Assembly: GCA_025354165.1 (NCBI GenBank)
Contig: JANXNI010000032.1
Span: 186,001 to 250,000 of the forward strand
Direction: 5' to 3'
Source of the DNA: Burkholderiales bacterium
GTDB taxonomy: Bacteria; Pseudomonadota; Gammaproteobacteria; Burkholderiales; Casimicrobiaceae
Length of the DNA stretch: 64,000 bases
Position numbers and translations under genes: made by a program. Below the pieces are notes generated by a model that ran no database searches, was not told the origin of the DNA, and saw only the letters and a list, made by a program, of their open reading frames with translations. Shown here one piece after another: positions 1 to 64,000 of this stretch. Position 1 is the stretch's first letter. Every line of letters starts with the position of its first letter.

Positions 1-489
1 GCGCTGTTTGCCGAATGGAACCGCGTGCTCAAAGTGGGCGGCGTGATGATGTTCACCGCGCCGGGGCCGGACACTTTGATCGAGTTGCGACGAGCGATTT
101 CGCGCGATGAAATAGACGCCGACAAGCATGTACAGCGCTTCACCGATCTGCACGACATTGGCGACATGCTCGTTCACGCGGGGTTCGCCGATCCGGTGAT
201 GGACATGGAGGTGATCACGCTGGAATACGCAACGACCGACGCGCTGTGGCGTGACCTCAAGGCGCAAGGTGCGAACAATGCGATGGAGAGGCGTGCACGA
301 GGTCTGATGACGCGGCGCAAGCTTCGCTCAATCGAAGCGGCGTTAGACGCCAGTCGCCGCGACAGCGGCCCGATTCGCATGAGCGTCGAAGTGATTTACG
401 GTCACGCTTGGAAAGTGGCGCCAAAGAAGACGGCGGAGGGACATGGCATTGTGCGCATCGAATCCATAGGGCGCGGATCGAGGAGTTAG
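1..489 (+). CDS. bioC: Malonyl-ACP O-methyltransferase BioC, C-terminal part
   Basis: This is the 3' end of a gene that begins before the window; the frame is open from base 1. About 160 residues are present. They start in the last part of a class I SAM methyltransferase fold (EWNRVLKVGG, then MFTAPGPDTL) and run into the BioC-specific C-terminal region (FTDLHDIGDMLVHAGF, LWRDLKAQGANN, VEVIYGHAWK). In known BioC proteins this enzyme methylates malonyl-ACP so that it can prime pimelate synthesis for biotin. The SAM-binding GxGxG segment lies outside the window, so activity cannot be judged. The next gene is convergent, with a hairpin repeat between them. Confidence 0.85.
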   Translation, partial: ALFAEWNRVLKVGGVMMFTAPGPDTLIELRRAISRDEIDADKHVQRFTDLHDIGDMLVHAGFADPVMDMEVITLEYATTDALWRDLKAQGANNAMERRARGLMTRRKLRSIEAALDASRRDSGPIRMSVEVIYGHAWKVAPKKTAEGHGIVRIESIGRGSRS

Positions 490-508
490 TTCTCCGGAAG
501 TGGCGATC

Positions 509-622
509 TACCTCTCTCCTCCCGCGGCAGAGGGTTGCAGTGAGGGGTGCTGGATTGGAGAACAGACGGCTTTGCCAAGTCACCGAACCCCTCACCTTAG
601 CCCTCTCCCGCAAAGGGAGAGC
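509..622. repeat. CCCTCACC-type long inverted repeat, copy 1
   Basis: The left arm (about 511-548, CTCTCCTCCCGC ... GTGAGGGGT) and right arm (about 587-621, ACCCCTCACC ... GGGAGAG) are imperfect reverse complements around a loop of about 40 bases. The second copy is at 59196-59320. The right arm overlaps the 3' end of the MocR-type gene and supplies its last residues (SPFAGEG) and stop codon. It may act as a terminator-like hairpin between two convergent genes. Confidence 0.6.
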
Positions 623-2117
623 GGATCATGCCAGCCGCCACGCCTGCCAAGGCGACCACACCCTCACCAATCAAATGCGTAGGAATTGCCGAAATTCCCA
701 TGCGAATAAATTCACCCGTCGTCGGCTGCCCGAAGAAGCCAACGCCCGGTTCAATCACGACGTCTGACTCGCGGGCAGCCGCAACCAGCCTGGTGGCGGC
801 TACTCCGTCGGGCAAACGCACCCACAGCGCCGAACCAGCGCCTTCGGGACTTTGAATTTGCCAATCAGGTAAATGCGTCGAGAGCGCTTCACGCAAAATT
901 TTCAACCGCGCCTGATAGGCATGACCCAGCCTGCGTTGTAAAGATTCAAAATGGCCCTGCGACAAAAATAGGGCCAACGCACGTTCGTTATTGCTCGCGA
1001 CGTGACGCAGCATGAGCCGACGCAAACGGCGCAGCGCGGCGATCACTTCGCGCGGCGCCACGATGTAGCCAAGACGCAGTCCGGGAGCCAAAGTTTTTGA
1101 CAAACTTCCGACGTAGAGCACGCGCCCGTTCATATCGAGACTTTTGAGCGCGGACGTTGCACCCGTCAGCGCGGAAGCCCCGGCCAGTTGCGGCTCATAG
1201 TCGTCCTCAACAATCAAAAAATCCTGATCCGCCGCCTGCGAAAGCAACGCACGCCGACGCTCGTCGCTCATCCGTACGCCCGTCGGACAATGATGCGATG
1301 GTGTCAATACGGCCACGTCCGGTCGCAGCGCTGCGACTTGCGAAACATTGACACCTTCCGCATCAACCGGCACCGACGATATCGCCGCCCCCGTCATCGA
1401 AAAAATCGCGCGCACATCGGGATAACAAGGCTCTTCAACAACAACGCGGCGACCGCTCCCACCAAGCAATTGCCCGATCAGATACAGCGCCTGCTGCGCG
1501 CCAACGGTCACCAGAATTTCGTCCGCTGCTGCCCACACGCCGCGTCTGGGCAGCACTCGGGTTCGTAGCTGTTCCAGCAAGTCGCGATCATCGAGATCGC
1601 CGCGATCCACCGTCCACGCCTCCACGCTTTCAAGCTTCATCGCGCGCTCGAAACAATCACGCCAATCCGCCAGCGGAAAAAGTTTCGGGTCGATCTGCCC
1701 GTACACAAACGGGTAACGGTAGCGATACCAGTCGGTCGGGTTTTTTACAGGCTGATACGCCACATCGAGCGAACGAAAATGTCGCGCCCAATCCGGTGGC
1801 GGTAATAGCGAAAGCTGATCGCTTTCGTGAAATTCGGCACGTCGCTGCGAAAAAGATGTCGTAACAAAAAAACCGCGCCGTTCACGCGACTCAATTGCCC
1901 CTTCAATTTGCAAGCGCTCATAGGCGAGCGCCACAGTCGCCCGCGCTACACCCAACTCTGCCGCGAGCTCGCGTGTGGACGGCAGCGGAGCATCGAGTGG
2001 CACCGCGCGCTCCAGAACGGCGCGGCGCAACATTCCGGCGATCCGCTGTTGCAGCGTTTCGGTGGAATCACTCTGGGCAAACCGGGTTTGCCACAACTGG
2101 CCTAATCGTTGTCGCAT
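597..2117 (-). CDS. MocR/GabR-family regulator, TauR-like
   Basis: A 506-residue protein with a GntR-type winged helix at the N terminus (residues about 20-90, PSTRELAAELGVARATVA) fused to a class I aminotransferase-like domain. The PLP lysine is visible in SLSKTLAPG at about residue 341. MocR proteins use the aminotransferase domain to sense an amine, usually with PLP bound, and regulate a neighbouring gene. This one is divergent, with 75 bp between start codons, from an omega-aminotransferase that is followed by tauABC. That is the arrangement known for TauR, the taurine-responsive MocR regulator of alphaproteobacteria. Control of taurine or related omega-amino acid use is therefore inferred from context. 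The C terminus is encoded by an interspersed repeat. Confidence 0.8.
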   Translation of the reverse strand: MRQRLGQLWQTRFAQSDSTETLQQRIAGMLRRAVLERAVPLDAPLPSTRELAAELGVARATVALAYERLQIEGAIESRERRGFFVTTSFSQRRAEFHESDQLSLLPPPDWARHFRSLDVAYQPVKNPTDWYRYRYPFVYGQIDPKLFPLADWRDCFERAMKLESVEAWTVDRGDLDDRDLLEQLRTRVLPRRGVWAAADEILVTVGAQQALYLIGQLLGGSGRRVVVEEPCYPDVRAIFSMTGAAISSVPVDAEGVNVSQVAALRPDVAVLTPSHHCPTGVRMSDERRRALLSQAADQDFLIVEDDYEPQLAGASALTGATSALKSLDMNGRVLYVGSLSKTLAPGLRLGYIVAPREVIAALRRLRRLMLRHVASNNERALALFLSQGHFESLQRRLGHAYQARLKILREALSTHLPDWQIQSPEGAGSALWVRLPDGVAATRLVAAARESDVVIEPGVGFFGQPTTGEFIRMGISAIPTHLIGEGVVALAGVAAGMIRSPFAGEG

Positions 2118-2192
2118 ATCTGGCTCTATTGTCGCAGCCTCCCAGTCCCTACGCTATACCTGGTTTCGCAACACCGCATCAAAGGAATTCTT

Positions 2193-3539
2193 ATGGGCCA
2201 CGCCGATCCTCAACTTTCAACTACCGCAGTCGCGTCAGATTCACACGCGCTCGACAACTTCTGGATGCCGTTTTCACCCAACAAGGAGTTCAAGGCCGAG
2301 CCGCGCCTGTTGGTCAAAGGCGAAGGTATGTACGTGTGGACGGCCGCAGGAAAGAAGGTGCTTGATGCGTCGTCCGGCTTGTTCTGTGTCGCAGCCGGTC
2401 ACTGCCGCCCAGAAATTGCAGAGGCGGTTTATTCACAGCTAAAGACGCTCGACTACGCTGCGCCATTCGCGCGCGGTCATCCAAAAAGTTTTCAGCTAGC
2501 GCGCGAAGTGACTGAGTTCACACCGACCGGACTGGACCGCATTTTCTTCGTCGGCTCGGGCTCAGAGTCCATTGATAGCGCGATGAAGATGGCGCTCGCT
2601 TACCACCGCGCACGCGGGCAAGGTCAGCGCCAGCTTTTCATCAGTCGCGAGCGCGCTTATCACGGCGTGAACATGGGCGGCGTCGCGCTCTCCGGCATGA
2701 TCAACAACCGCAAAGCGTTTGGTGTCGGCCTGCCGGGCGTCTATCACATGCGCCACACCGCCTTGCCGCAGAACAAATTCGTCAAAGGCCAGCCGGAAAC
2801 CGGTGCCGATCTGGCGGAAGATTTGCAGCGGTATTGTGCGATGTACGGTGGCGACAACATTGCTGCGGTATTCATCGAACCGACGGCAGGGTCGTTCGGT
2901 TGCTTGCCGCCGCCAAAGGGCTATTTGAATCGGCTGCGTGAAATTTGCGACCAACACGGAATACTGCTCGTGTTCGACGAAGTGATCACCGGCTGGGGCC
3001 GCATGGGCGCGAACTTTGGCGCACAGGCCTTTGGTGTGACGCCCGATTTGATGTGCATGGCAAAGGCGATCACCAATGGCGCGCAGCCAATGGGCGCAGT
3101 CGCAGCCCGCACCGATATTTACGACACGATTACCAACGCGGGCCCGGCCAAAGGCATCGAGTTTTTCCACGGCTATACCTACAGCGCGCATCCCGCTTGT
3201 GTGGCAGCGGGCCTCGCGATGATGAAGATTTTCCGTGAGGAAAAACTGATTGATCGCGCTGCTGCGATGGCTCCGTATTTCATCGACGCTGTCTTTTCAC
3301 TCGCCGACTTGCCGGTGGTCGTCGACATTCGTGCGATTGGCATGATGGCCGCAGTCGAGGTCGCGGTGGAAGGATCACCCGGCGCCCGCGGCCATGAGTT
3401 GCAGAAGCGCCTGTTCGACGCAGGCATCAATCTGAAGAGCACGGGTGACAGTCTCATCATCGCGCCCCCGTTTATCAGCGAAAAGTCGCACATTGATCAC
3501 ATTGTCAGCGTCTTGCGCGAAGTGTTGTCGAAGCCGTAG
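2193..3539 (+). CDS. Omega-amino acid (taurine/beta-alanine):pyruvate aminotransferase, class III
   Basis: A 448-residue class III PLP aminotransferase, the usual length for beta-alanine:pyruvate and taurine:pyruvate transaminases. Visible landmarks are WMPFSPN near the N terminus, the phosphate loop GSGSESID, VFDEVITGWGR with the ring-contacting Asp, and the Schiff-base lysine in MAKAITNGAQP. I chose the ATG at 2193 because AAAGGAA lies just upstream and family members start near here; the frame itself is open further upstream. Lying between a TauR-like regulator and tauABC, it probably converts taurine to sulfoacetaldehyde, or beta-alanine/hypotaurine to their aldehydes. Sequence alone does not separate these substrates. 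Confidence 0.85.
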   Translation: MGHADPQLSTTAVASDSHALDNFWMPFSPNKEFKAEPRLLVKGEGMYVWTAAGKKVLDASSGLFCVAAGHCRPEIAEAVYSQLKTLDYAAPFARGHPKSFQLAREVTEFTPTGLDRIFFVGSGSESIDSAMKMALAYHRARGQGQRQLFISRERAYHGVNMGGVALSGMINNRKAFGVGLPGVYHMRHTALPQNKFVKGQPETGADLAEDLQRYCAMYGGDNIAAVFIEPTAGSFGCLPPPKGYLNRLREICDQHGILLVFDEVITGWGRMGANFGAQAFGVTPDLMCMAKAITNGAQPMGAVAARTDIYDTITNAGPAKGIEFFHGYTYSAHPACVAAGLAMMKIFREEKLIDRAAAMAPYFIDAVFSLADLPVVVDIRAIGMMAAVEVAVEGSPGARGHELQKRLFDAGINLKSTGDSLIIAPPFISEKSHIDHIVSVLREVLSKP

Positions 3540-3658
3540 TTTCGAAATTGGTGTAAATAACGTGCGCGAATATCGTTAGGCGAATAAATTGCTCAGCGGT
3601 ATCTGAAAACTGAACTAGATTGACCAGTAACACCCACCACCACTAAAAGGAACTGCTC

Positions 3659-4657
3659 ATGAACCGTGCCACGCTGATTGGCGCTCTTGCTGCGCTCGCA
3701 TCCACTGCTGCATTCGCGCAGACAAAAGAAGTCACCATTGGTTATCAGGACATGGTGGTGCCGTACCGCATGGCGCAGGAGGCCAAGGCGCTTGAAACCG
3801 CCACTGGCTACAAGGTGAACTGGAAGCAGTTTGGCGGCGGCGGCGAAGTGATCAAGGCGATGGCTTCGGGCGCTGTGCAGGTCGGTGAAGTCGGCTCGGC
3901 AGGCATCTCGGCCGCAGTGTCGCGCGGCGAACCGTTAGAACTGTTCTGGATTCTCGATGATATCGGTGACGCCGAAGCGTTGATTGCGAGGAAGGGTTCG
4001 GGCATCACGAAAGTTTCCGACTTGAAGGGGAAGCGCATCGCGATGCCATTTAATTCCACGACGCACTTCCACACGATGGTTGCACTGGAACAGGCCAAGA
4101 TCAATCCGGCGGACGTGAAGATCCTGAATATGCGTCCGCCAGAGGTGCGTGCCGCCTGGCAACGTGGCGATATCGATGCAACGTTCATCTGGGATCCAGT
4201 GCTGGCCGAAGCGAAGAAGGATGGCACCATCGTCATCACCTCGGGGCAGATCACCGCCTCGACCGGCAAAGCTACGTTTGACGGTTATGTCGCCAACAAA
4301 GACTGGGCTAAAGCCAATCGCGACTTCATGGTGAAGTTCGTAAAAGTCATGGCTGATTCCGACGCGAAATATCGCGCCGATGGCAAAAACTGGAAAGCAG
4401 GCGGCGCTGAGGTTGCAGCGATTGCAAAATGGTCGGGCTCGAAGCCTGAGGATGTACCTGCGGCCGTTGCGCTTTACAAATTTCCCAGCGCTAAAGATCA
4501 GGCGTCTGCGTGGTTGGGCGGAGGCAAAGGCAGCATCGCTGCGAAAGCGCTCGCGGCTACGGCGGAATTTCAGTTGTCACAGAAGCAGATTGAGAAAGTG
4601 CTGCCGGATTATTCAGCCGTAGTGAATGGGAGTTACGCGACTGAAGTTGCGAAGTAA
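3659..4657 (+). CDS. tauA: Taurine-type ABC transporter substrate-binding protein
   Basis: A 332-residue periplasmic binding protein with a clear Sec signal peptide (first 20 residues, cut after AAFA). It follows TauA/SsuA-family landmarks closely: VTIGYQ at the start of the mature chain, ASGAVQVGEVGSAGISAA, GKRIAMPFNSTTHFH, and the RPPEVRAAWQRGDIDATFIWDPV block. It should deliver taurine, or a related small sulfonate or amine, to TauBC. AAAAGGAA precedes the ATG. A strong terminator and a repeat separate it from tauB, so tauBC may be expressed at a lower level through read-through. Confidence 0.85.
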   Translation: MNRATLIGALAALASTAAFAQTKEVTIGYQDMVVPYRMAQEAKALETATGYKVNWKQFGGGGEVIKAMASGAVQVGEVGSAGISAAVSRGEPLELFWILDDIGDAEALIARKGSGITKVSDLKGKRIAMPFNSTTHFHTMVALEQAKINPADVKILNMRPPEVRAAWQRGDIDATFIWDPVLAEAKKDGTIVITSGQITASTGKATFDGYVANKDWAKANRDFMVKFVKVMADSDAKYRADGKNWKAGGAEVAAIAKWSGSKPEDVPAAVALYKFPSAKDQASAWLGGGKGSIAAKALAATAEFQLSQKQIEKVLPDYSAVVNGSYATEVAK

Positions 4658-4690
4658 TTGCGCGTACGACGCGTGCGTAGCGACTGAATC

Positions 4691-4713
4691 GGGGGCTTCG
4701 CGCCCCCTTTTTT
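4691..4713 (+). terminator. Rho-independent terminator after tauA
   Basis: The stem GGGGGC/GCCCCC closes a five-base loop and is followed by seven T residues. Lying between tauA and tauB, it probably attenuates rather than ends the operon, giving more binding protein than membrane components. Confidence 0.8.
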
Positions 4714-4780
4714 GTAAGAGCGGCTTGCCGCGACCTGCGTTCGTTGTGCAATGATTGGTCGCGGCAAGCCGCTCCTACAA
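4712..4780. repeat. REPIN-like element, copy 1
   Basis: Two 24-base arms (4712-4735 and 4757-4780) are reverse complements with one mismatch and contain the GAGCGGCTTGCCGCGA motif. It is one of four such elements in the window. The right arm ends about 10 bases before the tauB start and also contributes part of its ribosome binding site (AAGGA). Confidence 0.8.
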
Positions 4781-4789
4781 GGACACATT

Positions 4790-5581
4790 TTGTCGACACT
4801 CGAAATCAAGAATCTCAGCGTTAACTACGCGGGATCAAACGGACAGAACACACTCGCGCTGTCGAACGTCAACCTCATCATGAATACGGGCGATTTTGTG
4901 GTCGCTTTGGGTGCGTCTGGGTGCGGTAAAACGACGCTGCTCTCGTGCATCGCAGGCTTCATGCAACCATCCGAAGGTACCATCACGCTGGACGGCAAGC
5001 CCGTGCACGGCCCCGGCGCCGAGCGCGGTGTTGTGTTCCAGAAACATGCGCTGATGCCCTGGTTGTCGGTCGTTGAGAACGTTGAATTCGGCCTGAAGAT
5101 GCGGGGCGTGAGCAAGGCCGAGCGGCACTCGATTGCGCTCGACAAACTCAAACTGGTCGAGCTCGAAAAGTACGCGCATTACCCGATTTATCAAATTTCC
5201 GGGGGCATGCAGCAACGCGCAGGTGTGGCGCGAGCGCTCGCGAGCGACCCGGCGGTCATGCTTATGGACGAGCCACTCGGTGCGCTCGACGCGCTGACGC
5301 GTGCGCACATTCAGGATCTGATTGTTGAGCTTTGGTGGCAGACGAAAAAGATGTTTTTCTTCATCACACACAGCGTAGAAGAAGCGCTGTTTCTTGCGAC
5401 CGATCTCATCGTCATGACGCCGTCGCCGGGCCGGATCGAGCATCGGTTCAAGCTCGATTTTTCGCACCAATTCATCGAATGCAAAGATTCGCGCAAGGTG
5501 AAAGCATCGCCGGAGTTCATTTCAATGCGTGAGAAAGTGTTGTCGCTGATTCACGATGGCCAGGCCGAAGGCGAGGCCTGA
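4790..5581 (+). CDS. tauB: Taurine-type ABC transporter ATP-binding protein
   Basis: A 263-residue ABC ATPase. Walker A is GASGCGKTT at about residues 41-49, the signature is SGGMQQRAG, and Walker B leads into MDEPLGALDA, followed by the switch histidine in ITHSVEEA. I prefer the TTG at 4790 (protein begins MSTLEIKNL) because AAGGA lies six bases upstream and the alternative ATG at 4751 falls inside a repeat and adds a non-homologous extension. It drives import by TauAC. tauC begins two bases after its stop. Confidence 0.85.
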   Translation: MSTLEIKNLSVNYAGSNGQNTLALSNVNLIMNTGDFVVALGASGCGKTTLLSCIAGFMQPSEGTITLDGKPVHGPGAERGVVFQKHALMPWLSVVENVEFGLKMRGVSKAERHSIALDKLKLVELEKYAHYPIYQISGGMQQRAGVARALASDPAVMLMDEPLGALDALTRAHIQDLIVELWWQTKKMFFFITHSVEEALFLATDLIVMTPSPGRIEHRFKLDFSHQFIECKDSRKVKASPEFISMREKVLSLIHDGQAEGEA

Positions 5582-5583
5582 TC

Positions 5584-6402
5584 ATGGCGAATAAATCTGA
5601 GGTGAAAACGGTCAAGGGCTACAGCATTCCGGGCGAAGGTTCGAGCGTGCTCATTAGCGCGATTACGGTCGTGGCGCTATTTGTGCTGTGGTGGGCCGCC
5701 ACGCATCTGGGCTGGATCAAGGATTTGTTCCTGCCCACGCCGGAGCGAATCTACAACGCATTCATCAGCGCGATGAAGGGCGACATTCAGGGCGGCAAGG
5801 CGCTGCCTGAACACTTGACGTGGAGCCTGATTCGCGTCTTCTCGGCGTTCTTCCTCGCCGTGCTGACGGCGGTTCCAGTGGGTATTTTGATGGGTGTGTC
5901 GCGCACCATGCGCGGAATCTTCGATCCGCCGATTGAGTTCTACCGTCCGCTGCCGCCGCTCGCTTATCTGCCGCTGATCGTGATCTGGTTTGGTATCGAC
6001 GAAACAGCGAAAATCATCCTGATTTATCTCGCCTGCTTTGCCCCACTGGCCATGGCTGCGCGCGCTGGCGTGAAATCAGTAACGATTGAACAGATCAACG
6101 CCGCGTATTCGATGGGTGCGTCGAAGGCGCAAGTGGTGTGGCATGTGATCGTGCCCGCCGCGCTGCCGGAAATTTTGACCGGTATGCGCATCGCCATTGG
6201 CTTCGGCTGGACGACGCTGGTCGCGGCGGAAATGGTCGCGGCGACCGAAGGGCTGGGTCAGATGGTACTCAATGCATCGAACTTTTTGCGCACCGACATC
6301 GTGATCATGGGCATCATCGTGATCGGCGTCGTGGCGTATCTTTTCGATCTGTTAATGCGCAAAGTCGAGTCGATGCTGGTGCCGTGGAAAGGGCGAGCGT
6401 AG
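5584..6402 (+). CDS. tauC: Taurine-type ABC transporter permease
   Basis: A 272-residue inner-membrane permease of the TauC/SsuC class. Several hydrophobic spans are visible (about 20-45, 80-105, 135-155, 225-255), and the cytoplasmic coupling loop reads AAYSMGASKAQVVWHVIVPAALPEILTGMRIA, matching the EAA motif. It starts two bases after tauB and should be translationally coupled to it. Its TAG stop is immediately followed by a copy of the AGCTTTT hairpin element. Confidence 0.87.
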   Translation: MANKSEVKTVKGYSIPGEGSSVLISAITVVALFVLWWAATHLGWIKDLFLPTPERIYNAFISAMKGDIQGGKALPEHLTWSLIRVFSAFFLAVLTAVPVGILMGVSRTMRGIFDPPIEFYRPLPPLAYLPLIVIWFGIDETAKIILIYLACFAPLAMAARAGVKSVTIEQINAAYSMGASKAQVVWHVIVPAALPEILTGMRIAIGFGWTTLVAAEMVAATEGLGQMVLNASNFLRTDIVIMGIIVIGVVAYLFDLLMRKVESMLVPWKGRA

Positions 6403-6527
6403 CAGTACAGCTTTTTCGTGAAATCGCCTTTGTATGAGGGCTGCGTGCGCGTTTTACCTAAAGTTGACTTACGATCCAATTGCGTTCTTGCCCCGACATT
6501 GACGTTCTTTTACGTAAAAGCTGTAGC
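6403..6527 (+). repeat. AGCTTTT hairpin element R1
   Basis: This copy starts directly after the tauC stop. It has CAGCTTTTTCGTG at the left and ACGTAAAAGCTG at the right as inverted ends, GAGGGCTG and TTGCCCC as an inner pair, and GTTGACTTA near the middle. It lies in the same orientation as tauC, so it would form the 3' end of that transcript. Confidence 0.7.
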
Positions 6528-6530
6528 GTG

Positions 6531-6590
6531 TGGGAGCGGCGAAAGCCGCGAATTCCGGATGTTGACTGCTCGTGTCTTTCGCCGCTCCTA
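6531..6590. repeat. REPIN-like element, copy 2
   Basis: The left arm GGGAGCGGCGAAAGCCGCGAA (6532-6552) is matched by a right arm TTTCGCCGCTCCTA (6577-6590). The right arm contains the TAG stop codon, read on the minus strand, of the HAD-UbiA gene, so the element begins exactly at that gene's end. Confidence 0.75.
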
Positions 6591-8012
6591 AAGCGCCAAT
6601 GCGGTGAACACGGCGACGGCTAGAGCACATCCAATCGACACGCTGTCACGCACGGCAAATATCACCGGATCATCATCCATCGTGCCATTCATCGCCATGC
6701 GCCACATGCGCGCCAGCCACACCAGTACGACCACCGCCACGCCCCACAACCATAGCGGCTCGGCATACATCGCTGCGACCTGTTCACTGGCAATGTAGAG
6801 CGTGAGCACGAGACAGGCCGCGATCGCCGTGCTGATGCCAAATCCGTTGACGAACGCCGCGTCCTTGCCGCTGTAGTCGCGCCCTGGCAGCACTTCATCA
6901 AGGGCCAGCCGATCAATGTCAGCCGCACGCTTCAAGAGCGCGAGACTCAAAAAAGCAAACACCGAAAACGCGACCAGCCACGTCGACAAAGGCACGGCGA
7001 CCGCCGCTGCGCCAGCAACGATTCGTAGCGTGTACAACCCGGCCAGGCAGAACACGTCGAACACGGCCACGCGCTTGAGTCGCACGGTGTAGATCGCGTT
7101 AGCGATCACGTAGAACGCAATGACAGCCCCCACCAGCGGACCGATCCACAACGCCAAAGCAAGGCCGCCGATTAGCAGCACCAGCGAAACCAGCGCCGCC
7201 GTCGCGAGCGACAATTCCCCGGCGGCGAGTGGCCTGCGCCGCTTGGTGGGATGCGCACGATCCGAAGCAAGATCAAACAAATCGTTGACCACATAAACGC
7301 CGGAACACACCGCGCAGAACGCTGCGAACGTGAGTAAAACCGGCAGCCACGTCGCGCCCGCAGCCCACTGGTGGGCAGCGACAGGCGCCACAAATACGAG
7401 CACGTTTTTGACCCAGTGACGAACGCGTAAAAGTTTCACCCAACGCGAAAACGTCCCTGTCGCCACGCCCTGTTCCAGCCGCTCTCCGTCAGCGGGCATC
7501 ACGCTCGAAACGGTTAGTTTGCGCGACGCAACCGCCCACACGGGCAGGTCCGCCTTCGAGTCGCCCACGTAGTCAAATCCGCTTGGCCCAAAGCGGGTCA
7601 CCAGTTGGGCTGCCTTCGTCTGGCCTTTGAGATTGACGGCGCCATCCGACGCCAGCACTTCGTCAAACAAGCCCAATTCGTCCGCGCACGACTGAGCGAT
7701 TCGAACGTTCGCGGCGGTGGCGAGCACGGTACGTTGTCCTGCCGCACGGGCAATCCGCAACGCGTCAATAACCGCAGGATTCCAGGGCAGTTCGGAGACA
7801 TCAGGGAGCGCAATCGCGGCTAACTGATCTTTAAGTGTGCTGCGCCCCGAGAGCATCCAGAACGCACTCGCCAACGGCAGCCACCAGCGCACGCGCCACG
7901 CCGCAAAAAAGCATTCCCACAGCGTATCGGTCCGGCACAAGGTGCCATCGAGATCGACGACCAGCGGTCGTGCAGCGGTGGCGTTTGAAGGCGATGTCGG
8001 CGTATCAGTCAT
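6588..8012 (-). CDS. HAD phosphatase-UbiA prenyltransferase fusion
   Basis: A 474-residue two-domain protein. Residues about 17-190 form a HAD-superfamily domain with motif I DLDGTLCRTD and a late GDSKADLPV acidic motif. Residues about 190-474 are a polytopic UbiA-type prenyltransferase with the first Asp motif NDLFDLASD, the basic PTKRRRPLAAG stretch and the second Asp region DVFCLAGLYTLR. Non-fused relatives include the decaprenyl-phosphate 5-phosphoribosyltransferase of actinobacteria, whose product is dephosphorylated by a separate phosphatase. The fusion suggests that transfer of a phosphosugar to a polyprenyl phosphate and its dephosphorylation are linked in one polypeptide. The true substrate is unknown. 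Confidence 0.8.
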   Translation of the reverse strand: MTDTPTSPSNATAARPLVVDLDGTLCRTDTLWECFFAAWRVRWWLPLASAFWMLSGRSTLKDQLAAIALPDVSELPWNPAVIDALRIARAAGQRTVLATAANVRIAQSCADELGLFDEVLASDGAVNLKGQTKAAQLVTRFGPSGFDYVGDSKADLPVWAVASRKLTVSSVMPADGERLEQGVATGTFSRWVKLLRVRHWVKNVLVFVAPVAAHQWAAGATWLPVLLTFAAFCAVCSGVYVVNDLFDLASDRAHPTKRRRPLAAGELSLATAALVSLVLLIGGLALALWIGPLVGAVIAFYVIANAIYTVRLKRVAVFDVFCLAGLYTLRIVAGAAAVAVPLSTWLVAFSVFAFLSLALLKRAADIDRLALDEVLPGRDYSGKDAAFVNGFGISTAIAACLVLTLYIASEQVAAMYAEPLWLWGVAVVVLVWLARMWRMAMNGTMDDDPVIFAVRDSVSIGCALAVAVFTALAL

Positions 8013-8088
8013 GCAGCGAAAGCAACCGGGGAAATTAGCAGCGCCCTAAGCCTACACGGTCGGCTAACGGTTGGCCTCCGCGACCCGC

Positions 8089-9714
8089 CTACACGTTCAC
8101 ACGAACCACAATCGCGCGGTTTTTTCCCAACAATTTGGCGCGTCGGAGCGCCGCATCCGCCCGCTTGATCAAATAACCAAGAGCTGGCAGCGCCCTGGTT
8201 TGCGCGCATGCTGCGCCGAGGCTCACGGTGACGGCAATGTCGTGACTGCCGTGGCGCATCGGTTCCATCGAAATTTTTGCCAGCATGCGGTTGACGATAG
8301 CGAGCGCAATGCGCGGGCCAACGCCAGGACACAGCACCAAAAATTGGTCGCCGCCGTAACGACCCAGCAAATCGTTGGCGCGCAAACTTTGCCGCATGCG
8401 ATCCACCAGCATCGAGAGCACCCCATCGCCCGCCGCGTGACCGAACTGCTCGTTGACTGCCTTGAAGTCATCAACGTCGAGCATCACGAGCGTTACTGGC
8501 TGTTGCTCGCCCGACGCGACGCGCATGACGGCGGTTTCAAACGCCTGGCGATTGAGCGCACCAGTCAGTGAATCGCGCGATGCCTGCTTCGCTACCTTTT
8601 CGGCGTCAACCCGTGATTCCAGCAGACGCAAAGTGAGTGCGCTGACGGCCTCCGATTCGCGGCGACCGCGCGATTCGGTGCGCTCCACGTCTTCGACACA
8701 ACGAGTGGCGATTCGCTGCCCCTCCATCTCGATCTTTTTCGCGTCCGCCTGAGCAACGAGGAAGTCATCGATCATTGCAAGCGCGGCCGTCGCATCCCCC
8801 TGTTGCTGCGCCAATCGCGCGCGCGCCAGTGACACCGTGGCATGCAAGTCTTGCAACGATCCGTTATGCGACAACTCGTTCGCTTCGGTCAGCGTTTCGC
8901 CAGCCAGCGCAACCTCGCCGCGCCTCACCAAAAGCTCCGCGATATCGACCAGAACATGCAGCAGCACCCGCGTGTTTTGTGACTTCTTCAAGAGCGGTAC
9001 GGCAGTTTGCAAATCGATCAGTGCAGCGTCGCCATCACCGCTGGAAGTGGCAATCTCGGCGCGCGTATGCAGGAGGTATGGCAAGCACTCGCGGTTCGTT
9101 TGATCGTTAAGACTGTTGATCGCGACGTCGATTTTTTCCTGCGCTTCGGCAAGCTTGCCGACGAATCGGTACTCGCGCGCAATGTTGTTCAATGCCGCCG
9201 ATTGGGCAGCGACAAGCTTCAATTCGATCGACAATGTTTCCGAGCGCTCGAACAGCGATAGAGCAATGTCGTGTTCGCCCAGCAGCGAATACACCGCCCC
9301 CAGTCTCGACGCCAACTTCGCAACATCAATCATGCATTGTTCCTGCTCAGCAACGTGGATCGCCTCACGCAAAGAACGAACAGCCAGAGGGTAGTTGTGT
9401 AAAGACGAATGAACGTCGCCGTTGACCGCCAGGAACGGAATTCGGTCAACCGACTTTCCGTTGCGGTGACAGACCTCCAGCCCGCGCTGACCAAATTGCA
9501 GTGCGTCAAGCCAGCGCCCCGCCGCCTGACAACCGGACGCGCATGCGCGCAGAACGAGCAGCAATTCGTCCGTCGAAAAGCGCTCGGCATGCTCATCGAG
9601 CAACGCCTCTCCGCGCTCCAGCGAAGCCACACTCTGACCCTGCGGCGCAGCGCGCAAAAACGCTATCTCAGCGGCAATATGCTGTTGTCCTTTTGTAGGT
9701 TTTGCTGTCGACAT
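8089..9714 (-). CDS. TPR-GGDEF protein with a degenerate GGDQF motif
   Basis: A 541-residue soluble protein with no signal peptide or membrane span. The first 330 or so residues are helical and TPR-like, a short linker follows, and residues about 385-541 form a GGDEF domain (DSLTGALNR, LDVDDFKAVNEQFGHAAGD). The active-site motif reads GGDQF instead of GG(D/E)EF. The RxxD inhibitory-site motif (RAND) sits at the normal five-residue distance upstream. It is either a diguanylate cyclase with an altered metal-binding residue or a c-di-GMP-binding regulator. It is transcribed alone; neighbours give no clue to the signal. Confidence 0.85.
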   Translation of the reverse strand: MSTAKPTKGQQHIAAEIAFLRAAPQGQSVASLERGEALLDEHAERFSTDELLLVLRACASGCQAAGRWLDALQFGQRGLEVCHRNGKSVDRIPFLAVNGDVHSSLHNYPLAVRSLREAIHVAEQEQCMIDVAKLASRLGAVYSLLGEHDIALSLFERSETLSIELKLVAAQSAALNNIAREYRFVGKLAEAQEKIDVAINSLNDQTNRECLPYLLHTRAEIATSSGDGDAALIDLQTAVPLLKKSQNTRVLLHVLVDIAELLVRRGEVALAGETLTEANELSHNGSLQDLHATVSLARARLAQQQGDATAALAMIDDFLVAQADAKKIEMEGQRIATRCVEDVERTESRGRRESEAVSALTLRLLESRVDAEKVAKQASRDSLTGALNRQAFETAVMRVASGEQQPVTLVMLDVDDFKAVNEQFGHAAGDGVLSMLVDRMRQSLRANDLLGRYGGDQFLVLCPGVGPRIALAIVNRMLAKISMEPMRHGSHDIAVTVSLGAACAQTRALPALGYLIKRADAALRRAKLLGKNRAIVVRVNV

Positions 9715-10210
9715 AGCGCACAGTGTAGCGGCGCGAAGCCGCTGTGCGACACGGGCGTTTTAGTCTGCGGATCGCCCGCTGAGATACGACCGCTGTGCCG
9801 CGTGGCTCGACAAGCAGCTTCGTGCTGGACGTGCCCCGCGTAGCGCTCCCGCAGACACTTAAAGTTCCGATGCTCTAGCACTTTCGTCCGCCCATAGAAC
9901 ACTGGTACATCGCTCGGCGCCCCTTCCATCGCGCGGCAACGCCGCTACTCATGATCTCATCACGCCCGGATGCATGATCCGCGCGGAGATCAACGTCGGA
10001 AATGGCGCGCCTCCTTATGTAAGCTGCCTCCTACAGTCATCATCGGTTTAAACCGATCGACATGAACGGTTGGCTGAATAGCATCGTAATTGTGTGTAGC
10101 CAACGCGTTTGTGTGATGCAATGGTGGCAAGTTCACAACTATTTTCACGACAATAAATCAAGAGTCTCCCGGTCGCTAAATGAGCGGTGGGATTTTCAGG
10201 AGTATTCCCA
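9715..10210. other. Intergenic region between divergent genes
   Basis: This 496-base stretch separates the TPR-GGDEF gene from the lipoprotein pair. I find no convincing gene in it. It holds a GC-rich imperfect hairpin near 9716-9750 (AGCGGC/GCCGCT) and a perfect palindrome at 10042-10057. An AT-richer segment (about 10110-10170) should contain the promoter for the lipoprotein operon. Confidence 0.6.
10042..10057. promoter_or_regulatory. Perfect 16-bp palindrome, possible operator
   Basis: ATCGGTTTAAACCGAT is a perfect palindrome about 155 bases upstream of the lipoprotein gene start, flanked by a further TCAT/ATGA match. The form fits a dimeric regulator's binding site. No regulator gene is adjacent, so the assignment rests on the palindrome alone. 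Confidence 0.4.
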
Positions 10211-10615
10211 ATGAACAGCAAGCTGAAATTGTCCGTCTCCGAAAAATCGATCGCGCGGTGGAGAACCATTTCGCTGCTTCTGGCGTTTGCGCTCACTGCA
10301 TGCTCCACCATTCCTGCGCCGGTCGAACAGATGGCCGTGAGCAAAGTAGCGGTTGACCGCGCATCATCATCGCCCAATGCGGTTGAGGCCGCGCCCGTCG
10401 AGCTGCAGAAAGCCAGAGAAAAACTTGATCGCGCACAGCGCGCCATGACCGAGAAAGACTACGTGCTTGCTCGTCGAATGGCGGAACAGGCAGAAGTCGA
10501 CGCCCGCGTCGCGGAGTCTCGTGCAAGTTCAGCGCGCGGGGAGCGAGCGTTGAGAGAGGTTCAGGAAAGCAGTCGAGCTTTGCAGGAAGAAATCAACCGT
10601 CGGGTGCCGCGTTAA
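10211..10615 (+). CDS. DUF4398-type lipoprotein
   Basis: A 134-residue lipoprotein: the signal peptide ends in the lipobox LTAC, with Cys at about residue 31, followed by a helical, charged domain (ELQKAREKLDRAQRAMTEKDYVLARRMAEQAEVDARVAE) typical of DUF4398 proteins. I chose the ATG at 10211 because CAGGAG lies eight bases upstream; the frame extends eight codons further. It lies 55 bases before an OmpA-domain lipoprotein containing a similar helical region, and the two are probably co-transcribed envelope components. The exact role of DUF4398 is not established. Confidence 0.75.
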   Translation: MNSKLKLSVSEKSIARWRTISLLLAFALTACSTIPAPVEQMAVSKVAVDRASSSPNAVEAAPVELQKAREKLDRAQRAMTEKDYVLARRMAEQAEVDARVAESRASSARGERALREVQESSRALQEEINRRVPR

Positions 10616-10670
10616 CAGAGCGCAGATTGTTGCCGCACAGCGACCACGTTCAACAAAGCGAAAGCCAATC

Positions 10671-11717
10671 ATGAATTTTCAGCAGTCAGTCCCAACACAC
10701 AAACGTCTAACCAGCGTGGCAATGGCGTTAATCGTAGCCGGTGCGATATCGGCATGCGCGAGCACCGCTACCAACCCCGATATCGAAAACGCACGCTCTG
10801 TGGTTACCCAAACAGCAGCAAACCCTGAAGTCAACCGTCGCGCACCGTTAGAGATAAAACTGGCACGTGACAGTATCGACAGAGCTGACGCCGCATGGAA
10901 GAACGACCACGATGACACAGAAGCGAGTCATCTAGCCTATCTCGCCACGCAGCGCGCCGAGATAGCGCACTATCTCGCTCGATCGCGTCAGGTTGACGAG
11001 GACGTAAAGGACGCCAATAGCGCAAGCGACAAGCTGCGGCTGGAAGCACGCACGCGTGAGGCCGAGCAGGCAAGGCTGGCGGCGCAAAATGCGCGCGGTC
11101 AGGCGGCCTCAGCGCAAATGGAAGCTAGAGAAGCTCAAGCGCAAGCAGCCACGGCGCAACAGGATGCACTCGCTGCCGGTCGTATGGCGGCCGCGGATCG
11201 CGCGCAGTCGGTCGCAGCGCAAGAAGCTGCGGCAGCGGAGCGAGCAAGAGCGGATCAGGCATCTACCGCTGCCAACACAGCACAAGAGCGCGTACGTCAA
11301 CTCGAAGAACAGTTACGAGATATCGAAGCGAAGCAAACCGAACGTGGCTTGCTAGTGACGTTGGGTGATGTTTTGTTCGCGTTTAACAAGGCCGAACTCA
11401 CGGTGCAGGCAGGTCCAAGGCTCGACAAGCTCGCATCGTTTTTGAAGCAGTTTTCGCAGCGCAAACTACTAATCGAAGGCTACACCGATGGCGTTGGCGG
11501 TGACGCTTACAACAATGAACTATCGGAACGGCGCGCCGAATCGATTCGCGACGCATTGGTTCTTCGTGGTGTGGCCCCAACGCGCATCATTACAAAAGGG
11601 TACGGCAAAGCTTATCCGGTTGGTGATAACGCAAGCTCTGAAGGCCGCGCCATGAACCGTCGCGTCGAAGTGGTGATCGCCGATGAACGCGGGTTGCTTA
11701 AAGGCCGCGGCGTTTAA
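10671..11717 (+). CDS. OmpA-family lipoprotein with DUF4398-like and coiled-coil region
   Basis: A 348-residue protein with lipobox ISAC (Cys near residue 29), a DUF4398-like helical segment (about 35-115), an Ala/Gln/Glu-rich coiled coil (about 115-225) and a C-terminal OmpA peptidoglycan-binding domain (about 228-340; GYTDGVGGDAYNNELSERRAESIRDAL). It should be lipid-anchored in the outer membrane and bind peptidoglycan across a helical spacer. It follows a smaller DUF4398 lipoprotein and ends in a good terminator, so the two form a short operon. Confidence 0.85.
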   Translation: MNFQQSVPTHKRLTSVAMALIVAGAISACASTATNPDIENARSVVTQTAANPEVNRRAPLEIKLARDSIDRADAAWKNDHDDTEASHLAYLATQRAEIAHYLARSRQVDEDVKDANSASDKLRLEARTREAEQARLAAQNARGQAASAQMEAREAQAQAATAQQDALAAGRMAAADRAQSVAAQEAAAAERARADQASTAANTAQERVRQLEEQLRDIEAKQTERGLLVTLGDVLFAFNKAELTVQAGPRLDKLASFLKQFSQRKLLIEGYTDGVGGDAYNNELSERRAESIRDALVLRGVAPTRIITKGYGKAYPVGDNASSEGRAMNRRVEVVIADERGLLKGRGV

Positions 11718-11731
11718 GCGACGCGTACCGC

Positions 11732-11757
11732 AAAGGGCACCTATGGGTGCCTTTTTG
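11732..11757 (+). terminator. Rho-independent terminator after the OmpA-family gene
   Basis: Stem GGCACC/GGTGCC with a four-base loop, followed by TTTTT. It closes the two-gene lipoprotein operon. The AAA run on its left would let it work weakly on the other strand too. Confidence 0.8.
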
Positions 11758-11793
11758 TTGGGGCCGACATGTCTCGCGCGGCTATTGTGTGCT

Positions 11794-12423
11794 TCAGACT
11801 GCGGGCTGCTTTCGTAGCGCTCGCAGAAACGCCTGAATCTCGTCCGACGGTTGCTGTGGCTGCTTCCAGTAAACCGAACAGTCTGGCTTTCGCGCAAGTA
11901 AATCCATATTGACCAGTTCGCGACGCAGCGTGGCGTGGTCGCCGAACAGATGCCATGCGTTCAACACGCTGTTCACGTCTTTTTCTGAATACTTGCGCTT
12001 CGAATCAAATCGAATCCACAAACCCCACATCGCGATGCGCTGCACAACAAATTTGTGAGGCCAGCGCGTTAGTTTTCCGTCGACGGAAAACTGTGTGAGC
12101 GCTTTTGCGCCGTGGGCTGAAAGTGAGGCGTCGAGTTCAGTTTTCGGCACCTTCAATTTCGCGCGCTCTGTTGCCGCAACAAGTTGTGCCGACGGGTTGG
12201 CCACAGTTTCAGCAGTGGCCGAACGCTGACCGGAATGTACCAGCAAACTTTGGTAATTCTGATACCCGGCCGCCTTCGCGAGCCAGTTAAGCATCTGCAC
12301 CTGACCGGGCACTTTCTCGGCGCTAGCAAACGCCGTGCGCAACGATTTGGCTAACGCGGAAATGTCAGCAACGGTAAATGGAACGGATGCAACGGAAGCA
12401 CGGGACGAAGTAGCGTTCGACAT
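11794..12423 (-). CDS. DUF2087-domain protein with an extra N-terminal helical domain
   Basis: A 209-residue cytosolic protein. Its C-terminal 90 residues match DUF2087 (RWPHKFVVQRIAMWGLW, YSEKDVNSVLNAWH, FGDHATLRRELVNMDLLARKPDCSVYW), a winged-helix-like domain often attached to regulators. The N-terminal part (LAKSLRTAF ... LNWLAKAAGYQNYQSLL) resembles the small helical domain seen in glyoxalase-superfamily-related proteins (Glyoxalase_8 type). I chose the ATG at 12423 because of an AAAGG about ten bases upstream; the frame is open for 20 more codons. Function is unknown; a nucleic-acid-binding regulator is plausible. Confidence 0.65.
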   Translation of the reverse strand: MSNATSSRASVASVPFTVADISALAKSLRTAFASAEKVPGQVQMLNWLAKAAGYQNYQSLLVHSGQRSATAETVANPSAQLVAATERAKLKVPKTELDASLSAHGAKALTQFSVDGKLTRWPHKFVVQRIAMWGLWIRFDSKRKYSEKDVNSVLNAWHLFGDHATLRRELVNMDLLARKPDCSVYWKQPQQPSDEIQAFLRALRKQPAV

Positions 12424-12605
12424 AGCGAACCAGCCTTTCAACGCCAAACCAGAATGATTTGTTGGTGGCCCCCATTCCAACACGGTTCAGCACAAAAGGT
12501 GATTCGTGTGGATCGTCGTTGCCGACGTGATTTGCAATGAAGCGATGACAGGTTTAGCAAAGCAACGAAGTGCCGGGAGCGCCTGAGTGAACTGTCGACT
12601 ATAGG

Positions 12606-12923
12606 TTAAATACTAGCGCATTGATCGCGTCTGGCGCGATCCGTGCCAACGTGAGTCCAAATCTCGACTTTTCCTTTTGAAGCAAGCACCTGATCTTTCA
12701 AATGCAAGATTGCGCGGTCAGCAAACCGTCGCGTAACTTTCAGGTCGCTCCCATAAATGAGCAAAGTACAAAGTTGATACTTCGACTTTCCGCCCAGCAT
12801 GGTTTCAATCGATTCAAGATCTTTCTTGATGCCTGACTTCCATGACCACGACGTTACGACCGTTCGCTCCTGAAGTGTGAAATATGAAATCGCATTTTTG
12901 CCATTGAATGGGCGCCGAACGCA
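12606..12923 (-). pseudogene. Open remnant of an unidentified gene
   Basis: The minus strand is open for about 105 codons between a stop at 12924-12926 and the stop at 12606, but the only ATG is at 12800 (64 codons) and has no clear ribosome binding site. The translation has a protein-like composition (NGKNAISYFTLQERTVVTSW, IYGSDLKVTRRFADRAILHL). I do not recognise a family. It sits in the one long gene-poor gap (12484-13066) beside a toxin-antitoxin pair, as expected for a decayed accessory gene. The rest of the gap shows only an AGCCGGTT/AACCGGCT inverted repeat near 12942-12980. Confidence 0.3.
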
Positions 12924-13066
12924 TCACCGTTAGTCGATAAAAGCCGGTTTATTTTGAGATTTATCCAAGGAACCGGCTGCACGCTTCGCGCTCACATTTC
13001 TCCACGTGAGTGCCGAGAGGTTGCCTGCATCCGCGGCCACGCCCTGGAACGCATCCAATTAAAGTG

Positions 13067-13339
13067 CTAAATCCGCCCCGCCTTTACTGCTTCGGCGATC
13101 ACCGTAGAAAGGCGAGTTTGCCACCCTTTTCCGGTTGCGCGGAGGGCTTCCAGCGTATCGGCTTCAAGGCGCATGTTCAAGCGCGCCTTGGTAGTCGATG
13201 CAACACTGCCCAGTGGGCGGCCACGTCGCGCTACGATCATCGCAGGCGTATGCACACGCGCATGCTCGCCGCGCTTTGCCTGCGCAATTGATTCGAGCAG
13301 GTCGTTCTCAAAATCTGTCAGTTCAGGATCACGCTTCAT
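13067..13339 (-). CDS. BrnA-like ribbon-helix-helix antitoxin
   Basis: A 90-residue protein whose C-terminal half (ARLNMRLEADTLEALRATGKGWQTRLSTVIAEAV) matches the BrnA/CopG-like RHH antitoxin pattern, including the conserved ATGKGWQTR stretch. The basic region RRGRPLGS precedes it. It begins four bases after the stop of the upstream toxin gene, so the order is toxin first, as in HigBA and BrnTA modules. It should neutralise the toxin and repress the shared promoter. Confidence 0.75.
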   Translation of the reverse strand: MKRDPELTDFENDLLESIAQAKRGEHARVHTPAMIVARRGRPLGSVASTTKARLNMRLEADTLEALRATGKGWQTRLSTVIAEAVKAGRI

Positions 13340-13343
13340 CGGT

Positions 13344-13655
13344 TCACTCCTCTGCCAATTGCCTCAGTCGAAGCAAAAACTTTGCAGACAAATTGTCTAC
13401 GGTCGATTTGTCGTAGACCGTCAACAATACGACCCTTCCATCTGCAAGTTGTTGCCAGTAAATCACGCGCGCACCGCCACGTTTGCCCATGCCACCTCGG
13501 CTCCAGCGCACTTTGCGCAAACCGTAAGTGCCCGGAATTACGTCACCCGCATCCGGATGCTCGGCGATGTAATCAATAAATGTATCCCTTTCAGAAATTG
13601 ACCAAATCGCCGCTGCTTGCTTTTCAAAAAGCGGGGTTTCGATCACAGTTCGCAT
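13344..13655 (-). CDS. RelE/ParE-superfamily (HigB-like) toxin
   Basis: A 103-residue protein of the RelE/HigB fold: PLFEKQ near the N terminus, then GLRKVRWSRGGMGKRGGARVIYW, with the basic residues and RVIYW strand typical of ribosome-dependent RelE-like toxins, and VVLLTVYDKST near the end. It is the first gene of a two-gene module with the BrnA-like antitoxin. True BrnT toxins belong to a different part of the fold, so the pairing is a mix. Its promoter must lie in 13656-13715, after the groESL terminator. Confidence 0.8.
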   Translation of the reverse strand: MRTVIETPLFEKQAAAIWSISERDTFIDYIAEHPDAGDVIPGTYGLRKVRWSRGGMGKRGGARVIYWQQLADGRVVLLTVYDKSTVDNLSAKFLLRLRQLAEE

Positions 13656-13714
13656 TAATTAATTGTACAGTCAAATAATTGAGCCTCAATCTGCATTGTT
13701 CGTGATTCGGTTAC

Positions 13715-13753
13715 TACAAAACAAAAAGCACCCGAAGGTGCCTTTTGTTTTGT
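13715..13753. terminator. Bidirectional terminator downstream of groEL
   Basis: A long stem (TACAAAACAAAA then GCACC, loop CGAA, GGTGC then TTTTGTTTTGTA) with U-rich sides in both directions. On the minus strand it ends the groES-groEL transcript and insulates the toxin-antitoxin genes. Confidence 0.75.
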
Positions 13754-13808
13754 ACGAACGGTCGCTGGAACAAGCCAAGAACCGAACAGAACGAGATGGA
13801 TGCAAGGC

Positions 13809-13852
13809 GCGGGCGGCCGACGTGTACGTTTTGTGTACACGAGGCCGTCCGC
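13809..13852. repeat. GTAC-centred palindrome, copy C
   Basis: Arms GCGGGCGGCCGACGTGTAC and GTACACGAGGCCGTCCGC pair almost fully around a short loop. It lies just after groEL. Flanking bases (GCAAGGCGC on the left, GCAACGCGGC on the right) align with the two palindromes in the groES-groEL spacer, so all three belong to one family. Confidence 0.65.
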
Positions 13853-13883
13853 AACGCGGCAGACGCTCGTTATGTTCGTGTTC

Positions 13884-15650
<1,767 letters not shown>

Positions 15651-15718
15651 CCGAAATTTGGTTGAAATTAAATAGAAATTGGGGAGGGTTCAAAATTAAA
15701 TATGGGGATGCTGGGTGA

Positions 15719-15778
15719 GGCGCTGTCGGCCGCCGCGTACTAAAGGTACGCAAGGACGGCAGCAACGAAGCCCGGCGC
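15719..15778. repeat. GTAC-centred palindrome, copy B
   Basis: The core GCGTAC-TAAAG-GTACGC (15735-15751) lies inside imperfect arms (GGCGCTGTCGGCCGCC on the left, AAGGACGGCAGCAACG on the right). It lies just after the groES stop. As RNA it would form a hairpin between groES and groEL and could affect the ratio or processing of the two messages. Confidence 0.6.
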
Positions 15779-15785
15779 CCCAGAT

Positions 15786-16082
15786 TTACTTTTGAACAAC
15801 GGCCATGATGTCTTCTTCGCGCATGACCATCAGTTCATCGCCGTCAACCTTGACGGTTTGGCCAGCGTATTTGCCGAACAGAACTTTGTCACCGACTTTG
15901 AGGTCTGGCGCGTGGACTTTGCCGCTGTCGTCGCGTTTGCCTGGGCCGACTGCGAGCACTTCGCCTTGATCAGGCTTCTCGGTGGCGGTGTCGGGGATCA
16001 CGATGCCGGAGGCAGTCTTACGCTCTTCTTCAAGACGTTTGACGATCACACGGTCGTGCAGGGGGCGAAGTTTCATTGTCAT
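15786..16082 (-). CDS. groES: Co-chaperonin GroES (10 kDa)
   Basis: A 98-residue Gro[30 protein letters not shown], the mobile loop, then [16 protein letters not shown] and the C-terminal EEDIMAVV. It caps GroEL as a heptamer. ATG 16082 has AAGGAG eight bases upstream; an ATG two codons later (MKLRP) is the start used by many orthologues and is also possible. It is the first gene of the groES-groEL operon, behind a sigma70-type promoter with a CIRCE operator. Confidence 0.97.
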
Positions 16083-16235
16083 CGATAGTTCTCCTTGAAC
16101 TGTTCTGAATTTTGAAAACGGGAAGGGCCGCGCAGGTTTCCTTGCGGGAGGGTCAAAGACGTCTGGCGAACCGAAACTGGTGATTTGACCGAAGCGGGCG
16201 CTAACTTTTGGACTTATTTGAGTAAATCGCGATTG

Positions 16236-16262
16236 TTAGCACTCGCCCCTGATGAGTGCTAA
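16236..16262. promoter_or_regulatory. CIRCE operator (HrcA site) of groESL
   Basis: TTAGCACTC-N9-GAGTGCTAA is a perfect match to the CIRCE inverted repeat. It directly follows the -10 box of the groES promoter. HrcA bound here represses the operon until heat shock occupies GroEL. hrcA itself is not in the window. Confidence 0.97.
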
Positions 16263-16289
16263 TTATAGGTACGAACGACCGCATTTCAA
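16262..16289 (-). promoter_or_regulatory. Predicted sigma70-type promoter of groESL
   Basis: On the minus strand, TTGAAA (16289-16284), 16 bases, then TATAAT (16267-16262), which overlaps the first base of CIRCE. This places the transcription start inside the operator, the usual repression geometry. No sigma32-type CCCCAT -10 box was found here. Confidence 0.75.
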
Positions 16290-16307
16290 TGACTGAAGGT
16301 TGAATTC

Positions 16308-16435
16308 GGTGAACAGCTTTTGCCTGATATCATTATTAGGTAGAGACTACAGTCTCATATTGTTAATAGTCGACTTATTTGTTTTTACGTGATCAGCCCC
16401 CGTATATCTTTGGTTGTAGCAAAAAGCTGAATAGC
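16308..16435 (-). repeat. AGCTTTT hairpin element R7
   Basis: Read on the minus strand it starts with TTCAGCTTTTTGC, continues with CGGGGGCTGATC and AAGTCGACTATT, and ends with GGCAAAAGCTGTTCACC. It lies in the divergent region between groES and the creatininase-like gene, the only copy not downstream of a gene end. It occupies most of the region upstream of the groES -35 box. Confidence 0.65.
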
Positions 16436-16532
16436 CAGATGCACTCGGCAGGCGTGAACCCTTCAGTCAATCGTGCGTCTTAGCTCTGCTACGCTCGCGT
16501 CTCCCTGTGACGAAAAATCTGCGAATTTGCGT

Positions 16533-17378
16533 ATGCGACTCATGCAACTCAGGCGAAGAATCCTGACAACGCTAGTGCTGGCCCTGACCCCGCTGGCCAC
16601 GCTAGCCGTGCAAGCGGCAACGCCATCGGCACAGGTTTATCTCGAGGCGATGACCTCGCCCGAGGTGCGCGACGCAGTAAAAGCGGGCGCCACGACCATC
16701 ATCATTCCGATCGGCGGCACCGAACAGAATGGCCCGCACATGACGCTCGGCAAGCACAATGTACGCGTGCACGTGCTCGCGGGACTCATAGCGGCAGAGC
16801 TTAAAAAAACGCTCGTCGCCCCGACGCTGGCGTATGTGCCCGAAGGCAGCATTTCGCCCCCCGCTGCGCACATGAAGTTCGCGGGAACGATTAGTATTTC
16901 TGATGAAGCCTTCAAGAGTTTGCTCGATTCTGCGGCGCGCAGTTTTGCCCAACACGGCTTCACGGACATTGTTTTCATTGGTGATCACGGCGGTTATCAA
17001 AGCCAGCTTGCCGCCGTGGCCGATGCCCTGAACAAACGCTGGAAAGGTACGCCGACGCATGCCCATTTCATCGCGAGTTACTACCGCACGAGCGTCGCGC
17101 CATTCACAAAGATTCTGCGCGAAAAAGGTCTGACCGAAGCACAAATCGGTGTGCACGCCGGCTCAGCGGACACTTCAATGATGCTGGCGGTTGATCCAGA
17201 TCAAGTGCGCGTCAATCGAATAGGCGATGCGGCAGACGCCAAACACGGTGGATTAGCAAACGGCGTCAATGGCGACCCGCGCGCGGCGACCGCAGCGCTA
17301 GGCCAGTTGGGCATTGACGCGATGGTCGCAGCCAGCGTCAGTGAAATTCGAAAGGCCGTCGCGAAGCAGCATCCGTAG
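16533..17378 (+). CDS. Exported creatininase-family hydrolase
   Basis: A creatininase/creatinine-amidohydrolase superfamily protein with an N-terminal signal peptide (MRLMQLRRRILTTLVLALTPL, cut near VQAA). Metal-binding landmarks are visible: GGTEQNGPHMTLGKHN with Glu and His ligands, FIGDHGGYQ, and a late HAGSADTS. Members hydrolyse cyclic amides or deformylate metabolites; this secreted form is common in betaproteobacteria but not characterised. The start is uncertain: ATG 16533 gives a normal signal peptide, while the frame is open from a GTG at 16473. Confidence 0.75.
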   Translation: MRLMQLRRRILTTLVLALTPLATLAVQAATPSAQVYLEAMTSPEVRDAVKAGATTIIIPIGGTEQNGPHMTLGKHNVRVHVLAGLIAAELKKTLVAPTLAYVPEGSISPPAAHMKFAGTISISDEAFKSLLDSAARSFAQHGFTDIVFIGDHGGYQSQLAAVADALNKRWKGTPTHAHFIASYYRTSVAPFTKILREKGLTEAQIGVHAGSADTSMMLAVDPDQVRVNRIGDAADAKHGGLANGVNGDPRAATAALGQLGIDAMVAASVSEIRKAVAKQHP

Positions 17379-17421
17379 CACCCGCTGCGGCGGTCATGCA
17401 AATTTGTACGAAAATATCAGC

Positions 17422-18693
17422 ATGACACCATATTCATCCTCTCTCCTGACTGCGGTTGCTGCGGCGGTCCTGACACTCGCGCTTCCGAGCGTCGCACAAG
17501 CCCCCACCGCCAGCGGCGTCACAACAGTTCCCGGCATGCCGCCGGTGCTCGATGCGACTAACCTTTACAGCGAAACGCGCAGCGGCGTGATGAGTAAGGC
17601 CGTTGAGGGCGCTTTGCCGCGTGTCTACGTGCCCAACCGCAGCGAAAACACGGTCTCCGTGATCGATCCCGCGACGCTCAAAGTCATCGACAAATTCAAG
17701 GTCGGTATCAACCCGCAGCACGTTGTGCCGTCGTGGGACATGAAAACTTTGTGGGTCGCCAATAACGCTGAAGGCCGCACCGATGGCAGCCTGACGCCGG
17801 TCGATCCGAAGACCGGCAAGGCAGGCAGCTCTGTGCCAGTAGATGACCCGTACAACATGTATTGGTCGCCCGACGGCAAGTACGCCATCGTCGTGGCAGA
17901 GGCGTACAAGCGCCTCGACTATCGCAATGCGCAAACGATGAAGCTCGAATACTCCATCCCGACACCACGCTGTGCGGGCATCAACCACGCGGACTTTTCC
18001 ATCGACGGCAAGTTTGCGTTTTTCACCTGCGAATTTAACGGCAGCATCACGAAGATTGATCTCGTGAATCGCAAAGTGGTGAACACCATCTCGCTGTCGC
18101 AATATTTCAACCGTCCCGATGTGCTCGCGACCATCGCAACGCCCGGCAAAAAACCGCGCTACATCCCCGATCCTTCGAAAGATGGCGGCGAAATCTGCAC
18201 CACGCGCGGCATGCCGCAGGACGTGCGCGCCTCGCCCGATGGCAAAACGCTTTATGTGGCCGACATGATGGCCGATGGCGTGCATGTGGTGGACGGCGAG
18301 ACGTTCAAGCAAACCGGCTTCGTCCCGACGGGTGTCGGTGCGCATGGTTTGTATCCCAGTCGTGACGGCAAACTGCTCTACGTCGCCAATCGCGGCGGCA
18401 ACGAAATTCGTGGCAAGCCGCTCGGCAAAGGCAGCGTGTCGGTGATGGATTTTGCGACGGGGAAAATCGTGAAAACCTGGCCGATTCCCGGCGGCGGCAG
18501 CCCGGATATGGGCAACGTCAGCGCGGACGGTGCGCATCTGTGGCTGTCAGGGCGTTATGACAACGTCGTCTATCGCATCAACACAACCAGCGGCGCGGTC
18601 GATCAGATCAAGGTCGGACGCGAGCCGCACGGCCTGACCGTGTGGCCGCAACCGGGGCGGTATTCGCTGGGGCATACCGGGAATATGCGGTAA
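17422..18693 (+). CDS. Exported YncE-like beta-propeller protein
   Basis: A 423-residue protein with a signal peptide (about 26 residues) and repeated YVTN-type blades: RVYVPNRSENTVSVIDPATLKVI, TLYVADMMADGVHVVDGETF and LLYVANRGGNEI. Family members are secreted or periplasmic seven-bladed propellers; some are linked to quinohaemoprotein dehydrogenases or metal handling, but the ligand is generally unknown. The ATG at 17422 is chosen because it begins the signal peptide. It follows the creatininase-like gene by 43 bases and may be co-transcribed. Confidence 0.8.
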   Translation: MTPYSSSLLTAVAAAVLTLALPSVAQAPTASGVTTVPGMPPVLDATNLYSETRSGVMSKAVEGALPRVYVPNRSENTVSVIDPATLKVIDKFKVGINPQHVVPSWDMKTLWVANNAEGRTDGSLTPVDPKTGKAGSSVPVDDPYNMYWSPDGKYAIVVAEAYKRLDYRNAQTMKLEYSIPTPRCAGINHADFSIDGKFAFFTCEFNGSITKIDLVNRKVVNTISLSQYFNRPDVLATIATPGKKPRYIPDPSKDGGEICTTRGMPQDVRASPDGKTLYVADMMADGVHVVDGETFKQTGFVPTGVGAHGLYPSRDGKLLYVANRGGNEIRGKPLGKGSVSVMDFATGKIVKTWPIPGGGSPDMGNVSADGAHLWLSGRYDNVVYRINTTSGAVDQIKVGREPHGLTVWPQPGRYSLGHTGNMR

Positions 18694-18704
18694 GGAAGGC
18701 CGAT

Positions 18705-18764
18705 GTCGGAGCGGCGAAAGCCGCGAATCTCTGCTGATGATTTCGCGGCTTGCGCCGCACCTAC
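18705..18764. repeat. REPIN-like element, copy 3
   Basis: Left arm GTCGGAGCGGCGAAAGCCGC (from 18705) and right arm GATTTCGCGGCTTGCGCCGC (from 18738) are imperfect reverse complements. It follows the beta-propeller gene and precedes hairpin element R2. Confidence 0.75.
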
Positions 18765-18790
18765 AGGCTCGCGTTTTTAACCCACTTTTC

Positions 18791-18919
18791 GTGAGTAGCT
18801 TTTACGTAGAAGCTTTATCACATTGGGGCTAAGCCCCTAAAACACTATTTCTCGACTTTAGTAATTATTGCGCGTCAGCCCATGTGCAACAAGGGTTATA
18901 CGCAAAAGCTGTTACTCAC
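18791..18919 (+). repeat. AGCTTTT hairpin element R2
   Basis: The outermost arms GTGAGTA/TACTCAC are perfect complements. Inside them lie GCTTTTACGTA and TACGCAAAAGC, then CACATTGGGGCT pairing with AGCCCATGTG, with TCTCGACTTTAG near the centre. The different but still complementary outer arms compared with R3 are evidence for a conserved fold. It ends 14 bases before the next gene. Confidence 0.75.
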
Positions 18920-18933
18920 TCACAAGGTTCACT

Positions 18934-19527
18934 GTGCAATTCAAGATGTCTGAAAAATCCCTCTTCGCGGTGCTTTTGCGCTCGCCGTGGTGGGTGAGTT
19001 TTACCGTGGCGATTGTGGTGGGTGTTGCCGGTTTCATGCTGCTGCCGGATCGCTTCAAGACCGTTGGCGCATTGTCCGGTTTGCCGTTCGTGGTGATCGG
19101 TTCGATGGCGTTTTGGCGGCAAATGCGCGCGCCGAATCCGGCTCGGATTGAGGCCACGTTGCAGGCACTGGCGGCGCTGTCAAGCCGTGATTTTTTGCAC
19201 GCACTGGAAGCAGGTTATCGGGATGAAGGTTACGCCGTGGCGCGCATTGGCCTCGATGGCGCGGACTTGTCGATCAGCAAGGCCGGGCGCACGTCGCTGG
19301 TGAGTTGCAAGCGCTGGAAAGCCGCGACGCACGGTGTTGAGCCGCTGCGCGAACTCAACACCGCGATCACGAAGCTTGACGCCAATCAGGGCATCTACGT
19401 GGCGGTGAACGCGCTCTCGGATGCTGCGACGACCTACGCCTCGAAGAACAGCATCCGCCTGTTGCCGGGCAACGCGCTGGCGCTGCTCACGCGCGACCAC
19501 CTCTCGCCCGCCAAGCAGCGCGCGTAA
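18934..19527 (+). CDS. Membrane-anchored Mrr-like restriction endonuclease-fold protein
   Basis: A 197-residue protein with two N-terminal hydrophobic segments (about 15-35 and 45-62) and an Mrr_cat-like domain (about 75-185). Catalytic-region landmarks are the Asp-rich LDGADLSISKAG strand followed by LVSCKRWKA; the usual QxK reads SCK, so the Gln is replaced while the Lys is kept. I chose the GTG at 18934 since AAGG lies about seven bases upstream; an ATG four codons later is the alternative. A membrane-bound nuclease role, or a non-catalytic descendant, is inferred. Confidence 0.7.
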   Translation: MQFKMSEKSLFAVLLRSPWWVSFTVAIVVGVAGFMLLPDRFKTVGALSGLPFVVIGSMAFWRQMRAPNPARIEATLQALAALSSRDFLHALEAGYRDEGYAVARIGLDGADLSISKAGRTSLVSCKRWKAATHGVEPLRELNTAITKLDANQGIYVAVNALSDAATTYASKNSIRLLPGNALALLTRDHLSPAKQRA

Positions 19528-19539
19528 TCGCAAACCTGG

Positions 19540-20610
19540 CTAGGGCTGGAGCACGACGCGCCCGACCACGCGACCGTTAATCAAGTCATCCAGCGCCTCA
19601 TTAACCGACGCCATCGGCCGCCTATCGAGCGGGATCTGCGGCAACCTCTGGCGCTGCGCCAGCGCGACCAGCTCGCGCAAATCGTTTAGACCGCCCACAT
19701 ACGACCCGGTGATCGTGATCGATTTGAGGGCGAACATCGGCAGCGGCATTTTGAATTCGCCACCAAACAAACCGACGATTACAACTAGCCCCGTGCGCCG
19801 CACCAGGTTCACCGCGAGCGATGAACTGGATTCCGCGCCAACAAAGTCAATCGCCGCGGCGATGTTGCCAGCGCAGGTTTTGCTAATGGTTTTCAAAGCG
19901 TCGGCCATGCCGGGGTCGAATGCCAGCGACGCTCCGTGTGCGAGTGCGGCTTCCCGTTTCGCCGGGTCAGGATCAATCGCGACGATCTTCGCTTTTGATG
20001 TTGCGGATAGCAACGCCACGCCCGTCATGCCCACGCCGCCGCAACCGATGATCGCCACGTAGTCGTCCGCGCCAAGCGCTGGCAATTTGCGAATAGCGCC
20101 CAGCGCTGTGATGCCCGCGCAGGCGAACGTCGCGGCACGCGCAGGCTCCAGCGTGCCAATCGGCACCAGATACCGCTCATGCGAAATGCGCAGCACGTCG
20201 GCATATCCGCCCGGCACCTGAATGCCCAGATTGCGTGCGGCTTTTCCGCATAAATGCTCGTCGCCCTGCACGCACACGGCGCACGCGCCGCAGCCGAGCC
20301 ACGGATACGCGACGACCTGCATACCCACCGAAACATCCTTCACATCGGGTCCAATCTCAACCACTTCACCGACAATTTCGTGTCCCATCGTCACCGGCAG
20401 TCTGACGCCGGAGCGCTCCAGCGAAGAGAGTTTGCCGCCGCCCATATCGAACCCGCCTTCGCGGATATGAACGTCAGAATGGCACATACCGCAATGTGTA
20501 ATCCGCAAAGTGACTTCGTGCCCCGTTGCCGGTGCCAGCGCGTCCTCCTGCTCCTGCAAAGCGCCGCCCCACGCGTTGAATGCCCAACGGTGCGCGCAGT
20601 GGTATTTCAT
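19540..20610 (-). CDS. Zinc-dependent alcohol dehydrogenase
   Basis: A 356-residue medium-chain dehydrogenase. Catalytic zinc ligands are the Cys in HCGMCHSD and the His in MGHEIVGE; the structural zinc Cys cluster is GCGACAVCVQGDEHLC; the nucleotide loop is IIGCGGVGMTG. It should oxidise alcohols or reduce aldehydes with NAD(P). I chose ATG 20610 because AAGGGAG lies about seven bases upstream and family members start with this sequence; the frame runs 28 codons further. It is convergent with the Mrr-like gene and transcribed alone. Confidence 0.88.
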   Translation of the reverse strand: MKYHCAHRWAFNAWGGALQEQEDALAPATGHEVTLRITHCGMCHSDVHIREGGFDMGGGKLSSLERSGVRLPVTMGHEIVGEVVEIGPDVKDVSVGMQVVAYPWLGCGACAVCVQGDEHLCGKAARNLGIQVPGGYADVLRISHERYLVPIGTLEPARAATFACAGITALGAIRKLPALGADDYVAIIGCGGVGMTGVALLSATSKAKIVAIDPDPAKREAALAHGASLAFDPGMADALKTISKTCAGNIAAAIDFVGAESSSSLAVNLVRRTGLVVIVGLFGGEFKMPLPMFALKSITITGSYVGGLNDLRELVALAQRQRLPQIPLDRRPMASVNEALDDLINGRVVGRVVLQP

Positions 20611-20737
20611 GCCGTACTCCCTTTTCGAATAAGTTGTATTGCCGTCATTCTGGCGCGCACGATTTGAGTGAGCACTCTTTTTGTTTTTTGTCATACGATG
20701 CTAGCGCAGGGCAAAGCGCAAACGCTAAGATGCGCAC

Positions 20738-21502
20738 ATGAAGAAACACCTCACTATTCTCACCGGTGCATCGCGCGGCATGGGTCTTGGCATGGCGCTA
20801 CAGCGCCTGCAACCCGGTCACAAGCTGCTCTGCATTTCGCGCAAAACTAATGATGCGCTCACGGCTCAGGCCGAGAAAACAGCAGATGCCACTCTAGAAC
20901 AATGGCCACTTGATCTAGCCGAAGGAGCGCCAGTGAGCGCCAAGCTCAAAGCCTGGCTGCAAGCGCTGGACGGTAGCCAGTTTGCCAGCGCGACGCTGAT
21001 CAACAACGCCGCCGCGTTACCGAAAATTTCATCGCTGACGGCTGCCGATTGCGACGACATCGCGCAGGCGATGCGCGTCAATCTCGAAACTCCGATGCAG
21101 CTCACGGCTGCGTTTCTGAACGCCACAAACGACTGGCCCAGTGAGCGCAAAGTGCTTAATATTTCATCAGGTAATGGCCGTCGCGCAATGGCTTCGCAGT
21201 CGATCTATAGCGCGGCAAAAGCGGGCATGGATCACTACACGCGCTGCGTTGCGCTGGAGGAAGCGGCCCGCCCGAACGGCGCAAAGCTCTGTTCGCTGGC
21301 CCCCGGCATCATCGACACAGAGATGCAGACGCACCTGCGCAACACCGATCCGGCGGATTTTCCGAGCCACGCGACGTTTGTTTCATTCAAGGAAAACGGC
21401 GATCTGCTCACGCCAGAAGCCGCCGCAAAACGCGTGCTCGACTATCTGGCACGCGCCGATTTCGGCAGCAATCCGGTGGGCGATGTGCGCGATCCGGCAT
21501 GA
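20738..21502 (+). CDS. Short-chain dehydrogenase/reductase
   Basis: A 254-residue SDR with the cofactor loop TGASRGMGLG, the NNAA motif and the catalytic Ser-Tyr-Lys set (NISSGNG, YSAAKAG). Spacing and overall sequence resemble sepiapterin-reductase-like or benzil-reductase-like SDRs, but the substrate cannot be inferred. It is followed 21 bases later by an exonuclease gene. Confidence 0.85.
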   Translation: MKKHLTILTGASRGMGLGMALQRLQPGHKLLCISRKTNDALTAQAEKTADATLEQWPLDLAEGAPVSAKLKAWLQALDGSQFASATLINNAAALPKISSLTAADCDDIAQAMRVNLETPMQLTAAFLNATNDWPSERKVLNISSGNGRRAMASQSIYSAAKAGMDHYTRCVALEEAARPNGAKLCSLAPGIIDTEMQTHLRNTDPADFPSHATFVSFKENGDLLTPEAAAKRVLDYLARADFGSNPVGDVRDPA

Positions 21503-21523
21503 CGCGGACTTGACCCGGCGTTC

Positions 21524-22198
21524 ATGAGTTCGCCCCGCCTCACCGCGCCGTCTAAGGAGGACACCGAGCTGCTGCCGCAGTTCGTCGGTCTCACGCTTGA
21601 GCAGATCGCAGTGCCCGCTACGCCTGCGGACATCGCGCGTGCGGTTGATCACCTGCTGTCGCAGCGCTTCGTCGGTTTCGACACTGAATCGAAGCCCACG
21701 TTTGCCAGGGGCGAGGCCGCGAGCGGCCCGCACGTCGTGCAATTTGCCACGCTCAATCGTGGGTACATTTTTCAGGTGCGGCAGGGAGAAGCACGCGATT
21801 ATTCGCGCGACGCACTGGCCGAGCTGCTGCAATCGCAAACGATGGTTAAAGTCGGCTTCGGACTGAAATCGGATCGCGGTCATATCCAGCGCAAACTCGG
21901 CGCACAACCGCGCGCAATCCTTGATCTCACCACGTATTTCAAACAACAGGGCTATCGCAACGAGGTCGGCGTGCGCGGCGCGGTGGCGATGGTGCTGCAA
22001 GCACGCTTCCAGAAATCAAAGCGCGTGAGTACGTCGAACTGGGCGAACGAGCATCTCAGCGACAGCCAGCTGCTCTATGCGGCGAACGACGCCTACGGCG
22101 CGATCTGCGTGCTGGCCGCGATGAAGGTTCCGGAGAATGAATGGCCCATCATTGGCGTGGATGACGAGACTGACGAAGCGGTCGGCCCACCGAGCTAA
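21524..22198 (+). CDS. RNase D-like 3'-5' exonuclease domain protein
   Basis: A 224-residue DEDDy-type exonuclease. Exo I is VGFDTESKP, Exo II is KVGFGLKSDRGHIQ, and Exo III is QLLYAANDAYGA with Tyr and Asp in place. It lacks the HRDC domain of full RNase D, so it is a single-domain homologue acting on RNA or DNA 3' ends. Its stop overlaps by four bases the stop of the convergent DUF2007 gene. Confidence 0.85.
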   Translation: MSSPRLTAPSKEDTELLPQFVGLTLEQIAVPATPADIARAVDHLLSQRFVGFDTESKPTFARGEAASGPHVVQFATLNRGYIFQVRQGEARDYSRDALAELLQSQTMVKVGFGLKSDRGHIQRKLGAQPRAILDLTTYFKQQGYRNEVGVRGAVAMVLQARFQKSKRVSTSNWANEHLSDSQLLYAANDAYGAICVLAAMKVPENEWPIIGVDDETDEAVGPPS

Positions 22199-22497
22199 AC
22201 CGGCATCATCGCGCCGCATTTCCAGCACTGCTCAAACCCACCTTCAACAAGTTCACCGCACACGCAGCGCCAGCGTCGCTGAGGGACGTTTTGCAGCGCG
22301 TGCAACACCTCTCTCGCGCGCGCTTCCTGGCTCGGCTCCGTCAGCCAGATTTCTGGCAGGCATTGATCCGGCGGCAAATCGCCAACACCACCGGTCAGAA
22401 ACGTCCGCTGCAAGCTGATGTGGATGCCTTCGCGTTCAAGCGCGTCACCCCACAAGGTGGCGATGGCAAGATTGGGGGCTTGGGTGAGGCGCAGCAT
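22195..22497 (-). CDS. DUF2007 protein with zinc-finger tail
   Basis: A 100-residue protein. The first 70 residues match DUF2007 (ALEREGIHISLQRTF, PEIWLTEPSQEARAREVL), a small PII-like signal-transducing fold. The C-terminal 25 residues carry WRCVCGELVEGGFEQCWKCG, a four-Cys RanBP2-like zinc finger. This domain pair is common, and a sensory role is assumed but unproven. It overlaps the end of the exonuclease gene tail to tail. Confidence 0.75.
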   Translation of the reverse strand: MLRLTQAPNLAIATLWGDALEREGIHISLQRTFLTGGVGDLPPDQCLPEIWLTEPSQEARAREVLHALQNVPQRRWRCVCGELVEGGFEQCWKCGAMMPV

Positions 22498-22639
22498 CGC
22501 ATCTGAGCATAGCCGACTGTGGCCGCAATTTCAGTAGCTTTCCTCCGAATCGCGTTGGCGCGAAGCAATCCGACAGTATTCGCTCGCATAATGTGGCGCA
22601 TGAGGGCGAGCCGTCGCCCGCCAAAGGAGGATAAATTTC

Positions 22640-23611
22640 ATGAAACGTCGTACATTCCTGCAAGCCACCGCCGGGGCGGCATTGGTCCCCGGCGCGCTGT
22701 TCGCGCAGGACAAATATCCGAGCAAACCGATCACGCTTATTTGTCCCTATGGCGCTGGCGGTAGCGCCGACAGCCGCTCGCGGCAAATCGGCAAACTCGT
22801 AGGTCAGATGCTGGGGCAGCCGATCATTATTGACAACAAGCCAGGTGCCGGTGGCAACATCGGCACCGAGGCCATTGCCAAAGCCAAGCCCGACGGCTAC
22901 ACCATCGGCATGGGTAACTTCGCGCCGCTGGCCGTGAACCATGCGCTGTTCAAAAAGCTCAATTTCGACCCGATCAACGACCTCGTGCCGATCATCCTGA
23001 TCGAGCGCGGGCCACTCTTGCTGACGGTGCGAGCCGATTCGCCTTTCAAGACTGTGGCAGACATTGTGAAAGCGGCGAAAGCCGCTCCGGGCAAACTTTC
23101 ATATGCCTCTGGTGGCATCGGTGGTACCCATCATCTCAGCGGTGCGCTGTTTGAACATCTGGCCGGGATCGAGATGATTCATGCCCCGTACAAGAGCGGT
23201 TCCGCCGCTGCCACGGACCTGCTGGGTGGTCAGGTGCAAATGATGTTTGAGCAGATGTATGTCGCCGTGCCTGGCGTTCAGGCCGGAAAAACGCGTGCGA
23301 TTGCCGTCACCAGCAAAATGCGTTCGCCCATCCTGCCGAACGTACCAACGATGGCGGAGTCAGGCTTTCCAACCTTCGAAGTGCTCAACTGGCAGGGGCT
23401 CGTGGGCCCAAAAGGCATGCCAGCCGATCTTGTCAAACTGTTCAACGCCTCGGCTAACAAGGCGCTCCAGGACGAAGGTCTGCGTAAAACGATGCTTTCT
23501 CAAGGTAACGAAATCGCGGGTGGCACGCCCGAGCAGTTCGCGGCGTTGATCAAGGCGGAGATGCCGCGCTGGGGCAAAGTCGTGAAGGACGCGAAGATCG
23601 AGCCGGAATAG
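22640..23611 (+). CDS. Bug/TctC-family tripartite tricarboxylate transporter binding protein
   Basis: A 323-residue periplasmic binding protein of the Bug family: YPSKPITLICPYGAGGSADSRSR at the mature N terminus, IIDNKPGAGGNIGTEAIAKAKPDGYT, and the GGTHHLSGALFEHLAGI block. The signal peptide begins MKRRTFLQA, a twin-arginine motif, so Tat export is likely. AAAGGAGG precedes the ATG. No TctA/TctB membrane genes adjoin it, so it is an orphan receptor of the type that is greatly expanded in Burkholderiales. The ligand is unknown. Confidence 0.9.
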   Translation: MKRRTFLQATAGAALVPGALFAQDKYPSKPITLICPYGAGGSADSRSRQIGKLVGQMLGQPIIIDNKPGAGGNIGTEAIAKAKPDGYTIGMGNFAPLAVNHALFKKLNFDPINDLVPIILIERGPLLLTVRADSPFKTVADIVKAAKAAPGKLSYASGGIGGTHHLSGALFEHLAGIEMIHAPYKSGSAAATDLLGGQVQMMFEQMYVAVPGVQAGKTRAIAVTSKMRSPILPNVPTMAESGFPTFEVLNWQGLVGPKGMPADLVKLFNASANKALQDEGLRKTMLSQGNEIAGGTPEQFAALIKAEMPRWGKVVKDAKIEPE

Positions 23612-23652
23612 GCGACTGCGGTTTTTACCGCAGTTGTTTCAACAGATAAAAA

Positions 23653-23676
23653 GCGGGCCTTGCGGCCCGTTTTATT
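23653..23676 (+). terminator. Rho-independent terminator after the Bug gene
   Basis: CGGGCC/GGCCCG stem with a TTGC loop, followed by TTTTATTT. It ends the single-gene Bug transcript. Confidence 0.8.
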
Positions 23677-23685
23677 TGTGTCGCA

Positions 23686-23750
23686 GTAAGAGCGGCGAAA
23701 GCCGCGAAGGTTCTTACTGGCGAGTTTTTCGCGGCTTTCGCCGCTCCTAC
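23686..23750. repeat. REPIN-like element, copy 4
   Basis: Arms GTAAGAGCGGCGAAAGCCGC (from 23686) and TTCGCGGCTTTCGCCGCTCC (from 23728) are nearly perfect complements; this is the best-preserved of the four copies. It lies between the convergent Bug and ModA-like genes. Confidence 0.85.
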
Positions 23751-23761
23751 AAGACGAAAGA

Positions 23762-24574
23762 CTACTTCTGTGTCATCGGCTCCAGCCCGCTCTTGCTGAT
23801 GATCGGCGCGGCGGTGGTCGATGTGAAGAATTTGATCAGCGCGCGTGCCGCTTCCGGCTCTTTTGCGCCCACAACAATTCCCGCCGAGAAGAACGCCGTT
23901 TGCTGTACTTCCGGCGGCAACGGGCCGACGTAGTCGATGCCGGCAATCGGGATAAGTTCGCTTACCTGCTGCAATCCCAGCTCAGCGTCGCCACGTGCGA
24001 CGATGGTACCAACGCGCTCACTCAGGATTCGCTTGCTCTTCGGCAATACCTGCTCTGCGATGCCCATTTTTTGCAGCATTTCAGTGGAAAAATAAGTGCC
24101 GCTGGCACTCGCCGAATACGCGATGGATTTCGCATCAAGCAGCGTCTTGCGGAGATTTTCCATCGTGCTGATATCTGGTTTCGGTGCACCGGAGCGAACG
24201 GCAAATCCAATCGCCGAGCGCACCAGATCGACGCGGCTGCCGGGCACTACTTTGCCCTTCTTGATCAAATCATCGAGCGCAGGGCCAGCCATAATCACGA
24301 TGTCCGCCGCTTCCCCGCGTTCAAGTCGCACCGGAATCGCATCGGGCGCGTTGCCCATCGACGCGCCGTAGGCGGAGAGAACTTTGTGCCCGGTCTCTTT
24401 CTCGAACATCGGCACCAGTTCTTTGTACGGCGCTGTGAATGCACCCGAGGTCATGACGCGAATCTCCGCACTGCGCATAACAGGCGGCTGCAATGCACAC
24501 GAACCGAGCAGCAGGCTGACACCTGCGGCCATTAGCAATGTGCGGCGCTTAACGAAAATCGTGAACGGCTTCAA
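23762..24574 (-). CDS. ModA-like periplasmic binding lipoprotein
   Basis: A 270-residue molybdate-binding-protein-family receptor. The leader has KRRTLLMAAG and a lipobox LLGSC at about residue 26. Fold landmarks include VMTSGAFTAPYKELVPMFEKETGHKV, RGEAADIVIMAG and the VARGDAELGLQQVSEL block. No modB/modC lie beside it, so it is an orphan and may bind an anion other than molybdate. The start codon is TTG at 24574, supported by AAAGGGGAG eight bases upstream. Confidence 0.8.
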   Translation of the reverse strand: MKPFTIFVKRRTLLMAAGVSLLLGSCALQPPVMRSAEIRVMTSGAFTAPYKELVPMFEKETGHKVLSAYGASMGNAPDAIPVRLERGEAADIVIMAGPALDDLIKKGKVVPGSRVDLVRSAIGFAVRSGAPKPDISTMENLRKTLLDAKSIAYSASASGTYFSTEMLQKMGIAEQVLPKSKRILSERVGTIVARGDAELGLQQVSELIPIAGIDYVGPLPPEVQQTAFFSAGIVVGAKEPEAARALIKFFTSTTAAPIISKSGLEPMTQK

Positions 24575-24670
24575 GATGAGTTCTCCCCTTTGATTTGACG
24601 TGGCAGTGACGGCCCCGATGCTAAGCCGAAACGCTGGCGAACAACTGTCGACCTCGCGTGTAACGGTGTG

Positions 24671-25171
24671 CTACGTCGGAGACGTCAATTCCAGCTGAGT
24701 CAAATACAAACGCAGATCAAATTCCAGCTGCGCGTAGTCTGGCTCCATATGTCGGCAAAGTTGGTAGAAAGCCTTGTTGTGCTCGCGTTCTTTCAGATGT
24801 GCCAGCTCATGCACCACAATCATTTTCAGGAAGGCGGCAGGCGCGTCGATGAACACGCTCGCAATACGAATCTCGCGTTTGGCGACGAGCTTTGCTCCTT
24901 GCAGGCGAGATATTTGCGTGTGCGTTCCGAGCGCGTGCCGCATCACCTGTAACTTGTTATCAAACACCACTTTAGAAGGCGTGATTGCGCTCTTTATGTG
25001 CTCTGATTTAAGCGATAGCGTGTAGTCGCGCAACGCTGCGTCGGTTCGAACGGTATTCGCCTCGGGGTAGCGCTTTTGCAGCACGTCAAACACGCGGTTT
25101 TCGGCGATGAGCGCACGCACTTGCGCTAGCAGCGGCTCGGGGTATCCAGTCAGGTATTTCAGTTTATTCAC
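24671..25171 (-). CDS. YgjP-like metallopeptidase-fold protein (DUF45)
   Basis: A 166-residue protein with the zinc motif VVHELAHLKEREHNKAFYQLCRHMEPDY near the C terminus, typical of YgjP/DUF45 (WLM-like) proteins. The His-Glu-x-x-His and the third ligand His further on are all present, so a metal site should form. The GTG at 25171 is chosen because it has an upstream GGAG and gives the usual length; the frame is open for 18 more codons. It is divergent from ycaO. Cellular function of the family is unsettled. Confidence 0.75.
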   Translation of the reverse strand: MNKLKYLTGYPEPLLAQVRALIAENRVFDVLQKRYPEANTVRTDAALRDYTLSLKSEHIKSAITPSKVVFDNKLQVMRHALGTHTQISRLQGAKLVAKREIRIASVFIDAPAAFLKMIVVHELAHLKEREHNKAFYQLCRHMEPDYAQLEFDLRLYLTQLELTSPT

Positions 25172-25271
25172 GGTCGATATTCTCCGCCAGCGTGCTACGA
25201 CACATAAAATTACCCTTTCGAACATTTCCCTCGACGTGCGACTCCATCGCTATTCGTCGCACAACGCTCCC

Positions 25272-27011
25272 ATGACCTCCACTATCTCCAACACCTTCAT
25301 CCCCGGCAAAGACGCGTCGCTCGAATCCACCATCGAAACGATGAAAGCGAAGCTCGCCAAGCGCGGCTTTGTGCTGAACGAATCGTCCCTGCTGCATGAG
25401 GTCGACGGCATCTGGTCGACGCACATGAAAGACAACGAGTGTCCGATGCTGTTCTCCAACGGCAAAGGCGCGACCGAGCTCGCGGCGCGCGCCAGTGCAT
25501 ACGGCGAATTCTTCGAGCGGCTTGGCACGCACTATTTCTGGACGCACTTTCATCTCGGCGAAACGCGCTCTAATCGACCGTTTGTGCATTACCCGCAGGA
25601 GCGCTGGTTTCCTCTGCCGAAGGGAAAAGGCAAGGGTAAAAAGTGGCCAAAGGAAATGCTCAATGCCGAGCTGCAAGCTTTCTACAATCCCGGCGACAAA
25701 ATCCCGCTTGAAGTGCTGGTCGACCTGAACTCTGGCAACGTCGCACGCGGCGTCTGCACGCTGCCGTACAAGCGCCTCAAAGACGGCGCGGAAATATTCA
25801 TCCCGGTCAACATCATCGGCAATCTGTACGTCAGTAATGGCATGGCGGCGGGCAACACGATGATGGAAGCGCGCACCCAAGCACTCTCCGAAATATTCGA
25901 GCGGGCGACCAAGTACCGCATCATCGCTGAAGGCCTGTGCCTGCCGGAAGTACCGGACGACGTCATCTCGCGCTTCCCGAACATCCGCGCGGGTATCGAC
26001 GGGCTGCGCAACGCGGGCTTCGGCATTCTGGTGAAAGACGCGTCGCTCGGCGGCAAATACCCGGTGATGAACGTCACGTTGGTGCACCCGAAAGATCAGG
26101 GAATTTTTTCGAGCTATGGCGCACATCCGCGTTTTGAAATCGCCCTGGAGCGGGCAATGACAGAGCTGTTGCAGGGCCGCGCACTCGACTCGCTTGAAGG
26201 GTTCCCTGAGCCCGGCTTTGACATGGAAGAGATCACCGCAGTCAACAATCTCGAAATCCACTTCGTCGATTCCAGCGGCGTCATCAGCTGGAACTTCATG
26301 GGTGACACGCCGGACTTTCCGTTCGCCGACTGGAATTTCAGCACTACCACTGAGGAGGATTACAACTGGCTCGTGAACTGTATCCACGGCGAAGGCAAAG
26401 ACATTTACGTCGCTGACTTCAGCGAGCAAGGTGCGTACAGCTGCCGCATTCTCGTACCGGGCATGAGCGAAATTTATCCGGTGGAAGACCTCGAATGGGA
26501 AAACAACAGCCTCGGCAACGCGCTCCGACCATCGCTCGTGCGCCTGCATGAATTGACCGAGGACGAATGCGCGAACCTGCTCGAAGAAATTCAGACCTTG
26601 AACGTCGCCGACGAGCGCCCGTTATGGGAAATTCTGGGCCTCGCGATACCGGATGGCACGCCGTGGAAACAGCTACGCATCGGGGAGTTGAAAACGCTGC
26701 TCGCACTCGCGATTGGTGACGAGGAAGAAGTGCTCGAAGGCTGTGACTGGATTCATCACTTCGCCGACCTCGCGCCCGCGCGTCGACTCGTCTATCGCTG
26801 CATCGAATCGATGCTTGAAATTGAAGATCAGGTTGAAAACTTCCGCCGCTCGCTCGTTCTCCTGTACGGCGCAGAGACGGTGCGTCAGGCGGAAGCTTTG
26901 CTCAATCGCTCCGAGCAATTCTTTGGACTGGATACGCTGGGAACGGACATGCAGGGCAGCAAGATGCATCAGACGTTGCTGGCGGCTTATGACAAGTTGT
27001 TTGTGGCGTGA
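25272..27011 (+). CDS. ycaO: YcaO, ATP-dependent cyclodehydratase-family protein
   Basis: A 579-residue orthologue of the E. coli-type YcaO, near the family's 586. ATP-site landmarks are GKGATELAARASAYGEFFERLG (first half) and MMEARTQALSEIFERATKY, with paired Glu and Arg residues that bind Mg-ATP. The C-terminal helical region (about 440-579) is the TPR-like part found in stand-alone YcaO. In E. coli it assists RimO in beta-methylthiolation of ribosomal protein S12. No azoline or peptide-maturation partner genes are nearby, which fits this housekeeping role. ATG 25272 is the natural start. Confidence 0.9.
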   Translation: MTSTISNTFIPGKDASLESTIETMKAKLAKRGFVLNESSLLHEVDGIWSTHMKDNECPMLFSNGKGATELAARASAYGEFFERLGTHYFWTHFHLGETRSNRPFVHYPQERWFPLPKGKGKGKKWPKEMLNAELQAFYNPGDKIPLEVLVDLNSGNVARGVCTLPYKRLKDGAEIFIPVNIIGNLYVSNGMAAGNTMMEARTQALSEIFERATKYRIIAEGLCLPEVPDDVISRFPNIRAGIDGLRNAGFGILVKDASLGGKYPVMNVTLVHPKDQGIFSSYGAHPRFEIALERAMTELLQGRALDSLEGFPEPGFDMEEITAVNNLEIHFVDSSGVISWNFMGDTPDFPFADWNFSTTTEEDYNWLVNCIHGEGKDIYVADFSEQGAYSCRILVPGMSEIYPVEDLEWENNSLGNALRPSLVRLHELTEDECANLLEEIQTLNVADERPLWEILGLAIPDGTPWKQLRIGELKTLLALAIGDEEEVLEGCDWIHHFADLAPARRLVYRCIESMLEIEDQVENFRRSLVLLYGAETVRQAEALLNRSEQFFGLDTLGTDMQGSKMHQTLLAAYDKLFVA

Positions 27012-27394
27012 CCCGTCGCGTGCGAAGTTGAGCGAAGGAGCAATGTGATTTTGCGCGATCATGCCTACGCGCTCAGCAAGCGGCCTTGATCGCCTGTTCG
27101 CGAGGTCGCGCGCATTATCGTCGGCTTCGCGAAGCGTGGTGTCTCGGAAGTCTGGGGGCGGTAGTTTGTCTCATGCGTGCCGCGCTTGCTTAAGCGCTCG
27201 AAACGATCAAACAATTTTTTGCACGAACGCCGCGCTGGTTCTCTTGTGACTGCGCCATTTGGGACTCTGAATGAATAACACAAAAGATGAACCTCAAAAC
27301 GAAACAGGGCCGATCAACGATCGGCCCTGTTTCTATCTGCCCTGCAGACAGAGCAATCACCTTGCCAGCATTACCTGGGCGGAGTGATTAAACG
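27012..27394. other. Intergenic region after ycaO
   Basis: No supported gene is visible. A 38-codon frame from an ATG at about 27271 runs through the terminator hairpin and has no ribosome binding site. The right part contains the perfect hairpin at 27301-27333. Confidence 0.5.
27301..27333. terminator. Perfect bidirectional hairpin terminator
   Basis: GAAACAGGGCCGATC and GATCGGCCCTGTTTC form a perfect 15-bp stem with an AAC loop, with A-rich and T-rich sides. It can end both the ycaO transcript and the small exported gene on the minus strand. Confidence 0.8.
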
Positions 27395-27688
27395 CTATTG
27401 CGCGCCGCCTTTGGCAATAGGAGTCTCCTTCATCGCGTCCATCAGCGCCTTGTGGCTGACCCATCCTTTACCTGCGTTGGCACCCATTTTCTTGTCAGCC
27501 ATATTCCAGCGCATTTCCATTTCTTTCATGTATTGCTCTTTGCTGATCATGGTGTCGCCGGGCATTTTGCTGCTCATGAAGGTGTGGAATTCGAACGGCA
27601 GATTGGAGTTTGCGCTTTCGGCGTAAACGCCAGTTGCGAACAGTGCTGCGGCGGCGATTCCAATGAGGGAGAGTGTTTGCTTTTTCAT
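27395..27688 (-). CDS. Small exported protein, function unknown
   Basis: A 97-residue protein with a signal peptide (MKKQTLSLIGIAAAALFATGVYA). The mature part is Met- and Lys-rich (MPGDTMISKEQYMKEMEMRWNMADKKMGANAGKGWVSHKALMDAM); the last segment loosely recalls a degenerate EF-hand loop. ATG 27688 has AAAGGAA upstream and starts the signal peptide. I do not recognise the family with confidence. It ends before a bidirectional terminator and stands alone. Confidence 0.65.
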   Translation of the reverse strand: MKKQTLSLIGIAAAALFATGVYAESANSNLPFEFHTFMSSKMPGDTMISKEQYMKEMEMRWNMADKKMGANAGKGWVSHKALMDAMKETPIAKGGAQ

Positions 27689-28032
27689 GAAAGTTTCCTT
27701 TGACGTGATTGGTTGGTGGCAGGTCTGCCCGCTGTAATCGGAGTGCGTCCTGCATTGCGCCGAACGAAGGCGCTTGTGTTTGGTTTCTACTTGTAACTCG
27801 TGCTCACGACCCGATTTGCGTTGAATGCACGGTTGGCTGAAAACCAAATTTCACCAAATCAAAAGTGCAGGATCGTGTGAGAGAAGTATGCAAAGTGCAC
27901 ACGGCGGCGTATGTAGGACGGCGACACCAGATGGTGTCAGTAACGAGGCTAGGAGTCGCAGCGTGGCCGACACATCAATCCGCAAAAGGTAGACGCTGCG
28001 CCAACGTGTACGGCAGCCTGCTGCCAGTGCGG
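27689..28032. other. Intergenic region between two minus-strand genes
   Basis: This 344-base stretch must contain the promoter of the small exported gene and the end of the 3D-like gene. I see no convincing gene, hairpin terminator or repeat in it. Confidence 0.5.
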
Positions 28033-28386
28033 CTAGCGGAATTTCAGAGTCAGCGACCCATTGATCGTGGGATCGAGAGATGCCGCCTGATTGCGCACAC
28101 AGATATCGATGCGCGAGTAACGCTTTCCATCAAACGCGTCGCCAGTGTCCACCAAGCGAAATTCGATGGCCTTTCCGAATCGTGCTTCAATCTCTTTTAT
28201 GTGGAGCACAGCGCCATACTTCAGCGGCAAGTGCTTGTCCATTGAAACCGAAACGTACTTTGCTTTGCCTTCGAGAAAGTCCTGCAATGTGTTCAACGCG
28301 ATGCCTCGGCGATCCGTGAAGCCGCCTTCCATGTGACTCGGTGCCGGGAAATAAGCTGAGCCGCGCGCGTGATGCAAATTTGCCAT
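28033..28386 (-). CDS. 3D/double-psi beta-barrel-like small protein
   Basis: A 117-residue protein. HLPLKYGAVLHIKEIEARFGKAIEFRLVDTGDAFDGKRYSRIDICV has the pattern of the 3D domain, whose conserved Asp residues are D-T-G-D-A-F and R-I-D, as found in MltA-type enzymes and cell-wall proteins. No signal peptide is seen from ATG 28386, which is backed by GGAG six bases upstream; the frame is open for 43 more codons. A carbohydrate-binding or hydrolysing role is possible but unproven. Confidence 0.6.
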   Translation of the reverse strand: MANLHHARGSAYFPAPSHMEGGFTDRRGIALNTLQDFLEGKAKYVSVSMDKHLPLKYGAVLHIKEIEARFGKAIEFRLVDTGDAFDGKRYSRIDICVRNQAASLDPTINGSLTLKFR

Positions 28387-28538
28387 GATGTGCTCCGATT
28401 TTGAGCGCCAGAACCTCAAACGCCCCAGCACGTCACAAGCGTAGCGCTCACACTCCATAGAAGTGACGATTCGTAACGCAACGTAACGTCGGAACCTACG
28501 ACGAAGCGCGCTCACGACGCCTGCCGAAACGAGGCGGA

Positions 28539-29714
28539 CTACAGAGCCTGGCGGAGACGCGCGATACCCTCTTCAATCTTCGCCACATCAGCCGTTGCAA
28601 ACGACAGCCGCAGCGTAGACATATCAGGATCGCGAGCGAAAAATGGCGCGCCGGGGACGAAGGCCACGAGCTTTTCTATCGCCCGCTTGGCGAAGTCGTT
28701 CGCATTACGACCTTCCGTGAGTTTGGCCCAGAAGAACATGCCGCCCTGCGGCTGGTTGAATTCAATGGCGCTGCCGATTTCGCTGCGCAGGCATTCGGCC
28801 ATCACGCGGGCGCGTTCGGCGTAGGTTTTGCGCACCACGTCAAGCGCTCCTTCGAGGCGACCCATCTTGAGGTAGTGCGCGGCGGTGGCCTGCGTGAGGT
28901 TGCTGGTGTGAGCATCGCTGAATTGCTTGCACATGGTGGCGTTGGCGAGCAGCGCGGGGGGCGCGATCATCCAGCCGACGCGCAGACCCGGCGAGAGGAT
29001 TTTGCTCATGCTGCCGCAGTGAGCGAGCCAGTCGCGTGAGCCGGGAATGCTGTCGCTAAGCGCGAGCATGGACGGCGGCGGTGGCGTGCCGAAATACAGC
29101 TCACCATAAGGGTCGTCTTCAACGATCAGCGTCTTTGTGCGCGCTGCGATTTCGAGAATGCGTTTGCGCCGTTCGAGCGAGAGCATCGCGCCGCTCGGGT
29201 TGCCGAAGGTGGGGATCAGATAAACGAACTTCGGTTTCAGCTCGTCGATCATCTTTTCAAGTCGGTCGACCTGCACGCCGTCAGCGTCAATCGGTACGGT
29301 ATGAATGTCCGCGCCGTACAGACGGAAACATTGAATGGTCGCGAGGAAAGTGGGCGCTTCGACGATGATTTTGTCGCCGGGCGAGATCATGGTTTTGCCG
29401 ATCAGATCCAGCGCCTGCTGGCTGCCGGTTGTGATAATGAGCTGCTCCGGCGTGACCGACGCGCCTTTGTTGCGCATGAACGTGGCGGCCTGTTCGCGCA
29501 TCGGGCCGTAGCCTTCGGTCGCGCCGTATTGCAGTATTGCCCCCGGATTAGCGGTGAGCACCGCGTCGGCCGCCAGACGGATGCCTTCGACATCAAACAG
29601 CGCCGGATCCGGAAAGCCGCCAGCGAAGCTGATGATGCCCGGTTTGCCGAGGAGCTTGAACAGCTCGCGGATGGCGGAGGTTTCTACGTTTTGAAGGCGG
29701 TCGGCGAATTGCAT
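28539..29714 (-). CDS. PLP-dependent aminotransferase, class I/II (LysN/AadAT-like)
   Basis: A 391-residue aminotransferase without a DNA-binding domain. Landmarks are GGFPDPALF, TTGSQQALDLIGK, IPTFGNPSGAML, VEDDPYGELYFG and the Schiff-base lysine in SMSKILSPGLRVGW. This matches the 2-aminoadipate/kynurenine/aromatic aminotransferase-like subgroup (COG1167 catalytic domain alone). The amino donor cannot be fixed from sequence. It is transcribed alone. Confidence 0.87.
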   Translation of the reverse strand: MQFADRLQNVETSAIRELFKLLGKPGIISFAGGFPDPALFDVEGIRLAADAVLTANPGAILQYGATEGYGPMREQAATFMRNKGASVTPEQLIITTGSQQALDLIGKTMISPGDKIIVEAPTFLATIQCFRLYGADIHTVPIDADGVQVDRLEKMIDELKPKFVYLIPTFGNPSGAMLSLERRKRILEIAARTKTLIVEDDPYGELYFGTPPPPSMLALSDSIPGSRDWLAHCGSMSKILSPGLRVGWMIAPPALLANATMCKQFSDAHTSNLTQATAAHYLKMGRLEGALDVVRKTYAERARVMAECLRSEIGSAIEFNQPQGGMFFWAKLTEGRNANDFAKRAIEKLVAFVPGAPFFARDPDMSTLRLSFATADVAKIEEGIARLRQAL

Positions 29715-29795
29715 GGCGCGGAGTGGGTTGCTGTGTGTTTATGGATGCTAGCCAATTGCCGGCGGGGTTGTTTTGCAGCGGCTTTTTGGAAGATG

Positions 29796-29928
29796 CCAGT
29801 CAGCAGCTTTTTATTCAATGCGCCATTGCATTGGGGCTGGGTTGGTAAAACGGTGTATATCGACTTTCGACGATTTACCGATTCAGCCCCAGTACAGCGG
29901 TTCGTTCACCGAAAAGCTGTATGACTGG
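29796..29928 (+). repeat. AGCTTTT hairpin element R3
   Basis: This is the most complete copy. CCAGTCAGCAGCTTTT at the left pairs with AAAAGCTGTATGACTGG at the right. TTGGGGCTG pairs with CAGCCCC, and GGTAAA pairs with TTTACC, leaving TCGACTTTCGA at the tip. It can fold as one long hairpin of about 133 bases. It lies between the aminotransferase promoter region and the 3' end of gpmI. Confidence 0.8.
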
Positions 29929-29987
29929 TTGCGTCGAAAACTGCCTCCCGAGCGCAGGGCGCAGCAATGCCCGCCCTGTCAAAGCGG

Positions 29988-31544
29988 TTACAGCTTGGGG
30001 CGCAGCAACGTCTCGCCCGTCATTTCGGTGGGTTTCGCGAGTCCCATCATCGCCAGCAGCGTCGGCGCGATGTCGCGCAGCGCGCCGCCTTCGCGGATCG
30101 TCACGGCATCCGGGCCGACGTAGACGAGCGGGACTTTGTCGGTGGTGTGTTGCGTGTGCGCCTGATGCGACGCCGGGTCATACATTTGTTCGCAGTTGCC
30201 ATGATCAGCGGTGATCAGCACTTGCGCACCGCTCGCCTTGGCCGCGAAGATCACTTGGGCGAGCGCGACGTCGAGCGCTTCCACGGCCTTGACTGCGGCG
30301 GGCAGGATGCCAGTGTGGCCGACCATGTCGCCGTTGGCGTAATTGCAAATGATGGCGGCGTATTTTTTCGATTGGATCGCATTGATGAGTTTACTCGTGA
30401 CTTCTGGCGCGCTCATCTCGGGTTGCAGGTCGTACGTCTCGACCTTGGGCGACGGCACCATGATGCGGTCTTCGCCCGCATACGGTTTTTCGCGTCCGCC
30501 CGAGAAAAAGTACGTCACGTGAGCGTACTTTTCGGTCTCAGCAATGCGTAGTTGTGCGAGGCCGTTCGCCTCCAGTACCGCGCCGAGATCGTTGACGATG
30601 GCGTCGTTCCTAAACGCCACCGGCAACACGGCATAAGCATCACCGTAATGAGACAGACAGACGAAGCGTGCGAGCTTTGGCATGTGTCGCTCAAACCCGG
30701 TGAAACTCGCGTCCGTCAGCGCGGTGGTCAGCTGGCGCGCACGATCAGCGCGAAAGTTCATGAACACGACCACATCGCCGTCTTTCATGGGTGCACCGTG
30801 GCCAATGACGGTGGGCTTGACGAATTCGTCGTTTTCGTCCCTCGCATAGGCCGCTTGCAGCGCGGCCAAAGCACTGGATTCAAAGTGATCAGACGTCGCC
30901 TCCACCAGCGCGTGATACGCGGGCGCAACACGCTCCCAACGCTTGTCGCGATCCATCGCATAAAAGCGCCCGCTGACGGTGGCGATGTGTGCGCCGGTCT
31001 CATGACATACGGCCTGCATCGCCTCAATGAACGGGGCTGCGCTACGCGGTGGTGTATCCCGACCGTCGAGAAACGCATGCACTGCGATGCGCTGCACGCC
31101 GCGCGCTGCCGCCATGCGCACCATCGCGTGGATATGCCGCTCATGCGAATGCACGCCACCGGACGAGAGCAAGCCGAGCACGTGCAACGTCGAACGGTTG
31201 TTTTTCGCTGTGTCGCACGCGTCGACCAGCGCGGCGTTAGCTTGAAATTCGCCGGTTTCCAGAGCATGATCAACACGCGTCAAATCCTGATACACGACGC
31301 GGCCTGCGCCGAGATTCAGGTGACCCACTTCGGAATTTCCAAACTGGCCTTTCGGCAGGCCAACGTACTGCTCGGATGCATCAATGAGCCCGTGCGGGCA
31401 TTCACGCCAGATCGCATCCCAAACGGGCTTTTTAGCGAGCGTAATCGCGTTGTCCAGCGCCGGTTCGCGATAGCCAAAGCCGTCGAGAATGATGAGGACA
31501 ACCGGGCGAGCGGGCAAATTGGCGAGGGCGGCTGAAGCGGGCAT
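29988..31544 (-). CDS. gpmI: 2,3-bisphosphoglycerate-independent phosphoglycerate mutase
   Basis: A 518-residue enzyme of the alkaline phosphatase superfamily, normal length for GpmI. It shows LIILDGFGYRE (first metal Asp), the phosphoserine in GNSEVGHLNLGAGR, LDGRDTPPRSA, FMNFRADRARQ and the late metal motif ADHGNCEQM. It interconverts 3- and 2-phosphoglycerate in glycolysis, using Mn. ATG 31544 starts MPASAALANLPARPVV; the frame is open 19 codons upstream. It is divergent from the rhodanese-grxC-secB group; the same neighbourhood often holds a phosphoglycerate mutase gene in betaproteobacteria. Confidence 0.95.
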   Translation of the reverse strand: MPASAALANLPARPVVLIILDGFGYREPALDNAITLAKKPVWDAIWRECPHGLIDASEQYVGLPKGQFGNSEVGHLNLGAGRVVYQDLTRVDHALETGEFQANAALVDACDTAKNNRSTLHVLGLLSSGGVHSHERHIHAMVRMAAARGVQRIAVHAFLDGRDTPPRSAAPFIEAMQAVCHETGAHIATVSGRFYAMDRDKRWERVAPAYHALVEATSDHFESSALAALQAAYARDENDEFVKPTVIGHGAPMKDGDVVVFMNFRADRARQLTTALTDASFTGFERHMPKLARFVCLSHYGDAYAVLPVAFRNDAIVNDLGAVLEANGLAQLRIAETEKYAHVTYFFSGGREKPYAGEDRIMVPSPKVETYDLQPEMSAPEVTSKLINAIQSKKYAAIICNYANGDMVGHTGILPAAVKAVEALDVALAQVIFAAKASGAQVLITADHGNCEQMYDPASHQAHTQHTTDKVPLVYVGPDAVTIREGGALRDIAPTLLAMMGLAKPTEMTGETLLRPKL

Positions 31545-31661
31545 AAGTGCAATCGAAAAGAAGCAACGCGGAGCGCAGGACTGGAAATAACGCAGAAACA
31601 CCTAAAATTCTAGGCTTCCGGAGGTTTCCAGCCTCCAGCTATCGCAAAGTCCAACTCACCC

Positions 31662-32075
31662 ATGCAATTTCTTTATACCAACTGGATGCTCGTCCTGATC
31701 ATGTTCATGTCGGGCATCATGCTGCTTTATCCGCTGATCCAGCGCCGCACGTCCGGCATGGCTGAGGTCGGCAATGTGCGCCTGACGCATCTCTTGAACC
31801 GTGAGGATGCCGTAGTGATAGATATCCGCGAAGGACGCGATCTGGGCGACAAAAAAATCATTGGTGCTATTCATATTCCGCTATCGCAGATCAAGGATCG
31901 TGCCGCGACGCTCACCCTTGACAAGTCGAAACCCGTGGTCGTGTACGACGCTCGCGGCCAGCGTGCAACGATGGCCGGCGGGGCCTTGAAAGCAGCGGGC
32001 TTCACCCAACTCTACAGCCTGAATGGCGGTTTCAAGGCATGGGCCGAAGCTGGCCTTCCCGTAGAAAAGGTTTAG
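31662..32075 (+). CDS. Membrane-anchored rhodanese-like protein lacking the active Cys
   Basis: A 137-residue protein with one N-terminal transmembrane helix (about 5-24) and a rhodanese domain (VRLTHLLNREDAVVIDIREGRDL, then GAIHIPLSQI). The active-site loop reads VVYDARGQRA where CxxGxR is expected: Asp replaces the catalytic Cys, while Gly and Arg remain. It is thus unlikely to transfer sulfur through a persulfide. Position before grxC-secB is a typical betaproteobacterial order. Confidence 0.85.
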   Translation: MQFLYTNWMLVLIMFMSGIMLLYPLIQRRTSGMAEVGNVRLTHLLNREDAVVIDIREGRDLGDKKIIGAIHIPLSQIKDRAATLTLDKSKPVVVYDARGQRATMAGGALKAAGFTQLYSLNGGFKAWAEAGLPVEKV

Positions 32076-32234
32076 AGAAAGGCACCTCAAAATTTCATTT
32101 TGGGGGATGTAGTGTTAGGCGCGGGGCGCGCAGCAACCTTCGCTCCCCCTCTCGTACGTGAGCTCATTTGTCAAAATTGCGAGCACTCCGCAACGACACA
32201 ATGCGCCCCGCAAATTAAATTTTTAGGTGGCTTC

Positions 32235-32492
32235 ATGGCTAAAGTATTGATGTATTCCACGGGTGTATGCCCTTACTGCATTCAGGCCGAGCGCCTGCTT
32301 ACGGCGAAAGGCGTCACCGCCATCGACAAGATTCGTGTTGATTTGCAACCTGATCAGCGCGCCATCATGATGGAGAAAACCGGTCGCCGCACGGTACCGC
32401 AGATCTACATTGGCGACACCCATGTCGGCGGCTTTGACGACTTGTCCGCGCTAGACCGCGCGGGCGGGCTCGACACGCTGCTTGCGGCCTGA
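32235..32492 (+). CDS. grxC: Glutaredoxin 3
   Basis: An 85-residue glutaredoxin: MYSTGVCPYCIQAERLL carries the CPYC redox pair, followed by GRRTVPQIYIGDTHVGGFDDL with the cis-Pro and GG glutathione-binding motifs. It reduces protein disulfides with glutathione in the cytosol. ATG 32235 is chosen over upstream in-frame codons because AGGTGG lies five bases before it and the protein then has the family length. secB follows 88 bases later. Confidence 0.93.
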   Translation: MAKVLMYSTGVCPYCIQAERLLTAKGVTAIDKIRVDLQPDQRAIMMEKTGRRTVPQIYIGDTHVGGFDDLSALDRAGGLDTLLAA

Positions 32493-32580
32493 CTCGCCGT
32501 TTCCCCTAATTTCTCCGATTTCCAGCCCGGCTAAAATTCCGGGTTGATTCCGTTAATCTATAAGTACCCGAAAGCACACT

Positions 32581-33060
32581 ATGTCCGACGCTCCAGCACA
32601 AGAACAACAAGACCCGAACGCCCCGCACTTTTCGATTGAAAAGATTTACCTGAAGGATTTGTCGGTCGAAAACCCGAACGCCCCGCAGGCTTACCTGTGG
32701 CGCGAATCGCCCACCGTTGAAATCGGTCTGGAGCAGGATCAGGGCACGATTGAAGACGGTTTTCACACCGTTACGGTCAAAGTCACGGTCACCGCCACCA
32801 TCGCCGACAAGACGATGTTCCTGGTCGAAGCGGCAATGGGTGGTATTTTTCAGATTCGCAACATTCCTGACCCTGAGTTGCAGCCTTTGCTCGGCGTTCA
32901 CTGCGCCAACATCATTTTCCCGTATGTTCGCGAACTGATCTCGGACGCAGTACAGCGCATGGGCTTTCCAGCGATTTATCTGCAACCCATCAACTTCGAA
33001 GCGCTCTATCAGGCGCGCATTCAACAGCAGCTCGAGCAGGCCGCTGCCACCAAGCAGTAA
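32581..33060 (+). CDS. secB: Protein-export chaperone SecB
   Basis: A 159-residue SecB of normal size: PHFSIEKIYLKDLSVENPNAP, the DKTMFLVEAAMGGIFQIRNI region, and GVHCANIIFPYVRELISDAVQRMGFPAIYLQPINFEALY. It works as a tetramer that keeps precursors unfolded and hands them to SecA. It is probably co-transcribed with grxC and the following SH3-domain gene, ten bases downstream. Confidence 0.97.
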   Translation: MSDAPAQEQQDPNAPHFSIEKIYLKDLSVENPNAPQAYLWRESPTVEIGLEQDQGTIEDGFHTVTVKVTVTATIADKTMFLVEAAMGGIFQIRNIPDPELQPLLGVHCANIIFPYVRELISDAVQRMGFPAIYLQPINFEALYQARIQQQLEQAAATKQ

Positions 33061-33070
33061 GGAAGTTGCG

Positions 33071-33547
33071 ATGAACCGCATGCCGCACTTCACTCGCCTT
33101 TCAGGTTTGGTTTTCGCAAGCTTGCTGGGGGCGGTGGGCGCGGTTGGTGCGGCGCACGCTGATTTCCGGCAGACCACCGACAACGCGACGGTCGCCTACG
33201 AAGGCCCTTCGGCCAAGGCGACCAGGCAGTTCATCTATTCGCGCGGCACACCCGTCGAAGTGGTCGTCAGCATCGAAGGCTGGGTCAAGGTTCGCGATGC
33301 GTCCGGCGCGCTCGTCTGGATGGAACGCAAGGCGCTCGGCGAGCGCAGCAACGTGCAAGTGAAGTCGGCGGTTGCCGACATTTACACCGCCCCTGATGCT
33401 GCCAGCCCGATCGTCTTCCGCGCTGATAGCGGCGTGCTACTGCAAATCGTCACGCCACAACCAGCCAACGCGGGCGCTTGGGCACAAGTGCACCATCGCG
33501 ACGGTCAGACCGGGTTCGTGCGACTGGATTCGGTGTTCGGGCTTTAG
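33071..33547 (+). CDS. Exported bacterial SH3-domain protein
   Basis: A 158-residue protein with a signal peptide (cut near AHADF) and two SH3-like segments (DNATVAYEGPSAKATRQFIYSRGTPVEVVVSIEGWVKVRDASG, then the second half to GFVRLDSVFGL). Such periplasmic SH3 proteins often bind cell-wall peptides. The gene lies ten bases after secB; in many relatives gpsA is found here, but it is absent. Confidence 0.8.
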   Translation: MNRMPHFTRLSGLVFASLLGAVGAVGAAHADFRQTTDNATVAYEGPSAKATRQFIYSRGTPVEVVVSIEGWVKVRDASGALVWMERKALGERSNVQVKSAVADIYTAPDAASPIVFRADSGVLLQIVTPQPANAGAWAQVHHRDGQTGFVRLDSVFGL

Positions 33548-33691
33548 CGCCAGCGGATCCCGTAAGACGATTCTTCTCATAGTCCGCGCCGTTCGTGTCG
33601 CGGGCTTTCTCAATAGACATTTTTCTCGCGGCGGCGTAAAACCGAAGTGTGCGCATTGTTGCGCCGTTTATCCATGACCTCAGGAGGTTTT

Positions 33692-33895
33692 ATGTCTGTA
33701 GCCCGTGTCACAGAAATTACTGCATCATCTAGCAAGAGCTTTGAAGACGCACTCAATGTCGGCATCGCCCGCGCCTGCGAGACGCTCAAAAACGTCGAAG
33801 GCGCCTGGGTACAAGATCAGAAGGTGATCATCAAAGGCGGCAAGATCGTCGAATACCGCGTGAATATGAAAGTCACGTTCATCCTCGCTGAGTAA
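33692..33895 (+). CDS. Dodecin
   Basis: A 67-residue flavin-binding dodecin: VTEITASSSKSFEDALNVGIARACETLKNVEGAWVQDQKVIIKGGKIVEYRVNMKVTFIL, full family length. The Trp in GAWV stacks on the flavin, and VEYRVNMKVTF is the conserved C-terminal strand. Dodecamers store FMN/riboflavin. The start is set by CAGGAGG a few bases upstream of ATG 33692. The SH3 gene upstream is not obviously in the same operon. Confidence 0.93.
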   Translation: MSVARVTEITASSSKSFEDALNVGIARACETLKNVEGAWVQDQKVIIKGGKIVEYRVNMKVTFILAE

Positions 33896-33944
33896 GCGGA
33901 CACGCGACGATTATCCAATCGACGACACAACTATAAAAATGAAA

Positions 33945-33993
33945 AGCCCGCTTCGCCGGGCCGCAATAAAAAAGGCCCGCGCAAGGCGGGCCT
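33945..33993 (-). terminator. Tandem terminators on the minus strand
   Basis: Two hairpins, GGCCCGC/GCGGGCC (33974-33992) and GCCCG/CGGGC (33946-33961), are each followed by T runs only when read on the minus strand. They fit the small gene at 34053-34214 and not the plus-strand dodecin gene. Confidence 0.75.
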
Positions 33994-34052
33994 GAGGGGA
34001 TCACGAGAAGTGCACGCGGGGGCGACCGGGGGAGGAAAACACCCCCGCGTGG

Positions 34053-34214
34053 TCAGACAATAAGTCGAGCAGCGGACACACGATCACCCAGCGCGGCAAG
34101 CTCGCGAAGCGCCTTGCTCTCGCCGTCGTCGGCTAAAGCGCCGGATGCGGGAGCAACGGGCTCCTGAGCTCTGTTTTGAGCAAACTCATAAGCGTGGGGT
34201 GAAAACATATCCAT
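34053..34214 (-). CDS. 53-residue small protein, unrecognised
   Basis: ATG 34214 is preceded by AAGGA at five bases and the frame runs 53 codons to TGA, followed by two minus-strand terminators. The product begins MDMFSPHAYEFAQN, has an Ala/Pro/Asp middle (PVAPASGALADDGES) and ends in an amphipathic helix (KALRELAALGDRVSAARLIV). No signal peptide, membrane span or Cys is present. The complete gene layout (SD, ORF, terminator) in an otherwise empty gap supports a real gene. Function unknown. Confidence 0.6.
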   Translation of the reverse strand: MDMFSPHAYEFAQNRAQEPVAPASGALADDGESKALRELAALGDRVSAARLIV

Positions 34215-34615
34215 AGCGTTCCTTATCAGTGACGGACTCCTATAGCGGCTTCCGTGCCATTCAGATAAATAGACGTAGTTTCAATGACTTAAGTGACATT
34301 CCATGTGAAAAATTCCTCAAATGGCAGTTTTTCGGTGATTTGGACTGTGTTTTTGTCGGCCTGCCGCGACACTCTGGCACTGTCATAAAGCTAAGTCTTT
34401 GATTTAAATGAATTAATTCCGTCTCAAAGTGGCGACACGAAAACCTATGCGTTGCCAGTAGGTTTCGCAGTCCAGATTTCAGGTAACAAGTGTTTACAAA
34501 GCGTTCAGCGTGAACCGCCACTAGAAGTCCTCGTCATCGCGCATCATTACGTTGCAGACAAAGCGCGTCCCCTGAACGCTCGTTGTCCGCAAAATTTGAC
34601 CAAGAAAGAACGCTT
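34215..34615. other. Divergent intergenic region before the DUF1800 operon
   Basis: About 400 bases of lower G+C with no credible gene. It should contain the promoters of the 53-residue gene (left) and the DUF1800 operon (right), and it holds the tandem regulator box at 34482-34502. Confidence 0.5.
34482..34502. promoter_or_regulatory. Possible OmpR/CpxR-type tandem box before DUF1800
   Basis: GTAACAAGTGTTTACAAA holds two half-sites (TAACAA and TTACAA) with starts ten bases apart. On the other strand it reads GTAAA-N5-GTTAC, close to the CpxR box GTAAA-N5-GTAAA. A very similar sequence lies beside ompR at 41754-41772. Confidence 0.4.
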
Positions 34616-36325
34616 ATGATTGCAGCGCAAATCGCAAAAGCCGCAGCGAATAAAGTCCAGTCTCACTACTGGTTGTGGTTGACCTTAAGCGTTTTCGTTC
34701 TGCTGATCGTCGTGGGCACGGCCCCGGCCAATGCGCAAACACCGGGCACGCCGATGGGTTTTGACGAAGCCCGTCATTTGCTCAACCGCACGAGCTTTGC
34801 GGCGCAAGTCAGCGAGATCGAAGAGTTCGCCAAGCTCACGCGTGCGCAGGCTGTGGATCGTCTGCTGGCGGAGACAAGACGACAGGCGAGCTATCCCGCA
34901 CCGGCCTGGGCGAACACTTATGAGCGCATTTACCGCCCGGAGATGTCGCAGGAAGAGCGCATGAAAGCGAACCGTCGGGAATTAGTCGAGCGCGGCCTGG
35001 AGCTTCGTACATGGTGGGTCGCCGAAATGCTGTCGACGCCGTCGCCGCTGACCGAGCGCCTGACGCTCTTCTGGCACAACCATTTCGCCACCTCGCAACA
35101 AAAGTCACGCTCCGCCACGCTGATGTATCGCCAGAATGTGCTGTTCCGCAAATACGCGACCGGCAATTTCGCGGCGATGCTGCGCGAGGTCGGCAAAGAC
35201 CCGGCGATGCTGATCTATCTGGACGGCGCGCAAAACCGCAAAGGCGCGCCGAATGAGAATTTCGCGCGTGAGGTCATGGAGCTGTTCACGCTCGGCGAAG
35301 GCCACTACACCGAGCAGGACGTGAAGGAAGCGGCGCGTGCTTTCACCGGATGGAGCATCGACGGCGACAGCGGCGCGTTCCGCTTCCGTCGTGCAATCCA
35401 TGATGACGGCGTGAAAAAAGTGCTCGGGCAGGAAGGTCGGTTCAACGGCGACGACATGATCACGCTGCTGTTGCAACAGCCCGCCACCAGCGAGTTCATC
35501 GTTGGCAAGATGTGGCGCGAATTTGTGTCGCCGGATGCCAACAACCCGGCCAACGTCGCCGCCGTGAAGAAACTGGCCAGTGACTGGCGCGCGGCGAATT
35601 ACGAAATCAAACCATTACTCCGTGAAATGCTGCTGTCTGACGCGTTCTGGGCTCCGGAGAATCGCGCCGTACTGGTGAAATCGCCGGTGGATCTGGTAAT
35701 CGGCTCGCTGCGCCAATTCCGGTTTTCAGTCGAAGATCCTGCGCCGTTCGCCATCATCTTGCGCCAGCTTGGGCAGGATTTATTCAACCCACCGAACGTC
35801 AAAGGCTGGCCGGGTGGCGAAGCCTGGCTCAACACATCCACACTACTAGCACGCAAAGGTTTTTTGAATCGGCTGTTCCGGGCGGATGAAATGGTTAAAC
35901 CACCCGTCGTTACTGCCGCGACGAACACGTCCGCCGCAGATCCGAAGCCAACCAGCGAGCCGATGGGCAACTCTATGGCCATGACGGGCCAAAGCGCTGC
36001 TCAACTTATGGACAAGGACTTGGTTGGTGCCGGACGTCAGCGCGCGCAAATGCGTCTGGCTGCCCGGCGCGAACAGGGCAGCGTCGACAACACGATGACG
36101 CCCGCCGCGCTGCCAGCCTTCGGCGTCGCCAACCAGTTGCGCGGGCAGTATTTTTTCAGCGCCGAGCAGTGGTTTGCGCAACAACCGAAGCAGCGAGAAA
36201 TGAACGACAACATCATCTGGCGCACCGTCCTCGCGGGACCGCCGGTGCAAGCGGCGAAGGACGTACCGCCCACACTCGTCGGCCTGCGCAGCCTCGCGCT
36301 TGATCCGATGTATCAACTCAAGTAG
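34616..36325 (+). CDS. DUF1800 exported protein
   Basis: A 569-residue DUF1800 protein: the GFDEARHLLNRTSFAA start, LTERLTLFWHNHFATSQQK, GAPNENFAREVMELFTLGEGHYTEQDVKEAARAFTGW, and FNPPNVKGWPGGEAWLN. An N-terminal hydrophobic segment (LWLTLSVFVLLIVVGTAPANAQ) acts as a signal peptide. I prefer ATG 34616; a TTG at 34583 is in frame. It is followed after 12 bases by its usual partner, a DUF1501 gene. The pair is widespread but functionally undefined; cell-surface or sulfatase-like roles have been proposed. Confidence 0.88.
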   Translation: MIAAQIAKAAANKVQSHYWLWLTLSVFVLLIVVGTAPANAQTPGTPMGFDEARHLLNRTSFAAQVSEIEEFAKLTRAQAVDRLLAETRRQASYPAPAWANTYERIYRPEMSQEERMKANRRELVERGLELRTWWVAEMLSTPSPLTERLTLFWHNHFATSQQKSRSATLMYRQNVLFRKYATGNFAAMLREVGKDPAMLIYLDGAQNRKGAPNENFAREVMELFTLGEGHYTEQDVKEAARAFTGWSIDGDSGAFRFRRAIHDDGVKKVLGQEGRFNGDDMITLLLQQPATSEFIVGKMWREFVSPDANNPANVAAVKKLASDWRAANYEIKPLLREMLLSDAFWAPENRAVLVKSPVDLVIGSLRQFRFSVEDPAPFAIILRQLGQDLFNPPNVKGWPGGEAWLNTSTLLARKGFLNRLFRADEMVKPPVVTAATNTSAADPKPTSEPMGNSMAMTGQSAAQLMDKDLVGAGRQRAQMRLAARREQGSVDNTMTPAALPAFGVANQLRGQYFFSAEQWFAQQPKQREMNDNIIWRTVLAGPPVQAAKDVPPTLVGLRSLALDPMYQLK

Positions 36326-36337
36326 TAAGGTCAGATC

Positions 36338-37519
36338 ATGATGAACCGCAGAAATTTTTTGACCACCGTCGGCGCTGGCGTTGGTGTGATGGCGTTGCCC
36401 ACCTTCCCGACGTTTGCGCAATCCACCTTTCCAGGCGGCTACAAGCGCCTGCTGATTCTGGTGGAGCTAAGGGGCGCGAATGACGGCCTGAATACTTTCA
36501 TTCCGTACGGCGATGAGGCGTACGCCGCGTTGCGCCCCACCATCGGCATCAAGCGCGATCAGGTGCTGCAGGTTTCCGACAAATTCGGCCTGCATCCCGC
36601 GCTCGACACGCTGATGCCGATCTGGAACAAGGGCGAAATGGCGGCGGTTACCGGTCTCGGCTATCCGCAGCCGAATCTGTCGCATTTCCGCTCGATTGAG
36701 ATTTGGGACACGGGGTCGAACTCCAACCAGTATTTGAACGAAGGCTGGCTGGCACGCGCGTTCGATTCGGTCGCGCCGCCGAAATCATTTGTTGCCGATG
36801 GCGTCGCGATTGGTGGCGGCGATCTCGGCCCGTTTGCGGGCGGCGCGATGGGTTCGCGCGCCTTGTCCATCGCCTCCACCGACGCGTTTTTGCGCCAGGC
36901 CAAGCTCGCCGATCCGCATGGCCGTGCCAGCAATTCGGCGCTGCAACACATTCTGAAAATTGAAGGCGAAGCGCAATCCGCCGCGCTCAACATTGACCCT
37001 AAAGTCACGCTGAAAACCGAATTCCCGACGCACGCCTTCGGTCAGCAGGTGAAGACCGCCATGCAGGTGGTTGCCGCCTCTCCGGGCGTCGCCGCGCTGC
37101 GCGTGGGCCTCGGCTCGTTCGACACCCATCAGGGCCAGCTCGGCACGCAAGCGGGCCTGCTCAAACAGCTCGGTGAAGGCATCAAAGCGATCAAAGATGC
37201 CAGCGTCGAGCTTGGTCGCTGGCAGGACGCAGTCGTCGTCACCTACTGCGAATTCGGCCGCCGCGCTAAAGAAAACCAAAGCGCCGGCACCGACCACGGT
37301 ACCGCCAACACCCAGTTCGTCCTCGGCGGCGCAGTCAAAGGCGGCATCAAAGGCACGCATCCGTCCCTCACGCAATTGACCGGCGAGGGCAACTTCGTGC
37401 ACAGCGCGGACTACCGCTCGCTGTACGCGAGTTTGCTGCGCGACTGGTGGGGATTTTCAGGCGCTCAGAGCGAAAAAGTTCTGGGCGGGAAGTACGGTTC
37501 GATTCCGTTGTTTGCTTAA
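36338..37519 (+). CDS. DUF1501 Tat-exported protein
   Basis: A 393-residue protein with a twin-arginine leader (MMNRRNFLTTVGAGVGVMALP) and DUF1501 landmarks: LVELRGANDGLNTFIPYGDEAYAALRP, FGLHPALDTLMPIW, GLGSFDTHQGQLGTQAGLLKQL and VVVTYCEFGRRAKENQSAGTDHGT. DUF1501 is a sulfatase/alkaline-phosphatase-like fold, and the late Asp/His residues may bind metal. It is translated just after DUF1800. Its TAA stop is the first triplet of hairpin element R4. Confidence 0.9.
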   Translation: MMNRRNFLTTVGAGVGVMALPTFPTFAQSTFPGGYKRLLILVELRGANDGLNTFIPYGDEAYAALRPTIGIKRDQVLQVSDKFGLHPALDTLMPIWNKGEMAAVTGLGYPQPNLSHFRSIEIWDTGSNSNQYLNEGWLARAFDSVAPPKSFVADGVAIGGGDLGPFAGGAMGSRALSIASTDAFLRQAKLADPHGRASNSALQHILKIEGEAQSAALNIDPKVTLKTEFPTHAFGQQVKTAMQVVAASPGVAALRVGLGSFDTHQGQLGTQAGLLKQLGEGIKAIKDASVELGRWQDAVVVTYCEFGRRAKENQSAGTDHGTANTQFVLGGAVKGGIKGTHPSLTQLTGEGNFVHSADYRSLYASLLRDWWGFSGAQSEKVLGGKYGSIPLFA

Positions 37520-37600
37520 CAGCTTTTTGCTGTAGCTCTTATTTAATAAGGGCTAACAGCCGATTAGGGCGAAAGTCGATCTCAGATTGGCAAAGCCACC
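37517..37600 (+). repeat. AGCTTTT hairpin element R4 (partial)
   Basis: Beginning with the DUF1501 stop codon: TAACAGCTTTTTGCTGTAGC, then TAAGGGCTAACAG and AAAGTCGATCTC. The right-hand AAAAGCT end is missing; a different palindrome starts at about 37610. The orientation matches the upstream gene. Confidence 0.6.
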
Positions 37601-37609
37601 TCAAAACGA

Positions 37610-37717
37610 CGTCATTCTCGCCTCAAGCGGGAATCCAGAAAGGTTGCGAAGGCAGGCGCGCTGGCACTCGTCATGGTGCGCCACCATCTGGATCCCCGGC
37701 TGTAGCCGAGGATGACG
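37610..37717. repeat. GTCATTCCCGC-type palindromes, inverted pair
   Basis: CGTCATTCTCGCCTCAAGCG (from 37610) and, inverted, CTGGATCCCCGGCTGTAGCC (from 37688, ending GGATGACG) are two diverged units of the widespread GTCATTCCCGC...GGGAATCCAG repeat. A third, better-conserved unit is at 59141-59168. They form a bipartite hairpin between convergent genes. Confidence 0.6.
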
Positions 37718-37722
37718 CCAAA

Positions 37723-38130
37723 CTAGGAAATCTTTTTGCGCCCCTTAGACTCCGGCGGAAAGCGAAACCAGACGGCCACCACCAGTGCGCCGAATATCGT
37801 GTAAGTGAGCACAAATACCCACGGCGGTGCAGCGTAGAAAAGGAGTCCCTGCAACCAATGCCCGATAAAGCTCTCGCTGTAAGCCGTCGCAACACCGGCG
37901 CCAGCCTGCGCCCGTAGCCAAAACTCCAGCGTCGTTAGCGGACACGTAATCCCCAGCCAAGCCTCAGCCACAACCATCGCGATAGCCGCCAGATGCAAGA
38001 ACCGAAGCCAAAGCGCATTGACCCAGCGCCAGCCGTTGAGATTGCCGACGATGATGAGGATCAGGCCGCCGACTACGAATAGCACGATGGCGAAGTGCAG
38101 GGCGAGGATGGCGTCGGCTAGGAATTGCAT
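37723..38130 (-). CDS. DUF2784 membrane protein
   Basis: A 135-residue integral membrane protein with four hydrophobic helices (about 5-28, 40-62, 80-95, 100-125). ADAILALHFAIVLFVVGGLILI, HLAAIAMVVAEAWLGITCPLTTLE and the late FWLRAQ/GHWLQGLLFY match DUF2784, including the conserved ITCPLTTLE turn. Its function is unknown. It lies 23 bases after the hypothetical gene on the same strand. Confidence 0.8.
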   Translation of the reverse strand: MQFLADAILALHFAIVLFVVGGLILIIVGNLNGWRWVNALWLRFLHLAAIAMVVAEAWLGITCPLTTLEFWLRAQAGAGVATAYSESFIGHWLQGLLFYAAPPWVFVLTYTIFGALVVAVWFRFPPESKGRKKIS

Positions 38131-38153
38131 GAGACGGGTGCGCGCATTGAGCG

Positions 38154-38957
38154 CTAGCAGTTCGGCGTCTGCTGACGAACAAAATCATCCACCTCTTTTG
38201 CGCAGTAGTTCGCTGCATTTACGTAAAACTCCTTTCGCGCCAACGTTACAGCCGCAAGGAATTGACGCAGTTCGTTGATGTATCCAACGACGCTCGCTGC
38301 AGAATCGAGCAATGCCTCCGGCAGATGATGGCAAGAGAATTGAATTGAGTGAAGGCGCTCTTGAGCTACGCGCTCGTCCACAAACTCGTCGTTCGGCACT
38401 AAATCGTAAGCAATTTTGAGAAGTTCCCTTGCCGAAGGAAGCTCTGGAAGGTAGTTTTTCATGGGCAACAGCGCGAGCCATACATTCGCATAGGCATCGT
38501 CGGGATGCGCTCGACGCTGCTCCAGAAGCGTTGGAATCGCAATTTCTTCCAATAGCTCGTGTGGAAGTCCCGGGACAGGAGATGTACCTGCGGTCCGATC
38601 AGTGTGATCAACGGTACGGCAAATCGAATAGATCAAGTCGAGACGACCGCTGTGACTGTCAAGCTTCAATTTGCCTATTAGTGGTCGCAGATAGCTATGA
38701 ACGGCGGTCAGTCGTTCAGCATTTGCCAAGCTGGAGAGATAACCGGAGTACAGAGGAAAGCGCCGCACAAGGGAAGCATCAGAACTCCATCTTACGAGGA
38801 ATTCCTTAATCTCTGAAACGCGGTGAGGGTGCATACGCCGAAGGTAATTTATCCACCCGCTTTTTATGGCACGTGGCGAGAAAACGGTCGAATTTTGCTC
38901 AAGTCGGTTATTTAAATTTGCGAAATAGACTGCATGCGTAATGGATGTAAAATACAT
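38154..38957 (-). CDS. Hypothetical protein
   Basis: A frame of 267 codons with no family I recognise. The sequence is soluble and helical (SEIKEFLVRWSSDASLVRRFPLYSGYLSSLANAERLTAVHSYLRPLIGKLKL, ELPSARELLKIAYDLV) and includes several Cys near the C terminus. The start is uncertain: ATG 38957 overlaps the promoter region of the divergent antitoxin, and ATG 38834 would shorten it by 41 residues; neither has a good ribosome binding site. Lower G+C than its neighbours hints at acquired DNA. Confidence 0.5.
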   Translation of the reverse strand: MYFTSITHAVYFANLNNRLEQNSTVFSPRAIKSGWINYLRRMHPHRVSEIKEFLVRWSSDASLVRRFPLYSGYLSSLANAERLTAVHSYLRPLIGKLKLDSHSGRLDLIYSICRTVDHTDRTAGTSPVPGLPHELLEEIAIPTLLEQRRAHPDDAYANVWLALLPMKNYLPELPSARELLKIAYDLVPNDEFVDERVAQERLHSIQFSCHHLPEALLDSAASVVGYINELRQFLAAVTLARKEFYVNAANYCAKEVDDFVRQQTPNC

Positions 38958-38982
38958 GCAAAACTTCTATCAATTGATGACC

Positions 38983-39276
38983 ATGCCCGCCATCAGCATC
39001 CGCGACATCCCAGCACCGCTTTACGAAGTCTTGCGCAACAAAGCTGCTGAAAACCATCGCTCTTTGAACAAAGAAGTGATCGTGGCGCTGACGGCGCACG
39101 TTAGCGCAGGCGGCGCTTTGCCTTCGGTGAGCGCAGCAGAACGGCTAGCGAAAATGCAGAAAATTCTGGGCGCTGCGCCGCGCATCGACAAGCGCAGCAA
39201 GTCCTACCGTACCAAGGAAGAGGACATTCTGGGCTACGGTGTGAGCGGGCTTTTGAGTAGCGGTACACGCCGGTGA
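38983..39276 (+). CDS. FitA/VapB-like ribbon-helix-helix antitoxin
   Basis: A 97-residue antitoxin: MPAISIRDIPAPLYEVLRNKAAENHRSLNKEVIVALTAHV is an RHH DNA-binding domain of the Arc/FitA type, and the C-terminal part would wrap the toxin. In-frame ATGs exist at 38941, 38956 and 38977; 38983 gives the family start. The overlap with the divergent hypothetical gene is at the promoter. It overlaps the toxin gene by four bases. Confidence 0.75.
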   Translation: MPAISIRDIPAPLYEVLRNKAAENHRSLNKEVIVALTAHVSAGGALPSVSAAERLAKMQKILGAAPRIDKRSKSYRTKEEDILGYGVSGLLSSGTRR

Positions 39277-39668
39277 GTGTGATCGCCATTGATACGTCGG
39301 CGCTCATCGCGGTGATCCTCGACGAGCCTGATGCTTCGTCGATCATGTCGGTGATTGCGGCGCAGGACCGCGTGCTGCTCACGGCGGCGAACTGGTTGGA
39401 AACGCAAATCGTAGTCTCCGTGCGTGCGCGCGAGCGGCTGGGCACGTTGCATGCGCTGATGGACGCGATCCCGCATGAGATCGTGCCGGTCACGGCGGCG
39501 CTGGCGGACGCGACCTTCATCGCGTTCACGCGCTACGGCAAAGGCCAGCATCCTGCGGCGCTCAATTTCGGCGACTGCTTTTCCTATGCGTTAGCGCGCG
39601 TGAGAGCCATACCGCTCTTGTTCAAGGGCGACGATTTTTCGCGGACTGACGTGCAGACTGCGGTGTAA
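39273..39668 (+). CDS. VapC-like PIN-domain toxin
   Basis: A 131-residue PIN-domain ribonuclease: IAIDTSALIAVILDEPDA with the first Asp, a central Glu (ANWLETQI), then NFGDCFSYALARVRAIPLLFKGDDFSRTD with the remaining acidic residues. The GTG start overlaps the antitoxin stop (GTGA), a typical coupled VapBC layout. All expected catalytic acids are present, so the toxin should be active. Confidence 0.85.
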   Translation: MSVIAIDTSALIAVILDEPDASSIMSVIAAQDRVLLTAANWLETQIVVSVRARERLGTLHALMDAIPHEIVPVTAALADATFIAFTRYGKGQHPAALNFGDCFSYALARVRAIPLLFKGDDFSRTDVQTAV

Positions 39669-39671
39669 GCA

Positions 39672-40991
39672 TTACGCCAACGGCAACCTCAACCGTGCAA
39701 TCGTCCCAGCACCAGCCCTCGGCAGCAAGTCAAAGCTGCCGCCATGCCATTGCGCCAACCGCTCCACAAGGGCCAACCCCAAACCTGCCCCCATTGAGCC
39801 GCCGCGCGCCTGATCGCCACGCACGAAGGGCTGCTTGAGGCGCTCCACATCAGCGGCGGCGACGCCTTCACCCGCGTCGAGAACGTCAATTTCGGCGACC
39901 ACGCCATCGCGGATAAGCACTAACTCGACCGGTGGCTTGCCGTAACGATGCGCGTTTTCAATCAAGTTCATAAGCATGCGCTCGAACGCTGCAGGGAAGG
40001 TGTTGACGCAGATCGCGTCTTCGCCGGCCGCCCATTGCACGGGCAGCGATCGCGACTCGGCCTTTCTGGCAACAGCGCTCAGCGATTCGCGAAGGTCAAT
40101 CCGGATCGGTGACTCTTTCGGATTGCCCCGCGCGAAGTCCAGAAACTGGGTGACGATGCGATCAATTTCGTCGATATCGGCCGCCATTTCGCTGCGGCTT
40201 TGCGGGTCGCTAACTGCCATTTCTCCAGCCAGTCGCAGGCGTGTGAGCGGCGTGCGAATGTCGTGCGAAATGCCGGCGAGCATGGTGCTGCGATCACGCT
40301 CCAGGCGTTCCAGATTGGCGGCCATTCGGTTGACGTTACGCGCAACGCGGGCGATCTCGGTCGGGCCATCTTCGGGCAGCGGATCAGGACGTTTGCCAAC
40401 GGCAACTTTGTCGACGGCATCCGCCAAATCCGCGAGTGGCCGCGACAAACGTCGGGCAAACCAGAGCGTTGCGGCCAGCAGGACGATCAACACACCGCCG
40501 AGCGTCACCAGGAGGCGCATCGGCACCTCGCCCGCCTCAACATTGCGGATGGGAATGCCTGCCCAGACGGCGCGCGCGCCCTGCTCACCGAGCTTGAGTC
40601 TGATCCAGACGACGGGTTGATCGAGTCGCATGCCGAGGCGAATTTCCGTGTCATGGCCCAGTTGTTCTTGCAGTTTTTCCACCAGCGGAGCGAGCGCGGG
40701 GCCACGCGGCACTTGTCCGATTTCCGGGCGACGGTCCGTGGGGATCAACATCACACCATATTCACGCCCGAGACGCTGCAACGGCTGGGCAGGCCGCCCG
40801 GTGCTTTCGTCAACAGCCACCTTGGCAAGCGTCGCGCGCAAGGCCTCGATCTGTGCCATCTTAGCTTCGGTGAAATTGCGAGCGATCAGCGTAGCGCGAT
40901 CCTGTCGGAACAGAAGGATCATCGCGAGCACGGCAACGGCAAGCGCGATCATCAGGAGCGACGCGAGTCGCCAGAACAGCGTCTTAGGCAT
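39672..40991 (-). CDS. envZ: EnvZ-like sensor histidine kinase
   Basis: A 439-residue membrane kinase. Two transmembrane helices (about 8-30 and 155-178) flank a periplasmic sensor; HAMP follows, then the phospho-acceptor AGISHDIRTPLTRLRLAGEM. The N box is NLIENAHRYGKPP, and the G boxes are DAGEGV and GAGLGLALVERLAQWHGG. ATG 40991 overlaps the ompR stop by eight bases, so the two are coupled. The periplasmic loop is longer in Arg and Leu than in enterics. It should phosphorylate the adjacent OmpR in response to envelope or osmotic change. Confidence 0.87.
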   Translation of the reverse strand: MPKTLFWRLASLLMIALAVAVLAMILLFRQDRATLIARNFTEAKMAQIEALRATLAKVAVDESTGRPAQPLQRLGREYGVMLIPTDRRPEIGQVPRGPALAPLVEKLQEQLGHDTEIRLGMRLDQPVVWIRLKLGEQGARAVWAGIPIRNVEAGEVPMRLLVTLGGVLIVLLAATLWFARRLSRPLADLADAVDKVAVGKRPDPLPEDGPTEIARVARNVNRMAANLERLERDRSTMLAGISHDIRTPLTRLRLAGEMAVSDPQSRSEMAADIDEIDRIVTQFLDFARGNPKESPIRIDLRESLSAVARKAESRSLPVQWAAGEDAICVNTFPAAFERMLMNLIENAHRYGKPPVELVLIRDGVVAEIDVLDAGEGVAAADVERLKQPFVRGDQARGGSMGAGLGLALVERLAQWHGGSFDLLPRAGAGTIARLRLPLA

Positions 40992-41712
40992 CGACAACCG
41001 CCTGATCGGGCACAAACACGTAGCCGCGTCCCCACACGGTCTGGATGTAGCGCGGCTTTGCGGCATCGGGTTCAACAAGTTTGCGTAAGCGCGAAACTTG
41101 CACGTCTACGGCGCGATCAAACACCTCATGTTCTTTGCCGCGCGCGAGCATTGAGAGCCGTTCACGCGTCAGCGGTTCGTGCGGGTGTGTGACGAAGACT
41201 TTGAGCATCGCGAATTCGCTGGTGGTGAGGTCCTGCGCTTCACCTTTTCGCGTCAGCACGCGGGTCGAAAAATTGACCTCGCAATCACCAAATGCAATCG
41301 GCAGATCGGTCGGCAACGGCGCACCCGGTGAAACCTCCGCCGCACGGCGCAGCACGGCGTGAATGCGCGCGACGAGCTCCCTTGGGTTGAACGGTTTACC
41401 AAGATAGTCATCGGCTCCGGCATCAAGCCCGTCGATGCGTTCGTCGTCCTCACCCTTGGCGGTGAGCATGATGACAGGTGTACGATCCCCAGCGGCACGG
41501 AGGCGCTTGCACACCGAGAGCCCATCTTCATGCGGCATCATCCAGTCGAGCACGATCAGGTGCGGCGGATCGCGCTCCAGCCGCCGCGACAAATCGCGCG
41601 CGTCGGCCAGCGCCGATACACGGAAGCCCTGCTCTGCAAGAAAGCGCTGAAGTAGTTCGCGCAGGCGCTGGTCGTCATCGACGACAAGAATGTGATGACT
41701 GGGAGCATTCAT
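40984..41712 (-). CDS. ompR: OmpR-family response regulator
   Basis: A 242-residue regulator close to enteric OmpR along its length: ILVVDDDQRLRELLQRFLAEQGFRV, phospho-acceptor Asp in LIVLDWMMPHEDGLSVCKRLR, ADDYLGKPFNPRELVARI, then the winged helix (HPHEPLTRERLSMLARGKEHE, DVQVSRLRKLVEPD, YIQTVWGRGYVFVPD). ATG 41712 is the family start. It lies 131 bases from the divergent CpxP-like gene, with a tandem box between them that it may bind. Confidence 0.93.
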   Translation of the reverse strand: MNAPSHHILVVDDDQRLRELLQRFLAEQGFRVSALADARDLSRRLERDPPHLIVLDWMMPHEDGLSVCKRLRAAGDRTPVIMLTAKGEDDERIDGLDAGADDYLGKPFNPRELVARIHAVLRRAAEVSPGAPLPTDLPIAFGDCEVNFSTRVLTRKGEAQDLTTSEFAMLKVFVTHPHEPLTRERLSMLARGKEHEVFDRAVDVQVSRLRKLVEPDAAKPRYIQTVWGRGYVFVPDQAVVDA

Positions 41713-41753
41713 GTTGGAAACATAACAGACGCCCCAACCTGTCGAGGCTGGCA

Positions 41754-41772
41754 ATTACAACTGTTTACAAAA
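41754..41772. promoter_or_regulatory. Possible OmpR/CpxR-type tandem box
   Basis: ATTACAACTGTTTACAAAA carries two TTACAA half-sites whose starts are ten bases apart. The other strand reads GTAAA-N5-GTAAT, one base from the CpxR consensus. It sits between ompR-envZ and the CpxP-like gene, where an autoregulatory site would be expected. Confidence 0.5.
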
Positions 41773-41843
41773 CCGTCCGCGTGTTGCGGCGAACCGTAAG
41801 CAAAATTCATCGTCAAACTGTCGTCACTTTTCCGGAGTACATC

Positions 41844-42332
41844 ATGAAACCTTTAAAAAGCGTGGGCCGAATCGTAGCTATGCTGGTTCCGTTCATCCTT
41901 AGCGCGTCGCTGCCGACAATATCTCAGGCCGCGCCCCCCGGTATGCCGGAAATTGGCCTGCCGTTTGGCAATCATTTCGCCGCCATGAAGGCGAAGCTCA
42001 ACCTGAACGCGACGCAGGATGCGCAATATTCGGTCGCATCACAGGCCACAATCAAAGCGATTGAGGCCGCCCGTCAGGCGCGCACAGTCTCTGCGGCGAC
42101 TGCCAAAGCGGAGCTTGCCAAAGCTGACCCGGATTTCGGGCGCCTTCTGACGCTTAGGGAAGAAGCACAAGCTGCAACCGCCAGCGAGCGAAAAACCGCT
42201 ATTTCGGAATGGGTCAGGTTCACCCAATTGCTGACTACGGAACAAAAAGCACTGATCAAAGGTCAACTCCTCGACCGCGTCTCTCGCGCAGACGAAATGC
42301 GTGAGAAGTTTCGCCAGCGGCACGGCGGGTAG
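41844..42332 (+). CDS. CpxP/Spy-like periplasmic LTxxQ protein
   Basis: A 162-residue exported protein with signal peptide (cut near SQAAPP), a mostly helical mature part, and two LTxxQ-like motifs: LNLNATQDAQ near residue 54 and LLTTEQKALI near 140. This is the CpxP/Spy fold, periplasmic chaperones that report misfolded protein to two-component sensors. ATG 41844 has GGAG upstream. Being divergent from ompR-envZ, it may be part of that system's output or feedback. It ends before a good terminator. Confidence 0.75.
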   Translation: MKPLKSVGRIVAMLVPFILSASLPTISQAAPPGMPEIGLPFGNHFAAMKAKLNLNATQDAQYSVASQATIKAIEAARQARTVSAATAKAELAKADPDFGRLLTLREEAQAATASERKTAISEWVRFTQLLTTEQKALIKGQLLDRVSRADEMREKFRQRHGG

Positions 42333-42405
42333 CTCCCGCTTTGTCACAAACGGATTTGTTGCGGTCGTGACTTGTTACGGTTAATACGAATGCTCATGCC
42401 TGACA

Positions 42406-42437
42406 CCCAGCCCCGGCTTGCCTCGGCTGGGTTTTTT
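42406..42437 (+). terminator. Rho-independent terminator after the CpxP-like gene
   Basis: CCCAGCC/GGCTGGG stem around a 12-base loop, followed by TTTTTT. It ends the CpxP-like transcript before the small RNA promoter. Confidence 0.75.
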
Positions 42438-42505
42438 ATGGCGCGATTGCTGCGCGCTAAACACCGTTTTGCAAAACGTCGTCATATTCACGCGTGGCGC
42501 AGCGC

Positions 42506-42534
42506 TTGACAAGCCTTTGCAATGCCATTAATAT
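42506..42534 (+). promoter_or_regulatory. Consensus-type sigma70 promoter of the candidate small RNA
   Basis: TTGACA (42506-42511), 17 bases, then TAATAT (42529-42534). This is the best promoter match I found in the window. No protein gene follows on the plus strand. Confidence 0.8.
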
Positions 42535-42540
42535 GACATC

Positions 42541-42651
42541 CGCATACTCAGACTTCTCTTCTAGTGTGTACCTTTGAGACCACCCCTCGATACACCTCCG
42601 GTCTTATCAGGTCTCTCAGGACTACGGCCCGCGTCTCGCGGGCCTTTTTTT
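42541..42651 (+). ncRNA. Candidate small RNA, about 110 nt, undescribed
   Basis: The transcript would start about seven bases after the -10 box and end at the strong terminator GGCCCGCG-TCT-CGCGGGCC with seven T (42626-42651). Inside, GAGACC (42576-42581) can pair with GGTCTC (42610-42615) or with GGTCTT (42600-42605), exposing C-rich loops ACCACCCCTC and ACACCTCCG. CCTCC can pair with a Shine-Dalgarno GGAGG, a feature of several regulatory RNAs. There is no open frame of useful length after the start. It lies between the CpxP-like gene and the 3' end of the RND operon. Family unknown. Confidence 0.65.
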
Positions 42652-42674
42652 GCCTGTTGTTTCTGGAAATTGGC

Positions 42675-44111
42675 TTATCCGCCCAGCGCTTTAATCAGCG
42701 CCACGCTCGCCGAAAACTGCTCGCTGCGAAGACCCAGCTCGGTTCGTCGCGCGCTGTATTCCGCAGCCTGCGCGGTCGCCACGCTCAGGAAACTCACAGT
42801 GCCCGCTTTGTATTGATTCAGCGAAATCGTCAGCGCTTCTTGCGCGGCTTGCACCGCCTGTTGTTGCACAACCCGCTCTTCATCAAGGATACGCAGCGTG
42901 GCAAGGTTGTCCTCAACCTCCTGGATCGCGCTGAGAATAGTTTGTCGGTATGCGGCGACCGTCTGATCGTACGACGCCTGCGCTTGAGCTTTCGATGCGT
43001 CGCGCGCGCCGCCGTCAAACAGCGACAGGGCAAGCGCCGGGCCGACCGACCAGAAGCGATTGGGCAACGAAAATAAATCGGCTAATGTGGTCCCGCGTTG
43101 ACCGAGCGAACCCGACAGCGAAATGGTCGGGTAATACGCCGCAACTGCAATGCCAATTTGTGCGTTTGCAGCAGCCATTCGCCGCTCAGCAGCAGCGATG
43201 TCGGGGCGGCGTTGCAGCAACTCCGACGGCATTGATGCAGCCACCGTTGGTAGCGTCAGCGGATAGCCATCGACTCGGCTAACGGTCAGCTCACTCGGTG
43301 GTCTTCCGGTCAGCACCGCGATGGCGTGCTCAAGCGTTGCTCGCTGGGAACCGGTATCAATCAACTGCGCCTGCGAACTGAGCAACTGCGACTGCGCTTG
43401 CGCAACGTCGGACTTGGCGACGACACCTGCTTCGTAGCGATTTTGGGTGAGTTGCAGCGAGCGCTGATAAGCCGCCACGCTGTCTTCGAGCAAGCCGCGT
43501 TGAACATCGAGCGCGCGCAGCGCGCCGTAGTTCGTCGCGAGCTGCGCTTGCAGGCTGAGTGTCGTAGCGGCGAGGTCGGACGCGCTGGCAGCGGCGCTAG
43601 CGTCGCCCGATTCGATGGAGCGACGCACGCGGCCCCACAAATCAAGCTCCCAATTTGCCGAGAGGCCAGCACTCAGGGATTGCGACGTTGTGCGAACACC
43701 GTTGGCGGCTTGCGATGATCGCGTGGCCGATGCGTTGGTGCCAAGCGTCGGGAAGCGCGCTGCCTGAGCCTGTTGCGTCGCGGCGATTGCCTGTCGGTAT
43801 TTTGCTTCGGCCTGAGCGACGTTTTGATTCGCTTGCGCGACTTGCACCATCAATGCGTCGAGCTTCGGATCGGCGAAGGATTTCCACCAATCGGCGGCGG
43901 AAACTGTCGTGGTCGAAGCCGGTTTCAGCAGCGCGTTGGCTAGTGCGGCGGCCTCTTTGTATTGCGACGGAAGCTCGCGAGCAGTGCCGCCCGTCGTAGA
44001 AGCGGACAATGGTTCGGGTCGCTGATAATTCGGGCCAAGTGGCGCACAAGCCGACAACACCGCCAAAGTTAAAACGCTCGCTGTTGTGCGAACCGCAACA
44101 GTCGAAATCAT
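42675..44111 (-). CDS. RND efflux outer-membrane factor (NodT/OprM family lipoprotein)
   Basis: A 478-residue TolC-like outer-membrane lipoprotein, lipobox LSAC near residue 22, then [13 protein letters not shown], the conserved N-terminal start of this family. Two repeats with long helices follow ([27 protein letters not shown] and [27 protein letters not shown]). It forms the trimeric exit duct of the tripartite pump encoded upstream. It overlaps the MdtC-like gene by four bases, so it is the last gene of the operon. Confidence 0.9.
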
Positions 44112-47100
44112 GCCGGAACTCCTTGTTCGATCACGCCATTTTTTGGCGATGAAGGTTTGCGTCGCATCACGCGGTTACGCAGTCGATCCAGCGACAGATA
44201 AACGACAGGCGTAGTGTAGAGGGTGATGAGTTGGCTCAACAACAGGCCACCGACGATGGACACGCCGAGCGGCTGCCGCAGCTCGGCACCATCGCCCGAG
44301 CCGAGGGCCAGCGGCAATGCGCCAAACAACGCAGCGATAGTCGTCATCATGATCGGACGGAAGCGTAGCAAGCAGGCACGATAAATCGCTTCGCGCGGAT
44401 CAAGGCCGTCGCGACGCTCGGTCTCAATGGCCACGTCGATCATCATGATCGCGTTTTTCTTGACGATACCGATCAGCAGGAACACGCCGATCAGCGCGAT
44501 GATGCTGAACTCCATTTTGAACATCATGAGCGCGAGCACTGCGCCGATGCCCGCCGACGGGAGCGTCGACAAAATCGTGACCGGGTGCACAAGGCTTTCG
44601 TAGAGCATGCCAAGCACCAGATAAATCGTGATCAGCGCGGCGAGAATCAGCATCGGTTGACTACCGAGCGACTGCTGAAAAATCTTGGCCCCGCCCTGAA
44701 AACTTGCCGAGATTCCAGTGGGTACGCCGATCTTCGCGAGCGCCGCGTCGATAGCAATCGTCGCCTGACCAATCGACACATTAGGCGCCAGATTAAACGA
44801 CACCGTACTAGCTGCAAACTGCCCCTGATGATTCACTGCGAGCGGCGTACTGGTCGGCGCGACGGTCGCGACTTGCGACAACGGAATCTGCTTGCCTCCG
44901 CTGCCCGTCACGTAGAGCGACTTCAGCGATTCAGCGTCCTGCAGATAGCGCGAATCCGCTTCCAGCACCACGCGATATTGATTCAACGCTTCGTAAATGG
45001 TCGCGACCAATCGTTGGCCGTAAGCGTCATTCAGTGTCGCGTCAATACTGCGAACGGAAACACCGAGGCGCGCCGCCGCGTCTCGATCAATCAGCAGAGA
45101 CGTTTGCAACCCTTTGTCCTGCGCATCGGTGTTGACATCGGTGAGTTCTGACAGATTGCTAAGCGTGGCGCGGATGCCGGGCTCCCAGGTTCGCAGGAGA
45201 TTCAAATCGTCAGATTGCAACGTGTACTGAAACTGTGCGTTGCTCGAGCGTCCTCCGACACGCAGATCTTGCGCCGACTGAAGGAACAGCGATGCCCCGG
45301 CGATACGCGCCAGCTGCGGGCGCAAGCGATTGCTGATTTCGTCAGCCGTGACGCCACGCTCTTTAAGTGGCTTGAGCACAACGAACATGAATGCCGAATT
45401 GCGCTGTCCGCCACCCGTAAATGCCGTGACATTCGCGACACCCGGGTCGCTCTTCACGATCTCAACGAACTGCGTGACCTTGGTACTCATCGACTGGAAT
45501 GAGGTCGCCTGATCGGCCTGCACATTGCCGATCATCAGGCCTGTATCCTGCTGCGGAAAGAAGCCCTTGGGCACGATGGTGTACAGATAAATATTGCCGC
45601 CAATCGTCGCAAAAAATACAAGCAGCAATAGCGCAGGGTGATTCAGCGCCCAGCCCAGTGAGCGCGCGTAGCCACGATGCACATAGCCAAAAAAACCGCG
45701 CCGTTCAGCGGCGCTGTCTTCTGCCACTGGTTTGTCCTTCGAACGTTTGAGCCAGCGCGCACAGAGCATTGGCGTGATGGTCAGAGAAACAACCAGCGAG
45801 ACGAGAATGGCCACGGATAAAGTGATGGCGAATTCGCGAAACAGCCGACCGATAATGCCGCCCATCGCAAGGATCGGAATGAACACGGCGATTAGCGAAA
45901 TGCTCATCGACAATACGGTGAAGCCAACCTCTTTTGCACCGCGCAGTGCAGCGGCAACCGGCTCCATGCCTTCCTCGATATGGCGCATGATGTTTTCGAG
46001 CACCACGATTGCGTCATCCACGACGAATCCCGTCGCAATCGTCAATGCCATCAACGAGAGATTGTTCAGGCTGTAGCCCAGCAAATACATCGCGATGAAG
46101 GTGCCGAGGAGCGACACCGGCACGGCAATCGCCGGGATCAACGTGGCGCGACCACTACGCAGAAATGCAAAAACGACGAGCACCACGAGCCCAATGGAAA
46201 TCGCAAGTGCTCGCTCAACCTCGCGCAGCGACGCACGAATGGTCGTGGTGCGCTCCATGACTACTTTCATGTCAATCGCCGCTGGGATCGTCGCCTGAAG
46301 TCTCGGCAGCAAGGCGTTTACGCGCGCCACCGTTTCCAGAATGTTGGCACCAGGCTGTCGATAAATGACCAACTGCACCGAAGGCTCACCGTTGGTCAAT
46401 CCCATATTGCGCGCGTCCTGCACGCCATCGGTCACTTTGGCAATATCGCCCAGCCGAAGCGCCGCGTTGTTCTTCCAGCTAACGACGAGCGGCACATATT
46501 CTGAAGCGCGCTTCGCCTGATCATTCGCCGCGATTTGCCACTGTTTGTCACCGACTTCGACTACACCTTTCGGCCGGTTCACATTGTTGTTGGCAATGGC
46601 CGTCCTTACGTCTTCCAGCGCGACACCGGCAGCGGCAACGCTGGGCAAGTCCAGCGCGACGCGCACCGCTGGTAAGGCACCACCACCGACGTTGACGTTG
46701 CCGACGCCTTCAATCTGCGAGATGCGCTGCGCGAGCACGGTGGAGGCTGCGTCGTACATCTGGCCGCGTGTGAGTGACTGCGACGTCAACGATAAAATCA
46801 TCACGGGCGAATCGGCGGGATTAACCTTGCGATAGACCGGATTGCCGGGCAGACTGCTCGGCAATGTGACGCGTGCAGCGTTGATCGCTGCCTGCACTTC
46901 ACGAGCGGCGCTATCGATATTTTTTCCGAGGTCGAATTGCAGCGTGACACGTGTCGACGACAGCGAGCTGGAAGAAGTAATTTCGTTCACACCCGCTATC
47001 GTTCCCAGCGCACGCTCAAGCGGCGTCGCTACCGTCGCTGCCATCGTTTCCGGACTAGCACCAGGCAGATTTGCTGTCACCGTGATGACTGGAAATTCGA

Positions 47101-47218
47101 CCTGTGGTAGCGGCGCTACGGGCATCAAAAAATAGGCCAACGCGCCCGCAATCGCGACCCCAAGCGTCAACAGCGTTGTCGCAACCGGGCGAGCGATGAA
47201 GGGCTGACTGAGGTTCAT
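44108..47218 (-). CDS. mdtC: RND efflux transporter, MdtC-like
   Basis: A 1036-residue inner-membrane RND pump with 12 predicted transmembrane helices and two large periplasmic loops. The N terminus [20 protein letters not shown] matches MdtC, and the proton-relay Asp pair is in [17 protein letters not shown]. It is the partner of the MdtB-like gene just upstream; in E. coli two MdtB and one MdtC form a heterotrimer exporting bile salts, novobiocin and other compounds. It overlaps both neighbours by four bases. Confidence 0.9.
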
Positions 47219-50200
47219 GGCGCTTGCACTGCGGGCTGATTGAACTTGCCACGATTCCCGAAGCGTCGTGCGAGTCGGTCAAACTGAAGATAAATCACCG
47301 GCGTTGTGAACAGCGTTAGCACCTGACTCACCAGCAGTCCACCGACCATCGTCCAGCCCAGCGGATGACGCAACTCGCTACCCATACCGGTGCCGATCAT
47401 CAATGGCAACGCACTCAATAACGCAGCCATCGTCGTCATCAAAATCGGACGCAATCGAAGCAGGCACGATTGCCTGATCGCGTCGTACGGCGTCTTGCCT
47501 TCTTCGCGCTCGGCCGCGAGCGCAAAGTCGATCATCATGATCGCGTTCTTCTTCACGATACCAATCAGCAGCACGATGCCGATGATGGCGATCACGCTCA
47601 GATCGTTGCCGGAAATGATCAAAGCCAGTAGCGCGCCAATGCCCGCTGACGGCAATGTCGACAGAATCGTGATTGGATGAATGTAGCTTTCGTAGAGCAC
47701 ACCGAGCACGATGTACATCGTCACAATCGCAGCAAGAATCAGCCAGATCTGGTTTTGTAGCGCAGCGCGAAACGCGAGTGTTGCGCCCTGAAACTGGGTG
47801 CGAATGCTGGCGGGCATCATGAGCGCAGTTTGTGCGGCATCAATAGCTTTCACTGCCTCACCGAGCGAGACACCTTTTGTCACGTTGAACGAAACCGTGG
47901 TCGCCGGGAACTGGTTGAGCTTGTTGATTTGCAGCTCGGCCGGTCGCTCAATCACACGGGCGATGGACGCCAGCGGCACTTGCGACGTCACGCCGTTGGT
48001 GGTGCCGGGTACATAGAGTTGCGAAATGATTTGCGGCCCGGTGCTGGCCACGTCCGCCGCACCAAAGGCATCGGTGGACTTCTGCACTTCAAGCACCACG
48101 CGGTACTGGCTGGCCTGCGTGAAAATCGTGGAGATCAGGCGCTGCCCGTAGGCGTTGTACAGAGCGTTGTTGATCGCCGCGACGGTGACACCGACGCGTG
48201 ACGCTGCGTCGCGATCAATTTCGACGTAGGCCTGCAAACCGTTGCGCTGAAGCTCGGTGGACACATCGGTGAGCTGCGGCAGTTGCTGCAAGCGCTCGAC
48301 AAGCTTCGGCGTCCAAACGCCCAGCGCGACGGGATCGGTGCTGTCGAGCGTGAACTGATACTGCGTTTTGCTCACGCGGTCTTCAATGGTCAGATCCTGA
48401 ACCGGTTGCATGGACAGCGTGATGCCATCCACATTTCTGGCACGATCCAGAAGTCGGTCAATCAACGCACTGGCGCGAAGTCGCCCCGATTCCAGTGGCT
48501 GCAATTCGATCATCAGGCGGCCATTGTTGATCGTTGTATTGACACCGTCGACGCCAATAATCGATGAGATGCTGCGCACCGCAGGGTCGCCCATTAGCGC
48601 CTGCACCAGCGCCTGTTGACGCTCGCCCATTGCCGTGAACGAGATGCTTTGTGGCGCGTTGGTGATGACCGAAATTGCGCCTGTGTCCTGCAACGGGAAG
48701 AACCCTTTTGGCACGACCCATGCGAGTAGCGCTGTGAGAACAACTGTTGCAGTGGCAACGATCATCGTGAGGGTCTGGCGCGCGAGCACCCAGTCGAGCG
48801 CGACCGCGTAGCGCGCCTGCAGGCGGTCAAACCCGCGACCAATTGCGGCGAGCCAGCGCGGTTCGTGAACCTCGCTTTCGGGTTTGAGAAGCCGTGCACA
48901 CATCATCGGCGTCAACGTCAGTGAAACGAAGGCAGAGATGATGATTGCGATGGCCAGGGTGATCGCAAATTCGCGGAACAGTCGACCCACCACATCGCGC
49001 ATGAACAGGAGCGGAATCAGCACCGCGAGCAGCGACACGGTGAGCGAAATGATAGTGAACGCGATTTGTTTCGAACCATTGATCGCCGCCTCGAACGGCG
49101 CTTCGCCATCCTCGATGCGGCGCGCAATGTTTTCGATCATCACGATGGCATCGTCCACCACAAAGCCTGCCGCGATGGTCAGCGCCATGAGCGACAAATT
49201 GTTCACCGAGAAACCGGCTGCGTACATCACGGCGAAAGTACCGACGAGCGATAGTGGCACCGCAACGCTTGGAATAATGGTCGCCGACACGCTACGCAGG
49301 AAAAGGAAAATCACCATCACCACAAGCGCGACGGCGAGCATCAGTTCGTATTGCACATCGCGCACCGAAGCACGAATCGTGGTGGTGCGATCAGTGAGCG
49401 TCGTTAGCTCGACAGTGGCGGGCAACGCGGCGCGCAACTGTGGCATGATCGCGTTGATCGCGTTCACCGTTTCGATCACGTTGGCACCCGGCTGGCGCTG
49501 CACGTTGATGACGATGCCGGGCTGCTGAATGCGTTTGCCGTCACGGTCAAAAGTGGCCCACGCGGCGAGACGAATGTTCTCGGCGTCGTTGACGACGGCG
49601 GCAACATCCTGAATGCGGATCGCTGCGCCGTTGCGATAGGCGATCACGAGTTTTGAATATTCGCTGGCGTCTTTCAGTTGATCGTTGGCGTCAATGGTGC
49701 TGGCGCGTAGCGGGCCATCGAAGCTGCCTTTGGCGGCGTTGACGTTCTGATTGCCGACGGCGGTGCGGATATCGTCAAGCGAGAGGCCGAGTTGCGTTAG
49801 CGCGCGCGGGTTCACCTGAATGCGCACGGCGGGCTTTTGGCCGCCTGACAATGTGACTAAACCAACGCCTGTGACTTGTGACAATTTTTGCGCGATGCGG
49901 GTGTCGGCCAGATCCTGCACGCGTGGCAGCGGCAACGTGTCCGACGTCAGCGCAAGCGTCAGCACGGGCGCATCGGCCGGATTGACTTTGTTGTACACCG
50001 GTGGCGCGGGCAGATCACTCGGCAACAGTGTGGCGGCAGCATTGATCGCTGCCTGCACCTGCTGCTCGGCCACATCAAGCCGCAGATCGAGTGCGAAGCG
50101 CAAAGTAATGACCGATGCGCCACCCGAACTGGTCGACCACATCTGCTCCAGTCCCGGCATTTGCCCGAACTGACGCTCCAGCGGCGCCGTCATGGAAGAA

Positions 50201-50385
50201 GAAATGACTTCAGGACTCGCGCCGGGGTAGAGCGTGGTGACCTGAATGGTCGGGTAGTCGACCTGCGGCAACGCTGACTGCGGCAACAGGCGATACCCGA
50301 TGACGCCGATGATGAAGATCGCGAGCATCAAAAGGCTCGTCGCAACGGGTCGCCGGATAAACGGCTCACACGGATTCATGCTCAC
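47215..50385 (-). CDS. mdtB: RND efflux transporter, MdtB-like
   Basis: A 1056-residue RND pump with the MdtB-type start [20 protein letters not shown], the proton-relay pair in [17 protein letters not shown], and the typical SQAQYVVLE-like docking region replaced by [12 protein letters not shown]. The start and stop overlap the neighbouring genes by four bases (ATGA), implying translational coupling in the order MFP, MdtB, MdtC, outer-membrane factor. A starting ATG one residue pair downstream is possible. Confidence 0.9.
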
Positions 50386-51899
50386 TGCTTTGGTGCGCCT
50401 CTGGGCGCTTCGCCGCTGGCTTCACGCTGTTTTCTGCGTTCGGCTTTTTCAACGTCCGAAAGTTCGGACCAAGGTTTTTTTGGTGCGTCGGTAGGTGTGG
50501 CGGCCGCGGCGGGTGATGGTTTTGATTCGCTGGTTTTCGCGGGTGCTGTCGGTGTCGCGCCAGGCGCTACTGCGGGCGCAGCGCCAGGTGCTGCGGGTGC
50601 TTTTCCATCGCCCGGCGTAGCGCCGTCTTTCCTCGCACGGTCGCCACGCGGGCCGCGCTGTGCTGCCGCTGGTGCGGCTTGCACCGTGGTCACCGGCGCG
50701 CCGTCGCGCAGCTTGTCTGCACCGTCAATCACAATCGATTCACCCTCTTTGAGCCCCGTGGTGATCACCACGCGATCCCCGATCACGGGGCCGAGCTGAA
50801 TTTTTCTCAGGCTGGCATTTTTCTCTGCGGTCACGACGTAAACATAGGTGCCCGGCGTGCCACGCTGAACAGCGCTTTGCGGCACGGTGACTGCGGCGTC
50901 CAGACGCTCCAGTTCGAGCTTCATGTTGACGAACTGATTCGGGAAAAGCGTGTTGTTCTTGTTCGGAAATACGGCCTTGAGTTTGACTGTTCCGGTCGCT
51001 GGATCAATCTGGTTGTCCACGGCCAGAAGCTCACCGGTATCAAGCACCGTGCGGCCATCGCGATCCAGCACTTGCACCGCCAGTTTCGGCGCGCCTTTGG
51101 TATCCCGACCCATCTTCGCCAACACCGAGGGCAGCACTTCCTGCGGCAACGAGAACACGGTGGTGATCGGCTGCACTTCGGTGATGACGACGATGCCATT
51201 GGTGTCGGACGATCGCACCATATTGCCGGCGTCGACCTGACGGAGCCCGGTGCGACCGGTGATGGGGGCCTTGACCTCGGTGTAGCCCAAATTTAATTGT
51301 GCTGTGGCGACCTGCGCCCGATCGCCCAACAGCGTGCCCTCAAGCTGTTTCACCAACGCCGCCTGCGACTCAACCTGCTGACGCGCGATGCTGTCCTGCT
51401 CAAGCAGTTTTTGGTAGCGTGTGAGGTCAAGTTTTGCCGAGTCGAGCTGGGCCTGATCCTTGGCAAGCTGGCCCTGAGCAGATTGCAGCGCCGCCTGAAA
51501 CGGCAGCGGATCGATTCGCGCCATGACCTCTCCCGCGCGCACCAGTTGACCTTCGCGAAACGACACACTTTGCAACAGACCGTCAACTCGCGCGCGCGCC
51601 GCAGCGGTTGAGCGCGCGGTGACCGTGCCAATCGCGGTCACGATCACCGGCACTTCGCTGACGCGAACCTGATCGATGACGGCGGGCACGGGGGTGCGAC
51701 CCCTACCACCCGGCGCACCGGCCGCACCGGGAGCGCCCGGAGCACCGCCTTTCGCATCGGCTGAAGCGTTAGCGCCCGTTTTGTCGGCACCAGCGGCATC
51801 GGTCTGCGTACTGCGATACCACCACCAGCCACCGCCACCGAGGATCGCTATGGTGAGCGTAATCAGCCCCGCACGAGCCCAGCCATTTTCTTTTTTCAT
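50382..51899 (-). CDS. mdtA: RND efflux membrane-fusion protein, MdtA-like, with long low-complexity tail
   Basis: A 505-residue periplasmic adaptor: one N-terminal transmembrane helix, a Gly/Ala/Pro linker (about 40-75), the lipoyl and hairpin core ([65 protein letters not shown]) and then a tail of about 95 residues rich in Ala, Pro and charged residues with no known domain. MdtA proteins are normally about 415 residues. ATG 51899 is chosen over a TTG seven codons upstream. It starts the mdtABC-type operon. Confidence 0.88.
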
Positions 51900-51978
51900 A
51901 TCCGTGTCTCGTTTCGTCAATCTGTAAATTCGCTTCGTCGGCGTCGGTAATTATTCGGCTACGTGAGCTTCAATGTGT

Positions 51979-52103
51979 CGCATCAGCTTTCACACGAAAT
52001 GACCTATTTATTTGGGATAACAACGTATATTTCGATAAGTCGACTATTAGCAAAATCAAGCGATAGCCCCCACATAATAGCCATTTCATGCAAAAGCTAC
52101 TCG
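51979..52103 (-). repeat. AGCTTTT hairpin element R5
   Basis: On the minus strand it begins GAGTAGCTTTTGCATGAAAT, where TAG is the stop codon of the BepA-like gene. It continues with TGTGGGGGCTATCGC and ATAGTCGACTTATCG, and ends with CGTGTGAAAGCTGATG. The same orientation as the upstream gene suggests a 3'-end role. It also fills the region upstream of the RND operon. Confidence 0.7.
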
Positions 52104-53629
52104 AACAAAACCCGTTTATCTTTCGCCAATAATTGAAGCTCGCGCTTAACTTCGCGTGCCCGCGATTCGACGTAACTGGCTTCGTAATAGTCGCCGTCAC
52201 CTGCCTTTGACGCCAGCTCAAACTGATCGAGTGCACCGCGCAGATTGCCCATGCGAGCGTACTGTTCGCCAAGGAAGCGATGCTGCTTCATTTTCAGGCC
52301 CGACTCAGCGCTGGCGCGGGCCGCCAGTTCAAGCAACACGGTGTCGTCAGGCCGTTTTGCGAGGCTCTTTTCAATGGACGCCAGCGCACGTTTCGGTTGC
52401 TTCGCGCGCAACAGCACTTCGGGCAGGTCGTGATGCAGCTGCCAATGATTCGGAAACTCAACAATCGCCTGCTCAAAAAATCTTACTGCCTCGGGAATCT
52501 CATCGTTCTGGATCAAAATCTGTCCGTGCATCGCCGCGATCATCGGATGCTTGACACGCGCCGCTTCAAGCACCGCGAGTTCGCGTTTGGCCCGGTCAAA
52601 ATCACGAAGACGCATCAGTGACGCCACCAGCCCGTAGCGCGTTGCGGCCTCAGACGAATATTTTCGCTCTTCAAGCGCTGATTCAAAAAATATCACTGCC
52701 GCTTTCGGCTCGCCGACGTAGCTGCGCAGCAGCGCCCGGACGTAATGAAAATCAGTGCTCTCGCGAGCCAGTTTGAATTCGCCGTTGGCGGCGCGCGCGC
52801 GAGCATCGCCAATCCGCTCCACCGTGACCGGGTGCGTACGCATGTAGCCGGGCACGGCACCGGTGTCGCTGATCGAACTGACGCGTTGCAGGCGCTCCAT
52901 GAACGTACCCATCGAGCCCGCATCAAACTGCGCATGCGTCAAATACTGAAAGCCGACGCGATCTGCCTCGCGTTCGTTATCGCGAGAAAAATTCAGGTAA
53001 CCCTGTACTTGTGCCGCCTGAGAGCCAAGCAGCAGGCCTTGCGCTGCGTCGCCCTGGCCTTTAGCCCCGGCAAGCACCGCCGCAGCCAGCCCCGCAATTC
53101 CAATCCAGGCGTTTTTGCGCTGGTCGTCCATCATCCGCGCGTAGTGCTTTTGAGTGACGTGCGCCATTTCATGCGAAAGCACGCTAGCGAGTTCGCTCTC
53201 GGATTGTGTGATCAGCACGAGGCCCATATTGACGCCGATGTAACCACCGGGCATCGCGAAGGCGTTGACGCCCGCGTCGGCGACCGCAAAAAATTCAAAC
53301 TTGTCGTGAATGGCAGGATTGGCGTTCAGGATGCGCGTGCCCAGATCGTTCAAATACGCATTCACCTCGGGGTCCTGCAAATACGCACCGCTGGCGCGCA
53401 GCTCGCGCATCGCCTCCATGCCCAATTTTTTCTCGGCCTGTCCCGTTACCAACACTCCGGAGCTATCCCCCAGCTCGGGCAAACTGTTCTCCGCGTAGGT
53501 CAAAGTGGGTAGCAACAGCGACAGCGCTGTCAGCGCCGAGATCACCGAGCGCGTTGCAGCTTCACGGCGCAAAATCGGCAATAGAGGCGAATTTTGGCGG
53601 CGAATGGGCGTCGGAATAGGTTTTGGCAT
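52097..53629 (-). CDS. BepA/YfgC-like M48 periplasmic metalloprotease with TPR domain
   Basis: A 510-residue protein: signal region (cut near LTYAENSL), M48 peptidase domain with VLSHEMAHVTQKH zinc motif, the third ligand Glu in NEREADRVGFQYL, and a C-terminal TPR domain (about 310-510). BepA assists outer-membrane assembly by degrading stalled LptD and BAM substrates. ATG 53629 is the plausible start; the open frame continues upstream only as the antisense of moaC. It is divergent from moaC, 61 bases apart. Its stop lies in hairpin element R5. Confidence 0.88.
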   Translation of the reverse strand: MPKPIPTPIRRQNSPLLPILRREAATRSVISALTALSLLLPTLTYAENSLPELGDSSGVLVTGQAEKKLGMEAMRELRASGAYLQDPEVNAYLNDLGTRILNANPAIHDKFEFFAVADAGVNAFAMPGGYIGVNMGLVLITQSESELASVLSHEMAHVTQKHYARMMDDQRKNAWIGIAGLAAAVLAGAKGQGDAAQGLLLGSQAAQVQGYLNFSRDNEREADRVGFQYLTHAQFDAGSMGTFMERLQRVSSISDTGAVPGYMRTHPVTVERIGDARARAANGEFKLARESTDFHYVRALLRSYVGEPKAAVIFFESALEERKYSSEAATRYGLVASLMRLRDFDRAKRELAVLEAARVKHPMIAAMHGQILIQNDEIPEAVRFFEQAIVEFPNHWQLHHDLPEVLLRAKQPKRALASIEKSLAKRPDDTVLLELAARASAESGLKMKQHRFLGEQYARMGNLRGALDQFELASKAGDGDYYEASYVESRAREVKRELQLLAKDKRVLFE

Positions 53630-53690
53630 GTTGCTAAGATAGCCCAATTCCGATTCCAGTTCCTTTGTAAAGACAGCTTCACACTTCGCC

Positions 53691-54179
53691 ATGACCGATT
53701 CGTTACAAACGCTTACACATTTCGACGCTTCCGGGCAGGCACATATGGTCGATGTCGGCAGCAAAGCCGAGACCAAACGCGTGGCACGGGCTGAAGGCTC
53801 GATTACGATGCAGCCACCCACATTGGCGCTCATCGAAGCGGGAACGCATAAAAAGGGCGATGTGCTCGGTATCGCCCGGATCGCGGCGATTGGCGGTGCC
53901 AAGCGCTGCGCCGATTTGATCCCGCTGGCGCATCCGATTCCGCTGACGCGAGTTGCAGTTGATTTTGCGATTGACCGAGCGACGTTGAGCCTCCATATCG
54001 AAGTGACCGCTGAAACGGTGGGCCGCACCGGCGTAGAGATGGAAGCGCTCACCGCAGTCAGCGTCGGTCTGCTGACGATTTATGACATGTGCAAGGCGGT
54101 GGATCGCGGCATGACCATTTCAGCCGTTCGCCTTCTGGAAAAAGAAGGCGGTAAATCAGGGCACTGGAAGGCGGAGTAG
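53691..54179 (+). CDS. moaC: Cyclic pyranopterin monophosphate synthase MoaC
   Basis: A 162-residue MoaC of normal length: [74 protein letters not shown], with the catalytic Lys-Asp in MCKAVDRG. It converts the GTP-derived 3',8-cyclic dihydro intermediate into cPMP in molybdenum cofactor synthesis. No other moa genes are in the window. comEC follows 23 bases later. Confidence 0.97.
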
Positions 54180-54202
54180 CGCCGCCGGTCCAACCTCCAG
54201 AC

Positions 54203-56608
54203 GTGCGAACCGTTCTTGCGCTCTGCGCGTTCGCACTCGGTGTTGGCCTCGCTCAACTCATTCCGGAGTTGCCGCCGCGCTGGATTAGTGTTGCGCTCGT
54301 TTGTCTCACGTTGCTCGCGGGTATTTTTCTGGTGCTGCGAAAGTCGAGTGTCGCTATCTGGCTGATGCTTGGGGTGGTCGTTGTTTTTGGCGCGAGTTTC
54401 GCGACGCTGCGCGCTGATTTGCGCATGTCACAAGGGCTGCCCAGCGAGTGGGAAGGCCGCGACATTGAGATCGTCGGCGTCGTCGACGAACTGCCGCAAA
54501 CCGATCAGCAAGGCGTGCGTTTTGCGTTCGCAGTGGAACGGGTATTAACGGCGAAAGCCGTCGTACCGCCTCGCATCGCGCTCGGCTGGTACAAGGCAAC
54601 CAGCAAGGAGCTGCAAGGTGAACCCCTCCCGACGATTCACGCCGGAGAGCGCTGGCAACTGACGGTGCGACTCAAGCGCCCGCACGGATACAGCAATCCG
54701 AATGGCTTTGACGTCGAAGCGTGGATGCTGGAAAACGAAGTGCGCGCGACCGGTTCGGTGCGAGGCGACGAGCCTAATCGTCGTCTTGCAGCCAATGCAG
54801 GTCGCCCGATTGACTCTCTGAATCAACTACGGGATCGGCTGCGCGAACGGATGCAACGAGCGCTCAAGGATCAGCGCTACGCAGGCGTTGTCGTCGCGCT
54901 CGCACTGGGCGATCAGCGTGCGATTGCTGAATCGGATTGGGCGTTGTTCAACGCCACTGCCGTGTCGCATCTGCTATCAATCAGCGGCGCGCACGTTACG
55001 CTGTTTGCCACCTGGATTGCGCTTGCGGTTTTTGCAATATGGCGACGCTCGCCAAGACTGGTGGCGCGCATGCCCGCGCAGCTTGCGGCGGCCATTGTCG
55101 CTGCAATTGTCGCGATCGCGTACGCCGCGTTATCGGGGTTCGCCGTCCCTGCGCAACGCACCTGCTACATGCTCGCTACCGCTGCGCTTGCGCTGATGCT
55201 CCGACGCTCGTTATCGCCGTGGCTCATTCTTTCGTGGTCTCTGGTCGTAGTGCTCGTGATCGATCCGTGGGCCGTGCTCGCTGTCGGTTTCTGGTTCTCG
55301 TTTATGGCAGTCGCGATGCTCATGTACGTCACCGTCGGGCGCATCGGCGAGCGACCGTGGTGGCATACGCTGCTACTGACTCAAGCGGCCGTCACGATTG
55401 GGCTGGCACCGTTGTCGATTGCGCTGTTTCAGCAGGTGTCGCTGGTCGGGCCGGTTGCGAATGCGGTGGCCATTCCGCTCATCACGATGCTGGTTGTGCC
55501 GCTCACCCTGCTTTGGCTCGTCGTGCCGATTGACCTGCTGTTGACCTTCGCGCATCAGCTCATTGCGTGGCTCACGTTCGGTCTGCAATGGCTCATGACG
55601 CTGCCGACGCCACTGTGGTCGCAGCATGCGCCGCCCTGGTGGACCGTAGGATTGGCGTTACTCGGCAGTCTCATATTGCTCGCACCGCGCGGCTGGCCTT
55701 ATCGCTGGCTGGGCCTCGTGTGGTGCGTTCCCTTGTTTGCCATCACGCCACCGCGGCCCGCAGACGGAGAATTTAATCTGACTGTGCTCGACATCGGGCA
55801 GGGAACCTCTGCTGTGGTGCAAACTGCCCGGCACACGATGGTCTACGACACCGGCCCGCGCTGGACTGACTCGAGCGACGCGGGCTCGCGCCTGATCGCG
55901 CCGTACCTGCGCTCGGCTGGCTCAGCGCACATTCATGGTCTGATCGTCAGTCATCTCGACATTGATCACAGCGGCGGTGCGAAATCACTATTGAAAAGTG
56001 TCCCCGTCGACTGGATGCTCACCTCCGTATTCGCCGAAGCCGAGATTGTGACAACAGCCAACGAGCGCAACGTTAAAACGCTCGGCTGCGCAGCCGGACA
56101 GTCGTGGACATGGGACGGCGTGCGCTTCGACGTGCTGCATCCCGACGTGGACAATTACAAAGAAGCCAAACTCAAAACCAATGACCGCTCATGTGTCGTC
56201 AAAATCAGCACGCCACGATTCAGTGCGCTACTGACGGCCGACGTCGAGGCCATGAGCGAAGCGGACATCATCGAGCGTTATGCGGCCACGCCTTCCGTGC
56301 TCAAAAGCGACGTATTGCTCATGCCGCATCATGGCAGTCTCACCTCGTCAACGCCCGAATTTATCGAGGCCGTCGCGCCAAAGATCGCTCTCATCAACGC
56401 GGGCTATCGCAATCGCTTCGGTCATCCGCGCGAAGGCGTTTTGGCGCGCTACGCCGAGCGCAATATTCGAGTGATGCGCACCGACTGGCATGGTGCAATC
56501 ACGCTCAACTCGGTTGACGGCATCGGCAAAATCGAAAATGCGCGCGAGACGCGGCAGCGCTATTGGGTTGATCGCCCCGATCCAAAAGATCAACGCACGT
56601 TTGAATAG
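54203..56608 (+). CDS. comEC: DNA internalization-related competence protein ComEC/Rec2
   Basis: An 801-residue protein, full length for the family. The N-terminal part is a DUF4131/OB-like soluble domain (about 80-200), the central Competence domain has many transmembrane helices and the signature HLLSISGAHVTLFATWIAL, and the C-terminal metallo-beta-lactamase-like domain (about 530-790) carries LTVLDIGQGTSAVV and the metal motif SHLDIDHSGG. It forms the inner-membrane DNA channel for transformation. The start is a GTG at 54203 without a strong ribosome binding site. Confidence 0.9.
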   Translation: MRTVLALCAFALGVGLAQLIPELPPRWISVALVCLTLLAGIFLVLRKSSVAIWLMLGVVVVFGASFATLRADLRMSQGLPSEWEGRDIEIVGVVDELPQTDQQGVRFAFAVERVLTAKAVVPPRIALGWYKATSKELQGEPLPTIHAGERWQLTVRLKRPHGYSNPNGFDVEAWMLENEVRATGSVRGDEPNRRLAANAGRPIDSLNQLRDRLRERMQRALKDQRYAGVVVALALGDQRAIAESDWALFNATAVSHLLSISGAHVTLFATWIALAVFAIWRRSPRLVARMPAQLAAAIVAAIVAIAYAALSGFAVPAQRTCYMLATAALALMLRRSLSPWLILSWSLVVVLVIDPWAVLAVGFWFSFMAVAMLMYVTVGRIGERPWWHTLLLTQAAVTIGLAPLSIALFQQVSLVGPVANAVAIPLITMLVVPLTLLWLVVPIDLLLTFAHQLIAWLTFGLQWLMTLPTPLWSQHAPPWWTVGLALLGSLILLAPRGWPYRWLGLVWCVPLFAITPPRPADGEFNLTVLDIGQGTSAVVQTARHTMVYDTGPRWTDSSDAGSRLIAPYLRSAGSAHIHGLIVSHLDIDHSGGAKSLLKSVPVDWMLTSVFAEAEIVTTANERNVKTLGCAAGQSWTWDGVRFDVLHPDVDNYKEAKLKTNDRSCVVKISTPRFSALLTADVEAMSEADIIERYAATPSVLKSDVLLMPHHGSLTSSTPEFIEAVAPKIALINAGYRNRFGHPREGVLARYAERNIRVMRTDWHGAITLNSVDGIGKIENARETRQRYWVDRPDPKDQRTFE

Positions 56609-56628
56609 TAGGACGTGCAGTGCCCACC

Positions 56629-57585
56629 TCACGGTGATCGAAACCGCCCCATCCGTACTGCTGTCTGCCCCAATTTCGGATTCGGAACCGGCATCACCAT
56701 CACCGCATGGGCGTGCGCTGTGCGCACCGCCACCTCACCATCCATCGCGATCAAAGTTCCCAACTCCGCAATCACTTCAAGCCCCCGTAACGGACGAACC
56801 CATCGGAACTCGGCGGTCTTCACCGTGATCACGGTGCTGATGTCGACAACGCGTTGCGCGACCGGAACGCCGGCGTCCAATCGACCCGTCAGCCAGTGCA
56901 TATCAATCACTTCAAAGTGACTCAAAAATCGCAGCACCACCTGCCTGGCCACAGCGCCCACCGCAGCCTCCCAATGCTGCCCGCACTCGACGAGCAAAGC
57001 GCTCCTGGCGCTCTGCGGATCGCCAAATTCCACGTAGTCGCGCAGCCGTTTGCCAGCGACGTGACCAGAATCGACCAGAATGTGTTGAGGAACGCCGACG
57101 CTGCGTGCAAGCGCCAAGCCTTTGTCAGTATCGCCCGCCAACGCAATCGGGGGCGCAAGCTCCGTCATGGAATGCAGATCGAGCAAATGATCGACCGTGT
57201 CATAGAAAGGTCGCAACTCGCGCGCACGGCTCAACTCACGCGAATCGCGCGAGCTTTCAAGCGTCGCCACATCCCACAATCGATTGAAATCCTCATCTAC
57301 ACAGCGAGAATCAAACGGTTTTGCCGGATCAAATGAGTGATACGCATCAACGTTTGCAAACACAACCGAGAGCGTCCCCTGCCGCACATGCACACCCGCG
57401 TGAAGCTCTTGCAGCAGCCAGTCCGCTGCAATCGCCCCGCACACCTCGTTGCCATGCACCAGTGCGTTCACGCACACATGCGGCCCCGCATGCTCGCTGA
57501 CGAATCGCCATACATAGGGCACGCCAGTGTTCCCAGCCTGCCAGGCGCGGATGTCGGGAAATTGAGTCTCGATTACAGCGTTCAC
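56629..57585 (-). CDS. Succinylglutamate desuccinylase/aspartoacylase-family protein
   Basis: A 318-residue M14-type zinc deacylase. Zinc ligands are visible in NALVHGNEVCGAIAADWLL (His and Glu) and in LDLHSMTELAPPI (second His); the region DEDFNRLW resembles the substrate-arginine loop. Family members remove N-acyl groups from amino acids or deacylate ectoine-like compounds. The ALDH next door is divergent (97 bases between starts), so a shared catabolic role is possible but not shown. Confidence 0.8.
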   Translation of the reverse strand: MNAVIETQFPDIRAWQAGNTGVPYVWRFVSEHAGPHVCVNALVHGNEVCGAIAADWLLQELHAGVHVRQGTLSVVFANVDAYHSFDPAKPFDSRCVDEDFNRLWDVATLESSRDSRELSRARELRPFYDTVDHLLDLHSMTELAPPIALAGDTDKGLALARSVGVPQHILVDSGHVAGKRLRDYVEFGDPQSARSALLVECGQHWEAAVGAVARQVVLRFLSHFEVIDMHWLTGRLDAGVPVAQRVVDISTVITVKTAEFRWVRPLRGLEVIAELGTLIAMDGEVAVRTAHAHAVMVMPVPNPKLGQTAVRMGRFRSP

Positions 57586-57682
57586 GTCAGCCTCGGTTAT
57601 TCTCTTGATTCACACCAATCATGCAGTCAGGATGATTATCGCGTGATGCGACCTCAAGCTTCGACCGCCAACTCAAATTGCC

Positions 57683-59119
57683 ATGACCACACACTTCATT
57701 AACAACGAGCGCGTCGCGGGCAGCTCGGGCGAATCCATTCCGGTGCTCGACCCCAGCGACGGTCAGGTTTTCGCGCATCTCGCGCGCGGCAACGCAGAGG
57801 ACATTCGCAAAGCGGTCGCCGCCGCGCGCGAAGCGACAGACGGTGGCGCATGGAGCCGCCTCGCACCGATGCAGCGCGGTCGCCTGCTACACAAGCTCTC
57901 GGAGAGCATCCTCGCGCATCATGACGAGTTGACGCATCTCGAAATGCGCGATTGCGGCAAGCCCGTCAAACAAGCGAAGGCTGACACCACGGCGGTCGCG
58001 CGCTACTTCGAATACTACGCCGGGGCCTGCGACAAACTGCACGGCGACACCATTCCGTACACGCCGGGTTTCGCGGTCATGACGTTCTACGAACCGCACG
58101 GCGTGACGGGCCACATCATCCCGTGGAACTACCCGATGCAGATATTCGGACGCTCAGTCGGCGGTGCGCTCGCTGCGGGCAACGCATGCGTGGTGAAGCC
58201 GGCAGAGGACGCCTGTTTGTCGCTGCTGCGAATTGCTGAACTTGCAGCAGCGTGCGGTTTTCCCGACGGCGCGCTCAATATCGTCACGGGTTATGGGCAC
58301 GAAGCGGGACAGGGGCTCGCCGACGCAGTTGGCATCGATCACATCAGCTTCACCGGCAGCGCCAGAGTCGGTACGATCATCGCGCAAAGCGCAGCCACGC
58401 GGCACCTCCCCGTCACGCTGGAGCTAGGCGGCAAGAGCCCACAAATCGTTTTCGCCGACGCCGATCTGGACGAGGCCGTCCCCGTCATCGTCAACGCCAT
58501 CATTCAAAACGCCGGACAGACATGCAGCGCCGGATCGCGCCTGCTGGTGGAGGCGAGCGCGTATGAGCGCGTGCTCGAAGCGGTCGGTCAGCGAATCAAT
58601 GCGCTCAAGGTTGGGCCCGCCGCGATGGATCTGGACGTCGGCCCGTTGATTCGCGCGAATCAGTTGGAGCGCGTGAATGGATTTTTGAGCGGGGCGAAGG
58701 CTGCAAACCTGCGAACGATTGCTCAAGGCAGCATCGCGACCGAAGCTCCCGCAACCGGTTTCTACGCTAAACCAACACTAATTGCCGACGTACCGGTCGA
58801 CGCAAAACTGGCCCAGGACGAAGTCTTCGGTCCAGTCCTCTCGGCTATGTCGTTCAAGGATGAGGCCGATGCAGTGCGCCTCGCGAACGCCACGGAATAC
58901 GGACTTGTCGCAGGCGTCTGGACGGAAAACGGCGGTCGCGGAATGCGCATGGCTCGCGCGGTAAAAAGTGGGCAAGTGTTCATCAACAACTACGGTGCGG
59001 GCGGCGGTGTTGAACTGCCGTTCGGCGGCGTGAAGTCTTCAGGCTACGGGCGCGAAAAAGGGTTTGAGGCCTTGTATGGGTTTAGTGTTTTGAAGACGGT
59101 AGTAGTCAAGCACGGGTAG
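57683..59119 (+). CDS. Aldehyde dehydrogenase
   Basis: A 478-residue NAD-dependent ALDH. Landmarks are GVTGHIIPWNYPMQIFGRSV (cofactor and Asn), the general-base Glu in VTLELGGKSPQIV, the catalytic Cys in NAGQTCSAGSRLLVE, and the QDEVFGPVLS motif. All active residues are present. It resembles betaine/gamma-aminobutyraldehyde/phenylacetaldehyde-type enzymes; substrate unknown. An SDR gene follows on the same strand after two repeat elements, and the two may act on related alcohols and aldehydes. Confidence 0.88.
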   Translation: MTTHFINNERVAGSSGESIPVLDPSDGQVFAHLARGNAEDIRKAVAAAREATDGGAWSRLAPMQRGRLLHKLSESILAHHDELTHLEMRDCGKPVKQAKADTTAVARYFEYYAGACDKLHGDTIPYTPGFAVMTFYEPHGVTGHIIPWNYPMQIFGRSVGGALAAGNACVVKPAEDACLSLLRIAELAAACGFPDGALNIVTGYGHEAGQGLADAVGIDHISFTGSARVGTIIAQSAATRHLPVTLELGGKSPQIVFADADLDEAVPVIVNAIIQNAGQTCSAGSRLLVEASAYERVLEAVGQRINALKVGPAAMDLDVGPLIRANQLERVNGFLSGAKAANLRTIAQGSIATEAPATGFYAKPTLIADVPVDAKLAQDEVFGPVLSAMSFKDEADAVRLANATEYGLVAGVWTENGGRGMRMARAVKSGQVFINNYGAGGGVELPFGGVKSSGYGREKGFEALYGFSVLKTVVVKHG

Positions 59120-59140
59120 CGATGTTGCCACTTTTGCCGC

Positions 59141-59168
59141 CGTCATTCCCGCGAAGGCGGGAATCCAG
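59141..59168. repeat. GTCATTCCCGC-type palindrome, single unit
   Basis: CGTCATTCCCGCGAAGGCGG followed by GAATCCAG forms a 27-base palindromic unit of the common intergenic repeat also seen at 37610-37717. It is the best-conserved unit in the window and lies just after the ALDH gene. Confidence 0.7.
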
Positions 59169-59195
59169 TTCGTAATCCATGCGAAGCGCAAATTA

Positions 59196-59320
59196 TTCCC
59201 CTCGGGGATTGCGGGAAAGGGTTGCGGTGAGGGATTTGTATTCCGTTCGTGGTGAACTTGTCAAACCATGAACGGAAGACAACGCCCTCACCCAAGTCTT
59301 CTCCCGCAACGTGCGAGGGG
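59196..59320. repeat. CCCTCACC-type long inverted repeat, copy 2
   Basis: The outer arms (59196-59235 with GCGGGAAAGGGTTGCGGTGA; 59283-59320 with CCCTCACCCAAGTCTTCTCC) pair, and the inside continues as TTCCGTTCGTGGT/ACCATGAACGGAA. The whole can fold as one long hairpin. It precedes the SDR gene by about 80 bases. Confidence 0.65.
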
Positions 59321-59398
59321 ACAGAAGTGCGCTTCGCGTCGATTACGCCCTCAATCCCCGTCCCGGCTACCATGCAACCAATGCAAAGGGAGATCACT

Positions 59399-60169
59399 AT
59401 GCGTTTAAAAGGCAAAGTCGCCGTCATCACCGGTGGCGCTCAGGGATTTGGTTATGGCATCGCCGTGCGCTTCGTGCAGGAAGGCTGCGGCGTGATGCTG
59501 GTGGACGTGAATGGGGCAGCGGCCGAACATGCGGTGGCCCAGCTTCAGGCAGTGGCGCAGGCGGCTGGCGCGCCGCCGGTGGTGGCGCAACAGGCGGATG
59601 TGTCGAAAGCGGAAGATTGGGACGAGCTGGTGAGCGCCGCGCTGGTGGCGTTTGGCCGCATTGACATCGTGGTGAACAACGCTGGGGTGTCACACAAAAA
59701 TCAGCCGATGCTTGAGGTCGATGAAACCGAGTTTGATCGCGTCTACGCGACCAATGTGAAGTCGATTTATCTCTCGGCGAAATACGTCGTGCCGGTTTTC
59801 CGTTCGCAGCACGGGGGCTGCTTTGTGCAGATCGCGTCGACGGCTGGCGTGCGGCCACGTCCGGGGTTGACCTGGTACAACGGGTCGAAAGGCGCGGTGA
59901 TTGTGACCAGTAAATCGATGGCCGTTGAGCTGGCAAAGGACAAAATTCGGGTGAATTGCATCAACCCTGTTGCGGGTGAAACGCCGCTGTTGGCGACGTT
60001 CATGGGCGAGGACACGCCGGAAAAGCGGGCGCTGTTTACGGCGTCAATTCCGCTCGGGCGATTGTCGACGCCTAGGGACATTGCCAACGCGGCGCTGTTC
60101 CTTGCCAGTGACGAAGCCGAGTTCATCACGGGAGCGTGTCTTGAGGTGGATGGCGGGCGCTGCGTTTGA
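59399..60169 (+). CDS. Short-chain dehydrogenase/reductase (FabG-like)
   Basis: A 256-residue SDR: TGGAQGFGYGIAVRF cofactor loop, VDVNGAAAEHAV, NNAGVSH, catalytic TWYNGSKGAVIVTSKSMAVELA and the C-terminal TGACLEVDGGRCV. Catalytic Tyr and Lys are present. ATG 59399 has AGGGAG six bases upstream and gives the normal N terminus; a longer frame extends into the upstream repeat. The substrate is unknown, but a role beside the ALDH in an alcohol/aldehyde route is plausible. Confidence 0.88.
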   Translation: MRLKGKVAVITGGAQGFGYGIAVRFVQEGCGVMLVDVNGAAAEHAVAQLQAVAQAAGAPPVVAQQADVSKAEDWDELVSAALVAFGRIDIVVNNAGVSHKNQPMLEVDETEFDRVYATNVKSIYLSAKYVVPVFRSQHGGCFVQIASTAGVRPRPGLTWYNGSKGAVIVTSKSMAVELAKDKIRVNCINPVAGETPLLATFMGEDTPEKRALFTASIPLGRLSTPRDIANAALFLASDEAEFITGACLEVDGGRCV

Positions 60170-60244
60170 TGGATGCCTTCTGCCGCAAGGCGTAGAGGGC
60201 CCTGACCCGCAATCGTCTATCCTCAGGGTTAGGAGGAAAGCAAC

Positions 60245-61873
60245 ATGGCAAAGTCACTGTCCGGGCTCGACGCGTCGTTTCTTTATCTGGAGACGCCAGA
60301 GCAGCCGATGCATGTCGCGAGCTTGTGCCTGTACGAGGTACCGCCGGAGCTCAAACACGATTTCGATGCTGAAGTCGTCGCCCATCTAAAACGGCGGCTT
60401 CATCTCGCGCCGATCTTCACCAACGTGCTGGCTCATGAGAAATATGGGCTCGGACATCCGCACTGGGAGCATGTCGACGAGGTGGATTTCGACTATCACG
60501 TGCAACATATCAAGGTGCCAAAGCCGGGCTCGATGCGTCAGCTCGAAGCAGCGGTGGCCAAGGAGCATGCGCGCCTGCTGGACCGCTCGCAACCGCTTTG
60601 GCAGTTCACGGTGTTCACGGGATTGAAGACCGGCGAGATTGGTTTCTACGGCAAAGTGCATCATGCCGCGCTCGACGGCAAAGGCGGCATGGTGCTCGCC
60701 AATTCGATCCTCGATTTGACGGGAACGCCACGCGAAGTGCCGCCCGCCGTCGCGCGCGCCGCTCCGCCGAAAACCAGCATGAAAATCGGTGAAATGATTG
60801 GGGCGGCGTTCTCCAACTCGCTCGCGCAATACGCGAAGATTGCCAAGTCGCTGCCGAGCCTGGCCGGTGCTGTGGCTCAGGCCGCATCGCCAATGCTCAA
60901 GAAGGCGATGTCGAACCGCAAAGTGCCGTTCAATTTCGCGCCACGCACGCCGTTCAACGTGAACATTTCGGCGAAGCGAAATTTCTCGACCGCGACTTTG
61001 TCTTTCGCGGAAACGCGCGCGGCAGCCAAGGTGTTGGGCGGTTCGGTGAACGACGGCGTGCTGTTCGTCTGCGCGTCCGCACTGCGCACGTATCTCAAGT
61101 CGCACAACGCGTTGCCCAAAAAAACACTGGTCGCCGCGATGCCGGTGAGCCTGCGCGAAGAGAGCAACAAAGAGCTGAATAATCAGGCGTCGATGGTGCT
61201 TGCGGAGCTGGGCACCCATCACGGCGATGCGGCGAAGCGCTGGACGGCGATCCTGACCTCGACCAACAAGATCAAGGAGTCGCTCAAGAGCCTCAAAAGC
61301 GTGTTGCCGACCGATTATCCGGGATTGCTCGCACCACTGATGGTGTCGCGGCTGAACGCGGCGGTAGCGAGCACCAAATTGATGGAGCGCTTGCCGCCCG
61401 TCGCCAACGTGGCGATCAGCAATGTGCCGGGGCCGCAGGTACCGCTGTATCTGGCGGGCGCACAGATGAAAACGTTTTTCCCGGTGTCGATTATCACGCA
61501 TGGTCTGGCGTTGAACATCACGGTGCAAACGTACTGCGGACGCATCGATTTCGGAATCGTCGCCTGCAAAGAAGCGGTGCCCGATCTGCACGATTTTGCG
61601 ACGGCGATTTCGGGTGGCTTCGATGAACTCGTTGCGCTCGCTGAGGCAAAAGTAGCGCTCGAAAAAGAGCGTGGTGAAGTGCTGGAGATTGCGGTGAATG
61701 CGCCGCTGCCTGTTACTAAAACTAAAGCAGCGCCACAGCCGAAAGCAAAGCCCGCCGCGAAAGGTGCCGCTAAAGCCGCGCCCAAAGCGACCATTAAAAG
61801 CGCCACCAAGCGAAAGCCCGCCACGCAGCCAACGAGCAAGACGCCGTCGGCCAAAAAATCCCGAAGCGTTTGA
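60245..61873 (+). CDS. Wax ester synthase/DGAT-family acyltransferase with histone-H1-like tail
   Basis: A 542-residue WS/DGAT: N-terminal SGLDASFLYLETPEQPMHV, active site HHAALDGKGG (HHxxxDG), and the C-terminal domain with NVPGPQVPLYLAGA and GLALNITVQTYCGRIDFGI. It transfers acyl-CoA to long-chain alcohols or diacylglycerol to make storage lipids. The last 55 residues are nearly all Lys, Ala, Pro, Ser and Thr (KAAPQPKAKPAAKGAAKAAP) and resemble histone H1-like AlgP tails. AGGAGG lies close upstream of the ATG. Confidence 0.9.
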   Translation: MAKSLSGLDASFLYLETPEQPMHVASLCLYEVPPELKHDFDAEVVAHLKRRLHLAPIFTNVLAHEKYGLGHPHWEHVDEVDFDYHVQHIKVPKPGSMRQLEAAVAKEHARLLDRSQPLWQFTVFTGLKTGEIGFYGKVHHAALDGKGGMVLANSILDLTGTPREVPPAVARAAPPKTSMKIGEMIGAAFSNSLAQYAKIAKSLPSLAGAVAQAASPMLKKAMSNRKVPFNFAPRTPFNVNISAKRNFSTATLSFAETRAAAKVLGGSVNDGVLFVCASALRTYLKSHNALPKKTLVAAMPVSLREESNKELNNQASMVLAELGTHHGDAAKRWTAILTSTNKIKESLKSLKSVLPTDYPGLLAPLMVSRLNAAVASTKLMERLPPVANVAISNVPGPQVPLYLAGAQMKTFFPVSIITHGLALNITVQTYCGRIDFGIVACKEAVPDLHDFATAISGGFDELVALAEAKVALEKERGEVLEIAVNAPLPVTKTKAAPQPKAKPAAKGAAKAAPKATIKSATKRKPATQPTSKTPSAKKSRSV

Positions 61874-61931
61874 GCATTAACTCAACCGCGTCCCGTTAAG
61901 ATCATCCCGGAACATTTTCCGCAGAGTCACT

Positions 61932-62717
61932 GTGCCCAATCAAACTGTTAACGAAAAAGCACCGAACCCTTTCCTGATGGCGCTGGAAGCGCGGGCTCCG
62001 TGGGAGTGGGGGGTAGCGCTCGCCGCGTGGCCCATGCTCAAGATGATGGGCACATGGCCTAAACCTTCTGCCGCAATGGGCGAGCCGCAGCACGTCATCG
62101 TGTACCCCGGTCTCGCGGCGGGCGACGCGTCGACACAACCGCTCCGCGCCTTTCTGAAAGACTTGGGCTACGAGGTTCATGGTTGGTATCAGGGCATGAA
62201 TCGCGGGCCGCGCAAAGGCGTGCTGGAGCGCATGCAGGAGCAACTGGAGGCGGTTCACAAAGACACGCAGCAGCCGGTGTCGCTGATTGGCTGGAGCCTC
62301 GGCGGCGTGTATGCGCGTGAAATGTCGAAGCTGGCGCCAAAGGCGGTGCGCAATGTGATCACGCTGGGCACGCCGTTCGCAAAGAGTCCGCGTTCGACCA
62401 ACGCCTGGCGCGTGTATTCGATGCTCTCGGGCGAGACGTTGCCGGATGAGCTGATGCTGCGCGCCATCGCCGAAGCTCCGCCGGTGCCCTACACCAGTCT
62501 GTATTCAAAAACCGATGGCGTGGTGGCCTGGCCTTCGAGTATTCAACAGCCTGATGCGAAGAATTCCGCCATCGAGAACATTGAAATTTTTGCCAGCCAT
62601 CTGGGCATCGGCGCGAACCCGGCCGCATGGTACGTGATCGCTGATCGTCTGGCGCAACCGCCCGGTACGTGGAAAGCGTTTTCGCCGCCGATGGGCGCGC
62701 GCTTTCTGTTCGGTTAG
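61932..62717 (+). CDS. Alpha/beta hydrolase (esterase/lipase-like)
   Basis: A 261-residue hydrolase, GTG start. The nucleophile elbow is LIGWSLGGVYARE with Ser; VIVYPGLAAGD precedes it; a late SHLGIG supplies the His region and Asp is in SKTDGVVAW. It resembles PGAP1/lipase-like hydrolases found beside WS/DGAT genes. No signal peptide is present, so it is likely cytosolic. It lies 58 bases after the WS/DGAT gene and 12 bases before a second hydrolase, which suggests a lipid-metabolism operon. Confidence 0.8.
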   Translation: MPNQTVNEKAPNPFLMALEARAPWEWGVALAAWPMLKMMGTWPKPSAAMGEPQHVIVYPGLAAGDASTQPLRAFLKDLGYEVHGWYQGMNRGPRKGVLERMQEQLEAVHKDTQQPVSLIGWSLGGVYAREMSKLAPKAVRNVITLGTPFAKSPRSTNAWRVYSMLSGETLPDELMLRAIAEAPPVPYTSLYSKTDGVVAWPSSIQQPDAKNSAIENIEIFASHLGIGANPAAWYVIADRLAQPPGTWKAFSPPMGARFLFG

Positions 62718-62729
62718 AGCGCTGCACGT

Positions 62730-63620
62730 ATGAAAGTCAAATCAAACGGCCTCGACTTCGAGGTCGAAATCAACGAGCCGGGACGCCCTGATGGCGCGCC
62801 CACGGTGCTGCTCATCATGGGCCTCGGTATGCAGTTGGTGGCGTGGCCGCCTGAATTCGTGAAAGCCTTGACCGACGCGGGCTATCGCGTGGTGCGGCTG
62901 GACAATCGCGACATCGGTTTGTCACACAAAACCACGGTAAAAGTACCGAACCTGGCATGGATGGGTCTTAAATTTCGACTTGGTCTGCCGATTCGTACCG
63001 CCTACACGTTGCGCGACATGGTGGAGGACACGCGCGGCGTACTCGACGCACTGAACATCACGCGCTGCCACGTCATTGGCGTGTCGATGGGCGGCATGAT
63101 TGCGCAGGGGCTCGCGAGCCATCATCCGGATCGCGTGCTCTCCCTGACCAGCATCATGAGCACGACCGGTGCACGCGGATTGCCGCAGGCGACGCCAGCC
63201 GCTACGATGGCTTTGTTGAAACGCCCGAAAAGCCGCAAGCGTGAAGACATCATCGAGCACTTTGTGAAAGTGCTCACCGTGATTGGCAGCCCGAAATATC
63301 CGATGATCGAAGCGGAAACGCGTCAGCGCATCGGTGAAGCGTTCGACCGCTCGTTTTATCCCGCAGGCACGATCAAGCAAATGGGCGCGATCATGGCCTC
63401 GGGTGATCGCAGCAACGAGGTGCGCAAAATCACTGCGCCGACGCTCGTGATTCACGGCAAGGACGATCCGCTGGTGCCTTTGAAGAACGGTGAAGACACC
63501 GCAAAAAAAATCGTCGGCAGCGAATACACCGAGATCGACGGCATGGGCCACGACCTGGGTGTACTGCCAGTTTTGATTGAGCGAATACTGCCATTTTTGC
63601 GGGCGCATACGCCCGTCTGA
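62730..63620 (+). CDS. Alpha/beta hydrolase (DhaA/3-oxoadipate enol-lactonase-like)
   Basis: A 296-residue alpha/beta hydrolase: nucleophile GVSMGGMIAQGLA, acid in HGKDDPLVPL, catalytic His in DGMGHDLGVLP, and the oxyanion region NRDIGLSHKT. It is a soluble hydrolase of the carboxylesterase/enol-lactonase group. Twelve bases separate it from the preceding hydrolase, so they are co-transcribed with the WS/DGAT gene. A storage-lipid turnover role is inferred from context. Confidence 0.82.
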   Translation: MKVKSNGLDFEVEINEPGRPDGAPTVLLIMGLGMQLVAWPPEFVKALTDAGYRVVRLDNRDIGLSHKTTVKVPNLAWMGLKFRLGLPIRTAYTLRDMVEDTRGVLDALNITRCHVIGVSMGGMIAQGLASHHPDRVLSLTSIMSTTGARGLPQATPAATMALLKRPKSRKREDIIEHFVKVLTVIGSPKYPMIEAETRQRIGEAFDRSFYPAGTIKQMGAIMASGDRSNEVRKITAPTLVIHGKDDPLVPLKNGEDTAKKIVGSEYTEIDGMGHDLGVLPVLIERILPFLRAHTPV

Positions 63621-63635
63621 TCAAAGCAACTTCGC

Positions 63636-63746
63636 GTTGAAACGCTTACTTTAAAAGGGGCGGCGGCCAATAGGTGCAAAAGTCGACTTTTACAAAAATT
63701 AGCCGGTAGCCCCTGTGCAATGGTCGATTCCCGAAAGAGCTATTGC
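63636..63746 (-). repeat. AGCTTTT hairpin element R6
   Basis: On the minus strand it begins GCAATAGCTCTTTCGGG, where TAG is the stop codon of the Bug-type gene. It continues with CACAGGGGCTACCGG and AAAAGTCGACTTTTGC, and GCCCCTTTTAAAG pairs with the AGGGGC part. The right-hand AAAAGCT end is degenerate. The orientation again follows the upstream gene. Confidence 0.6.
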
Positions 63747-64000
63747 ATGACTGCCTTGCTGTCGATCAGGTTCATCATTTCTCCCAGCGTGCGATAGAGC
63801 GTGTACTGGCGTAGCGCAAACTCCTTCGTCTCGTCAGGCGAGAGGACATAAGGCAGAGAGCCCGTTTGTCCAGTCGCAGCGATCCATGCCGGGTCGGTCG
63901 CAACGACCTTCAGTGCTGCCACCAGCTTGTCGCGAACATCCGCCGGAAGCTTGGCTGGGCCGTAAAGTGCGCTCCAGCCAACGATGGCCTCCATCTCGGT
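63740..64000 (-). CDS. Bug/TctC-family binding protein, C-terminal part
   Basis: The end of a second Bug-type receptor; the frame is open past the window edge, so the N terminus and signal peptide are missing. About 86 residues are seen: VGWSALYGPAKLPADVRDKLVAALKVVATDPAWIAATGQTG is the C-terminal helix region of the family (compare GLVGPKGMPADLVKLFNASANKAL in the copy at 22640). It is unrelated in position to the first Bug gene. Its TAG stop opens hairpin element R6. Confidence 0.8.
   Translation of the reverse strand, partial: TEMEAIVGWSALYGPAKLPADVRDKLVAALKVVATDPAWIAATGQTGSLPYVLSPDETKEFALRQYTLYRTLGEMMNLIDSKAVMQ

Follow-up and report, generated by a model that had tools for sequence, protein, structure and literature searches.

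A high-copy 114-bp dyad element in a Burkholderiales genus, a candidate site of DNA wrapping

What is the inverted-repeat element that recurs between the genes of a Burkholderiales genome, and what could hold it in place? The window, a stretch of 64,000 nucleotides, contains seven copies. Matches to a sequence-only model, searched on both strands, were found at all seven predicted places (E 4e-22 to 7e-10); the training set of the model included copies 1, 2, 3, 4 and 6 and excluded copies 5 and 7.

Copy 1, 6409..6522, no strand assigned: full 114-bp dyad (70.9 bits, E 4.6e-21)
Copy 2, 16315..16428, no strand assigned: full 114-bp dyad with divergent genes on either side (61.8 bits)
Copy 3, 18797..18910, no strand assigned: full 114-bp dyad (68.4 bits)
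Copy 4, 29805..29918, no strand assigned: full 114-bp dyad (74.3 bits)
Copy 5, 37515..37584, no strand assigned: left half only (35 bits, model positions 3-72)
Copy 6, 51985..52098, no strand assigned: full 114-bp dyad (67.7 bits)
Copy 7, 63628..63741, no strand assigned: degenerate ends, boundaries approximate (49-51 bits)

All seven copies are intergenic, give or take a few bases where they meet the end of a gene, with gene positions taken from our own crude ORF calling in place of a published annotation. Copy 1 lies between convergent genes, a TauC-like permease ending at 6402 and a UbiA-family gene ending at 6588; copy 4 is directly 3' of gpmI (29988-31601, minus strand); copy 6 is flanked by bepA-like and mdtA-like genes; and copy 7 lies shortly 3' of the end of a gene (62730-63620, plus strand; neighbours of copies 1 and 6 by NCBIfam). 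The original prediction gave every copy an AGCTTTT/AAAAGCT terminal pair. This pair is exact, and 114 bp apart, in copies 1-4, but copy 6 starts with AGCTTTC, the ends of copy 7 are degenerate and copy 5 is a half, so the statement was too strong for the family as a whole. Additional outer inverted repeats are present in copies 3 and 4. The outer arms that had been read as compensatory, GTGAGTA/TACTCAC (copy 3) and CCAGTCA/TGACTGG, do exist in two copies but are not general: an inverted repeat of at least 6 bp was found in the flanks of 3 of 53 copies versus 1.2 with shuffled flanks (P 0.12).

A scan of the genome yielded many more copies, which supports a real, high-copy interspersed family of no recognised kind. 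In 560 kb of the source genome (G000) there were 54, about one per 10 kb, all clearly apart from background (at least 35.5 bits versus at most 12.7 bits in this sample) and intergenic, often at gene 3' ends. Elements were present on every long contig examined, and the pattern AGCTTTTN{90,120}AAAAGCT had 128 matches in the genome compared to 3 for a reversed control pattern. Whole-genome model searches gave per-genome counts of at least 150, and if the 560-kb sample is typical, the total extrapolates to ∼450 elements per genome. The family is undescribed in the titles and abstract openings of the literature searched, a coverage with most subscription journals outside it.

Each element is 114-116 bp long and consists of two 57-bp half-sites arranged as a dyad, with ∼102-104 bits in total. 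Of 83 distinct copies, 62 were full length and 21 were not; setting aside 9 of the 62 because their lengths deviated left the 53 copies that were aligned. Because some of the 53 had been selected by exact ends or top score, the measure was repeated on 21 copies chosen by neither, which gave 102 bits with both exact ends in 5 of the 21, in a set nevertheless detected with a model trained on end- or score-selected copies. The centre spans 30-odd bp (WWWW..AAAGTCGACTTT..WWWW), the arms carry GGGGCT- and AGCTTTT-type blocks, and the ends are CAGCTTTT/AAAAGCTG. W-only blocks accept either A or T, and the alignment columns are nearly independent of each other.

The spacing of the copies is more even than chance both in G000 (CV 0.64 versus 0.91-0.99, P 0 to 0.003) and in another genome, G005 (CV 0.56 versus 0.92-0.95, P < 0.001). 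Outside the conserved block, the AT content in these two genomes oscillates with a period of ∼11 bp that is phase-locked to the dyad. When 53 copies of G000 and the 24 of 31 copies of G005 with recognisable ends were compared, after detrending, to element-free intergenic sites, the flank oscillation exceeded all 600 control sets to 60 bp past the element edge in both genomes; it faded by 80-120 bp (P 0.06 in G000, P 0.74 in G005). By analogy, such phased AT flanks may be those of wrapped DNA, which they resemble. A plain Fourier fit to the conserved arms returned 7.3-9.5 bp and not ∼10.5-11 bp: these blocks depart from a simple sine wave, and the ∼11-bp period is clean in the flanks only.

Related species carry copies at corresponding gene ends, with letters that differ lineage by lineage. 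Orthologous copies of copies 2 and 3 are present in the nearest relative (G001), and the interval between these two is shortened in G006 and in G012, each with one copy there. Copy 6 has orthologs in G001, G006 and G012, and the place of the half copy 5 is full length in G001 (L190:4039-4165). After gpmI there is a class 1 copy in G001 and a class 2 copy in G008, while the gene end at copy 7 is occupied in 7 of 10 genomes including its own, by a class 2 copy in G008 and a class 3 copy in G011. Geometry and places remain constant while the arms go from the GGGGCT type to the GGTCGTT type and the centre to the TTTTCGAAAA type. The AT/GC profile is conserved between species sets in the core (r 0.89-0.99) and in the arms (r 0.70-0.97); the AT profile of the flanks correlates with that of G000 in four sets (r 0.57-0.85) and is uncorrelated with it in three, class 2 (20 copies), JAFEDD (4) and G011/G015 (7). 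Copies are kept at the same gene end where the local protein is 65-91% identical between genomes, and more distant congeners lack a copy at some gene ends. The best reading of this distribution is that selection would have kept the positions over long evolution.

What could the selected function be? Judging from sequence, we assign a probability of about 0.42 to the reading that the element is a selected, two-fold-symmetric protein-wrapping site, part of a chromosome-wide grid, with DNA gyrase as its most likely wrapper. A dimeric complex would bind the centre, bend both arms around itself and let the DNA path run on into the phased, non-conserved flanks. Sites at this spacing, often at gene 3' ends, would partition the chromosome into similar stretches and could be anchors for gyrase removing positive supercoils at gene ends, or domain boundaries; a lineage-specific partner that reads the arms would probably be needed too. 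Bacterial supercoil domains are of the order of 10 kb, and what sets their size is an old open question. If the proposal is true, a sequence-encoded ∼10-kb grid that can be compared between species would make this question directly testable, and the co-evolution of hundreds of sites with their reader would be a natural experiment.

Among candidate wrappers gyrase comes first for its similar geometry and period, the placement at gene ends and the lack of a ParC above the cut-off. In two papers (PMC6379681, PMC11626157), the E. coli gyrase motif is described as symmetric and 130 bp long, with a 36-bp centre, two 47-bp arms, a GC period of 10.75 bp in the arms and AT minor grooves that face the protein. 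Our elements resemble the strong gyrase site of phage Mu (SGS) and this motif in a dyad centre with a ∼36-bp core and two arms and, in their flanks, in an AT/GC period near 10.75-11 bp; an AT minor groove that faces the wrapper would be a further, predicted likeness (PMC6379681, PMC11626157). At a strong gyrase site, gyrase binds and cuts the centre, a cleavage that quinolones stabilise. According to PMC6379681, BIME-2 elements are preferentially cut by gyrase and enriched for its cuts. GyrA with its wrapping domain is present in the genus and was the sole type II topoisomerase A-subunit found there by two family searches, ParC being above the cut-off in none of 17 members.

Several observations count against gyrase. 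Of seven family genomes outside the genus, six, including one that is 68% complete, likewise had no ParC above the cut-off, yet in none of these did pattern hits exceed the control. The motif printed for E. coli gyrase in these sources is degenerate and derived from cut sites, whereas the elements, known from sequence alone, form many near-consensus copies with lineage-switching arms and ∼100 bits of specific letters. In addition, the phased flanks reach further out than the gyrase motif (±65 bp), the period fitted in the arms departs from ∼10.75 bp, and the flank profile is uncorrelated with that of G000 in the three species sets named above. A comparison of GyrA sequences (excluding G012, G024 and G030, which were in the wrong reading frame) revealed nothing unusual in the wrapping domain, and the GyrA proteins of G008 and G000 share 93-94% identity, yet the arm letters of G008 differ. 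Lineage-specific letters beside a near-constant GyrA suggest an additional or different reader.

Such a reader could be a genus-specific, sequence-reading nucleoid architectural factor, unrelated to gyrase, with a fast-evolving DNA-binding part; we regard this as possible and hold it tentatively. The letter-specific information and the switching of arm and centre letters at constant geometry and places argue for it, as do the inner palindrome of class 2 half-sites (AACGAC..GTCGTT), expected of a dimeric reader, and the absence of any pattern excess of note among the 23 genomes scanned outside the genus. Against it, we know of no architectural protein with a dyad site as large as 114-116 bp. 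The further version, in which such a protein of lineage-changing specificity would build an evenly spaced, nucleosome-like wrapping grid across the chromosome and hundreds of fixed sites would change their letters together at constant position, spacing and geometry, appears doubtful. The matS and parS sites are dispersed, fixed, protein-read dyads of ∼13-16 bp with regional distribution. The elements are likewise dispersed fixed dyads, with protein reading putative; unlike matS and parS they are ∼8 times longer and spread over every long contig examined.

Could the element instead be mobile, as had been suggested for a MITE- or REPIN-like family? ERIC and Correia elements are MITEs with an inverted-repeat layout and intergenic copies, and the elements share their size, layout and placement. 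A MITE-like family in which each member joins two long terminal inverted repeats end to end, spaced evenly through target immunity and brought to gene ends by insertion preference, would also account for the high copy number, the lineage-specific subfamilies and the places that are empty in relatives. We consider it improbable and already disfavoured. Target duplication over 53 copies (lengths 2-10, offsets 0-4) was close to expectation, one 6-bp match versus 0.04 expected being the sole notable cell of 45. Recent duplicates were absent: the most similar pair of copies agreed at 16 of 24 variable sites, and 20 shuffled sets reached 14-16. Moreover, conserved and random columns are adjacent, in contrast to uniform decay, and the over-regular spacing and the retention of the same gene ends despite protein divergence distinguish the elements from these MITEs.

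The least probable explanation, a structured RNA, a transcription terminator or a cruciform-forming REP/REPIN, is very unlikely, as pairing in the dyad matches what column composition predicts (1757 of 3180 versus 1745 over 60 column pairs in 53 copies, P 0.29). None of 9045 column pairs formed a credible helix (the single z above 3.2 came from rare letters in 2 of the 53 copies), no Rfam family reached its gathering score within the window, and on the seven-copy alignment the covariation term was unfavourable. In its favour, four of the seven copies in the window are more stably folded than shuffled sequences (z below -2.7, and -8 for one of them), 7 of 19 pairs predicted from the seven copies have a double change, and pairing is weakly in excess at the 12 column pairs of highest variability (211 of 636 versus 185, P 0.015). 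The lack of whole-dyad covariation, of general target duplication and of recent duplicates argues that the element behaves as neither an RNA hairpin nor an active MITE. The rule that missing covariation would reduce the family to a chance resemblance does not hold, since it is the DNA sequence itself, and not its pairing, that is constrained. REPs are short hairpin palindromes of about 20-40 nt that, like BIMEs, are intergenic and often at gene ends. The elements share this placement; unlike REPs and BIMEs they are longer, single and evenly spaced, with pairing not maintained overall. Integron attC sites, which lie in cassette arrays and have conserved RYYYAAC/GTTRRRY boxes, were rejected on the element ends and the ∼10-kb distance between copies.

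The host genus is probably uncultured. Among the contig-scan matches listed, the real ones are MAGs labelled Burkholderiales, Betaproteobacteria, Proteobacteria or Pseudomonadota, and 4 of the 80 loci listed (L027, L078, L089 and L098) resemble chance matches by eye.

Sequence comparison and a model search identified a member of a single family at all seven places in the window named in the original prediction, but copy 5 is only half-length and the ends of copy 7 are degenerate.

6409..6522, copy 1
16315..16428, copy 2
18797..18910, copy 3
29805..29918, copy 4, just 3' of gpmI
37515..37584, copy 5
51985..52098, copy 6
62730-63620, + strand, gene preceding copy 7
63628..63741, copy 7 (ends approximate)

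The pattern AGCTTTTN{90,120}AAAAGCT had 128 matches in the whole genome (G000; 97 contigs, 4.72 Mb), compared to 3 for the reversed control. A profile search of the complete contigs C72 and C4 (560 kb) returned 59 merged matches, 54 of them with E < 0.01 (weakest accepted match 35.5 bits, strongest rejected 12.7). At that density, one in ~10.4 kb, the genome would hold about 450 copies. Full-length copies measured exactly 114 bp in 53 of 62 cases. The motif is identical on both strands: two facing 57-bp half-sites (consensus WWCAGCTTTTnnnTGAAAnnnCCnnTnnATnGGGGCTA-(variable)-WWWW-(variable)-AAAGTC) arranged symmetrically about a central TCGA. The motif carries 104 bits in all when measured on 53 copies, and 102 bits when measured on 21 copies picked neither for exact ends nor for model training; by arithmetic, about 13 bits would be enough to single out 450 positions in 4.7 Mb. 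At several columns A and T are used without preference (positions 43-45, C+G at most 8%), and these adjoin nearly random columns.

Of the 54 copies in G000, 53 could be placed relative to genes from our own ORF calling. They lie between genes, as originally predicted for the seven; 2 of the 53 run a few bases into the end of a called gene. Convergent gaps are favoured, because the convergent, co-directional and divergent gaps hold 18, 25 and 10 copies vs 28, 89 and 47 available gaps of at least 130 bp. In another genome, G005, 31 copies in 400 kb (1 overlap) were distributed 8, 15 and 8 vs 20, 88 and 45 gaps. Spacing was over-regular in both genomes, with a CV of 0.64 in G000 (0.91-0.99 for randomly picked intergenic gaps, P 0 to 0.003, 4000 draws) and 0.56 in G005 (0.92-0.95, P < 0.001, 5000 draws), and short spacings were scarce (3/52 under 3 kb vs ~12 expected; 2/30 under 5 kb vs ~10 expected). 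An element lies at most 60 bp from the 3' end of 46 of 480 called genes.

Copies 2 to 7, the ones compared between genomes, each have a counterpart at the corresponding place in the nearest relative, G001. Copies 6 and 7 are present also in G006 and G012, where the interval between copies 2 and 3 is shortened and holds a single copy; G012 showed no match for copy 5 and only a 13.5-bit trace of copy 4. G006 and G012 also carry additional copies missing from G000. Both have an element beside the orthologue of window ~22620 (L183:1837-1957 and L189:2323-2445), where G000 has none, which points to a gain or loss event. At the gene end preceding copy 7, a copy lies 3-47 bp past the matched gene in 7 of the 10 genomes, counting G000, whose DNA could be read there (G010, where the contig ends, and 6 genomes without a match to the gene are omitted), and none was found in G004, G013 and G015. 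The six relatives with the copy show 65-91% identity in this protein; occupancy of 6/9 relatives has P 5e-5 at the 46/480 rate if independence is assumed, which does not hold for related genomes.

These copies belong to class 1 (GGGGCT-type arms) in five genomes, to class 2 (GGTCGTT arms) in G008 (91 bits vs 14 bits) and to class 3 (TTTTCGAAAA-type centre) in G011. The copy after gpmI is class 1 in G000 and G001 and class 2 in G008; 13 other genomes showed no copy at that place (gene order unchecked in most), with a 27-bit class-3 match 1 kb farther on from gpmI in G011 and a 31-bit match about 1 kb beyond a second, partial gpmI-like locus in G015. Across seven sets the AT/GC profile is kept (core r 0.89-0.99, arms r 0.70-0.97), a flank profile is common to only 4, and aligned orthologous copies keep little outside the motif. 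Thus fixed sites bear their own lineage's letters while the core and arm profile is kept. Each class-2 half-site contains an inner palindrome, AACGAC..GTCGTT, which suggests a dimeric arm reader.

When 16 congeners and 23 genomes of other genera were compared, the pattern was plainly in excess only within the genus: eight congeners had 25-102 matches (controls 0-3), the other eight 0-8 (controls 0-4) and the other genera 0-2 (controls 0-3; G033, 1 vs 0). With the class-1 model, every genus member except G010 and G016 gave a match at E 1e-6 (15 of 17, own included).

Beyond the conserved block the letters are almost free, but AT content rises and falls every ~11 bp, with its phase fixed relative to the dyad. 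Compared to 600 control sets of element-free intergenic sites after detrending, flank AT power (53 copies in G000, 24 of 31 in G005) exceeded all controls in both genomes at 4-60 bp from the edge, was still elevated at 40-80 bp (P 0.003 in G000, 0/600 controls in G005) and 60-100 bp (P 0.003 and 0.04), and was gone at 80-120 bp (P 0.06 and 0.74). The conserved blocks inside the element did not fit one clean period. Phased AT is typical of protein-wound DNA, as in nucleosomes and with gyrase (PMC6379681, PMC11626157).

We conclude, with a probability of about 0.8, that the element is some selected protein-bound DNA site. A two-fold-symmetric complex would wind DNA on it, and gyrase, a known complex with a similar layout in its printed motif, is the leading candidate wrapper. 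According to PMC6379681, PMC11626157 and PMC12393610, that motif is symmetric over 130 bp, with a 36-bp centre bearing a 4-bp staggered cut and two 47-bp arms in which GC content has a period of 10.75 bp and AT minor grooves face the protein; gyrase cuts are enriched at BIME-2 repeats, and gyrase is associated with regions downstream of transcription units. GyrA matches were found in 17/17 genus members (fragments only in G003, G006, G014 and G015) and ParC above the curated cut-off in 0/17, so that the genus may have no type II enzyme other than gyrase, several genomes being incomplete. ParC above the cut-off was absent from 6 of 7 other family genomes (G020 has one) and present in 13/40 genomes overall; most of the family seems to lack Topo IV. 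The GyrA C-terminal tail past the wrapping domain is short in 12 readable genus members, and longer, often acidic, in 6 readable genomes of other families.

The elements resemble the gyrase motif in their two-fold symmetry but differ from it in their letter-specific arms and longer phased flanks. Because both differences speak against gyrase alone, as do the switch of arm letters in G008 despite a GyrA 93-94% identical and the absence of sites from other ParC-less family genomes, gyrase-centred wrapping is a tentative first choice, with a reader other than gyrase a close second.

A young mobile element, proposed earlier as MITE- or REPIN-like, is not supported: target duplication (lengths 2-10, offsets 0-4, 53 copies) was near expectation except for one 6-bp match (0.04 expected), and similarity between copies at variable sites was that of shuffled columns. 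The hairpin, and with it the proposed structured RNA, found no general support either. Selected pairing should raise arm-to-arm matches above the level predicted from column composition; over 60 column pairs of the dyad there was no excess (1757/3180 observed vs 1745 expected, P 0.29), among 9045 column pairs scanned no helix stood out (the sole z > 3.2 came from 2/53 copies with rare letters), and no Rfam family reached the gathering score within the window. A weak excess was seen in the 12 most variable column pairs (211/636 vs 185 expected, P 0.015), and some single copies fold well (copy 4, z -8). The outer arms noted originally do exist in some copies, but in only 3/53 vs 1.2 expected.

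One class-1 element (53 bits) lies at L267:8843-8957, on a 12.5-kb contig that was the sole IMG/VR contig matched and also has repressor-like, primosomal-like, tail-protein and ATP-dependent DNA ligase matches. It could be host flank; it also recalls phage Mu, which carries a gyrase site. A second repeat, of TGTGGGAGCGGCGAAAGCCGCGAATTC type, lies close to two elements of the window (6529-6572 and 18704-18747); it presumably resembles classical REP units, and a similar GTAGGAGCGGCTT-type unit occurs in locus L166.
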